DNA from: Cryobacterium sp. Y50
GTDB lineage: Bacteria > Actinomycetota > Actinomycetes > Actinomycetales > Microbacteriaceae
Reading direction: 5' to 3'
Assembly: GCF_002929805.1 (NCBI RefSeq)
Contig: NZ_PJJM01000070.1
Span: forward strand, 1 to 38,786
Length of the DNA stretch: 38,786 nucleotides
The notes under the pieces were generated by a model. The model had not been told where the DNA came from, made no database searches, and worked only from the letters and a program-made list of their open reading frames with translations. Shown here piece by piece: positions 1 through 38,786 of this stretch. The first letter of the stretch is position 1; each line of letters begins with the position of its first letter. Made by a program: the position numbers and the translations under genes.

Positions 1-91
1 GGGCAACAATCATGCCGGACCCGACAGGCCAACTCCCTCAGATACTCACACCATCCGAGGTTACAAACAAGGTAACGGGGAATGGGTGTTC

Positions 92-105
92 CCCCGATAA
101 CGGGG
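92..105 (-). terminator. Possible weak hairpin after mscL
   Basis: A 5-bp GC stem (CCCCG / CGGGG) with an ATAA loop lies just beyond the mscL stop codon. There is no T run, so it is at best a weak terminator. The rest of bases 1-116 shows no gene that I can support. Confidence 0.3.
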
Positions 106-116
106 CAGACGGTATT

Positions 117-560
117 TTAGGCGGTGTGTTTGGAGCCCTCGTCGGAAGCGGTTGCTGCGGCGTTCCTGGCCAGCAGGTCGCGGATCTCGGTGAGTAGGTC
201 GAGCTCGGTCGTGGGGTCGGCTACGACCTCGGATGGCACACCGGCGGCGCGACGACGGTCCTGGGCCTCCTTGAGCTTGTTCAGCGGAAGCACGATCAGA
301 AAATAGACGACGGCGGCGATCAGCAGAAAGTTGATCAGGGCACCGATGACGGCGCCGAACAGAATTTTGTCGCCACCGGAGAGAGTCAATGGGAGCGCTT
401 TAGCAAGCGAGTCCGCTTTGAAAATCGACGCAATGAGCGGGTTGAAGATGCTCGTGACGATCGACGTGACGAGGGCGATGAACGCCGTACCGATGACGAC
501 GGCGACGGCGAGGTCGATGACATTGCCGCGCATGATGAATTCTTTGAAACCGTTGATCAC
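117..560 (-). CDS. mscL: Large-conductance mechanosensitive channel MscL
   Basis: This inner-membrane channel opens under membrane tension and releases solutes during hypo-osmotic shock. The protein is 147 aa from the GTG at 560. It has the MscL pattern: a short amphipathic N-terminus with FKEFIMRGNVIDLAVAVVIG, first membrane helix about residues 14-38, a periplasmic loop, second helix about 66-91, then a charged cytoplasmic tail. An upstream ATG at 608 would add 16 residues. I prefer the GTG because a GGAG Shine-Dalgarno lies 6 bases upstream and family members begin close to this point. The FmdB-like gene ends just upstream on the same strand, so the two may be cotranscribed. The family call is secure; the exact start is less so. 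Confidence 0.95.
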   Translation of the reverse strand: MINGFKEFIMRGNVIDLAVAVVIGTAFIALVTSIVTSIFNPLIASIFKADSLAKALPLTLSGGDKILFGAVIGALINFLLIAAVVYFLIVLPLNKLKEAQDRRRAAGVPSEVVADPTTELDLLTEIRDLLARNAAATASDEGSKHTA

Positions 561-611
561 GGGGTGCTCCAATCGAATGACTTGGGAGACCGTCCTGGTC
601 AGCGCCATGCT

Positions 612-956
612 TTAAGACGCCTTAGCGGTCGGAACGGAGGTAGGTGCCGCGGACTTGGCGGATGTGCTGTCCGCTTTCTTTTCGGCGGGCTTGGTCGCCG
701 AGGAGTCCGGCTTGCTCGCCGATGAATCGGACTTCTCGGCCGGCTTGCGGTCGAGATTTGGGTTGGACCGCTTCGCATCCGCTTTGGAGTCGTTGCTGTA
801 GAAACCGGAGCCGCTGAAGGTCACGCCGATGGAGGAGAAGACCTTGCGCAGTTTGCCCTGGCAGGTCGGGCACACCGTGAGCGAGTGGTCGGTGAAGGCC
901 TGCTGGATATCGAAGGCGGTGTCGCACTCGGTGCAACGGTAAGAGTAGGTAGGCAC
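612..956 (-). CDS. FmdB-family zinc ribbon protein
   Basis: This is a 114-aa protein with an N-terminal zinc ribbon of the FmdB/CxxC_CXXC_SSSS type. It opens MPTYSYRCTECD, with Cys pairs C8/C11 and C29/C32 positioned to bind one zinc. Residues from about 55 to the end form a low-complexity tail rich in Ser, Lys, Ala, Pro and Asp, probably disordered. The family was named from a putative amidase regulator, but its function is not established. The start is GTG with GGAG upstream. It sits between the 5-FCL gene and mscL on the same strand, an arrangement I recall from related actinobacteria. Confidence 0.9.
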   Translation of the reverse strand: MPTYSYRCTECDTAFDIQQAFTDHSLTVCPTCQGKLRKVFSSIGVTFSGSGFYSNDSKADAKRSNPNLDRKPAEKSDSSASKPDSSATKPAEKKADSTSAKSAAPTSVPTAKAS

Positions 957-1064
957 TGCATCTCCAGCTGGTTGTTCCGACAGGCAAATGCCTGCCAGAA
1001 CTAAGGTTAGGCGCGCTGGCTGCCCGCCAGATGCAGAACGGGGTTCACGAGCGGTATTAAATGG

Positions 1065-1643
1065 TCAGAACGCGATGATGCGAGTCGGTGTGACGAGACC
1101 GTTGACCGGTTGGTCATGCACTTCTCGGGGAACCTCGTCGAGGTATTCGCTGTCGAAGACGACGGCGTAAACCGGCGGGCACTTTTCCATCGAGCCGAGG
1201 GTCTTGTCGAAGTAGCCGCGGCCCCAGCCCATGCGCAGGCCCGACTCGTCGATAGCCGCTGCCGGCACGATGATGAGGTCGACATCGTTGACGGCGATCG
1301 GGCCGAGTAGGGTTCCGACCGCTTCGGGGACCCCGGAAATGCCGGTGAATTCTTCTTCGCCGTCGCCGACGGTCCAGTCCAGCAGACCGTCTTCGCGAGA
1401 AATGGGAAACAGAATACGAATGCCCTCCGCCGTCGCCCAGTTAAGAAAGGGCCGGGTATCGGGTTCATTGCGCGCCGATAGGTAGCAGGAAATCGACCGG
1501 GCGGAGAGGTCGACCACGAGACTCTGCAGGTTTTCGGTGAAGCCGGCCGTAGCCGATTCACGCTCCGAGGAGGTCATGTTCTGGCGACGTTCGCGCAGCT
1601 CCGCTCTCAGCGCACGCTTTCGATGACCAATGTCGGAGTCCAT
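1065..1643 (-). CDS. 5-formyltetrahydrofolate cyclo-ligase
   Basis: This enzyme converts 5-formyl-THF to 5,10-methenyl-THF with ATP and so salvages folinic acid in one-carbon metabolism. The protein is 192 aa, normal for the family. It has a basic N-terminus (HRKRALRAELRERR) that begins the family fold and the nucleotide-binding signature GWGRGYFDKTL at about residues 139-149. The open frame reaches back to 1793, but that would overlap the divergent galU. The ATG at 1643 has AGGAT about 8 bases upstream and leaves a short intergenic space. The gene is divergent from galU, whose start is about 35 bases away, so the two promoters must be compact or overlapping. Confidence 0.93.
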   Translation of the reverse strand: MDSDIGHRKRALRAELRERRQNMTSSERESATAGFTENLQSLVVDLSARSISCYLSARNEPDTRPFLNWATAEGIRILFPISREDGLLDWTVGDGEEEFTGISGVPEAVGTLLGPIAVNDVDLIIVPAAAIDESGLRMGWGRGYFDKTLGSMEKCPPVYAVVFDSEYLDEVPREVHDQPVNGLVTPTRIIAF

Positions 1644-1677
1644 ATGATGCATCCTACTTGCCACTAACCTAGTGCCC

Positions 1678-2571
1678 ATGGGTACCCCGATAACTAAAGC
1701 CGTCATTCCCGCAGCTGGGCTGGGAACACGATTTCTGCCAGCGACCAAGGCCATGCCGAAGGAGATGCTGCCCGTCGTCGACAAGCCGGCCATTCAGTAT
1801 GTCGTTGAGGAAGCCGTTGCGGCCGGGCTCAGCGACGTGCTGATGGTCACCGGGCGCAACAAGAACGCGCTGGAGAACCACTTCGACCGCATGACCGAGC
1901 TTGAGGCCATGCTCGAACGTAAGGGCGACCAGACCCGGCTCGCCAAGGTTCGCGAATCCAACGAGCTCGCCGACATCCACTATGTGCGTCAGGGTGACCC
2001 GCGCGGCCTCGGCCACGCCGTTCTGCGCGCGCGCATGCATGTCGGCCACGAACCCTTCGCCGTGCTGCTTGGTGACGACATTATCGATGCCCGCGACCCG
2101 CTACTCACGCGCATGCTCGAGGAGCAGGTCAAGCGCAACGCCAGCATCGTCGCGCTGCTTGAGGTTGACCCGTCGCAGATTCACCTGTATGGTGCGGCCG
2201 CGGTCGAGTTGACCGACGACCCCGACGTCGTGCGCATCACCGGGCTGGTCGAAAAGCCCAGCCAGGAGGATGCTCCGTCCAACCTCGCCATTATTGGCCG
2301 CTATGTGTTGCGCCCAGAGGTGTTCGACATTCTCGAGCACACCGCGCCGGGCAAGGGCAACGAAATTCAACTGACCGATGCCCTGCAGGAAATGACTGTC
2401 AACCCCGAAAGCACCGGCGGCGTTTACGGCCTCATCTTTCGGGGGCGTCGTTACGACACCGGCGACCGGCTCGACTATATCAAGGCCATCGTGCAGCTTG
2501 CCGTCGATCGCGAAGACCTCGGGCCGGACCTCAAACCGTGGCTGCACGAATTCGTCGCCACGCTCGACTAA
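1678..2571 (+). CDS. galU: UTP--glucose-1-phosphate uridylyltransferase
   Basis: GalU makes UDP-glucose from UTP and glucose-1-phosphate for cell-envelope glycans, galactose metabolism and trehalose. The nucleotidyltransferase fold is clear: the N-terminal loop AAGLGTRFLPATKAMPKEM, followed by DKPAIQYVVEEA and the metal-site strand LLGDDIID near residues 130-137. The later GLVEKP and GRYVLRPEVFDIL segments are also typical. Length is 297 aa, normal for the family. Starts are possible at GTG 1672 or ATG 1678. The ATG gives the usual N-terminus directly before TPITKAVIPAAG. No good Shine-Dalgarno is visible, so the transcript may be leaderless or nearly so. Confidence 0.95.
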   Translation: MGTPITKAVIPAAGLGTRFLPATKAMPKEMLPVVDKPAIQYVVEEAVAAGLSDVLMVTGRNKNALENHFDRMTELEAMLERKGDQTRLAKVRESNELADIHYVRQGDPRGLGHAVLRARMHVGHEPFAVLLGDDIIDARDPLLTRMLEEQVKRNASIVALLEVDPSQIHLYGAAAVELTDDPDVVRITGLVEKPSQEDAPSNLAIIGRYVLRPEVFDILEHTAPGKGNEIQLTDALQEMTVNPESTGGVYGLIFRGRRYDTGDRLDYIKAIVQLAVDREDLGPDLKPWLHEFVATLD

Positions 2572-2638
2572 CGCCGCACCAGTCCAAAATACAGCCCAGC
2601 CCCACCGGGGTTTTCAGCCCACGACAGACAGGCGAACC

Positions 2639-3298
2639 GTGCCGATCGCTATACCAACCCTGCGCGAGGGGGCCGTCACTCTGCGCCCCATCCGATTGCG
2701 CGATGCCCGGGCCCTCGAAGGCGAACTTTTGGCCAACCGTTCCTGGCTGCGTAAGTGGGAGGCGACCAACCCGTACGCGCCGATGTCTTTCGACACGCGC
2801 GCCAGCATTCGGAGTCTGTTGACACACTCGCGGTCGGGTAACGGCCTGCCGTTCATCGTCGAAAGCAACGGGCACCTGGCCGGTCAGCTGAACGTGTCGT
2901 CGATCACCTGGGGATCGCTGTCGTCGGCGACCATCGGCTACTGGGTGAGTGAGAAGTTCGCCGGCCAGTCGATCACGCCGATGGCCGTGGCCCTCGCGAC
3001 GGACTACTGCTTCTATCAGCTCGGCCTGCATCGCATGGAGATCTGCATCCGCCCGGAGAACAAGGCGAGCCTGCGGGTCGTTGAGAAACTTGGCTTTCGC
3101 TATGAGGGATTGCGTCGCCGCTATATCCATATCAACGGTGACTGGCGTGACCACTTCTGCTTCGGTCTCGTCGCCGAGGAACTCACCCAGGGCGTATTGC
3201 GCCGCTGGTACGACGGGATGGTACCAGCGGATGCCGCCACGGTCACCGCGGCAGATCTCGAGTCGGCCGCGCATCCGGTGCGGGTCATAGTTAGATGA
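2639..3298 (+). CDS. GNAT-family N-acetyltransferase (RimJ-like)
   Basis: This 219-aa GNAT protein belongs to the RimJ/RimL group, which transfers acetyl from acetyl-CoA to alpha-amino or other amino groups. Visible features are the opening strand and helix (VTLRPIRLRDARALEGEL), the central IGYWVSEKFAGQSITPMAVA segment that forms the CoA pyrophosphate-binding region, and the late NKASLRVVEKLGFRYEGLRRRY block typical of this subgroup. The substrate is unknown. The frame is open from 2498, inside galU, but homology begins after the GTG at 2639. It follows galU by about 67 bases and is probably cotranscribed. A hairpin follows its stop codon. Confidence 0.88.
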   Translation: MPIAIPTLREGAVTLRPIRLRDARALEGELLANRSWLRKWEATNPYAPMSFDTRASIRSLLTHSRSGNGLPFIVESNGHLAGQLNVSSITWGSLSSATIGYWVSEKFAGQSITPMAVALATDYCFYQLGLHRMEICIRPENKASLRVVEKLGFRYEGLRRRYIHINGDWRDHFCFGLVAEELTQGVLRRWYDGMVPADAATVTAADLESAAHPVRVIVR

Positions 3299-3315
3299 TC
3301 GCGCCGATTCGCGCC

Positions 3316-3341
3316 GATTCGCCCCGTTCGGGGGCGGAATC
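3316..3341 (+). terminator. Hairpin after the GNAT gene
   Basis: The stem pairs GATTC-GCCCC with GGGGC-GGAATC across a GTTCG loop, with one bulged base. It begins 18 bases after the GNAT stop and is preceded by a short direct repeat of GCGCCGATTC. There is no clear U tract, so termination strength is uncertain. Confidence 0.5.
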
Positions 3342-3413
3342 AGTGTATTAACTTCGGTGACACGCCACCGGTAATCATCGGCTCTAGTGGCTGCGCCTCT
3401 TACCGTTGACAAC

Positions 3414-4343
3414 ATGAGTAATGAGGCATTGGGTGGCGGGGTGATGGTGGCGGTGGCCGCAGTGCTCTGGGTTGCCTACCTGATGCCCACCTGGTCGCGC
3501 CGCAAGCAGTACCAGGCGACCGAAAAAAACGCCGTACGGCTGCAGCAAACGTTGCGCATTCTAGCCGAAACCGCCGAGGTGCCGCACCAGGTGCGACTAG
3601 AAGCTACCGCCCGCACCGTGGCCGAGCAGCAACGCGTTCTGGCGCGGGCTGAGCAGACCGAACGGGCCGAAGCGCAGGCAGTGGCGGATGCTGCCCGGGA
3701 CGTTCGCCGCGCCGCTGCGGCACTCGCTGCTGCCGCTGCGCCGCGCGCGTTGGAGCCGCCCGTTTCTAAGCTTCGGCGGCTGCGCCGTTTTCGTGGCCTG
3801 GTGTCGCTGGTTCTGCTGGCCGGATTCGTGCTGGTCGTGACGGGGATCGCTCCCGCCCTGACCGGCTCATTCACCGCCTTGGTCGGTGGCGGGGTTGTCA
3901 TGGTGGCCGCGTTCGGTATTCTCGGCCGGCTCGCCACGGTCGCCCGCTCGGCGCGTGTGGTGCGTGTGGATGCCCCGGTAGTGTTGCCCGTTCTGGTCGG
4001 CCAGGTCTTTGAGCCCGTACAGCTCGAAGAGACCCCGATTGCCTCGGCGACCTGGACGCCGCAACCGGTGCCGCGAGCGATGCATCTCTCGCGCGGATCC
4101 ATTGCGCAGTCGGCGATGGCATCCGTTGAAGCGGCCAATCAGTTGCGCAAGTCCGCCGCCGAGGCGGAGGTCGCGCGCCGCGCCGCCGCGCTCGCCGAGG
4201 AAGCAAACCGGGCCATCACGCCGATCGCCAGGCCCGCAGTGGCTGCGGTGCCGAGCCGATTCGCGTCGATGGGAATCGTCGGCGAAACAAGCCCGGGCAT
4301 GACCGACCTCGACGCCGTGCTGCGTCGTCGCCGCGCTGTCTAA
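3414..4343 (+). CDS. Membrane protein with Ala-rich coiled segment, function unknown
   Basis: I do not recognise a characterised family. From the ATG at 3414 the product is 309 aa. One hydrophobic segment lies at about residues 6-25, followed by a long Ala/Glu/Arg helical region (about 30-115, likely coiled coil), then a pair of membrane segments (about 130-175) and an Ala-rich C-terminal region that ends in a basic LRRRRAV motif. An in-frame GTG at 3387 could add 9 residues; neither start has a convincing Shine-Dalgarno. Codon use matches its neighbours, so it is probably a real resident gene. It lies between the GNAT gene and tRNA-Ala. Confidence 0.75.
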   Translation: MSNEALGGGVMVAVAAVLWVAYLMPTWSRRKQYQATEKNAVRLQQTLRILAETAEVPHQVRLEATARTVAEQQRVLARAEQTERAEAQAVADAARDVRRAAAALAAAAAPRALEPPVSKLRRLRRFRGLVSLVLLAGFVLVVTGIAPALTGSFTALVGGGVVMVAAFGILGRLATVARSARVVRVDAPVVLPVLVGQVFEPVQLEETPIASATWTPQPVPRAMHLSRGSIAQSAMASVEAANQLRKSAAEAEVARRAAALAEEANRAITPIARPAVAAVPSRFASMGIVGETSPGMTDLDAVLRRRRAV

Positions 4344-4408
4344 TTGGTGGATCGCATGGGAAGCGGCGAAAATGGCGGCCGGCCCGTGATATTCTTCAAA
4401 GGCAGTTT

Positions 4409-4481
4409 GGGGCTATGGCGCAGTTGGTAGCGCGTCTCGTTCGCAATGAGAAGGTCAGGAGTTCGAATCTCCTTAGCTCCA
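4409..4481 (+). tRNA. tRNA-Ala(CGC)
   Basis: A complete 73-base tRNA without encoded CCA. The acceptor stem GGGGCTA / TAGCTCC pairs over 7 bp and contains the G3-U70 wobble that identifies alanine tRNAs. The D arm contains AGTTGGTA, the anticodon stem pairs TCTCG with TGAGA around the loop TTCGCAA (anticodon CGC, reading GCG), and the T arm contains GTTCGAATC. A TATTCT at 4390-4395 is a possible -10 box. Confidence 0.97.
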
Positions 4482-4490
4482 CTCATACTG

Positions 4491-4526
4491 TAAGAACAGC
4501 CCCGGCCTCGGTCGGGGCTGTTCTTA
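4491..4526 (+). terminator. Rho-independent-type terminator after tRNA-Ala
   Basis: A perfect 14-bp stem (TAAGAACAGCCCCG paired with CGGGGCTGTTCTTA) with an 8-base loop begins 9 bases after the tRNA. The descending arm ends in TTCTTATT, giving a short T-rich run. It may also protect against readthrough from the opposite-strand IclR gene. Confidence 0.88.
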
Positions 4527-4599
4527 TTCCCGGGTGCCTTCCCTCGCCTGGCTCGGGTGATGTCATCTTCGGCCCCTTCGTTTTCGTGAGAAGACGCAT

Positions 4600-5616
4600 T
4601 TAACTCCTTGGGACGGACTCATGGGGCCGATCGTGTCGTCTCGCGTGGGGCGGAGCGTGGCCATGGGGCCGATTGCGTTGTCTCGCCCGGGGGCTAGTCG
4701 ATCGGGGGCGCTGCAGGGTCTGGGTGATGCGGCTGGCCTCGTCGAGTAGCAGCTGGCCGAGGATCTTCTGCCGTTCGGGCTTGAATCGTGGCTCGATGCC
4801 GGTGAGCGAGAGTGCCCAGCCCGGGCGGCCGCTGCGGTCGAAGATCGCGGCACCCATGCCCCAGCTGCCCTCCAGGATGAGTCCTGGGTTGACCGCATAG
4901 CCCGTCACGCGGGTGCGTTCGAGGTTGGCGCGGATGCTCGCGGGGGAGTGCTGGGCGCCCCAGCGAGCCGCGAGGGTCTCGGTGTCGGCGGATCCTGTGT
5001 CGGCGAGGAGGGCATCCACTTCGGTCTCGGGCAGGTAGGCCAGAATCGCCATTCCAGCGGATGCCACCCCCAACGGAAAGCGCACCCCCTCGTGCAACAC
5101 GAAGGAACGGATCGGAAAACTGCCCTCCTCGCGGAGCAGGCACACCGTCTCGGCGCCGCGCCGAATGGAGAGGAACGCGCTCTCCCCGGTCTCTTCGGCG
5201 AGGCGCTGCAGGCTCGGCCGGGCCAGTTCCTCGATCGGGTAGCGGGCCGTGGCGACGGTGCCCATGACGAACAGCTCGGGGCCGTAGTGCCAGGTGTGGC
5301 TCACGGCATCGTGGTCGAGCAGACCTTCGGCGGCGAGCGAAGTGAGCAGTCGGTGTACCGTGGGCCGGGTCAGGCCCGAGTCGCGCACGATCTCGGCCAG
5401 GGGAGTGCCGGCCGGATTGCGCCCGACCAGGCGCAACAGTAGGGCGATCCGTCCGACGACCTGTGCGCCCGGCACCGAGCGTGCGCTCTGAGGCAGCTGT
5501 GAGCCGTGTTCCGGGTGGGCGCCGCGAACCGAGGCGCCTGGGACTGATTGCCCGGCCGGTGCTGGTGACGCGCCGGTTCGCGTCGGCACTCCCGATGCGG
5601 GTGGCTGAGAAATCAT
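4600..5616 (-). CDS. IclR-family regulator next to a 3-oxoacid CoA-transferase operon
   Basis: A winged-helix HTH (TPLAEIVRDSGLTRPTVHRLL) is followed by the IclR effector domain, which contains ARPSLQRLAEETGESAFLSI and a GMAILAYLPE segment. I chose the ATG at 5616 because a perfect GGAGG lies upstream and the alternative ATG at 5634 falls inside a palindrome. The product is 338 aa, long for IclR proteins (about 250-280), owing to a Pro/Ser/Gly-rich N-terminal extension of about 50 residues and a basic Arg/His/Pro tail after ASRITQTLQ. The tail is encoded by an imperfect 42-bp duplication. It is divergent from the CoA-transferase genes, with matching palindromes at 5629-5643 and 5737-5751. Autoregulation and repression of those genes are inferred. 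Confidence 0.9.
   Translation of the reverse strand: MISQPPASGVPTRTGASPAPAGQSVPGASVRGAHPEHGSQLPQSARSVPGAQVVGRIALLLRLVGRNPAGTPLAEIVRDSGLTRPTVHRLLTSLAAEGLLDHDAVSHTWHYGPELFVMGTVATARYPIEELARPSLQRLAEETGESAFLSIRRGAETVCLLREEGSFPIRSFVLHEGVRFPLGVASAGMAILAYLPETEVDALLADTGSADTETLAARWGAQHSPASIRANLERTRVTGYAVNPGLILEGSWGMGAAIFDRSGRPGWALSLTGIEPRFKPERQKILGQLLLDEASRITQTLQRPRSTSPRARQRNRPHGHAPPHARRHDRPHESVPRS
4621..4695. repeat. 42-bp-period imperfect tandem repeat in the IclR 3' end
   Basis: Two near copies begin at 4621 and 4663. Both start ATGGGGCCGAT and continue with a GTGTCGTCTCGC or GCGTTGTCTCGC variant followed by G-rich sequence. They lie within the last codons of the IclR gene and supply its unusual Arg/His/Pro tail. 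Whether the family natural stop was overrun by an intergenic repeat is an inference. Confidence 0.6.
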
Positions 5617-5628
5617 TTCGCCTCCTGT

Positions 5629-5643
5629 GTCCATAATGTGGAT
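5629..5643. promoter_or_regulatory. IclR-type operator, IclR-proximal copy
   Basis: GTCCATAATGTGGAT is a near-palindrome of the form TCCA-N5-TGGA. It sits immediately upstream of the Shine-Dalgarno of the leftward IclR gene. It matches GTCCACAAAGTGGAC at 5737 at 12 of 15 positions. Autoregulation by the adjacent IclR protein is inferred. Confidence 0.6.
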
Positions 5644-5690
5644 GATTTACATTCGTCAGTTCATGGTATGGAATAAAGAAAAACCGAAGT

Positions 5691-5720
5691 TTGACAGGAC
5701 TTGTCGGGCCTGAATAGTAT
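5691..5720 (+). promoter_or_regulatory. Sigma-70-type promoter for the CoA-transferase operon
   Basis: A consensus -35 box TTGACA (5691-5696) and a -10-like TAGTAT (5715-5720) are separated by 18 bases. They lie 71 bases upstream of the subunit A start codon. The operator at 5737-5751 would fall about +10 to +25 relative to the predicted start of transcription. Confidence 0.7.
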
Positions 5721-5736
5721 GACGATAGCGGATGAT

Positions 5737-5751
5737 GTCCACAAAGTGGAC
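5737..5751. promoter_or_regulatory. IclR-type operator, CoA-transferase-proximal copy
   Basis: GTCCACAAAGTGGAC is a perfect 6-bp inverted repeat around AAA. It is downstream of the predicted promoter at 5691-5720 and upstream of the ribosome binding site, the position expected for a roadblock repressor site. It shares TCCA-N5-TGGA with the palindromes at 5629 and 30778. Confidence 0.68.
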
Positions 5752-5790
5752 GCTGCGGCAGGCGTGATACCAACTCGATGAGGAGACCGT

Positions 5791-6519
5791 ATGTCCAAGG
5801 TTCAGACCAGCGCGAGCGAGGCGCTGCACGACGTTCTGCGCGACGGGATGGTGCTCGCGGTAGGCGGCTTCGGCCTCAGCGGCATTCCGGCGGATCTCAT
5901 TGACGCGGTACGGGCATCCGCTGTGAAAAATCTCACCGTCGTATCGAACAACATGGGTGTCGACGGTAAGGGGCTCGGGGTGCTGCTGGAGGCCGGACAG
6001 GTGCGCAAGGTCATCGCCTCCTATGTGGGGGAGAATAAGTTGTTCGCTGAGCAGTTTCTCGCGGGTGTGCTGGAAGTGGAGTTCAGTCCGCAGGGCACCC
6101 TGGCCGAGCGGTTGCGGGCCGGCGGCGCTGGCATTCCGGCGTTCTATACCAAGACCGGCGTCGGCACGCTCATCGCGGAAGGCAAGCCGCTCGCCGACTT
6201 CGATGGTGAGACCTACCTGCAGGAGCGCGGAATCGTCGCCGACGTCGCACTGGTCAAAGCCTGGCGCGCCGACACCCTGGGCAACCTCGAGTACCGCTTT
6301 ACCGCGCGCAACTTCAACCCGGTCATCGCGACCGCCGGCATTATGACCATCGCCGAGGTCGAGGTGATCGTGCAGCCCGGCGACATCGATCCAAACCACG
6401 TGATCACCCCCGGCGTCTACGTGCAGCGCCTAATTCAGGCCTCAGCTCGGGTCAAAGACATCGAACAGCGCACCGTGCGCAGCCGGCCCATGCTGGCCGG
6501 TGTACAGGCAGGAGAGTGA
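5791..6519 (+). CDS. 3-oxoacid CoA-transferase subunit A
   Basis: Family I CoA-transferase alpha subunit, 242 aa. With subunit B it moves CoA from succinyl-CoA (or another donor) onto acetoacetate, 3-oxoadipate or a similar 3-oxo acid. Family marks are the GGFGLSGIP loop near the N-terminus, [37 protein letters not shown] and ARNFNPV near the C-terminus. It lacks the roughly 20-residue insertion found in the PcaI copy at 37211, so it resembles ScoA as much as PcaI. The start is ATG with GAGGAGA upstream. Subunit B follows after 3 bases. Regulation by the divergent IclR protein is likely. The exact substrate cannot be read from sequence. Confidence 0.9.
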   Translation: MSKVQTSASEALHDVLRDGMVLAVGGFGLSGIPADLIDAVRASAVKNLTVVSNNMGVDGKGLGVLLEAGQVRKVIASYVGENKLFAEQFLAGVLEVEFSPQGTLAERLRAGGAGIPAFYTKTGVGTLIAEGKPLADFDGETYLQERGIVADVALVKAWRADTLGNLEYRFTARNFNPVIATAGIMTIAEVEVIVQPGDIDPNHVITPGVYVQRLIQASARVKDIEQRTVRSRPMLAGVQAGE

Positions 6520-6522
6520 ATC

Positions 6523-7173
6523 ATGGCGTGGACCAGAGATGAAATGGCCGCCATCGCGGCGCAGGAGCTAAGCGACGGCGACTACGTGAACCTCGGCATC
6601 GGCATTCCAACGCTCGTGGCCAACAACCTGCCCGAGGGAGTTCAGGTGACGCTGCAGAGCGAGAACGGGCTGCTCGGCATGGGGCCGTTCCCGTGGGAGG
6701 GTGAGGAAGACGCCGACCTCATCAACGCTGGCAAGCAGACCGTCACGGTGCTGCCGGGGGCGGCGATCTTCGATTCGGCGACCTCGTTCGGCATGATTCG
6801 CGGCGGGCACGTGAAGGTAGCCATCCTCGGTGCCATGCAGGTCTCGGGCCAGGGCGACCTCGCCAACTGGACCATCCCCGGCAAGATGGTCAAGGGCATG
6901 GGCGGCGCGATGGATCTCGTGGCCGGCACCCCGCGCGTGGTCGTGCTCACCGAGCACGTCGCCAAGGACGGCACCCCGAAGATCGTCACCGAGTGCACAC
7001 TGCCGCTGACCGGCGTGCGCGTCGTCGACCGCATCATCAGCGACACGGCCGTCTTCGACGTGACGCCGACCGGCCTCGTGCTGCGGCAGCGCGCCCCTGG
7101 TGTGAGCCTGCAGGACATCGAGGACACGACCGAGGCCGCCTTTACGGTGGAGGAGCTGGCTCCGACGCAGTAG
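6523..7173 (+). CDS. 3-oxoacid CoA-transferase subunit B
   Basis: Family I CoA-transferase beta subunit, 216 aa. It carries the catalytic glutamate, E47 in the motif [13 protein letters not shown], which forms the enzyme-CoA thioester. The [12 protein letters not shown]-terminal loop and GGAMDLV segment are typical. It closely resembles the second copy at 38005 throughout its length, so the window holds two paralogous CoA-transferases. It starts 4 bases after subunit A ends, with GGAG upstream, and the two are surely cotranslated. The end is followed by a short near-repeat of its own last codons (GTGGAGCTGGCTCCGAC) that leads into a response-regulator remnant. Confidence 0.92.
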
Positions 7174-7193
7174 CGCGTGGAGCTGGCTCCGAC

Positions 7194-7349
7194 CAGCTGT
7201 ACGACCCCGACCAGCTGCGCGGCCGGATCTGGGGCTACGATTTCAATTCAGGGTCGAACATCGTCGACGTATATGTGGGCGATCTGCGTGGCAAATACGG
7301 TGCGAAACGCATCGAGACGGTACGCGGAACGGGCTACCGACTCGCTTGA
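7194..7349 (+). pseudogene. Fragment: C-terminal end of an OmpR-type response regulator
   Basis: About 50 residues ending IETVRGTGYRLA and including IWGYDFNSGSNIVDVYVG match the recognition helix and terminal hairpin of OmpR/PhoB winged-helix domains. There is no receiver domain, start codon or room for one. The fragment begins right after the CoA-transferase gene, at a spot where 17 bases of that gene's end are repeated (7148-7167 and 7176-7192), suggesting a deletion or insertion junction. Its natural terminator hairpin is retained. A partner histidine kinase is not present in the window. Confidence 0.8.
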
Positions 7350-7360
7350 GTCGGTAGCCC
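7331..7360 (+). terminator. Terminator hairpin overlapping the response-regulator stop codon
   Basis: GGGCTACCGACTC pairs perfectly with GAGTCGGTAGCCC over 13 bp across a 4-base loop. The last codons of the response-regulator fragment lie in the left arm and its TGA stop spans the end of the loop. There is no strong T run. It lies between convergent genes and may act in both directions. Confidence 0.65.
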
Positions 7361-7379
7361 GTAAGTTGCCGCGTCTGGA

Positions 7380-7892
7380 CTACTCGTGATCGCTGCCGTG
7401 GCCCGAGTCGTCGCTGTCCGAGTCGCCGCCGCCGTGGCCGCTGTTGTCGTCGCTGTCACTGTCGTCGCTGGCATTGTTGTCGTCCTGGCCGGAGTTGCTC
7501 CCGACGCGTCCGTCGCTGTCATCCGGGGCATCTGCGACATCGTCGGTACCATCGGAACCGATGCGTCCGTCGCTGTCATCGGGAGCGTCACTGACGGAAT
7601 CGTCGACCACGTCATCGGTGCCGTTGCCGGAACCGATGCGTCCGTCGCTGTCATCGGGAGCGTCGTTCACGTCATCCACGCCGTTGCCGGAACCGAGGCG
7701 CAGGTCGCTGTCGTCGGGGGCTTTCGGAGAATCGGTGGCGCTGCTCGAACTTGGCGCGGTGCTGGAGGTGCTCGTGGGAGCCACGACGACCCGGTCGGTG
7801 TTCGCCTGGGCCGCGATCACGCCGACCGACATCAACCCGGCGAGGCCGATGGTTGCGAGGGCGATGGTGCGCTTCTTCGTCATCTGAAACAT
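7380..7892 (-). CDS. Exported acidic repeat protein
   Basis: A 170-aa predicted exported protein of unknown function. Residues 1-30 form a signal peptide (MTKKRTIALATIGLAGLMSVG core, cleavage near AQA). The rest is low-complexity and very acidic, with at least four repeats of the form DAPDDSDGRIGS followed by GNG-DDV, then a Ser/Asp/Gly/His tail (SGHGGGDSDSDD). The Asp-rich repeats and His residues could bind divalent cations, but that is a guess. I chose the ATG at 7892 because GAAAGGT precedes it at good distance. Another small secreted-protein gene lies just upstream on the same strand, and both abut the response-regulator remnant, so they may once have been its targets. Confidence 0.8.
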   Translation of the reverse strand: MFQMTKKRTIALATIGLAGLMSVGVIAAQANTDRVVVAPTSTSSTAPSSSSATDSPKAPDDSDLRLGSGNGVDDVNDAPDDSDGRIGSGNGTDDVVDDSVSDAPDDSDGRIGSDGTDDVADAPDDSDGRVGSNSGQDDNNASDDSDSDDNSGHGGGDSDSDDSGHGSDHE

Positions 7893-7967
7893 GGGGTTAC
7901 CTTTCGTATGCGCCGAAACCGGCGGATAGATTGCGTGGCGTTTGTCCACGCCCTCACTCAACTGCGT

Positions 7968-8357
7968 TTAGCTAAGACCGGCGCGAGAGCCTCGTGAGAG
8001 CGCTCTCATGTTGAGCGGTGAATTATCGCTGCTGCCCAATCCACCTCTGCCGCCGCCATGATCGTCCACGACCACCGGGTCCGCTGCGGGAACGAGTTCC
8101 TGCGCGCTGAGGGCGGGCGCGGGGTCGATGGTACGCTCAGGATTCAGTGAGAGCGTTTGCTCTGAAGGCGTAGCACTCGAAGTGGATACTCCCCTCGGCT
8201 GCACCGACACGGCCGGTACCCTAATAGGTCGAACCGGCTGCTCGGCAGTGGCGCACGAATCGGTCAGCGCCGAGGCGAGGCCCACGCACAGAGAGGCTCC
8301 AGCTGCACCGGTGACGACCCACTTCAGTGGGCGTCCGAAAATTCTGTGCACGTACAT
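7968..8357 (-). CDS. Small predicted exported protein, function unknown
   Basis: A 129-aa protein with a basic N-terminus and a hydrophobic segment (WVVTGAAGASLCVGLASAL) that reads as a signal peptide or membrane anchor. It is followed by a Pro/Ser/Thr-rich mature part with no recognisable domain. GGAGG stands 5 bases before the ATG, which supports real translation. It lies 75 bases upstream of the acidic repeat protein gene on the same strand, so the two may form an operon. Confidence 0.62.
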   Translation of the reverse strand: MYVHRIFGRPLKWVVTGAAGASLCVGLASALTDSCATAEQPVRPIRVPAVSVQPRGVSTSSATPSEQTLSLNPERTIDPAPALSAQELVPAADPVVVDDHGGGRGGLGSSDNSPLNMRALSRGSRAGLS

Positions 8358-8704
8358 GAGGCCTCCCGATCGATAAATCGTGCCCTCAGTCTGGGCCCAT
8401 CGGGTAAGACGAACGCACGGTCTGCATGAGCCTTCTCTTAGATTCGGTGCCCGATTCTCGGGTTAGACCATGATCTTGTTGTGACAAATAGTAAATGTAT
8501 GGCTGCGCGCAGAAGCTCACTCTGCATTTTTCCCGGTCAGCGTCTCCAGCTGCTGGAACGTCGCGGAGTGTGCAGATGAAACTCGGCTTCGCATCGCGAG
8601 ATTTTTGCTGCCCTCATAACCTGTGGTGGCTTCGATGAAATCGCAGGAGTGGTGAGCGCGTGAGTGATCGCACCCGGCCGACCCGGGGGCATGGCACCGG
8701 AAGG
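8358..8704. other. Gene-free interval
   Basis: These 347 bases lie between the small exported protein and the end of the SDR operon. I see no convincing gene. A + strand frame opening at 8660 mostly mirrors the antisense SDR gene. The left part should hold the promoter of the leftward exported-protein genes, but I could not pick a convincing -35/-10 pair. Confidence 0.5.
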
Positions 8705-9355
8705 CTATGGACGCAGCTCGCCACCACGACCGAGGGTGAGGATCTGCCCGATCATGGCCGATCCGTGTGGCCCCGCGAGGTAGCTGACGGCCGACGCGAG
8801 AGCGGCTGGAATTGCCGGATCGTCGTGTGCCTGAGCCGGGAGCGCAATCTCATTGACGATTATTCCATCAGGACCAAGATCGCGGGCCAGCGTCTTCATC
8901 AAAGCGATCAATCCGCCTTGCGCGGCGGCAGCAGCCGTGGCGTCGCGGCCTTGGGTCGCACTCCAGCCGGTCCCGACCAGCAGGATCCGGGTATCACCGG
9001 CGCGACGCAGCGCTGGGACAGCCGCGCGAATCACCGCGAACGGAACAAACATAGAGCTCCGCACAGCCTCGAACCACTCGGTCGGCGGGGTGTCGATAAA
9101 TCGAGCGGATTTCGGTGACACTGCATCGCAAACCAGGATGTTGAGCGAACCTAACTCGACTTCCACTCGTTCTACCGACGCGAGAACTGTCCCGGGATCG
9201 ACCGAAAGGATCGCGCCATCGATCAGATCACCGAGCACTGCGACGCGCACGCCGTCCGCCGTGAGCCGTGCCACTACGGCGCGGCTCTGCGCGCGATCGT
9301 TTAGTGCCACCAGAGCCGTTCTAGCCGATTCAACCGGTGCAATACTGCCCATCAT
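8705..9355 (-). CDS. SDR-like protein lacking catalytic residues
   Basis: A 216-aa protein with the overall layout of a short-chain dehydrogenase: a Rossmann-like start, a central LNILVCDAVS strand, ILLVGTGWSA and a C-terminal SYLAGPHGSAMIGQILTL block. The diagnostic residues are missing. The TGxxxGxG loop is replaced by LNDRAQS, and the Tyr and Lys of YxxxK align with Ala142 and Gln146. It overlaps the preceding SDR gene by one base (TAATG), so translation is coupled. It may be a non-catalytic partner subunit of that SDR; a decaying gene is the alternative, but the frame is clean. Heteromeric SDRs with one inactive subunit are known, for example BbsCD. Confidence 0.8.
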   Translation of the reverse strand: MMGSIAPVESARTALVALNDRAQSRAVVARLTADGVRVAVLGDLIDGAILSVDPGTVLASVERVEVELGSLNILVCDAVSPKSARFIDTPPTEWFEAVRSSMFVPFAVIRAAVPALRRAGDTRILLVGTGWSATQGRDATAAAAAQGGLIALMKTLARDLGPDGIIVNEIALPAQAHDDPAIPAALASAVSYLAGPHGSAMIGQILTLGRGGELRP

Positions 9356-10044
9356 TAGATTGTTGCTCCTGCGTTCGGTGACACGATTTGCCCGGCGAGG
9401 GACGGGCCGACCTCGAGGAGAAACTGCACGGCGGCGGCGATTTCATCCGGGCGAACGAGGCGCCCGGCGGGCAGTGTGGCCAAGAAACTCTCGGACCGCC
9501 ACGGGGAGTCGGCGGCGAGCATGGGCGTATCCGCCGCCCCGGGCGCAACAGTGTTCACGGTCAACCCGCTGCCCTCGAGCTCAGTGGCAAGACTGCGGCT
9601 GAATCCGACAATGGCTCCCTTCGTCGCGGCGTAATGAGCATCACCCTGGCTGCCCCCCACGCCAAGGTCCGATGAAATGGTGACGATCGTGCCGGCACCC
9701 TGCGCGAGCATGAGCGGCATGATTGCGGCGCAGGCGTTGATGGTACCGCCGATATTGACGGCGAGCATACGGTTCCATCGTTCATCGGTGATCGACTCGA
9801 TCGGCAGCTCTTCGTAGACGCCCGCGACGGTCACAAGTGCATCGATCGGGCCGAGTTCTGCCGCCGCGCGCTGCACGGCGGCGGCCACAGCCACGGTATC
9901 CGTCACGTCGGCTTGCAGGCTCAGATCGGTGTCCGACGTAAGTAAGTCGAGGCCGGCGACGGTCCATCCGTCACGGTGCAACGACTGACAGACGGCTGCC
10001 CCCAGCCCACTGGCCGCGCCCGTCACGATGGCTACCCTGCTCAC
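9355..10044 (-). CDS. SDR family NAD(P)-dependent oxidoreductase
   Basis: A complete 229-aa classical SDR. The cofactor loop is TGAASGLG (residues 8-15), an acidic residue follows the second strand (GLDLL), and the catalytic residues are Asn97, Ser125 and Tyr138/Lys142 in HYAATKGA. The C-terminal VNTVAPGAADTPM and GQIVSPNAGA segments are also typical. The substrate is unknown. It starts with GTG directly after the TAG of the SnoaL-like gene and overlaps the inactive SDR downstream, so it lies in a tightly coupled operon: permease, SnoaL-like, SDR, SDR-like. The operon suggests catabolism of an imported cyclic or N-containing compound, but no substrate can be named. Confidence 0.9.
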   Translation of the reverse strand: MSRVAIVTGAASGLGAAVCQSLHRDGWTVAGLDLLTSDTDLSLQADVTDTVAVAAAVQRAAAELGPIDALVTVAGVYEELPIESITDERWNRMLAVNIGGTINACAAIMPLMLAQGAGTIVTISSDLGVGGSQGDAHYAATKGAIVGFSRSLATELEGSGLTVNTVAPGAADTPMLAADSPWRSESFLATLPAGRLVRPDEIAAAVQFLLEVGPSLAGQIVSPNAGATI

Positions 10045-10449
10045 CTAGTCCTCGCCTTCGAAGGGTCGCGCTGACAAATGTTCGTGAACACCCAACCAGG
10101 CACCCTCCCGGCGTTCCATGATGATCGATTCGCGTTCTTTGAGGTCGCGCACTGAGCCGTTTAGGATGAGCGTCGTGTCGACGTCATGGCTGAAGATGGC
10201 GGTGCTGCCGATAACTTGGATACGTCGACTCTCTGACTTGCAGTTCTGTACCTGGAAGCCTGAGTTTCGTTCCCAATCCGCCCAGATCGCTTCGTACGCT
10301 GCCCGGCTTTCGAGGCGCTGCGGCACTGTATAGAAGAGGAACGTTGCATCCGCTGCAAAGCCGGAAAAGTATGCTTCCCGCTTGTGTCGAGCGAAATTGT
10401 CGATGATGGCGTCAATGGCGATCAGTGCATCGATTTCCTCGTCACTCAT
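10045..10449 (-). CDS. SnoaL/NTF2-like small protein
   Basis: A 134-aa protein with the alpha+beta barrel pattern of the SnoaL-like/nuclear transport factor 2 fold. It has an N-terminal helix pair (IDALIAIDAIIDNFARHKRE), then FAADATFLFY, a helix around ESRAAYEAIWADWE, and strands ending in WLGVHEHLSARP. Such proteins act as isomerases, cyclases, dehydratases or binding subunits, or have no known activity. The start overlaps the end of the NCS1 permease gene (ATGA), and the stop abuts the GTG of the SDR. It probably acts on the same substrate as the SDR pair. Confidence 0.75.
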   Translation of the reverse strand: MSDEEIDALIAIDAIIDNFARHKREAYFSGFAADATFLFYTVPQRLESRAAYEAIWADWERNSGFQVQNCKSESRRIQVIGSTAIFSHDVDTTLILNGSVRDLKERESIIMERREGAWLGVHEHLSARPFEGED

Positions 10450-12011
10450 GTGCGTGCCCGAGAGACCGCGACCTTAGCGGCGGTTGATGCATGGTCCGTC
10501 ACTATGGGTTCGGGGTCGCCGGGCCGGCTGGGCACGATGCGCGCGCCGTTGGCGCCGAACACGAAGCGGGGTTCCGGAAAGAGCCACAACGCTCCGAGAT
10601 AGAGCATCGCTGCCGCCACTACCGCGATGAGCAGGCTGAGGTCGATGCCTCCACCGGCGTCGATGAACGGGCCGACAATCACCGGCGGATAGTTGGCAAA
10701 GAGCAGACCGATCGTGGCAGCGCCGACCCAGGCCACCATTGCGCGCCAGTTGACACCGGCGTGAAACCAGTACACGCCGCCAACCTCGCCCTTATTGAAA
10801 ACCTGCAGGTTTCGGGCATCGAAGTGACCGCGCCGCACGAAATAGCCGATTGTCATGATGACGATCCACGGCGTCGTCGTCACGATGATGGCACCGACGA
10901 AAGCGTTGACGGCTTCCAGCAGATCGAAGAAGAGTCGCCCGGTGAGAATAAAGATGAACGCGACAACACCGATGGCGATCGTTGCCTGCACCCGACTGAA
11001 TCGTGGAAACACTGACGAGAAGTCGAGGCCGGTACCGTACAGCGAGGTGGTACCGGTCGACAGGCCCCCGATGAAGGCGACGAGCATGAGCAGCACCGAG
11101 TACCAGATCGGGCTGGCCTGAATCAAGGCAAACACGTAGTCGCCTTGACCGGCGACGATCGTGGCCGTCGCAACTCCGAACAGGAACGGAATCAGGGTCA
11201 ACAGTTGCCCGAGGAAGGTGGCGAGGAAGAGCTTGCGCGGCGGTGTGCTTCTGGGAATATACCGCGACCAGTCCCCGAGGAATGCGCCGAACGAAATGGG
11301 GTTGGCCATAACGATGAGCGCGGAGGCGACGAATGTCGGCCAGAATCCGCCGAGCGCAAAAGCCGATGGGCCGGGGTTGTACCCAGCATCGAATGTTCCC
11401 GAAAAGGCGACGATGGCCAGCAGAATGAGCGCCGTGTTCGCGATGACTGCGGTCTTGTTGACCAGGAGCATGAACTGAAATCCGTACACGACCACGATGA
11501 TGACGATGATGCCGATCACGCCATACACGATCGTGCGCAGACCGATCGAGTCGGTGGCGTCGGCGAGCCGCGTGAGCGCGCCGACTAGGGCGTCCCCGCT
11601 GATCCAGACGGAGATCGAGTAGAACGCGATCGCGGTCAGCAGCGAGAGAAAGGATCCGACCACGCGACCGCGCACGCCGAAGAATGCTCCGGACGAGACG
11701 GCATTGTTGGTGCCGGTTTTCGGCCCGAACAGTCCCATTGGCATGAGAAAGAGTGCGCCGACCAGCACGCCGGCGACGGTAGCGAGCACCCCTTGCCAGA
11801 ATGACAGACCCAAAACAATAGGAAAGGTACCCAGCAGAACGGTGGCGAAGGTATTGGCCCCGCCAAACTGGATGCGCAACAGATCGACCCAGGTAGAGGT
11901 ACGATCGGCGTCGGGGATGATGTCGATCCCGTGTTGTTCGACCTCGGTGACTTTGGGCCGAGCGTTCAAGGTGACCGCTCCGGTGCCGGGGGCAACGTCG
12001 TTGTTGTTCAT
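10446..12011 (-). CDS. NCS1-family nucleobase/hydantoin-type permease
   Basis: A 521-aa integral membrane transporter with about 12 hydrophobic segments. It belongs to the NCS1 (cytosine/uracil/allantoin/hydantoin) family: the N-terminal HGIDIIPDADRTSTWVDL opens the first helix, followed by GGANTFATVLLGTFPIVLGLSFWQ, and a central NPISFGAFLGDWSRYIPR motif. I prefer the ATG at 12011, with AAGG upstream, over a GTG 7 codons earlier. It is the first gene of a leftward operon with a SnoaL-like protein and two SDRs, so it probably imports their substrate. The divergent cyclase-family gene starts about 100 bases away. Confidence 0.9.
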   Translation of the reverse strand: MNNNDVAPGTGAVTLNARPKVTEVEQHGIDIIPDADRTSTWVDLLRIQFGGANTFATVLLGTFPIVLGLSFWQGVLATVAGVLVGALFLMPMGLFGPKTGTNNAVSSGAFFGVRGRVVGSFLSLLTAIAFYSISVWISGDALVGALTRLADATDSIGLRTIVYGVIGIIVIIVVVYGFQFMLLVNKTAVIANTALILLAIVAFSGTFDAGYNPGPSAFALGGFWPTFVASALIVMANPISFGAFLGDWSRYIPRSTPPRKLFLATFLGQLLTLIPFLFGVATATIVAGQGDYVFALIQASPIWYSVLLMLVAFIGGLSTGTTSLYGTGLDFSSVFPRFSRVQATIAIGVVAFIFILTGRLFFDLLEAVNAFVGAIIVTTTPWIVIMTIGYFVRRGHFDARNLQVFNKGEVGGVYWFHAGVNWRAMVAWVGAATIGLLFANYPPVIVGPFIDAGGGIDLSLLIAVVAAAMLYLGALWLFPEPRFVFGANGARIVPSRPGDPEPIVTDHASTAAKVAVSRART

Positions 12012-12112
12012 GGTTACTGCCTTCGGTTTCACTCGCGTATTGGGGCGGGCCTGAAAACAAGCTGAGGTCGAGACTAGCGTCGCACTTAACCAATGTGCAA
12101 TAGTTTTTGACT

Positions 12113-12781
12113 ATGAGGATAAAAAAGGTTGTTGATCTGTCGCTCGTCGTGAATGCCACCACCCAGACTTACCCTGGAGATCCCCAGCCGCGTTTTGAGG
12201 TGCACAGCACGATTGAACGCGACGGATTCAACCTCTTGAGCGTGAGCATGGGATCGCAGACCGGCACCCACGTCGACGCCCCGTACCACTTCGATGAGTC
12301 GGCCCCAAAAATTGATGAACTGCCGCTCGATCGGTTCGTCGGTCGCGCGGTGATTGTGAATGCGCGCGACCTCGGCCCGCGCGGCCGGATCACGTGGGAA
12401 CATGTGACGCCGGTGGCCGACAAGCTCGAACCGGGGGTCATCGTGCTGCTGCACACCGGCTGGAGCGCGCACTACGGTACCGACCTCTACTTTGACAACC
12501 CGTTTCTCGATGCGGATGCTTGCCGCCGCATGATCGCCCTCGGGGTGCGCACCTTCGGTATCGACGCAATCAACATTGATGAGACGCCCGATGCAGATCA
12601 CCCCGAGGAGGGGTTCCCGGTGCACCATATCATTGCCGATGTCACCGGTGTGATTGCTGAAAACCTCACCAATCTCGCCGCGATCGATTTTGATGACGCT
12701 CTCGTGTCGCTTCTGCCGATAGCCTTTGAGGCAGCTGATGGCGCACCGGTTCGTGCGGTTGCGCTGCAGCTCGAGGTCTAG
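12113..12781 (+). CDS. Cyclase-family metal hydrolase (kynurenine formamidase-like)
   Basis: A 222-aa member of the cyclase/arylformamidase family, which includes KynB kynurenine formamidase and isatin hydrolase. The metal-binding signature HxxTHxDxPxH appears as GSQTGTHVDAPYHF (His53, Asp55, His59). The C-terminal EEGFPVHHIIAD segment is also family-typical. These enzymes hydrolyse amide or lactam bonds with a divalent metal. The neighbouring genes do not show a kynurenine pathway, so the substrate is open. The ATG at 12113 lacks a clear Shine-Dalgarno; a TTG at 12107 is in frame. The next gene, a XRE-cupin regulator, begins 8 bases after the stop. Confidence 0.87.
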   Translation: MRIKKVVDLSLVVNATTQTYPGDPQPRFEVHSTIERDGFNLLSVSMGSQTGTHVDAPYHFDESAPKIDELPLDRFVGRAVIVNARDLGPRGRITWEHVTPVADKLEPGVIVLLHTGWSAHYGTDLYFDNPFLDADACRRMIALGVRTFGIDAINIDETPDADHPEEGFPVHHIIADVTGVIAENLTNLAAIDFDDALVSLLPIAFEAADGAPVRAVALQLEV

Positions 12782-12789
12782 GACTAAAA

Positions 12790-13338
12790 GTGGGTCGACA
12801 GGTTCCGATCGGGTTGCGCTTGCGCGCTGCCCGATTGCGCAATGGCATGACCTTGGAGGCCGTGGCCACGATTGCCGGCATTAGCCAAGGATTCGTTAGC
12901 AAGCTCGAGCGCGACCAGGTGTCGCCTTCCGTCGCCACGTTAGTGGCGATTTGCGATGCCGTCGGGTTGCGAGTGGGGGAGCTGTTCGAATCTCCCCCAG
13001 CGCAGATCGTTCGTGCCGGCCAGGGATCACCAATCAATTTCGGTGGTCGTGGGGCGTCCGAATTCTTGGTGACCCCGGGCACACAAAGCCAGCTTCAGGT
13101 CATTCAGTCCGTTATCGAGCCTGGCGGTTCGGCCGGGAATGACCTGTACGTGCTGGATTGTGACGTCGAATTCGTCTTCGTGGTGAGTGGATCGTTGACG
13201 CTGACGATTGGCGAGGAGAATTTTCTGCTCAACCCCCGCGATGCCATGACCTTTCGTGGTCGCGACCCGCATACTTGGCGGAACACCTCGAGCACCGAGG
13301 AATGCGCGGTGCTCTGGGTAATGACCCCCGCGCCATAG
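12790..13338 (+). CDS. XRE-family regulator with cupin domain
   Basis: A 182-aa two-domain regulator. Residues about 9-65 form an XRE HTH (LRAARLRNGMTLEAVATIAG, ISQGFVSKLERDQVSPSVAT). Residues about 105-178 form a cupin 2 barrel (DVEFVFVVSGSLTLTIGEE, then MTFRGRDPHTWRNTS) that should sense a small effector. Such proteins usually control adjacent catabolic or transport genes in response to amines, amino acids or their products. The start is GTG with AGGA upstream. It is in operon with the cyclase gene and lies upstream of the ABC transporter genes, so it may control both directions of this locus. Confidence 0.9.
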   Translation: MGRQVPIGLRLRAARLRNGMTLEAVATIAGISQGFVSKLERDQVSPSVATLVAICDAVGLRVGELFESPPAQIVRAGQGSPINFGGRGASEFLVTPGTQSQLQVIQSVIEPGGSAGNDLYVLDCDVEFVFVVSGSLTLTIGEENFLLNPRDAMTFRGRDPHTWRNTSSTEECAVLWVMTPAP

Positions 13339-13470
13339 AACCGACGCTGTCCGGCCCATACGTTGTGCCGTCTGACGCACTGCAATCCGCGACAGACGTA
13401 AACCTCGCTCCGTCGTGCCGGACTTGACATTGCACGGTGCTAGCGCCCACCATGGCCACAAGGAAATATT

Positions 13471-13500
13471 ACCAATAGTCATTTTTTTTTTCTTATTGGT
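13471..13500. promoter_or_regulatory. Inverted repeat upstream of the amino-acid ABC operon
   Basis: ACCAATA and TATTGGT form a perfect 7-bp inverted repeat around a T-rich spacer with ten consecutive Ts. It ends 28 bases upstream of the substrate-binding protein start codon. An ACCAAT also occurs at 12089 in the permease/cyclase intergenic region. A binding site for the XRE-cupin regulator is possible but unproven. Confidence 0.42.
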
Positions 13501-13528
13501 CACTCAATGTCGAGATGAAGGATTTTCA

Positions 13529-14455
13529 ATGCAGCCACACACCCCTCCCACGCGCGTGATCGCTTTGCTCACCGGACTAATCACATCCGGTCTTCTGCTG
13601 AGCGGATGCGCAGCTCCGAGCGACGATTCCGCGGTGGCCGCGGATGCCGCATCCGCCATTGACACGCTGAAAGCGGATGCGACCTTGGCCGCGGCTCTGC
13701 CGGCCGATCTGCGGAACGCCGGCATCGTGCATGTCGCATCGGGTGTTTCCTTTCCGCCGATGGAGTTCTTCGATGCTGACGGCACCACGGTGGTCGGCTT
13801 CGACGCGGACCTTGGCGCTGCCCTCGGTCAGGTCCTTGATGTGGACTTCAAGTTTGAAAACGTCAACTTCGACGGCATCGTCGGCGGGATCGCGGCCGGT
13901 CGCTACGACCTTTCCCTCACCGGAATCCTCGATACTCCCTCACGTCAGGCCGAGGTCGACTTCGTCGACTACCTTCAGTCCGGAGTATCGATTCTCGTCG
14001 CGAGCGGCAACGCCGTCGAGATCAACGGTCCGGAGGACCTCTGCGGCCACAGCGCCTCCGTGGAGAAGGGCGCGACTGGCGACTTAACGATTGATTCGTT
14101 ACAGGCCGCATGTGCGGACGCGGGCAAAGCTGCGATTGAAAAGCTTCCCTTCCCCGATCAGGCCAGTGCCGTGCAGGCTGTTTCCAGCGGCCGGGCCGAC
14201 GCATCCGTTGCTCTCGACGTGACCCTCGCCTACACGGTCCAGACCTCAAACGACGCTTTCGAACTCGCTGGCGACCCGTTCAATACGCTCCCCGTTGGCA
14301 TCGTCGTTCCCAAGGACAATCCCGAGCTTCGTGATGCCGTGCAGGGCGCCCGGCTCAACGTGATTGAGTCCGGCGTGTACGACCAGATCCTGGCTAAGTG
14401 GGGACTGGAGAAGCAGGCGCTCACTGGCGCTCCGATCAACTCCGGCGTGGAGTAA
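13529..14455 (+). CDS. ABC transporter substrate-binding lipoprotein, polar amino-acid type
   Basis: A 308-aa extracytoplasmic binding protein of solute-binding family 3. The N-terminus is a lipoprotein signal peptide with lipobox LSGC (Cys27). The mature domain has the family pattern: GVSFPPMEFFDADGTTVVGFDADLG, NFDGIVGGIAAGRYDLSLTG, then VDFVDYLQSGVSILV. Family members bind amino acids, opines or related cations. Given the downstream ureohydrolase and AruI-like enzyme, arginine, agmatine or a guanidino acid is a plausible ligand. GAAGGA stands before the ATG. Its stop overlaps the permease start (TAATG). Confidence 0.92.
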   Translation: MQPHTPPTRVIALLTGLITSGLLLSGCAAPSDDSAVAADAASAIDTLKADATLAAALPADLRNAGIVHVASGVSFPPMEFFDADGTTVVGFDADLGAALGQVLDVDFKFENVNFDGIVGGIAAGRYDLSLTGILDTPSRQAEVDFVDYLQSGVSILVASGNAVEINGPEDLCGHSASVEKGATGDLTIDSLQAACADAGKAAIEKLPFPDQASAVQAVSSGRADASVALDVTLAYTVQTSNDAFELAGDPFNTLPVGIVVPKDNPELRDAVQGARLNVIESGVYDQILAKWGLEKQALTGAPINSGVE

Positions 14456-15375
14456 TGACGGTCCCGTCAACGTCGAACCGCACGACGGCGAACGAGCAGC
14501 CGGTAGACGGTGGACGGATCCGTCCGGTTCGGCATCCAGGCCAGTGGATCGGCGTTGCAGGAATCCTGGTTTCGGCCGCTCTGTTTGTGCAGTTCCTGGT
14601 GACGAATGAGAAGCTGCGCTTGGACCTCGTAGCGGGGTACTTGTTTGAGCGCTCGGTCATGCGCGGGCTGGTTCTCACCCTGGAGCTGACCGTCGTAGCG
14701 ATGATTCTGGGCATCGTGCTCGGCACGGTCCTAGCCATCATGCGACTGTCGGGAAATCGAGTGCTCAGTTTCGTGGCGTCGGGCTATATCTGGTTCTTTC
14801 GCGGAACACCGATCCTGGTGCAATTATTGTTCTGGTTCTTCCTCGGGTCGATCCTGCCGGTGATCAATCTCGGGATCCCGTTCGGGCCGACTTTCGTCGA
14901 AATCCCGACCAATGTGCTCATCAGCCAGTTCACGGCCGCGATCCTGGGGTTGGGGCTCAATGAGGCCGCCTACATGGCAGAAATCATTCGGGCTGGCATA
15001 AAATCTGTTGATCCGGGTCAGAGCGAAGCTGCTGAGGCCGTGGGGATGAGTCGTATGCTGGCCTACCGCCGGATTATTCTGCCGCAGGCGTCGCGGGTCG
15101 TGCTCCCTCCAATCGCCAACAACACAATTTCCATGCTCAAACTGAGTTCACTGGTGATCGTTGTCGGCCTGCCCGAACTACTCACTGCGGTGCAGTTGAT
15201 CTACTCCCGCAACTTTCAGCAGATTCCGCTTCTGATCGTCGCAAGTATCTGGTACTTGTTGCTGACCACGATCCTCACCATCATCCAGGTGCGCATCGAA
15301 CGACGCCTCGACCGGTCTGTCACCGGGCCACGGCCCGTCATTCGCGCCGCCGAACGACAGGGGACACCCTCATGA
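14455..15375 (+). CDS. ABC transporter permease, polar amino-acid type
   Basis: A 306-aa HisM/GlnP-type permease. A cytoplasmic N-terminal stretch of about 35 residues precedes five to six membrane segments, with the family motif [17 protein letters not shown] at the start of the domain and [13 protein letters not shown] in the middle. The EAA loop that contacts the ATPase is [21 protein letters not shown] single permease gene suggests a homodimer. It overlaps the binding-protein gene by one base and the ATPase gene by 4 bases. Confidence 0.93.
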
Positions 15376-16136
15376 CTGAACCGTTGGTGCGTGCCGTCAA
15401 CGTGCGCAAGAGCTTCGGAGACCTCGAGGTACTGCGCGGTATAAACCTGGAAATTGATCGGGGCGAGGTGGTCTGTGTACTTGGGCCGTCTGGGTCCGGC
15501 AAGTCCACCTTCTTGCGGTGCATCAACCATCTCGACCGTATCGATAAGGGAGAGATCTGGGTTGACGGGCACCTGATCGGGTATCGGCGAGCCCACGGCC
15601 ATACCTATGAACTGCGACCACACGAAATCGCCGCTCAGCGGCGCGGCATCGGAATGGTGTTTCAAAAGTTCAACTTGTTTCCGCATCGCACCGCTCTGGA
15701 GAACATTACGGAAGCGCCAATCTTTGTGAAACGTCAAAGCAAGGCGGCTGCCGAAGCGCGGGCCCACGAACTCCTTGAGCGGGTCAACCTCGGCGACCGC
15801 GCTGATTTCTATCCGGCGCAACTCTCTGGCGGACAGCAACAACGAGTGGCCATCGCTCGGGCACTCGCACTCGACCCAACGCTGATGCTCTTCGACGAAC
15901 CCACATCGGCGCTTGACCCCGAGCTCGTCGGCGAGGTGCTCGACACCATGAAAGACCTCGCCAGTGACGGGATGACGATGATCGTCGTCACCCACGAAGT
16001 CGGTTTTGCTCGCGAAGTTGCTGACCGCGTGGTGTTCATGGACGGCGGCGTTGTGGTCGAACAAGGGCCGCCCCGACAGGTCCTCGACGACCCGCAGCAT
16101 CCGCGCACTCGCGGGTTTCTCGCCAAAGTAATCTGA
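15372..16136 (+). CDS. ABC transporter ATP-binding protein, polar amino-acid type
   Basis: A 254-aa GlnQ/HisP-type ATPase. Walker A is GPSGSGKST (residues 38-46), followed by the family-typical [17 protein letters not shown]-loop FQKFNLFPH, signature LSGGQQQR, Walker [15 protein letters not shown] and switch His in VVTHEVGFA. It completes a three-gene importer with the two upstream genes, which it overlaps. The ureohydrolase gene begins 39 bases downstream with its own AAGGA site. Confidence 0.94.
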
Positions 16137-16175
16137 CCGTTCGCTCCCGTTCAGGGACCCTGTCTAAGGAACCTA

Positions 16176-17135
16176 ATGCCCCAGTCACCCCAGCCCGTCG
16201 GCCCGTCGGACGCCAGTCTGTCGCCGCGCTTTGCCGGCATCGCTACCTTTGCGCGTTTGCCGCGCCTCGAAGACGTCGGCCACGCCGACATCGTCGTGGT
16301 CGGCGTGCCGTTCGATAGTGGAGTCAGTTACCGGCCCGGCGCCCGATTCGGCCCAGCCCATGTTCGCGAGGCGAGCCGGTTGTTGCGTCCCTACAATCCG
16401 GTGCAAGACGTCGAGCCATTCAACGCTCAGCAAGTCGTCGATGCTGGAGATATCGTGGCGAACCCGTTTAATATCGATGAGGCCATCACGCAAATTGAGG
16501 TCGCGGCTAAGCATCTCGGCCAGGACGGCACACGACTGGTCACCATTGGCGGCGACCATACGATTGCCCTGCCCCTGCTTCGTGCCGTCGCCGCACAGCA
16601 CGGTCCGGTCGCAGTGCTGCACTTCGACGCGCACCTGGATACTTGGGATACCTACTTCGGCGCCCCGATTACCCATGGCACTCCGTTCCGGCGCGCTTCC
16701 GAGGAAGGACTCATCGATCTCACAGCGAGCCTCCATATCGGTATCCGTGGCCCGCTTTACAGCAGCGACGACTTGACCGATGACGCCCGCCTTGGGTTCG
16801 CAATTATCGCGGGGCATGAACTTGAAACAGAGGGAGTCACCCGAGTTATCGAGCGGATGCTGGCCCGTCTCGGCGATCGGCCGGTCTACGTCTCGGTCGA
16901 CATCGATGTTCTCGATCCGGCACACGCACCAGGCACCGGAACCCCCGAGGCCGGCGGGCTCACCAGCCGCGAGCTGCTCGCCATCATTCGCGCTCTCCGA
17001 TCGGTCAATGTGGTCGGCGCCGACGTCGTCGAAGTCGCGCCAGCCTACGATCACGCCCAGATTACTGCGGTCGCGGCTTCGCACGTGGCCTACGAGCTCA
17101 TCTCCGCCATGACCCGCCGGGTGGCCCGAACATGA
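16176..17135 (+). CDS. Ureohydrolase (agmatinase/guanidinobutyrase family)
   Basis: A 319-aa manganese-dependent ureohydrolase that splits urea from a guanidino compound. All metal ligands are visible: His128 in GGDHT, Asp151, His153 and Asp155 in HFDAHLDT, and Asp242/Asp244 in [19 protein letters not shown]. The THGTPFRRA segment fits the agmatinase/guanidinobutyrase branch rather than arginase. The next gene resembles the 2-ketoarginine decarboxylase AruI, so 4-guanidinobutyrate is a plausible substrate; agmatine or another guanidino acid cannot be excluded. Its stop overlaps the start of the ThDP enzyme (ATGA), so the two are translationally coupled. Confidence 0.9.
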
Positions 17136-18760
17136 CAGTTATTCGCAACGGCGGGGCAGCCGTTGTCGAAGCCCTCGTGCGTGAGGGCGTCGAGGTCGTA
17201 TTCGGTATCCCGGGAACTCACAATCTCGAGATTTATCGGGCTCTCGCCGGATCGGGCATCCGTCATGTCACTCCGCGGCACGAGCAGGGTGCGGGATACG
17301 CCGCCGACGGGTATGCCCGAGTCTCCGGGCGTCCAGGCGTAGTGATCACGACGAGCGGACCCGGTCTGACCAATGTCACAACGGCCGCAGCCACCGCCTA
17401 CGCAGACTCCGTTCCGCTGTTGGTGATCTCACCCGGCATCCCGCGTGGCCTTGAAGGCAAGAACGTCGGCTGGCTGCACGAAGTGAAAGACCAACAGGGT
17501 CACCTTGACGCTCTGCTCGAACGAAGTGTGCGGGTGAGCGAGATCGATGAGATCGGGCCGGCCATTGTCGAGATCTTCGACCGTTGGAGGGTGGGCCGGC
17601 CACGGCCAGTGCACCTAGAAATTCCGCTAGACCTCCTGGAGGGGGCTTGGGCGCTAGGTGGGAACGAGCCGCCTGGGGTGCAACGCGAGATGGAGCACCC
17701 GTCTGCCGAGTCGTTGGCTGCCGCTGCGCGCCTGCTCGGCACGGCCTGTCGGGTCAGTATTCTCGCTGGCGGAGGTGCCTGCCGAGCCGATGTTGAGGTG
17801 CTCCGGCTGGCCGAACTGCTGGATGCTCCGGTCGTCACGACGGTGCATGGCAAGGGAGTCATCCCGGAGAACCACCCGCTGTCGCTCGGCGCCTCGGCAC
17901 GACTCGCTCCCGCGCAGGACCTACTGAATGACTCCGACGTACTCCTAATCGTCGGATCGGAACTCGGCGATTCTGACCTGTGGGGCGGCACGATCGCGCC
18001 CTCCGGTGCGGTCATTCGAATCGACATCGATCCTGGGCAGCTCGACAAGAACCTGGCCGCGACCATTGGGCTCGAGGGTGACGCCGGGGCGATCCTGTCA
18101 GAGCTGACGGCGCTGGTGGCGGATTCTCACGGATCCAACGGACAGGCGCGCGCCGACGCCGCGCGGACTAAGGTCGAGGTTGCCGCACTCGTCGACGGCG
18201 CGCCGTGGCGCGAAGTGCAGCAATTGCTTCGCGCGGCACTGCCCGAGACGACGATTGTCGCTGGAGATAGCGCGCAGGTGTCTTACTACGGCACCGTGCA
18301 CTTCTGGCCGATGGACGAGCCGAATCAGTTTCTGTACCCGACCGGTTACGCGACTCTCGGTTATGGGCTGCCCGCGGCCATCGGCGCCAAACTGGCCGCG
18401 CCGGAGCGCCCGGTCATCGTGCTGGTCGGCGACGGTGGGTTTCAGTTCACCGGGATGGAACTCGTCACGGCTGCGGAACAGGGCCTTGGCCTTCCGGTCA
18501 TTATTATGAACAACTCAGGCTTCGCCGAGATTCGCGACCAGGAGATCGAGCGCGGAATCGACCTGATCGGTGTGGATATTTCCGGACCGGACTTTCCCGC
18601 TCTCGGTGTGGCGTGCAATGGCTACGGGGTGCGGCTGAACGGCCTCGATGGGTTGGCCGAGGCGGTGGCTCGGGCGCTCGCCGCCGATCGTCCGACCGTC
18701 ATCGAAGTGGTCCTGCAGCCGTCGCCATCGGCTGAACTAATACGAAAAAATTCTGATTAG
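17132..18760 (+). CDS. ThDP-dependent decarboxylase, AruI-like
   Basis: A 542-aa enzyme of the acetolactate synthase/2-keto acid decarboxylase superfamily. The N-terminal ThDP domain has [17 protein letters not shown] and the catalytic Glu51 in [17 protein letters not shown]. The C-terminal domain has [15 protein letters not shown]...MNNSGF for ThDP/Mg binding. From memory, the [12 protein letters not shown] and WLHEVKDQ stretches resemble AruI, the 5-guanidino-2-oxopentanoate (2-ketoarginine) decarboxylase of the arginine transaminase pathway. Position after a ureohydrolase supports this: decarboxylation would give 4-guanidinobutyraldehyde. No transaminase or aldehyde dehydrogenase for that pathway is seen nearby. 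A generic acetolactate synthase-like role remains possible. Confidence 0.8.
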
Positions 18761-18803
18761 CACCTTTAATGTTCCGCTCCGTAAGTTCATTGATGAAATC
18801 GCA

Positions 18804-18839
18804 CGAAGGATTTACGGTCTAGATGACGTCCGTCCTTCG
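18804..18839 (+). terminator. Probable terminator of the guanidino operon
   Basis: CGAAGG and CCTTCG pair over 6 bp, extended by ACGG/CCGT with a bulge, followed by a T-rich CTTTCCTTTT. It begins 43 bases after the ThDP enzyme stop codon. Bases 18840-19047 show no recognisable gene. Confidence 0.5.
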
Positions 18840-19047
18840 CTTTCCTTTTGACTCTGGAGTTACGGCGCAGGACAGTGGGTGGCGTCGCCGAATTAGTGAA
18901 TCACCATGTTTCGTTTCTTCAGTGTGGGTGGGAAACTCGCTTTCTTCGCGGCGCTCACGCGAGGCCTCACGCTCCCTCGAGAGTAATGGCTGCGATTTCC
19001 TCAATGAGCGGGAGTCGCTTGGCTCTCTGACGTAAAGGTTTCGAACA

Positions 19048-19630
19048 ATGATTACTGCAATTGTGCAGGGGGCTCACTTGGTGGGCTCCGTCAACTTTCC
19101 TGACGCAGAGACCATTTTCCGCACCGTCCATGATGCGCTGAATGATCGCCTCAAGCGCATTCCTGACGGCTAGGTTGGCGACCGTTTCTTGGGGATCGCA
19201 TTCCAGCCAGACCTGATGAGGCAAACCGAGGGTCACGAAAGGGTCAGTGACGAACCCATTCTTATCAAGCGCCTCGACCAGCGACCGTTGCGCATTTCTG
19301 ACGGCGTCAATGCAGCGTCACTCCGATTGCCGCCGCTCGGCAACGCAAAATCGGCGATCGAGTCATGGGAGATCTTTCGCAGTTTGCAGAATAATGGTGT
19401 TGTTCGAGCGGAAACTCGCTTTCAGGTTTCTCTGCCGACTCTAACGGTCGAGAGTGTTGCATATGTTGTGGCCGATTCTCAGGCCGCGTTTGAGCCAGTC
19501 CCCACGTCGCGCGTTACGGTGTTGCTACCGAATGTGGCTGCAGTCGCGCTCCGGAAGAGGACACAGTCCCATTGCTGAAGACCCACTGCAAGGTCACCGC
19601 GGTCTACCAGAGAATTCGGCTGGGTGAGGG
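19048..19630 (+). pseudogene. Decayed MetE-like (cobalamin-independent methionine synthase II family) gene
   Basis: From ATG 19048, preceded by AAAGG, the frame reads MITAIVQGAHLVGSVNFPDA and then a family-typical FRTVHDALNDRLKRIPDG. At 19171 a TAG interrupts where the family has GAG (Glu). The same frame then continues with FQPDLMRQTEGHERV, LRISDGVNAASLRLPPLG, SWEIFRSLQNNGVV and FQVSLPT until about 19498. Another frame then gives RYGVATECGCSRAPEE, the family's C-terminal segment. The middle of the gene, roughly 200 codons, is missing and the natural stop is lost into the end of pabB. These distant homologues of MetE/UroD-fold proteins have no clear function. Confidence 0.82.
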
Positions 19631-19661
19631 GCATTTCGCGCCTGGTGTGGACACTGCTCCG

Positions 19662-21098
19662 TCAGGCGATGATCACCGCAGACACGCACGCCAGCAGCGG
19701 TGCGGCTTTGAGCATCGTTTCCTCGTACTCTTCCTCCGCAACCGACCAGGCGGTAATGCCACCACCCGTGCCGATGGTCGCCATCGTCGGTCCAATCACC
19801 AGGCTTCGAATCGTCACGCCCAGGTCGACGCGACCGTCTGCCCCCATATATCCGAAGGCGCCGGCGTAGGGTCCCCGGGCACCTCCTTCGAGTCGATCGA
19901 TGATGCTCATCGCGCTGTGTTTCGGCGCTCCGGTCATCGACCCGGCCGGCAAACACGCCTCAACGGCGTCTACCCAGGTCAGTTTTGGGTCGATCCTCGC
20001 TGAGATGGTGCTCACCAGTTGGTGTACGTTTTGGTAGGACTCCACCCGGAGAAAATCGGGGACCTGCACCGAGCCGGTTTCGGCCACCCGACCCAGATCA
20101 TTGCGCATCAGATCCACGATCATCACGTTCTCCGCGATCTCTTTGTGATGACCGGCCAGCTCCGTTATGAGCCCGGCATCTTCCTCGGCGTTTCGTCCTC
20201 GGGGGCGCGTACCTTTAATAGGTCGGGTGGTCATCGTTCCGTCCGGGCAAACCTCAAGGAACTGCTCGGGGGAGGAACTTAATAGCGCCAAGTCGGCGAA
20301 ACGGATCAGCGCTCCATGGTGTGCCGGGTTCAGTCGACGCAACCGGCGATAGGTCTGGACCGGGTCCAGTGTTCCCTGGATGGCGATCTCATTGGTCAGG
20401 CAGATCTGGTAAGCATCACCCTCCGCGATGGCATCCCGGCATTGTTCGACGAGGTCGACGTACTCCGCGCGGGTATGACGAAGCGAGGCCTTCCTCGGAT
20501 GCCCGGCCTTCGGGAGCGGCGGTACCGCGCTCCCGACCAGGGATCGGAGGATCACCTGAACGCCCCGGACCCACAGTTCCGCTGACGGAGACTCGGCGGG
20601 GACGCGGAGTGACATGGTCGACGTGCGGTGGTCGAAGGCGATAATGCGGTCGGCCCACATTAGGGCAGCGTCGGGCAGGGCAGACGCGTGACACGGCGAC
20701 CCCACCGTTTTGGCCCCCAGTTCATACCCCAGCCACCCGACCCAGCCGATCCGCAGGCCGCCGACCGGGTCAGCCATCTTGCCGGGTCCTCGAGTGCCGG
20801 TCGTTAGCCTGAGCAGGTCGAAGATCGAGCCCTCGAACTTGTCGCTCGTGCCCACTCCCGAGACGCGGATGGTGTCGCCCTCGCCGGACGACGTGACGAC
20901 CGGGGCTGATTGTGAGGGCAATCCCAGGTAGCTCACTCCGGTCTCAGCTTCGACCCCGCTATCAAGCCAGAATGTATTCTCCTCAAATTGCAGAAGACGC
21001 AGGAACACAAGTTCGGGTTCGACCCAGAAGTCCAGAACAATCTCTCGACAGGTCACCGTGTCTGCGGGTTGCCTCAGCCGTTCATTCAACCCGGTCAT
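19662..21098 (-). CDS. pabB: Aminodeoxychorismate synthase component I
   Basis: A 478-aa chorismate-utilising enzyme. It forms 4-amino-4-deoxychorismate from chorismate and ammonia for folate synthesis. Motifs of the catalytic domain are ISTIT-like ALLSSSPEQFLEV, TTRPIKGTRPRGR (the lysine in PIKGT is the PabB mark; TrpE has PIAGT), IAENVMIVDLMRNDLGRV, LPAGSMTGAPK and the C-terminal GTGGGITAWS. The amidotransferase partner is not in the window. The ATG at 21098 has GAGGGGG upstream. The gene seems intact although it sits in a region of decayed genes. TrpE-like anthranilate synthase is a less likely alternative. Confidence 0.9.
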   Translation of the reverse strand: MTGLNERLRQPADTVTCREIVLDFWVEPELVFLRLLQFEENTFWLDSGVEAETGVSYLGLPSQSAPVVTSSGEGDTIRVSGVGTSDKFEGSIFDLLRLTTGTRGPGKMADPVGGLRIGWVGWLGYELGAKTVGSPCHASALPDAALMWADRIIAFDHRTSTMSLRVPAESPSAELWVRGVQVILRSLVGSAVPPLPKAGHPRKASLRHTRAEYVDLVEQCRDAIAEGDAYQICLTNEIAIQGTLDPVQTYRRLRRLNPAHHGALIRFADLALLSSSPEQFLEVCPDGTMTTRPIKGTRPRGRNAEEDAGLITELAGHHKEIAENVMIVDLMRNDLGRVAETGSVQVPDFLRVESYQNVHQLVSTISARIDPKLTWVDAVEACLPAGSMTGAPKHSAMSIIDRLEGGARGPYAGAFGYMGADGRVDLGVTIRSLVIGPTMATIGTGGGITAWSVAEEEYEETMLKAAPLLACVSAVIIA

Positions 21099-21228
21099 GA
21101 TTCCCCCTCTTCAGATGCCACCGTGCATTGCAACCAGATTGTCCCGAGCACTTGCTGGCAGAATGGCGAGGTTTAGGTAAATCCTATCTTCGAGGTACAA
21201 GTGCCGTGGCGTGTCGCTTGCCATGAAT

Positions 21229-21298
21229 ATGGGACCACCGTAGGCGGTTTTCTGCCAGGTTCATGGGACCACCTGAATGGCCCAGCTATGGGACCACC
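21229..21298. repeat. Three 11-bp repeats at an IS21-type element end
   Basis: ATGGGACCACC occurs at 21229, 21263 and 21288, the spacing expected of multiple transposase sites in an IS21 terminus. They lie just upstream of the istA remnant that starts at 21380. No matching right end was found. The remainder of 21099-21379 appears non-coding. Confidence 0.65.
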
Positions 21299-21379
21299 CG
21301 GCGAGTCGTGCTGGGGGGGGTTCTTGGGTCAGCTGTTTGATCATAGCGCGAGCATTTTTCGACGTGGAGGTCATCGGCT

Positions 21380-21860
21380 ATGGGATTCAGGGATGTCAGT
21401 GTGAATGAGATCAGGGAAGTGCTGCGGGGGTGGCAGCGCGTGGGAGTCGCTGTTGGAGCGGGAGGCGGAGATCGAGGCCTGGGTCGCTGGTGATGGTCGT
21501 GACCATCCGGCGCTGTCGATCGTGAAGATCGAGGAATTGTTGGCTCGGTCGGGGTGCATGGTGCCGTATCGAACGTTGCATCGCTTTGTGACGGAACGCT
21601 GCGGGTATTGGCTCCGCGACGTCACGGTGCGTGTCGACGATGGGGAGCCGGGCGCGGAGTTGCAGCTCGACTTCGGTAAAATGGGTTTCATCACTGACGC
21701 GGGCACTGGGAAGCGCCGGCGGGTGTACGCGCTGATTTTCACGGCCTTGTACTCACGACACATGTTCGTCTGGCTGTCGTACTCGCAGACCCTCGCCGCG
21801 GTGATCGCCGGGTGCGAGGCGGCGTGGGCGTTCTTCAATGGGGTTTTCAAGGTCTTGGTC
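21380..21860 (+). pseudogene. istA: IS21-family transposase istA remnant (rightward)
   Basis: The ATG at 21380 begins MGFRDVSVNEIREVLRGWQR, the typical IstA N-terminus. The DNA-binding region is then largely deleted and the frame changes. The frame resumes at about 21440 with WESLLEREAEIEAWVAGDG, IVKIEELLARSG, VPYRTLHRFVTERCGYW and AELQLDFGKMG, the first acidic catalytic region of the DDE domain. It continues through YALIFTALYSRHMFVW and is cut at about 21860 by a palindrome and an oppositely oriented IS21 remnant. No istB ATPase gene is present, so it cannot move by itself. Confidence 0.85.
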
Positions 21861-21861
21861 C

Positions 21862-21890
21862 CCGGATATGTTCCGCGGAACATAGTCCGG
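21862..21890. repeat. Long palindrome at the junction of two IS remnants
   Basis: An 18-bp perfect palindrome TATGTTCCGCGGAACATA is flanked by CCGGA and TCCGG, giving a 28-bp pairing with one bulged G. It separates the rightward and leftward istA fragments. It could be an end of a lost element, a recombination site or a strong hairpin; I cannot assign it. Confidence 0.6.
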
Positions 21891-21892
21891 CG

Positions 21893-22471
21893 GTGCTGTC
21901 AAGGGCCATGAAGATCGAACACGGTGCGCCGCCCGTGTCAGACACACTCGGACGTTTCGCCGCGGTAGGCCTGCACGAAGCGCATGTGCGAGAACGGGAC
22001 CGTGACGACGAAGATGTGCAGAACCTGCCGGACCCCGGTGACGATGGCCTCGGCCTGCCCAAAGTCGACCTGGGCGGTGCCGGCCGGCCAGACCAGCTCG
22101 GTGAAGCCCTCCCCGACCTGCCGGTGCTGGCCTTTCCACTTCTTAACGAAGCGTTGCACCGGCGAATAACTGCCGAGATAATCCCGCTCGGCGACCAACC
22201 GGTCAAAGACCCGTTGGGCCGTGTGGCGTTGCTTGCGCGGCCGCTGCTGGTCCTCACCCAACCACAGCTCAATGGTGTCTTCGAAGCCGGTCAAGCCCGA
22301 CCCGGCCGGCCGAAGCACGGGCGTCGGGGGCTTCGGCGAGTAGTCCTGCTGAACGGTGTCTTTCGTCACCGAATCGCGGCTCACTCCCAACCGTCGGGCG
22401 ATTTCACGGCCCGCGATTCCGTGGGAGTCGAGAGTTCTGATATTTTCTTGCACGGACATGGGTACCGTCAT
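21893..22471 (-). pseudogene. istA: Second IS21-family istA remnant (leftward)
   Basis: A different IstA from the one at 21380. It starts MTVPMSVQENIRTLDSHGIA and has an HTH (GREIARRLGVSRDSVTK), a TAQRVFDRLVAERDYLGSYS region and a DDE-domain start (WPAGTAQVDFGQAEAI). The frame stops at 21938 just after MRFVQAYRGETSECV, where intact copies continue. The remainder is lost at the palindrome near 21890. Start could be 22471 or 22459. No istB is present. The two remnants show that at least two IS21 elements inserted here. Confidence 0.82.
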
Positions 22472-22669
22472 CTGCTTTCTAGTTCCTTCCGGCGCGACCG
22501 CTTGGCAGTAGCTACGCCTTAAGGAACCTATCGAGGGGTGGCGGGCCCATGTCTGCAACACTGTGGATCGGGCCGAGGTCACCGGGTGATCTCAAACTCT
22601 GCGCATCCCCGAAACCACCATCGTGGCGGGGAATTGCCTGGCCTGATAATTAGCGCTCTTTCGGCAGGA

Positions 22670-23254
22670 AACCCGCCACTAACTTGGCAGGAATCCAACG
22701 CCGAAACGGCCTACAAGGAATTGATCACACACAGCCTGGCCGGCGATTTCGACGTGCGCGGCTTCAAGTCCCACCCGACGGTGCAGAACTTCAACCCGAG
22801 CGACGAGCAGTTCTACCTGCTCTGGGCCGCCCTGCAGAACCTCGGCCTGCCGGCCCTGTGCCACACCGGGCAGACCGGCATCGGCTCTGGCCGGCCCGGC
22901 GGCTTCGGCCTCAAGCTCGGGCTGTCCAACCAGATACTGCTCGACAACGTCGCCGCCGACTTTCCCGAGTTGCCGATCATTATGGCGCACCCGAGGGTGC
23001 GGTGGCAGGACGAAGCCCTCGCCGTCGCCACCCATAAATAGAACGTCTACATCGACCTGTCCGGCTGGTCGCCCAAGTACTTTCCCGAGAACTTCGTGCG
23101 CCAGGCCAAATCTTTTCTGCGGGACAAGGCGCTGTTCGGCAGCGACGTTCCCCTGATCAGCCCCGACCGCTGGCTGAGAGACTTCGCCGTCCTGAACCTC
23201 AAAGACAGCATACGGCCGAAAATTCTCAAGAACAACGCCGTGCGTCTGCTCTGA
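22670..23254 (+). pseudogene. 5'-truncated amidohydrolase-2 family gene
   Basis: The sequence encodes the C-terminal two-thirds of an amidohydrolase of the ACMSD/aromatic-acid decarboxylase type (TIM barrel metal hydrolase). Visible parts are ITHSLAGDFDVRGFKSHPT, ALCHTGQTGIGSGRPGG, PELPIIMAHPR, then after a TAG at 23039 in the same frame NVYIDLSGWSPKYFPENF, KALFGSDVPLISPDRW and a normal end at 23254. The 5' end is lost next to the IS21 remnant, and the in-frame TAG lies where the family has a coding residue. The acyl-CoA dehydrogenase remnant follows at once, so both were probably once an aromatic-catabolism operon. Confidence 0.83.
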
Positions 23255-23255
23255 C

Positions 23256-23735
23256 TTGTCGCATGACCGATTCTACCCGAGCGACCAGTTCGGCTACTCG
23301 ACCCTGCTCAGCGAGAGCGAGCTCGACGTGCTCGGCCAACTGTGGGCGGTGCTCGACGCCGAGGTGCAGCCGCTTCTCGCCGATCACTGGGAGGCTGACG
23401 AGTTTCCGTTCGAGATCGTGCCGAAGCTTGTCGACGTGGACCTCGTAAACCGGGGAATCAGCGCGTTCTACGGTGGCTTTCGCAATTTCGAACTGGCCCG
23501 CACCGACGCATCCGTTGCCACGTTCTACAACCCGGAGTTTCTCTTCACGCTCACAGAACTCGATCTCTTGTTTGATCGCGACGACCGCGGCTCCTTTCAA
23601 CATTTCTACACCGAGACGGTCGGCTATATGTTTCTCAAGGTTGTGCAGTGACTTGGCGCCTATAACGATTATGGAGCGCCGAATGCCCCGGTACGGTTGT
23701 CAGCGCAGCATCTGCGCGGAACCCGACGCTGAGAG
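23256..23735 (+). pseudogene. Chimeric remnant: acyl-CoA dehydrogenase N-terminus joined to HPPD-like C-terminus
   Basis: About 90 residues (SHDRFYPSDQFGYSTLL through NFELARTDASVATFYN) match the N-terminus of an acyl-CoA dehydrogenase. At about 23527 the frame passes without break into LTELDLLFDRDDRGSFQHFY, then ETVGYMFLKVVQ, a TGA at 23649, and in the same frame LGAYNDYGAPNAPVRLSAQ. The second part resembles the iron-binding C-terminus of the 4-hydroxyphenylpyruvate dioxygenase-like domain found in two-domain sugar-phosphate isomerase/HPPD proteins such as QuiC. The TGA sits where those proteins have Arg (CGA). Both parent genes have lost most of their length, so no function is expected. Confidence 0.75.
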
Positions 23736-23742
23736 GCATTCA

Positions 23743-23851
23743 TGACTGATTCTCGCCCCGATTGTTTCATTCACTCGGTGGAAAAGGCGGTCTCACCCCG
23801 GCCGAACACGACTACCTCCGGGAGCTGCTCGGCAAGTTGCTCTACGACTGA
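23743..23851 (+). pseudogene. Short gene tail, possibly MarR-like
   Basis: A start-like MTDSRPD is followed, after a frame change, by GGLTPAEHDYLRELLGKLLYD and a stop at about 23851. The ending resembles the C-terminal helix of MarR-type regulators, but it is too short for a firm call. It lies at the end of the decayed catabolic genes. Confidence 0.4.
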
Positions 23852-23861
23852 ATCCACGGAT

Positions 23862-23894
23862 AGAGCAGATGCCCGGCACAGGGCATCCGCTCTT
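23862..23894. terminator. Hairpin between the gene graveyard and the aldehyde dehydrogenase gene
   Basis: AGAGC-A-GATGCCC pairs with GGGCATC-C-GCTCT (12 bp, one mismatch) across a 6-base loop, followed on the + strand by TCTTCGGTT. It sits 85 bases beyond the aldehyde dehydrogenase stop and 10 bases after the decayed regulator, so it may terminate transcription from both sides. Confidence 0.6.
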
Positions 23895-23978
23895 CGGTTG
23901 GCGGTTACGTCACGTTGAGGAGCGTTGCACCCTGAACTGCGCGGTGACCGTCCTCAACGTCGCGGGCAAGACCGTCAC

Positions 23979-25472
23979 TCAGAACGGGAAAGCCCCCGGA
24001 ACACGGCGCATCGTGATCCAGCGTGTCTCGGTGAATGCCTCGATGTTCGCCTCGGCACCGCCCTGCCGCGATCCGGTGCCCGACGCGCCAACCCCGCCAA
24101 ACGGGGCATTCGCCTCGTCGTTCACGGTCTGGTCGTTGATGTGCACGATGCCCGAAGGAATACGCTGCGCCAACTCAAGCCCGCGCATGGCATCCGACGT
24201 CACGATCCCGAGGGACAGGCCGTATTCGCTCGCGCTCGCCAGATGCACTGCCTCGTCGTCAGTGCTGAACTTCACAACAGAGGCAACGGGTCCGAAGACC
24301 TCTTCGCAGTAGGCTGGACCGTCCAACGGCGAGTTCGCCAGCACGGTCGGGCGGTAGAACAAGCCGTAATAGCTGCCGCCGGCCTTCAACTCTGCGCCCG
24401 CCTCGACGGAGTCCGTGACCAGTCGGTGAATCCGGTCGCGCTGGTTCTCGTCGATGATCGGGCCGAGATGGACCTGGTCGGTCGCCGGGTTGCCCACCGC
24501 CATCGACTCAGCCTTCGCGGCAAGCTTTTCGACATACTGGTCGAAGATGCTCTCATGCACGATGTGGCGTCCGATCGACATACAGATCTGACCCTGATGC
24601 AGGAAGGAACCCCACGCCGCGAGGTTGACGGCCTTGTCGACATCGGCGTCTTCGAGCACGATGAAGGCCGAGTTGCCCCCGAGTTCGAGGTGAGCGCGCT
24701 TGAGGTGCTTGCCGGCGAGTTCGCCAACCGCTCTGCCTGCTTTGGTCGAGCCGGTGAAGGCGATAACCCGGATGTTGGGGTCGGTTACCATCGCCTCGCC
24801 GACGTCGGCGCCTCCCGTGACCAACTGCAACACCCCGGCCGGCAGCCCGGCCTCCTCGAAGACGCGCACCATCATCACACCGCCGGTCACCGCGGTACGA
24901 GGGTCGGGCTTGAGTACGACCGCATTGCCGAGTGCGAGAGCGGGGGCCACAGCTCGGATTCCCAGGATGATCGGAACGTTGAACGGTGAAACTACACCGA
25001 CGACCCCGGCCGGAACCCGCTGGGCGATAGAGATTCTGGGTTCTTCGCTCGAGAGGAGCTGGCCGAGCGGATGCGACGGCAGCGCTGCCGCCTCGTAGCA
25101 TTCCTGGGCACCGACGTGCAGTGCGAACCCTGCAAAGCCCGGCACGCTGCCGGCTTCCCTCACGTTCCAGTCCATGATCTCGTCGGCATGTTTTTCCATG
25201 AGCGCTGCCGCCTTGCGCAGCACTCCGGCGCGCACGGGGGGCGGGGTCGCCGCCCATGCCTTCTGGGCAGCTGCTGCGCCGGCGGCGGCCACGGCTACGT
25301 CCGCCAGCGTCGCAATTCCTACGCGGCCCAACTCGTGCCCGGTCGCCGGTTCGATGACCGGGATATCGCCGCCGGCTCCCACCGTCCACTCGCCGTTGAT
25401 GTAGATCTTTCCAGACCAGGCTGCCGGATCGAGAAACAGGTCGGTCGTCGTGTCGTCAGTCGTGAGAGTCAT
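23979..25472 (-). CDS. Benzaldehyde dehydrogenase-like NAD(P)+ aldehyde dehydrogenase
   Basis: A complete 497-aa aldehyde dehydrogenase. Catalytic and binding residues are in place: Asn165 in SPFNVP, Lys188 in LKPDPRT, GSTKAG (241-246), Glu263 in LELGGNS and nucleophile Cys297 in HQGQICMSIGRH. The VPAGVVGVVSPFNVPIIL and LKPDPRTAVTGGVM stretches and the C-terminal MRRVPGAFPF are typical of XylC-type benzaldehyde/vanillin-group enzymes. It is the last gene of the operon with the benzoylformate-decarboxylase-like enzyme, whose product would be its substrate. Oxidation would give benzoate or 4-hydroxybenzoate; the latter would feed pobA. GAGGAAG precedes the ATG. A 114-base gap separates it from the decarboxylase gene. 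Confidence 0.92.
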   Translation of the reverse strand: MTLTTDDTTTDLFLDPAAWSGKIYINGEWTVGAGGDIPVIEPATGHELGRVGIATLADVAVAAAGAAAAQKAWAATPPPVRAGVLRKAAALMEKHADEIMDWNVREAGSVPGFAGFALHVGAQECYEAAALPSHPLGQLLSSEEPRISIAQRVPAGVVGVVSPFNVPIILGIRAVAPALALGNAVVLKPDPRTAVTGGVMMVRVFEEAGLPAGVLQLVTGGADVGEAMVTDPNIRVIAFTGSTKAGRAVGELAGKHLKRAHLELGGNSAFIVLEDADVDKAVNLAAWGSFLHQGQICMSIGRHIVHESIFDQYVEKLAAKAESMAVGNPATDQVHLGPIIDENQRDRIHRLVTDSVEAGAELKAGGSYYGLFYRPTVLANSPLDGPAYCEEVFGPVASVVKFSTDDEAVHLASASEYGLSLGIVTSDAMRGLELAQRIPSGIVHINDQTVNDEANAPFGGVGASGTGSRQGGAEANIEAFTETRWITMRRVPGAFPF

Positions 25473-25586
25473 TGTCTCTTCTTCCTCGTTTTGTTGGGAT
25501 TACTTTTAGGTATGTTCAGATCAGGAGATGTTCTGACACACCGGTGGCGCATACTTTTCGTCGAGCGCCGCCTGGGTCAGACCTAT

Positions 25587-27218
25587 TCAGGGCTGGAACA
25601 GCACATCCGGCGTGACGGTCACTTCAAGGACCAGAGCTTCCTGACGGCCCGCCAGAGACGGTGCGACGCGGTCCAAGACCGTCACCAGTTCGGCGTAATC
25701 GTCTATTTTCAGCGCTTCCACGCCCAACCCCGCTGCGATGGCAGAAACGGAGACTCCGCCGAAGGACGGCCACGGAGCCGCGCCACCGCGTTGGTCGGCC
25801 AGACGGTTCATCACGGCATAGCCGCCGTTATTCAGGACGATGAAGACGACCCCAACCCCGAGATTTGCGGCCGTCCACAGCGACTGAATTGAGTACATCG
25901 ACGAACCATCGCCGATGATGCCAATGACCGGGCGGTTCGGCTGGGCCATCTTCAGCCCGATGGCAGCCGGCATGGCGAACCCGAGCCCACCCATCGCCGC
26001 AGATAGGAAGCCAAACGGCCGACGGGCCGGAATGAGTGCCTCCAGGGCCGGGCGTGAGGAGGGGGATTCCTCAACCACGGTCGTCTCTATCGGAAGGCGT
26101 TCTGCGAGAAGCTGAAAAACGTGTGCCGCTCGCAGGGGCTCGTCGGCGACGTGGGGAGCCAGCTGGTAGGTCTCGGCGTGACGCTTCACGTGGTCGGACG
26201 CCTGTCCCGCGGGCAGCGGGCTGCGAACTCCGAGCTGGGTGCTGATGGACGAGCACAGGGTGGCAGGGTCGCCAATGATGGAGAGTTCGGCGGGCGACCG
26301 GTTCGCCTCCGCGGCATCCGCGGTCACGACGAAGACCCTCATGCCGTCCGGCACAAGTGAACCGGGCTTGTACGGGTACTGGCGCAGGGCTGCGGTACCG
26401 ACCACGAGGAGAACGTCGTGGTCCTGGAGGGCTTCCCGGACGCGGGGGCGGTCGGCGGGGAGGCTGCCGCGGAACAGCGGATGGTCCTGCGGGAAGCCCG
26501 CCCGGGAACCGAACGCCTCCTGCCATACCGGGGCCTGCAGACTTTCTGCGAGCTGCACCAGAGCTGCCCAGCCTGGCTCACTGTCGTTGCCCGAGCCGGC
26601 GATGATTGCGGGAGCGGCCGCTTCGCGGAGCGCGGCGACGACGTCCTCGAGCTCCGTCGGGATCCCGCGCGGAGCCGATACGCTGCCGCTCGCGGCTGCC
26701 GTTGCGGTCGGATCTGCCGGCTCATCCCAGTCGTCCATCGGGACGATCACGATGACCGGCCCGCTTTCCTGGCGCGCGAGGTGTGTCGCCCGTCGAATGG
26801 CCGACGGTACGTCGGCGGCGATGACGGGCGAGATTACGTCCAGCGGATAATCTCCCGCGAGCCCGGCAAGCCGTCCGGCGAGGAAGGGCTCGAGTGCGAG
26901 GTGCCGTCGGTCCTGCTGGCCGATGACGACCACCATGGGCGCGCGGTTGACGCGCGCCGTTGCTATCGCCCCGACCGCATTGCCGAAGCCCGCCGTCGTG
27001 TGGAGGAGCACGAAGGCCGGCGAGCCGCTACCGAGCGCGTGGCCGGCAGCGATGCCGACCACCGATCCCTCGTGTAGCGCGAGAACAAACCGGATGTCTT
27101 TAGGCAGATCCACGAGGAACGGGATTTCCGTTGAGCCGGGGTTCGAGAAGATCGTGGTGAGGCCTTCGGCGCGCATGACGTCGAAACAGGCGTCCCGCAC
27201 GGTGGCGGCAGCACTCAT
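25587..27218 (-). CDS. Benzoylformate decarboxylase-like ThDP enzyme
   Basis: A 543-aa ThDP enzyme that by homology decarboxylates benzoylformate (phenylglyoxylate) to benzaldehyde. The N-terminal FSNPGSTEIPFL gives Ser29 (MdlC Ser26), LALHEGSVVGIA gives Glu50 (MdlC Glu47) and LLHTTAGFGN gives His73 (MdlC His70). The cofactor motif GDGSSMYSIQSLWTA...LNNGGY is intact. At the place of the second MdlC histidine, His281 in RYHQYDPG, this protein has Tyr in RQYPYKPG, so activity or substrate may differ. The start overlaps the ABC ATPase stop (ATGA). Its place between an importer and an aldehyde dehydrogenase supports a phenylglyoxylate or 4-hydroxyphenylglyoxylate substrate. Confidence 0.87.
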   Translation of the reverse strand: MSAAATVRDACFDVMRAEGLTTIFSNPGSTEIPFLVDLPKDIRFVLALHEGSVVGIAAGHALGSGSPAFVLLHTTAGFGNAVGAIATARVNRAPMVVVIGQQDRRHLALEPFLAGRLAGLAGDYPLDVISPVIAADVPSAIRRATHLARQESGPVIVIVPMDDWDEPADPTATAAASGSVSAPRGIPTELEDVVAALREAAAPAIIAGSGNDSEPGWAALVQLAESLQAPVWQEAFGSRAGFPQDHPLFRGSLPADRPRVREALQDHDVLLVVGTAALRQYPYKPGSLVPDGMRVFVVTADAAEANRSPAELSIIGDPATLCSSISTQLGVRSPLPAGQASDHVKRHAETYQLAPHVADEPLRAAHVFQLLAERLPIETTVVEESPSSRPALEALIPARRPFGFLSAAMGGLGFAMPAAIGLKMAQPNRPVIGIIGDGSSMYSIQSLWTAANLGVGVVFIVLNNGGYAVMNRLADQRGGAAPWPSFGGVSVSAIAAGLGVEALKIDDYAELVTVLDRVAPSLAGRQEALVLEVTVTPDVLFQP

Positions 27219-28090
27219 GATTTGTGGCCCTTCTTCGTTGCCGGGATCGGCCCGGAAAGGGTACGGCTCTTCGCCAGCTGGATCTGCTCGTAGACGTGCC
27301 CGCGCAACTCGTTGAAGCGAGCGCTCGACCGGGTGGTGAGTTGGTCGCGATCAACCGGAAGGTCGATCGTCAGATCTTCCTGAACGACCGTTGGTGAATT
27401 CGACAGCACAAGCACCCGTTCGCCCAAGTAGACCGATTCGTCGATGTCGTGCGTGATGAAGATGATCGTCACGCCGAGCTTCTGCCAGATGTGGCGAACT
27501 AAGTCCTCCAGATCGGCCCTGGTCTGGGCGTCCACGGCGGCGAACGGCTCATCCATCAGCAAGACCTCTGGCCGGTACGCCACCGCTCGCGCGATCGCGA
27601 CACGTTGCTGCATTCCGCCGGACAGCTGCCAGGGATAGCTATCCGGCACGTGAGACAACTCGACGGCGGCGAGGGCGTCATCCACGAGCTTCGTGCGTTC
27701 GGCGCGTGGGATGCGCTGGTTCTTCAGCGGCAACTCGATGTTGGCGCGAACGCTCATCCACGGCAGAAGGCTGCGACCGTACTCCTGGAAGACGACGGCC
27801 ATGGAATGAGGCGGCCCGACGACCTTAGTGCCGCGTAGTTCGATCGACCCCGATGTCGGGGCCAGTAGCCCGGCGATGCACTTCAGCAGAGTCGTCTTGC
27901 CCGCGCCGGAAGGTCCGACCACGCAGACCAGCTGACCGGGCGCGATATCGAAGGTGAGGTCGCGCACGGCTTCGATCTCGCCGCCTGGCACGGGATAGAC
28001 CTTTCGCAGTCCCTTCACCGACAGCATCGGGGGCTCCGAGGCTGAGTTGTCCGGGATGCGCTCGCCATCATTGAGTACGTTAACTGGCAT
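27215..28090 (-). CDS. ABC transporter ATP-binding protein, SsuB/TauB type
   Basis: A 291-aa ATPase of the nitrate/sulfonate/taurine importer class. Walker A is GPSGAGKTT (59-67), the Q-loop is FQEYGRSLLPWMSV, the signature is LSGGMQQR, Walker B is VLLMDEPFAAVD and the switch His is in FITHDIDES. The first 20 residues before MLSVKGLRKVYPV are not part of the fold, so a start at the Met in this motif is possible. It overlaps the downstream decarboxylase gene by 4 bases and the upstream permease by 11, so transporter and enzyme are made together. Sulfonate transport is not implied; this class also carries aromatic acids. Confidence 0.93.
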   Translation of the reverse strand: MPVNVLNDGERIPDNSASEPPMLSVKGLRKVYPVPGGEIEAVRDLTFDIAPGQLVCVVGPSGAGKTTLLKCIAGLLAPTSGSIELRGTKVVGPPHSMAVVFQEYGRSLLPWMSVRANIELPLKNQRIPRAERTKLVDDALAAVELSHVPDSYPWQLSGGMQQRVAIARAVAYRPEVLLMDEPFAAVDAQTRADLEDLVRHIWQKLGVTIIFITHDIDESVYLGERVLVLSNSPTVVQEDLTIDLPVDRDQLTTRSSARFNELRGHVYEQIQLAKSRTLSGPIPATKKGHKS

Positions 28091-28853
28091 GCTGAACCTC
28101 TTTCAGGCCGGAGTACCATTTCAGCAACCGGTTTTCGATCGACTTGGAAATCACGGAGAGCGCAAGGCCCAGCAGGCCGAGGACGACGATCCCACTCCAC
28201 ATCTCTGGAATGGCGAACGCACGTTGGAACAGCACGATGGTGAACCCCAGTCCGGAGGAAGATCCGAACATTTCAGAGATGACCATCAGGATTAGTGCGA
28301 TGGACGTGCTCTGCCTCACCCCGGTCATGATCTGGGGGCTAGCCCCCGGCAGTACCAGATGCCGCAACCGGACAAACCCGGTTATCGAGTACGTCCGGAA
28401 GGTATCGCTGAGCACGGGGTCGACGGCTCGCACGCCTTCAATGGTGTTCAGCAGCACCGGCCAGATCGCGCCGGAGATGATCACGATGATTTTCATCTGG
28501 TCGTTGATCCCGACCAGCAGCATGAGCAGTGGAACGAGTACTGGCGGAGGAATCGCGCGGAAGAATTCCAGCATCGGCTCGGTGAGGCTGCGGAGCCAGC
28601 GCACTGAGCCGATAAGCACGCCGAAGACAACACCCAACAGGATGGTCAAACCGAGTCCGACCAACAAACGAAGGACGCTGGGCACGAAATCCGTTAAGAA
28701 CCTCTCCCCGGCCCAGACTGCCCAGAACGTTTGCAGGAGTTCGAGCGGCTTGGGCACGAAGAAGTTAGTGGCCCCGAGTGTCAGGACCCACCACAGGGCG
28801 ATCAGAAGTACGGGCAGGCCGAGGAAATGGAGTACGCGCTTGGGGTATCTCAT
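28080..28853 (-). CDS. ABC transporter permease 1, SsuC/TauC type
   Basis: A 257-aa permease with about six membrane segments and the binding-protein-dependent transport domain. The EAA-like loop is FRTYSITGFVRLRHLVLPGASPQ, and the LEFFRAIPPPVLVPLLMLL segment is typical of SsuC-like permeases. Its start overlaps the end of the second permease by 4 bases (ATGA) and its end overlaps the ATPase gene. Two different permeases in one operon suggest a heterodimeric channel. Confidence 0.92.
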   Translation of the reverse strand: MRYPKRVLHFLGLPVLLIALWWVLTLGATNFFVPKPLELLQTFWAVWAGERFLTDFVPSVLRLLVGLGLTILLGVVFGVLIGSVRWLRSLTEPMLEFFRAIPPPVLVPLLMLLVGINDQMKIIVIISGAIWPVLLNTIEGVRAVDPVLSDTFRTYSITGFVRLRHLVLPGASPQIMTGVRQSTSIALILMVISEMFGSSSGLGFTIVLFQRAFAIPEMWSGIVVLGLLGLALSVISKSIENRLLKWYSGLKEVQHAS

Positions 28854-29632
28854 GTTGTAGCCTCTCCGCGAACCGATGTGTGCCAGGTCAAGACGCGTTT
28901 TTCAACCAAGCGCACCACGGTATTGATGAGAACGCCGATAAGGCCGGTCGCGACGATGAGCGCGTACATTTCGGCGACAGCGCCTCCGGACTGGGTCAGT
29001 GCGATCTGTTGGCCGAGGCCCGGGGTGCCGATGACCAGTTCGGCCGTAATCGCCAGAATCAGCGCGACTGCAGATGCCAGCCGGATCCCGGTTATGAGGT
29101 ACGGGAGCGTCGTCGGCCACACGACGTATCGGATCCGAGCCATTCGTCCTAAGCCGTAGCTGCGGGCCGTGTTGTCGGCGACAGGGTCGACATCGGCCAC
29201 TCCGGAAAGCACCTGGAGCAGCACCTGCCAAAATGACGCGTAGACGATCAGCAGCAGTGAAGATTCGATCTTCAGTCCGAACAGGAGAACCGCCAGCGGG
29301 ATCAAGGCGACGGAGGGGATGGGCCGAAGAAATTCGATGGTCGAGCGGGTGGCTCGGCGGAGAAAAAGACTGGAGCCGATGAGAAGACCGAGCACGCTGG
29401 CCGCGATGATCGAAATCGCGAGGCCCAGCGTCCAGGCTGTCATCGTGTGGGCGACACTGCCCCAGAAACCGGGCTGAAACAGATAGCCGAAGAATTTCGC
29501 CATGACCAGGCTGGCCGGTGGCAGGTATCGCTCATTGACCAGGCCGAGCCGTGGAATTGCCTCCCAGGTGACAAGGAATAGCAGGATGCCCGCAGCCCCC
29601 AGCGCGGGGCCGTTCAGGTGTTTCATTGACAT
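28850..29632 (-). CDS. ABC transporter permease 2, SsuC/TauC type
   Basis: About 260 aa with six membrane segments; the typical IEFLRPIPSVALIPLAVLLFG motif and EAA-like loop ARSYGLGRMARIRYVVWPTTLPY are present. The frame opens at ATG 29647, but GAGGA is better spaced for the ATG at 29632; 29626 is also in frame. It is a paralogue of the permease at 28080 and probably pairs with it. The substrate-binding protein gene ends about 54 bases upstream. Confidence 0.92.
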   Translation of the reverse strand: MSMKHLNGPALGAAGILLFLVTWEAIPRLGLVNERYLPPASLVMAKFFGYLFQPGFWGSVAHTMTAWTLGLAISIIAASVLGLLIGSSLFLRRATRSTIEFLRPIPSVALIPLAVLLFGLKIESSLLLIVYASFWQVLLQVLSGVADVDPVADNTARSYGLGRMARIRYVVWPTTLPYLITGIRLASAVALILAITAELVIGTPGLGQQIALTQSGGAVAEMYALIVATGLIGVLINTVVRLVEKRVLTWHTSVRGEATT

Positions 29633-29685
29633 TCTGCTGTTCCTCATCCGTTCGCAGTGCGCTCTGATACCGATGTGATGGTGCG

Positions 29686-30642
29686 CTACGGCAGCATCAC
29701 GCCAAGGTCAGGCGCTGCCGACAGAGTTCCGAACCTGACGGCTGCATCGCCGAGCTTCGTGGCTGCGTCGACGTTGAAGTCAACCCGGAACTCCGGCAGG
29801 ACCATGTCCGTGAGCTGATCGGCCGTCATCTTCGTGTATGTGGTCACGATCTGGCGCACCTCGTCGGGGTTGGCTTGGGCGTACTCGAGGGACTTGTTCA
29901 TCGCGGTTTGGAACTTCGTCACGAGGTCAGGATCGTTGCTGATGGTGTCGCCATTCGCGAAATAGCCAGCGATATCGAGGTTGGTGTCGAACGCCGAGAA
30001 GTTGTACGAAATTACTCGGGCGCCGTTGGCGACTGCAGAGTCGAGGAAAGGAGCAAGAATCCAGGCCGCATCGACCTGGCTGTTCTCTACTGCTGCCTCG
30101 GCATCCGGAAAGCCGACTTCAACGAATTGGATGCCTGAGGAGTCTCCGCCGTCGTCCTCAACGATCTGACGGATCGTCGTGTCGCCGATATTCTGCAGAT
30201 TGTTGACGGAAACGGTCTTCCCGGCGAGGTCTGCGGCCGACATGATCGGGGAATCCCCGGGAACGATGACCGCTCCGAAGTCGGGCGAGCCGGCCGTCGA
30301 GTTGCCGTTGGCGACATAGCGGAGGTCGAGGCCCTGGTCTCTGGCCACCATGACCGAGACCAGGTTGCCGAATGCGAATTCATAGTCGCCCGAGACCACG
30401 CCAGGGACGGCGGCGGCGCCGCCGGTGGTGACCTGGACGGTGAGGTCAAGGCCCTCGGCGGAGAAGAAGCCCTTTTCCTTGCCGAGCCAAATCGGTGCGG
30501 TGTCGACTATGGGAATGACGCCCACGGTGACGGGGGTGAGTGCGTCGCTTTTGGCTGGTGCAGTGGTGTCGGCACCGGCTGAACAGGCGCTGAGGGCGAT
30601 GACGGATGCCGCGGCAAGTCCGATCATGAGTATTTTCTTCAT
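29686..30642 (-). CDS. ABC transporter substrate-binding lipoprotein, NMT1/SsuA-like
   Basis: A 318-aa lipoprotein with lipobox LSAC (Cys20) and an NMT1/THI5-like periplasmic-binding fold: VGVIPIVDTAPIWLGKEKGF, GLDLTVQVTTGGAAAVPGVVSGDYEFAFGN and AAVENSQVDAAWILAPF. It is the first gene of the leftward operon. Family members bind sulfonates, nitrate, pyrimidine precursors and aromatic acids such as phthalate. The co-transcribed benzoylformate-decarboxylase-like and benzaldehyde-dehydrogenase-like genes make an aromatic 2-oxo acid the most plausible ligand. An IclR gene is divergent from it, with a palindrome at 30778 within the shared 183-base control region. Confidence 0.92.
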   Translation of the reverse strand: MKKILMIGLAAASVIALSACSAGADTTAPAKSDALTPVTVGVIPIVDTAPIWLGKEKGFFSAEGLDLTVQVTTGGAAAVPGVVSGDYEFAFGNLVSVMVARDQGLDLRYVANGNSTAGSPDFGAVIVPGDSPIMSAADLAGKTVSVNNLQNIGDTTIRQIVEDDGGDSSGIQFVEVGFPDAEAAVENSQVDAAWILAPFLDSAVANGARVISYNFSAFDTNLDIAGYFANGDTISNDPDLVTKFQTAMNKSLEYAQANPDEVRQIVTTYTKMTADQLTDMVLPEFRVDFNVDAATKLGDAAVRFGTLSAAPDLGVMLP

Positions 30643-30777
30643 GTCACTCCATTGTGTTGTCGTGCAGGTAGTACTTCTGTGGCGGGGCGAGACTCAGTCT
30701 TTGGCAACGTCAATTGTTGAAAAGATCGATTGGGTGTCATCGGAGACTAGCCATCCTCATCGGCGGTTAAATAGTTG

Positions 30778-30794
30778 CTTCCATTCAGTGGAAG
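30778..30794. promoter_or_regulatory. IclR-type operator upstream of the pob/pca regulator
   Basis: CTTCCATTCAGTGGAAG is a perfect 6-bp inverted repeat around TTCAG, 31 bases before the IclR start codon and in the control region shared with the importer operon. It matches CTTTCACTGAGTGGAAG upstream of pobA (31707) at 14 of 17 positions. Binding by the IclR protein encoded next to it is inferred. Confidence 0.7.
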
Positions 30795-30825
30795 TTCTGG
30801 TCGGATCGATGTAGCGTGTGGACTA

Positions 30826-31686
30826 ATGAGCGGCAAACCAGCATTGAAGCGCACGGTCGGTGCCGATGCGGGCGGAAATAGCGACGCTGGCAGCAGCGCA
30901 GCCGGAACGATTGCGCCCGTCGACGACCGTTCCGTCGCGGCCAGACTCTTCGCCATTCTCGATGCGTTTGCAGCGCCAGCCGGGGCGACGTCGCGCACCC
31001 TGACCCTGACGACCATCGCCCAGCGCGCTGGCCTGCCGCTCTCCACCACGCATCGTCTCGTCGCCGAGTGGGTGAGCTGGGGCGGCCTGAGCAAGCACGA
31101 GAATGGGCAGTACTCCCTCGGCATGAAGCTGTGGGAGCTCGGGGTGCAAACGCCGACCGCCCGAAACCTGCGCACGATCGCGCTGCCCTACCTGGAAGAC
31201 CTGTATGAGACGACGCGGGAACACGTGCACCTCGCCATCCTCGACGGGCGCGACGCACTGTATCTGGAGAAGCTCTCGGGCCACCACGCGGTTCGCTTGA
31301 TCTCGCGGGTCGGCGCTCGCCTACCGCTGCACTCGACCGGGGTGGGGCTGGTGCTGCTGGCGTACGCTCCGACGGACGTGGTGCAGCAGTATCTCGCTGC
31401 GAGCCTGGAACGCTTTCTGCCGCGCACGGTCACCGAGCCAGAGGCGGTACGCCAGCGGTTGGCCGAGATCCGGCTGCTCGGCCTGGCCCGCATGTCGGAG
31501 GAGATGACGGCAGGGTCGAGCTCGATTGCCGCGCCCATTCGTGACCGCACCGGCCAGGTCGTGGCGGCCGTGTCGATCGTCACTCGCACGACCGACACCG
31601 TCGACCCTGAGCAGGAGAGAGCGGTACGACTGGCCGCGCAGGGCGTCAGCCGGGCTCTCGGCTATCGGCGTGCCCAACAGTCGTGA
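30826..31686 (+). CDS. IclR-family regulator of the pobA/pca genes (PobR/PcaR-like)
   Basis: A 286-aa IclR protein. The N-terminal winged helix includes RLFAILDAF, TLTTIAQRAGLPLSTTHRLVAEW and the wing GGLSKHENGQYSLGMKLWELG. The effector domain has TREHVHLAILDGRDALYLEKL, RVGARLPLHSTGVGLVLLAY and a C-terminal AAVSIV segment. The family includes PcaR and PobR, which control protocatechuate and 4-hydroxybenzoate genes in response to pathway intermediates. It lies between the divergent importer operon and pobA, with like palindromes on both sides. I prefer the ATG at 30826; the frame stays open to 30775 but that would run through the operator. No strong Shine-Dalgarno is visible. Confidence 0.9.
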   Translation: MSGKPALKRTVGADAGGNSDAGSSAAGTIAPVDDRSVAARLFAILDAFAAPAGATSRTLTLTTIAQRAGLPLSTTHRLVAEWVSWGGLSKHENGQYSLGMKLWELGVQTPTARNLRTIALPYLEDLYETTREHVHLAILDGRDALYLEKLSGHHAVRLISRVGARLPLHSTGVGLVLLAYAPTDVVQQYLAASLERFLPRTVTEPEAVRQRLAEIRLLGLARMSEEMTAGSSSIAAPIRDRTGQVVAAVSIVTRTTDTVDPEQERAVRLAAQGVSRALGYRRAQQS

Positions 31687-31706
31687 ACAATGGCAGATTG
31701 TCGACA

Positions 31707-31723
31707 CTTTCACTGAGTGGAAG
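31707..31723. promoter_or_regulatory. IclR-type operator upstream of pobA
   Basis: CTTTCACTGAGTGGAAG lies 72 bases before the pobA start codon and just after the IclR stop. The half sites CTTTCAC and GTGGAAG are near-complementary. It is the close relative of the site at 30778. Confidence 0.65.
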
Positions 31724-31795
31724 AAGGGCATCGGACCCCTGACCGGTACAGCACACTGAAGACAACACACCCTGTCATCGTCGCTAGGAGAACCT

Positions 31796-32977
31796 GTGCC
31801 CCACGAAAACACTCGCGTCGCCATCATCGGCGCCGGTCCCGCCGGTCTCTTGCTGGGCTGGGCCCTGCGTGACGCCGGAATCGACTCGATCGTCGTGGAA
31901 AATCGTTCGCAGGAGTACGTGCTTAGCCGCATCCGTGCCGGTGTTTTGGAACACGGGTCGGTCGAAACCCTGACCCGGCTCGGACTAGGCGACCGCCTCG
32001 CATCCGAGGGCCTGCAGCACGACGGAATCTTTCTGCAATATGCCGGAGAGCGCCACAATGTGAACTTTAACGAGCTGATCGGCCGCACGGTCACCGTGTA
32101 CGGACAGCAACAGGTCGTCAAAGACCTCGTCACCGCGCACACCGACGCCGGATCGACGATCTATTACGAAGCCTCCGAGGTCGCCGCCCTCGGCCTGACC
32201 ACCAAGAACCCGAGCGTAACTTTTGTGCATGATGGCGAAACGCACACCATTAACGCTGACTTCGTTGTGGGCGCCGACGGTTTTCACGGCATCTGCCGGG
32301 CGTCGATTCCGGCCGATGAGATCACCCTGTTCGATCGCAGCTACCCCTACGCCTGGCTCGGTATCCTGGCCGACGTTGCACCCTCCTCGGACGAGCTCAT
32401 CTATTCTCTGCACGAAGACGGTTTCGCGATGCTCTCGATGCGTTCGCCGGTCGTCTCCCGCCTCTACCTGCAGGTCGACCCGGCCGACGATATCAAGAAC
32501 TGGTCCGACAAGCGCATCTGGGAGGCGCTGCACACCCGGCTGGGTACCCCCGGCTGGACCCTGAACGAAGGCCCGATCACCGACAAATCGATCACCCCGA
32601 TGCGCAGCTTTGTGGCTTCACGCCTGGCCTACGGCAACCTGTTTCTGGTCGGCGACGCCGGCCACATCGTGCCGCCCACCGGTGCGAAGGGTCTCAACTC
32701 GGCCATCTCCGACGTCACCCAGCTCGCGAGCGCGCTCACCGCGTTCTACGCCAACGACGAGACGCTTCTGGCCGGCTACAGCGACACCGCGCTGGCGCGG
32801 CAGTGGCGGGTGCAGCAGTTCTCCCGTTGGATGACCGAGATGCTGCACACGAGCCCCGGCGACCTGCAGTCCGGCGCTTTCGACTACCGCAGCCAGCTCG
32901 GCCAGCTCGACTACGTCACCCATTCGCCGCTCGCCCAGCGCATGCTCGCCGAGCAGTACACCGGCCTCCTGCTCTAA
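31796..32977 (+). CDS. pobA: 4-hydroxybenzoate 3-monooxygenase
   Basis: A 393-aa class A FAD monooxygenase that hydroxylates 4-hydroxybenzoate to protocatechuate with NAD(P)H and O2. Motifs are the N-terminal Rossmann loop IIGAGPAGLLLG, the NAD(P)H/FAD-linked DG motif (VVGADGFHGICR) and the FAD ribityl motif GDAGHIVPPTGAKGLN. The SRIRAGVLEHG stretch near residue 45 is characteristic of PobA. The start is GTG with AGGAGA at ideal distance. It leads the rightward pca genes, and pcaH begins 16 bases downstream. Confidence 0.96.
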   Translation: MPHENTRVAIIGAGPAGLLLGWALRDAGIDSIVVENRSQEYVLSRIRAGVLEHGSVETLTRLGLGDRLASEGLQHDGIFLQYAGERHNVNFNELIGRTVTVYGQQQVVKDLVTAHTDAGSTIYYEASEVAALGLTTKNPSVTFVHDGETHTINADFVVGADGFHGICRASIPADEITLFDRSYPYAWLGILADVAPSSDELIYSLHEDGFAMLSMRSPVVSRLYLQVDPADDIKNWSDKRIWEALHTRLGTPGWTLNEGPITDKSITPMRSFVASRLAYGNLFLVGDAGHIVPPTGAKGLNSAISDVTQLASALTAFYANDETLLAGYSDTALARQWRVQQFSRWMTEMLHTSPGDLQSGAFDYRSQLGQLDYVTHSPLAQRMLAEQYTGLLL

Positions 32978-32993
32978 TCGATACGAGGACACC

Positions 32994-33794
32994 ATGACTC
33001 AGACATCCCCGCGCGCCGGCACCGGCGCGGCAAGCCAGGACGATATCACCGCCGAGATCGAAGCGATCGAAGCGGATGCCGCAGCCCGCGTCGCCGCCGG
33101 CGGCTCGCCCGAGCGCCAGCCGCGCCGCGACTACGCCCCGTACCGCAGTTCCGTGCTGCGCCACCCCACCCACGAGCTCGTGCGCGTCGACCCGGAAGAG
33201 GTCGAACGGGTCTCACCCGCCTTCGGCCACACCGACGTGAACAGCCTGGAGAGCGACCTCACCATTCAACACTCCGGCGAGCCGATCGGTGAACGGATCA
33301 CCGTTGGCGGCCGGGTGCTCGACGGCGAGGGCCGCCCGGTGCGACACCAGCTGATCGAACTCTGGCAGGCTAATGCCGGCGGACGCTACGTGCACAAGCG
33401 CGATCAGCATCCGGCACCGCTCGACCCCAATTTCACCGGAGTCGGCCGTGCTATCACCGGTGAGAACGGTGAGTACTCGTTCACCACGATCAAACCAGGA
33501 CCATACCCGTGGAAAAATCACGTCAATGCGTGGCGACCCGCCCATATCCACTTTTCCCTGTTCGGCACCGCGTTCACGCAGCGTCTGATCACCCAGATGT
33601 ATTTTCCGGGCGACCCGCTGTTCGCGCTCGACCCGATCTACCAGTCGATTGCCTCAGCTGATGCCCGCGCCCGCCTGGTCGGGCAGTACGACCACAGCCT
33701 GAGCGTGCCCGAATTCTCGCTCGGCTACACCTGGGATATCGTGCTCACCGGACCCAAATCCACTTGGATGGAAAGCGAAGAAGCCCATGACTGA
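32994..33794 (+). CDS. pcaH: Protocatechuate 3,4-dioxygenase beta subunit
   Basis: A 266-aa beta subunit of the iron(III) intradiol dioxygenase that opens protocatechuate to 3-carboxy-cis,cis-muconate. The four iron ligands are visible: Tyr132 in GGRYVHKRDQHPAPLDPNF, Tyr171 in KPGPYPWKN, and His184 and His186 in WRPAHIHF. The first 40 or so residues, rich in Ala and Glu, extend beyond typical PcaH. The 3' end (STWMESEEAHD) is repeated 67 bases downstream. The stop overlaps the start of a 24-codon ORF made by that duplication. Confidence 0.96.
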   Translation: MTQTSPRAGTGAASQDDITAEIEAIEADAAARVAAGGSPERQPRRDYAPYRSSVLRHPTHELVRVDPEEVERVSPAFGHTDVNSLESDLTIQHSGEPIGERITVGGRVLDGEGRPVRHQLIELWQANAGGRYVHKRDQHPAPLDPNFTGVGRAITGENGEYSFTTIKPGPYPWKNHVNAWRPAHIHFSLFGTAFTQRLITQMYFPGDPLFALDPIYQSIASADARARLVGQYDHSLSVPEFSLGYTWDIVLTGPKSTWMESEEAHD

Positions 33795-33864
33795 CCTCGT
33801 GCGCACCGGATCGATCCCAAGAGTATCCACTTGGATGGAAAGCGAAGAAGCCCATGACTGACCT
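33758..33864. repeat. 40-bp direct duplication at the pcaH/pcaG junction
   Basis: The 40 bases 33758-33797, which start ATCCACTTGGATGG and end in CATGACTGACCT, recur at 33825-33864. The period is 67 bp. Each copy contains the end of pcaH and the ATGACTGA that joins pcaH to pcaG. The ancestral arrangement was probably a single 8-base stop/start overlap. Confidence 0.95.
33787..33861 (+). CDS. 24-aa ORF bridging pcaH and pcaG
   Basis: The duplicated junction creates an ORF that starts with ATG inside the pcaH stop overlap (ATGACTGA) and ends with TGA inside the pcaG start overlap. The peptide begins MTDL like PcaG and ends WMESEEAHD like PcaH. A GAAGAAG precedes each ATG. Ribosomes ending pcaH could restart on this ORF and then restart on pcaG, so coupling may be retained. 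Whether it is translated is unknown, and the peptide itself is unlikely to have a function. Confidence 0.5.
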   Translation: MTDLVRTGSIPRVSTWMESEEAHD

Positions 33865-34468
33865 TGCCGCAGTAGCTGTCGCCGTGCAGACCACCACCCC
33901 GCAGAGGCATGCTCTGCAGACCCCGTCGCAGACGATCGGTCCGTTCTACGGCTATGCCCTGCCCTTTGAGGGCGGGCCGGACCTGGTCCCCGGGTATCAT
34001 TCCCGTGCCATCCGCTTTCATGGCACCGTCACTGACGGCGCTGGCGAGCCGATTCTCGACGCCCTGCTTGAGATCTGGCAGGCCGACGAGAGCGGCGTGC
34101 TCAGCCGCGAACTCGGCAGCATCGACCGCGACGGTTTTACCTTCACCGGCTTCGGTCGCTGTGCGACCACGATCGCCGGCAATTACACCTTCACGACGCT
34201 CAAGCCCGGCGCGGCCGGCACGGCAGCGCCCTACATTCTCGTGACGGTGTTTGCTCGTGGAGTCACCCACCACCTGTTCACCCGGGCTTACTTCGCTGAG
34301 GACTCCGCGCTGCACGCGACCGACGCCGTGCTCAGCAGCCTGCCGGTCGACCGCCGGAACACGCTCATCTGCGTGTCGGAGGGAATCGTCGGTGGAGCCG
34401 AGTCCTACCGCTTCGATATTCGCGTGCAGGGCGAGAACGAAACGGTGTTCCTGAACTTCGATGACTAA
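33854..34468 (+). CDS. pcaG: Protocatechuate 3,4-dioxygenase alpha subunit
   Basis: A 204-aa alpha subunit of the dioxygenase. It shares the intradiol fold with PcaH: TPSQTIGPFYGYALPFEGG near the start, GAGEPILDALLEIWQAD, GRCATTIAGNYTFTTLKPG and VTVFARGVTHHLFTRAYF. It lacks the complete Tyr/Tyr/His/His iron set, as is normal for alpha subunits. It follows pcaH after 59 bases that contain the duplicated junction. Its end overlaps pcaB by 8 bases. A GAAGAAG precedes the ATG. Confidence 0.95.
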   Translation: MTDLAAVAVAVQTTTPQRHALQTPSQTIGPFYGYALPFEGGPDLVPGYHSRAIRFHGTVTDGAGEPILDALLEIWQADESGVLSRELGSIDRDGFTFTGFGRCATTIAGNYTFTTLKPGAAGTAAPYILVTVFARGVTHHLFTRAYFAEDSALHATDAVLSSLPVDRRNTLICVSEGIVGGAESYRFDIRVQGENETVFLNFDD

Positions 34469-35927
34469 CTTCAGTTTTGATGTCGGGCTGCTCAACCCGC
34501 TCAGCCACGGCACTCGGGAGTCCGAGCTGACCAGTGACCAGGCCTGGCTGCAGGCGATGGTCGACGCCGAGCTTGCGCTCACGCGGGCGCTTGTCGACGC
34601 CGAACTTGCCCCCGAGTGGATGTTCGCGGTCTGCGACGCGCTCGCGGATGCGAGCCAATTCGACCTCGGTGCGATCGCCATCGAGGCCAGGGGCGGCGGC
34701 AACCCGGTGATTCCGTTCGTGAAACATCTCGGCCGCGCCGCCGAACGGGTGCGGGCCGGAGCATCCGACCATATTCACGTCGGTGCGACCAGCCAGGATA
34801 TCCTCGACACGGCCGCGATGATCGTGGCCCGCCGGGTGGCCTGTGAAGTCATTGACCAGCTCGATTTCTTCGGCGGGACGCTCGCCGACCTCGCCGAGAA
34901 ACATCGCGGCACCGTGATGAGCGGTCGTACCCTCGGCCAGCAGGCGTCACCGACGAGTTTCGGCTTCGTCGCGGCTGGCTGGCTCGACGCCGTGCTGCTC
35001 ATCGTCGCCCGCCTGGATGGCATTCGCGACACCCTGCCCGTGCAACTCGGCGGCGCGGTCGGCAACCTCGCCGTACTCACCGAAATCGCCAGGGCCCGGC
35101 GCGGCGAAGTCGATGCCGCCGCGGCACTGGACACGGTCATGGACCGGTTCGCCCACCACGTCGGCTTAATCGTGCCGCGCCTCAGCTGGCACACCAACCG
35201 GGTCGTCATCTCCGAACTCGCCTCCGTGCTGGCCGCAGCGGCCGGTGTCGCTGGCACCTTCGCCCTTGACATGTCAGTGCTGTCTCGCACCGAAATTGCC
35301 GAGGTCAGCGAACGCCTCGCCCCCGGCGAGGGTGGATCCAGCGCCATGCCGCACAAACGCAATCCGGTGTCGTCCGTGCTGATCACGGCGGCTGCGCTGC
35401 AGACGCCAGGACTTGCATCCACTCTCTATGGCAGCATGCTGGCCGAAGACCAGCGTCCGAGCGGGGCCTGGCATGCCGAATGGCAGTCGTTGCGGGTGCT
35501 CGAACGGCTCACGATTTCAGCCGTTACCGGTGCCGCGTCGCTCGCCGCTCGCCTCGCCGTTGACCCGGATCGCATGCGTGCCAACCTCGACCTCACCGAC
35601 GGACTCGTGTTCAGCGAGCGAGTCACCACGATTTTGGCCGAAACTGTCGGTAAAACCACCGCCTTCGCGCTGGTCGAGCGTGCTTCGCAGGAAGCATTTG
35701 CCACCAACCGGCCGCTGCAGGTGGTGCTGGCGAGCATTCTGATTGCCGAGGGCTGTTCCGACGCCCTGCGTGCGCAGATCTGGGCGGCCTTCAGCTATGA
35801 GGGCCAGCAGGGTCAGTCCGCGGCGGGTATCGACCGCGTCGTGCGCAGCTTTCGTCAGCGAATGGATGCCGTTCGACCAGACGATTCCGTCGACGTGAAT
35901 GCCAATGCACTCTCGAACAACCGTTAA
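34461..35927 (+). CDS. pcaB: 3-carboxy-cis,cis-muconate cycloisomerase
   Basis: A 488-aa member of the fumarase/aspartase superfamily that cyclises 3-carboxy-cis,cis-muconate to 4-carboxymuconolactone. The superfamily signature is EGGSSAMPHKRNPVSS near residue 295; HVGATSQDILDTAA and RTLGQQASPTSFG mark the earlier conserved regions. Length is slightly above the usual 450. It overlaps pcaG by 8 bases, and pcaL begins 7 bases after its stop, so it is inside the pca operon. Confidence 0.95.
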   Translation: MTNFSFDVGLLNPLSHGTRESELTSDQAWLQAMVDAELALTRALVDAELAPEWMFAVCDALADASQFDLGAIAIEARGGGNPVIPFVKHLGRAAERVRAGASDHIHVGATSQDILDTAAMIVARRVACEVIDQLDFFGGTLADLAEKHRGTVMSGRTLGQQASPTSFGFVAAGWLDAVLLIVARLDGIRDTLPVQLGGAVGNLAVLTEIARARRGEVDAAAALDTVMDRFAHHVGLIVPRLSWHTNRVVISELASVLAAAAGVAGTFALDMSVLSRTEIAEVSERLAPGEGGSSAMPHKRNPVSSVLITAAALQTPGLASTLYGSMLAEDQRPSGAWHAEWQSLRVLERLTISAVTGAASLAARLAVDPDRMRANLDLTDGLVFSERVTTILAETVGKTTAFALVERASQEAFATNRPLQVVLASILIAEGCSDALRAQIWAAFSYEGQQGQSAAGIDRVVRSFRQRMDAVRPDDSVDVNANALSNNR

Positions 35928-35934
35928 GGATCTC

Positions 35935-37197
35935 ATGAGCCAGCCCGTCATTCTCTGCACCATCGAGCCGGCGGCGACCGGCGAGGTCAACGCGCCGCTC
36001 ATTGTTCTCGGCCCCTCGCTCGGCACCACGGCCGACCTCTGGGCGAGCGTCGTGCCGACGCTCGCGGCCACCCACCGGGTGCTTCGCTTCAATCTGCCCG
36101 GGCACGGTTTCAGTCTTCGTGCGACGGCATCGTTCACGATCGAGGAGCTCGCCGACGCCGTCGTCGGCCTGGTCGACTCCATTGGCGTCGACAGCTTTCA
36201 CTACGCCGGAATCTCGCTCGGCGGTGCCATCGGCCTCGCCTTGGCCGTGAACCACCCGAGCCGCCTGACCAGCCTCGCGATGTTCTGCTCCGGCGCTAAA
36301 ATCGGCACGAGCGAGGCCTGGACCGAGCGGGCCGCCGCCGTGCGCGCGAGCGGTACCCCCTCGCTCATCGCCGGCAGCGCCGCCCGCTGGTTTGCCCCCG
36401 ACTTTCTTGGCCGTGACCCCATAGCCGGTTCTCATGCGCTCGATCAGCTGCTCGACATCGACGACGAATCCTATGCACTCGCCTGCGAGGCGCTCGCTAT
36501 TTTCGATCAAACGGATGCCCTCGGCGGCATCCGCACGTCCGTTCTGTGCGTGTCGGGTGAACTCGATACGGTGACTCCGACCGTGCAGTTGCAAGAGCTG
36601 GCGGCGCACATTCCCGCCGCCCGGGCCGTGGAGATCGCCGGGGTCGCGCACCTGCCGGCACTCGAGCAGCCGATTGAGGTTGGCGCGCTGCTGGGGGAGT
36701 GGGTCGCCCAGGCTTCGGCTGGATTAGGTCGGGGCGGTGCAACGGTGCCTGCCGCGCCGCGACCGGCCGAGCTGCCTTGTCCTGACCGCACCGCGGCATC
36801 CGTTTACGATGACGGCATGCACGTGCGTCGCGCGGTCCTCGGCGATAAGCACGTCGACGCGGCCACCGCAGCTATCACCCCCGAAACCGCCGTGTTTCAG
36901 GACTTCATCACCCGCTATGCCTGGGGCGAAGTGTGGACACGACCGGGGCTCGACCGCCGTATCCGTAGCTTCTTGACCATCGCCGCTCTCGTGACCGGCG
37001 GGCATGAAGGCGAGCTCGCGATGCACGTGCGCGCAGCCCTGACCAACGGGCTGAGCCGGGCCGAGATCAGCGAAGCCATTCTGCACACCGCCATCTATGC
37101 AGGCGTTCCCGCGGCCAACGCCGCATTTGCCGTAGCCCGCGATACCTTTGCCGGGCTCGATGCGGCTGCTCAAGATTCCACTATTCGGCCAAGCTAA
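35935..37197 (+). CDS. pcaL: Fused 3-oxoadipate enol-lactonase / 4-carboxymuconolactone decarboxylase
   Basis: A 420-aa fusion of two pathway steps. Residues 1 to about 265 form an alpha/beta hydrolase, PcaD, with nucleophile Ser94 in YAGISLGGAIG and a late His in IAGVAHLPALEQP. Residues about 300-415 form the PcaC carboxymuconolactone decarboxylase domain, with ITRYAWGEVWTRPGLDRRIRS split across its core and GHEGELAMHVRAALTNG. A Pro/Ala-rich linker joins them. Fusions of this sort, called PcaL, are known in actinomycetes. The ATG at 35935 has AAGGA 5 bases upstream; an earlier in-frame start would overlap pcaB. Confidence 0.95.
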   Translation: MSQPVILCTIEPAATGEVNAPLIVLGPSLGTTADLWASVVPTLAATHRVLRFNLPGHGFSLRATASFTIEELADAVVGLVDSIGVDSFHYAGISLGGAIGLALAVNHPSRLTSLAMFCSGAKIGTSEAWTERAAAVRASGTPSLIAGSAARWFAPDFLGRDPIAGSHALDQLLDIDDESYALACEALAIFDQTDALGGIRTSVLCVSGELDTVTPTVQLQELAAHIPAARAVEIAGVAHLPALEQPIEVGALLGEWVAQASAGLGRGGATVPAAPRPAELPCPDRTAASVYDDGMHVRRAVLGDKHVDAATAAITPETAVFQDFITRYAWGEVWTRPGLDRRIRSFLTIAALVTGGHEGELAMHVRAALTNGLSRAEISEAILHTAIYAGVPAANAAFAVARDTFAGLDAAAQDSTIRPS

Positions 37198-37210
37198 AGG
37201 ACTACGAACC

Positions 37211-38005
37211 ATGGACAAAACCTATCCCTCCGCCGCGGCCGCCGTCGCTGACATTCCCGACGGGGCCTCGCTGGCCGTCGGTGGCTTCGGTCTGGTCGGC
37301 GTGCCGATCGTGCTCATTCGCGCGCTGCTCGCGCTCGGCAGCACCAACCTGTACGTCGCCTCGAACAACTGCGGTGTCGACGGCTGGGGGCTTGGTGAAC
37401 TGCTCCGCGAGGGGCGCATCAGCCGGGTGATCGCCTCTTATATCGGCGAGAACAAGGATTTCGCTCGCCGTTACCTCGGTGGTGAACTTGAGGTTGAACT
37501 CACCCCGCAGGGTACCCTGGCCGAGCGGTTACGAGCCGGCGGCACCGGAATTCCGGCATTCTTCACCGCGAGTGGCGTTGGCACCATGGTCGCCGATGGA
37601 GGCCTGCCGTGGCGCTACGGCCCCGACGGTGAGGTGACCGTGTCTTCGCCGCCGAAGGAAACGCGGCGCTTCTCTTCGCTGGGCGGTGAGAAGGAGTACG
37701 TGCTCGAAGAGGCCATCGTCACCGACTATGCCCTGGTGCGTGCTGCCAAGGGCGACCGGCACGGCAACCTGGTGTTCGAGAAATCAGCCCGCAACTTCAA
37801 TCCGGTCGCCGGCATGGCCGGCCGCATCACCATCGCCGAGGTTGACGAGCTGGTCGAACCGGGCCAGATAGACCCGGACGCGGTGCACCTCGCCGGCATT
37901 TATGTGAACCGCATCGTGCAGCTCGGCGCGGTGGACGCCGCCGAACTGCCGATCGAGAAGATGACGACTCGGCCGCGGCCTTCGTCTGAAATTGGAGCGA
38001 ACTGA
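37211..38005 (+). CDS. pcaI: 3-oxoadipate CoA-transferase subunit A
   Basis: A 264-aa family I CoA-transferase alpha subunit that with PcaJ makes 3-oxoadipyl-CoA from 3-oxoadipate and succinyl-CoA. It has [52 protein letters not shown] and [19 protein letters not shown]. Compared with the copy at 5791 it has an extra segment ([17 protein letters not shown]) in the middle that is typical of 3-oxoadipate transferases. AAAGGA precedes the ATG. It overlaps pcaJ by one base (TGATG). Confidence 0.93.
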
Positions 38006-38679
38006 TGACTCTCACGCGCAACGAGATGGCGGCCCGCGCCGCTCAGGAACTAGCCCCCGATTCATATGTCAATTTGGGCATCGGCCTGCCGACGCTCATT
38101 CCAAACTTTCTGCCCGACGGTGTGCACGTGGTGCTGCACTCCGAAAACGGGGTGCTCGGTGTCGGACCCTACCCGTGGGAGGGTGAGGCCGACCCCAAGC
38201 TCATCAACGCCGGCAAGGAAACCGTCACCGTCAACCCTGGCGCCGCCTACTTCGACTCCGCACAGAGCTTCGGCATGATCCGCGGCGGCCTGATCGACGT
38301 GGCCGTGCTCGGCGCCATGCAGGTGAGCGTCGTCGGTGACATCGCCAACTGGGCGGTGCCCGGCAAGATGATCAAGGGCATGGGCGGCGCGATGGACCTC
38401 GTGCACGGCGCCGACACCGTGATCGTCGTGATGGAACACGTCACCAAGACCGGCGAGTTCAAGATCAAGCAGGTCTGCGACCTGCCCTTGACCGGCAAGG
38501 CCGTCGTGACCCGTATCATCACCGACCTCGCCGTGATCGACGTCACTCCCGAGGGACTCGTGCTGCGCGAGGTCGCGCCCGGCGTGACCGTCGACGAGGT
38601 ACAGGCCGCCACCGAGGCGACCCTGCTGGTACCGACCCCGCCGACCACGATCACGACCCTGCTCGGAGCCGACGAATGA
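38005..38679 (+). CDS. pcaJ: 3-oxoadipate CoA-transferase subunit B
   Basis: A 224-aa beta subunit with catalytic Glu47 in [13 protein letters not shown] and the [16 protein letters not shown] loop. It is a close paralogue of the protein at 6523. Its start overlaps the pcaI stop and its stop overlaps the start of the thiolase gene (ATGA), so pcaI, pcaJ and pcaF are translationally coupled. Confidence 0.94.
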
Positions 38680-38786
38680 GTGAGTTGCGCCAGGTCGTCA
38701 TCTGCGAGCCGCTGCGCACCCCGATCGGCCGGTTCGGCGGCGCCTTCAAAACGGTCGCGCCGTCCGACCTGGCGGCGGCGGTCATC
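38676..38786 (+). CDS. pcaF: 3-oxoadipyl-CoA thiolase, 5' end only
   Basis: The window ends after 37 codons. The visible N-terminus, with [17 protein letters not shown] and then VAPSDLAA, is the thiolase start. In this operon the thiolase should cleave 3-oxoadipyl-CoA to succinyl-CoA and acetyl-CoA, the last step of the pathway. The active-site Cys and His lie beyond the window, so the symbol rests on the operon position. Confidence 0.82.

Follow-up and report, generated by a model that had tools for sequence, protein, structure and literature searches.

We consider it slightly better than an even chance (about 0.52) that the leftward operon of this DNA imports and decarboxylates a para-hydroxylated aryl-glyoxylate, most likely 4-hydroxybenzoylformate, feeds the PobA and Pca enzymes, and replaced the importer/vanA block of sister Cryobacterium genomes. 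We infer every substrate of the route from sequence. The ABC importer would take up 4-hydroxybenzoylformate, the benzoylformate decarboxylase (BFDC)-like enzyme would convert it to 4-hydroxybenzaldehyde and CO2, and the aldehyde dehydrogenase (ALDH) would oxidize the aldehyde to 4-hydroxybenzoate, from where PobA and the Pca enzymes would lead through protocatechuate to 3-oxoadipate. The native IclR would control the cassette, which would have arrived by replacement and kept the native promoter and signal-peptide region.

This reading is supported by the family scores, the solved relatives of ALDH and PobA, the searches of the own genome, the recurrence in seven genomes and the co-variation of importer and BFDC. 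It is weakened by the BFDC itself, which departs from the Pseudomonas putida enzyme at six pocket positions and sits below its family cut-off. The earlier note had proposed the same route, which is still the likeliest reading and fits the genome; however, the importer family is not diagnostic of the substrate and the pathway has already been published.

Gene content and predicted functions

The window, i.e. the whole stretch of 38,786 nucleotides analysed here, contains an operon for an NMT1-type lipoprotein, two permeases, an ATPase, a BFDC-like enzyme and an aldehyde dehydrogenase, which faces IclR-pobA-pcaHGB-L(DC)-IJ (Table 1). The ORF check and Pfam/NCBIfam searches confirmed the gene content and positions given in the earlier note, and also its claim that the importer is tied to the decarboxylase by gene overlap: the end of the ATPase gene shares 4 bp (27215-27218) with the start of BFDC. 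The PermA/PermB and PermB/ATPase overlaps are 4 bp and 11 bp. The facing cluster had been read as pobA-pcaHGBLIJF, which holds from pobA to pcaJ, but pcaF is reduced to its first ~37 codons because the window is the entire contig C51. In one sister genome (L176), pcaJ is followed by a longer gene that starts in the same way as pcaF. For IclR, whose best model was the PcaR/PcaU/PobR family (below cut-off), ATG 30826 is the more likely start than TTG 30775.

Table 1. Positions of genes and borders in the window
Feature	Position	Strand	Evidence
aromatic aldehyde dehydrogenase (ALDH)	23979..25472	-	Aldedh 489 bits
BFDC-like ThDP decarboxylase (predicted aryl-glyoxylate decarboxylase)	25587..27218	-	three TPP domains (Pfam/NCBIfam)
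ABC importer ATPase	27215..28090	-	ABC_tran
ABC permease B (PermB)	28080..28853	-	BPD_transp_1
ABC permease A (PermA)	28850..29647	-	BPD_transp_1
NMT1/SsuA-type substrate-binding lipoprotein (SBP), operon gene 1	29686..30642	-	NMT1 122 bits
IclR-family regulator	30826..31686	+	IclR_C
pobA, 4-hydroxybenzoate 3-monooxygenase	31796..32977	+	NF006091 531.7 bits vs cut-off 351
pcaH	32994..33794	+	TIGR02422 over cut-off
pcaG	33854..34468	+	TIGR02423 over cut-off
pcaB-like cycloisomerase	34461..35927	+	pca operon position; sub-cut-off model scores
pcaL (PcaD-PcaC fusion)	35899..37197	+	NF051488 487.4 bits vs cut-off 390
pcaI	37148..38005	+	TIGR02429 over cut-off
pcaJ	38005..38679	+	TIGR02428 over cut-off
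pcaF, start only (~37 codons)	38676..38786	+	thiolase-like start in frame
probable recombination junction	30540..30660		native Cryobacterium-type SBP 5' end, foreign body
left border of cassette	21405..23648		transposase remnants, split amidohydrolase, acyl-CoA dehydrogenase remnant

The best PDB matches of PobA were solved 4-hydroxybenzoate hydroxylases, aligned end-to-end (371.6 bits over 6-391); its TIGR02360 score (457) was below the cut-off of 538.7, while NF006091 was over cut-off. For the PcaB-like protein, the 3-carboxymuconate cycloisomerase models stayed under cut-off, and a nitrosuccinate lyase model scored higher, also under cut-off. The set for the protocatechuate branch of the beta-ketoadipate pathway (pcaH, G, B, D/C, I, J and F) is present if pcaB is counted by position and sub-cut-off score and pcaF by its start only. 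In the own genome, no BenA was over cut-off (best 102.9 versus 780.95 bits), no VanA was found, and the only intradiol dioxygenases were PcaH/PcaG, with no catechol-type enzyme found. These searches agree with the earlier argument that the route reaches protocatechuate only from a para-hydroxylated ring. The reported lack of a mandelate dehydrogenase was true for the FMN type on contig C51, where no FMN_dh match was found, but other contigs of the genome carry one LldD-like FMN enzyme below its family cut-off and one MftD. Because of these two genes, and because the mandelate dehydrogenase search covered the FMN type only, a hydroxy acid may also be the nutrient.

The top NCBIfam model of the decarboxylase was benzoylformate decarboxylase NF005485, at 467.9 bits (cut-off 493). 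The best 49 PDB matches (at least 278 bits), among them the P. putida structure 1bfd, were all named benzoylformate decarboxylase or probable benzoylformate decarboxylase, and the next was an acetolactate synthase at 104 bits. The catalytic residues of P. putida BFDC (Ser26, Glu47 and His70, P. putida numbering) are kept as S29, E50 and H73. In contrast, His281 and the ring pocket (Thr377/Phe397/Ala460/Leu461/Phe464) correspond to Y, P, S, V, M and L, so that all six are changed, which fits an altered ring recognition. Outside the clade of the window BFDC, too, Pro is found at 377 and a residue other than Phe at 397. Two Rhodococcus plasmid BFDCs were 36-37% identical to it, and no importer is listed near the annotated one in its incomplete gene table. 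For ALDH, the best five PDB rows were 4-hydroxybenzaldehyde dehydrogenases (9jw2 etc.), and benzaldehyde, salicylaldehyde and vanillin dehydrogenases were among the next rows. Microbacterium proteins, several of them named benzaldehyde dehydrogenase, were 72-75% identical. We predict that this enzyme converts 4-hydroxybenzaldehyde to 4-hydroxybenzoate.

The importer is of the NitT/TauT (NMT1/SsuA) type, with the NMT1 lipoprotein, BPD permeases and ATPase in a single operon. Cys20 of SBP, which we read as the lipobox cysteine, was unchanged across all 34 aligned sequences. The AlphaFold2 model of SBP (pLDDT 88.2) has the SsuA/NMT1 fold, and its structural neighbours bind thiamin, PQQ, sulfonates or nitrate; transferring a ligand from them to SBP is not justified. 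Proteins at least 52% identical to SBP were present in seven other genomes of the order, with BFDC nearby in one, pobA/pca nearby in two and neither in five, which counts against the main reading.

Recurrence of the cassette and its probable replacement of an older block in Cryobacterium

The combination of importer, BFDC and ALDH was found again in other actinobacteria. Samples of 396 and 394 genomes gave six cassette genomes, seven with the own one. All seven had PobA and PcaHG, none had BenA over cut-off, and in six pobA and pcaHG lay on the same contig within ~17 kb of BFDC. Importer genes were near BFDC in 11/23 loci whose BFDC was at least 50% identical and in 0/75 loci below 50%, many on short contigs and the latter mostly from other phyla, which suggests that the pairing is not chance. 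Importer and BFDC distances over seven loci correlated with r=0.88 (reached in 10/5040 permutations), versus r=0.56 for ALDH (77/5040). Against the main reading, ALDH thus has a partly separate history, pca genes lay within 10.5 kb in only 5/11 importer-linked loci (several of the contigs are short), and two genomes (G444, G505) have BFDC of the window clade and ALDH with no importer nearby and no PobA match.

Ten sister genomes (L176-L185) have the same IclR-pobA-pca genes with a related importer in the same slot, where no close BFDC or ALDH was found. Identity to the sisters was 82-89% for IclR and 83-93% for PobA, but only 57-75% for the importer proteins. VanA was over cut-off in eight of the ten, and in each of these its coordinates place it ~1 kb from the ATPase gene of the importer. 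One sister (L183) has three genes between importer and IclR, one for an unrelated ThDP enzyme. Positions 30580-30659 were 86-94% identical to six sisters, whereas the SBP body was 52-79% identical in the four of those six that cover it, so the native identity stops within the SBP signal-peptide region. The opposite border is marked by transposase remnants and broken genes; positions 23340-23531 share 87% identity with the acyl-CoA dehydrogenase of sister L177. IclR, by its identity to the ten sisters, is native to the genus. The divergent importer, the junction in the SBP 5' end and the remnants at the other border together suggest that the cassette likely replaced an older importer and vanA block, which most importer-bearing sisters hold in this slot.

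The earlier note had linked the cassette to pobA and suggested looking for the same operon beside pobA elsewhere. The cassette does recur near pobA/pca in other lineages, but sister Cryobacterium have pobA without close BFDC or ALDH, and the adjacency to pobA here is inherited within the genus. A wider model, which we hold only tentatively and regard as rather doubtful, is an actinobacterial mobile uptake module with a dedicated, high-affinity ABC importer for aryl-glyoxylates and, translationally coupled to it, a decarboxylase of its own. At an IclR-pobA-pca docking site, recombination within the signal-peptide region of SBP would exchange whole modules (vanillate out, 4-hydroxybenzoylformate in) and leave the promoter and secretion signal of the resident locus in place.

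Alternative substrates

The importer subfamily is not diagnostic of an oxo acid, since the ten sisters have it without a close BFDC, and the importer may be for aromatic acids in general. In the tree, BFDC-less importers nest among the BFDC-linked ones, which counts against the main reading, and such relatives adjoin vanA-pobA-pca, so the importer may take up 4-hydroxybenzoate or vanillate. It is therefore conceivable, if unlikely, that the importer carries a simpler para-hydroxylated acid (4-hydroxybenzoate, vanillate or a cinnamate), the probable cargo of the related importers that sit in this slot without BFDC, while BFDC and ALDH use an aryl-glyoxylate made inside the cell, e.g. from a hydroxymandelate or hydroxyphenylacetate. 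The vanA genes of the sisters, the LldD-like enzyme of the own genome and a further genome (G404) with a related importer beside pobA-pca and no close BFDC would all fit. Against it, importer and BFDC co-vary and their reading frames overlap in several loci. Moreover, the window importer is divergent from the genus importer and groups with the BFDC-linked L011, so the new importer seems to have arrived with the new enzymes.

The substrate could be another aryl-glyoxylate, e.g. 3,4-dihydroxybenzoylformate, which through its aldehyde and acid would yield protocatechuate without a PobA step, or the cassette could serve a wide range of aryl-glyoxylates. The vanillin and salicylaldehyde dehydrogenases among the solved relatives of ALDH and the changed BFDC pocket are consistent with this, Rhodococcus jostii RHA1 can reportedly deal with both 4-hydroxy and 4-hydroxy-3-methoxy forms, and VanA was over cut-off in 3/7 cassette genomes (G752, G777, G770). 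A third intradiol dioxygenase is also present in G752, and a weak, partial match to a third in G453; like the VanA genes, these count against the main reading. We still regard another aryl-glyoxylate as improbable: a methoxylated ring would have to be demethylated, and the search of the own genome gave no VanA; in G453 all matches from pcaH through importer-BFDC-ALDH-pobA run in one direction with pobA closing the operon, and pobA is near the cassette in both Mumia-like genomes. That the ThDP enzyme acts on a different 2-oxo acid or as a carboligase, with neighbours unrelated to it, would agree with its sub-cut-off score, its six changed positions and the distant importer-linked loci L012/L013, which lack a window-type ALDH and have genes read as FAH-type and SDR instead. 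It is very improbable given the 49 PDB matches and the window-type ALDH in 9/12 importer-linked loci (window counted), where the only other locus without it is L011, whose contig stops inside BFDC.

Relation to known systems

The sister loci share the slot, the IclR-pobA-pca genes and the importer subfamily with the window, but usually have vanA in place of a close BFDC and ALDH. They are a natural experiment, with the same regulator and ring-cleavage genes under two upstream modules, and the ligand specificities could be compared pairwise. In the mdl mandelate pathway of P. putida, an aryl-glyoxylate is decarboxylated and the aldehyde is then oxidized, as predicted for the window; the contig differs in having no FMN-type mandelate dehydrogenase and in using the protocatechuate rather than the catechol branch.

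With bzfRABCD, Pseudomonas sp. LLC-1 uses the oxo acid itself as its nutrient (PMC7760541). The cluster resembles the window in combining BFDC and an aldehyde dehydrogenase with a transporter, with no mandelate genes, but has an MFS transporter and porin, a LysR regulator and van flanks where the window has an ABC importer and IclR. The account in PMC7760541 mentions no link to pobA-pca, which the window cassette adjoins.

Closer in predicted chemistry is the 4-hydroxybenzoylformate degradation cluster of R. jostii RHA1 and P. fluorescens Pf-5 (Wei et al. 2019, via PMC9811514, PMC10167727, PMC11288888, PMC7760541), in which a ThDP decarboxylase and an aromatic aldehyde dehydrogenase lead to 4-hydroxybenzoate; the window has genes of fitting families. 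The RHA1 cluster has an FMN glycolate oxidase, unlike contig C51, and those four accounts mention no ABC importer for the cluster, whereas the window has one. Aryl-glyoxylates have been described as possible lignin-derived C2 fragments (PMC9811514, PMC11288888), and these and the related accounts say little on their bacterial uptake. In conclusion, the 4-hydroxybenzoylformate pathway is already known from RHA1, Pf-5 and bzf in Pseudomonas; what is new is the ABC importer coupled to BFDC, a concrete candidate for aryl-glyoxylate uptake.

Gene content and the slot in sister genomes

The window is one complete contig (C51, 38,786 bp), and the gene content and layout described for it in the earlier note were confirmed. 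A leftward operon faces a rightward IclR-pobA-pca block, but pcaF is present only as its start, at the contig end. The operon encodes an importer (the substrate-binding lipoprotein SBP, the permeases PermA and PermB, and an ATPase), a benzoylformate-decarboxylase-like enzyme (BFDC) and an aromatic aldehyde dehydrogenase (ALDH). The genome itself is 4.40 Mb and 99.5% complete. Its BFDC is 93% identical to a protein of Cryobacterium sp. TMT1-66-1, and its lipoprotein is 93% and 92% identical to proteins of TMT1-2-2 and TMT1-66-1, respectively.

Features of the window and of compared loci
Sequence	Coordinates	Strand	Feature
Window	4600-7173		CoA-transferase pair and, facing it, an IclR gene (the second in the window)
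Window	13415-18760		Genes of an ABC importer of the polar amino-acid type, agmatinase-family gene, ThDP enzyme
Window	21405-23648		Left border of the cassette: two transposase remnants (phrog_1157), amidohydrolase split by a stop, acyl-CoA dehydrogenase remnant
Window	23979-25472	-	ALDH
Window	25587-27218	-	BFDC
Window	29686-30642	-	SBP (NMT1/SsuA type)
Window	from 30826	+	IclR-pobA-pca
L183 (sister)	10561-13229		Second NMT1 lipoprotein and ThDP enzyme
L133 (G404)	1-17159		Importer; pobA, pcaBGH, thiolase, pcaIJ; SDR and Amidohydro_2 gene
L012	5466-11590		Distant importer and BFDC
L013	1-6518		Distant importer and BFDC

A lipoprotein search of the genus matched 12 of the 57 genomes, the window's own included. 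Ten sisters with the lipoprotein at 58-64% were fetched, and the twelfth genome (G035, 42%) was left out. A native-type IclR and pobA-pca adjoined a divergent importer in all ten and faced it directly in nine; three genes lie between importer and IclR in L183, and pobA and pcaH are parted by other genes in L185. Identities by tblastn were high for IclR (82-89%), PobA (83-93%) and PcaH (86-95%), with figures for PcaB, PcaL, PcaI and PcaJ from 8 or 9 of the ten loci; those of the importer were 57-63% (SBP), 68-74% (permeases) and 72-75% (ATPase). No close BFDC or ALDH was found at the ten loci (best 24-32%). VanA was over the cut-off in eight sisters (partial in G016), and in each of them the coordinates place it roughly 1 kb away from the gene of the importer ATPase; a neighbour interpreted as VanB matched no Pfam family at 1e-10. 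Some gene calls at the sister loci and in G404 came from our own GC-frame script, which missed genes. Since the slot is inherited without BFDC in the sisters, little can be concluded on BFDC from its proximity to pobA in the window, and the independent evidence comes from G453, G777/G770, G677, G752, L010 and L009.

DNA identity to the sisters was 52-79% through the SBP body (four sisters; the L177 and L182 sequences are too short to cover it) and 86-94% at 30580-30659, the SBP gene start and upstream region. Lower values followed between the two genes and at the extreme start of IclR, after which IclR and pobA mostly gave 75-95%. At the opposite border, positions 23340-23531 match the acyl-CoA dehydrogenase located beyond vanA in L177 at 87% identity. 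Most simply, a foreign block of importer, BFDC and ALDH would have displaced the native importer together with vanA and further genes, one of the borders falling within the start of SBP. Alternatively, the native block may have been lost in one event and the new one acquired in another.

Recurrence and co-inheritance

The BFDC clade was rare: with the own genome counted, it was found in 2 of 149 relatives (E<=1e-100), 5 of 396 in the order sample (E<=1e-90) and 14 of 394 in the class sample (E<=1e-120). BFDC, a close importer and ALDH occur together in seven genomes: G000 (the window's own), G453, G777, G770, G677, G752 and G601, whose contig starts at the first permease with the lipoprotein out of view. 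All seven hold PobA and PcaHG, and BenA was over the cut-off in none. The earlier note proposed to look for the operon next to pobA in other Microbacteriaceae; in the order and class samples, six of the seven genomes have pobA and pcaHG on the same contig as BFDC, no more than about 17 kb away, and G601 has them on another contig. This recurrence ruled out chance or artefact as an explanation of the cassette.

In G453 the matches run on one strand as pcaHGB-IJ-IclR-SBP-PermA-PermB-ATPase-BFDC-ALDH-pobA, and in G777 and G770 ALDH-importer-BFDC adjoins pcaJI-L-BGH-IclR-pobA. A genome-contig scan showed the block adjoining pcaHG in Arthrobacter castelli (L010) and BFDC-ALDH-pcaIJ on a 4.4-kb contig (L009); in L011 and L015 the block sits on a short contig or its BFDC appears to be broken. 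Across 98 loci, window excluded, importer genes were near BFDC at 11 of 23 loci with at least 50% BFDC identity versus 0 of 75 below it; the counts were 7 versus 0 for pca genes and 3 versus 1 for pobA. Two of the 11, L012 and L013, have no ALDH of the cassette type and only a distant relative of the importer. The Rhodococcus USK10 and Nonomuraea stretches from the plasmid collection carried no annotated features and were set aside. G444 and G505 carry BFDC and ALDH of the cassette type with no importer nearby and no PobA match, so members of the BFDC clade can occur without a link to 4-hydroxybenzoate.

Lipoprotein matches were present in 41 other genomes of the order, of which nine were fetched (G453, G404, G188, G367, G271, G475, G227, G210, G398). 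Among the seven with at least 52% identity, BFDC was nearby only in G453 and pobA/pca in G453 and G404; neither was found within the fetched stretch in the other five.

Importer and BFDC distances were correlated over seven cassette loci (r=0.88, 10 of 5040 permutations as high), and ALDH and importer distances less so (r=0.56, 77 of 5040), with L011, L015 and L194 left out as incomplete. The ATPase and BFDC genes share 4 bp in the window, L010, L186 and L187 and 8 bp in L095, whereas a gap of 14-21 bp separates them in L188, L193 and L194; the values for L011 (contig end) and L015 (broken BFDC) were disregarded. In the importer tree, BFDC-linked and BFDC-less importers do not form two clades. 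Taken together, importer and BFDC seem to move jointly, ALDH seems to be exchanged more freely, and BFDC seems to have undergone more than one gain or loss.

Several related arrangements were also observed. In L183, between importer and IclR-pobA, the gene of the second lipoprotein (55%) overlaps by 4 bp that of another ThDP enzyme, which has 564 aa, is 24% identical to BFDC and matched no NCBIfam model at 1e-60; this is a further pairing of a binding protein with a ThDP enzyme. L133 had no BFDC match. At L189, L191 and L192 a lipoprotein (46-48%) adjoins BFDC, with no permease or ATPase match in the 20-kb stretch. L012 and L013 (SBP 35-38%, BFDC 51%) also carry apparent FAH-type and SDR-like genes, labelled from protein starts, and may represent an importer-BFDC pairing for another substrate. 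The ThDP enzyme at 13415-18760 was over the cut-off for 5-guanidino-2-oxopentanoate decarboxylase, which makes this region a second set of importer and 2-oxo-acid decarboxylase; its substrate is possibly an oxo acid derived from arginine. In L185 a pair read as agmatinase-like and ThDP enzyme adjoins the aromatic importer.

Substrate of the cassette

No BenA was over the cut-off in the own genome (best 102.9 versus 780.95 bits; six control genomes match the model, Corynebacterium glutamicum included, one over the cut-off). The only two intradiol dioxygenase matches were the window PcaH and PcaG, and VanA was not found. PobA residues 6-391 align with solved 4-hydroxybenzoate hydroxylases, and the residues that we take to contact substrate or cofactor (Arg44, Tyr201, Ser212, Arg214, Arg220, Tyr222, Tyr385) are all matched. 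Known genes can therefore use the BFDC/ALDH product if it is 4-hydroxybenzoate or protocatechuate, so that a para-hydroxylated substrate would be the natural reading. A route from unsubstituted benzoylformate through benzoate to catechol was disfavoured in this genome because there was no BenA over the cut-off and no catechol-type intradiol dioxygenase.

BFDC keeps the equivalents of Ser26, Glu47 and His70. At positions 281, 377, 397, 460, 461 and 464 of the P. putida enzyme, presumably His, Thr, Phe, Ala, Leu and Phe, it has Tyr, Pro, Ser, Val, Met and Leu (numbering by alignment). This pattern is common, with small changes, to the clade at >=50% identity, importer-linked or not. Tyr281, Pro377 and a non-Phe residue at 397 occur in more distant relatives too, and Met461 with Leu464 distinguishes the clade in the residue table. 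No characterised member of the clade was found. The lipoprotein gave a good AlphaFold2 model (pLDDT 88.2); reading its ligand from structure was dropped, as the structural neighbours bind unrelated ligands.

The route proposed in the earlier note, from a (4-hydroxy)phenylglyoxylate to the beta-ketoadipate pathway, was partly supported: it closes for a para-hydroxylated substrate, but the pobA adjacency in the window is genus-inherited and thus weak evidence on BFDC. The likeliest role of the cassette is to bring in 4-hydroxybenzoylformate and funnel it onward (probability about 0.52): the ABC importer would take up this acid, and BFDC and ALDH would pass the product to PobA/Pca. The main rival, that the importer carries a simpler aromatic acid, is possible but rather unlikely. 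The same-slot importers of the ten sisters, with VanA close by in eight, and the mixed importer tree are consistent with it, whereas the covariation of importer and BFDC argues against it. Another aryl-glyoxylate as substrate is less probable still. Of the seven cassette genomes, three had a VanA over the cut-off, and this, together with the five related order importers with neither BFDC nor pobA/pca nearby, raised that alternative and lowered the 4-hydroxybenzoylformate reading. Vanilloylformate was disfavoured for the own genome, in which VanA was not found.

Comparison with known systems

RHA1 is reported to degrade 4-hydroxybenzoylformate and its 3-methoxy form via benzoylformate decarboxylase and vdh, and its cluster to include an FMN glycolate oxidase (PMC9811514, PMC10167727). 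Pseudomonas LLC-1 is reported to use benzoylformate itself via bzfRABCD, which includes an MFS transporter but lacks mandelate genes (PMC7760541). Neither the route nor the idea of the oxo acid as nutrient is therefore new. In the literature covered, mainly titles and abstract openings, a pairing of BFDC with an ABC importer was not found. What appears new here is the ABC importer coupled to BFDC, in contrast to the MFS transporter reported for LLC-1, together with its link to IclR-pobA-pca and the apparent swap at a conserved slot.
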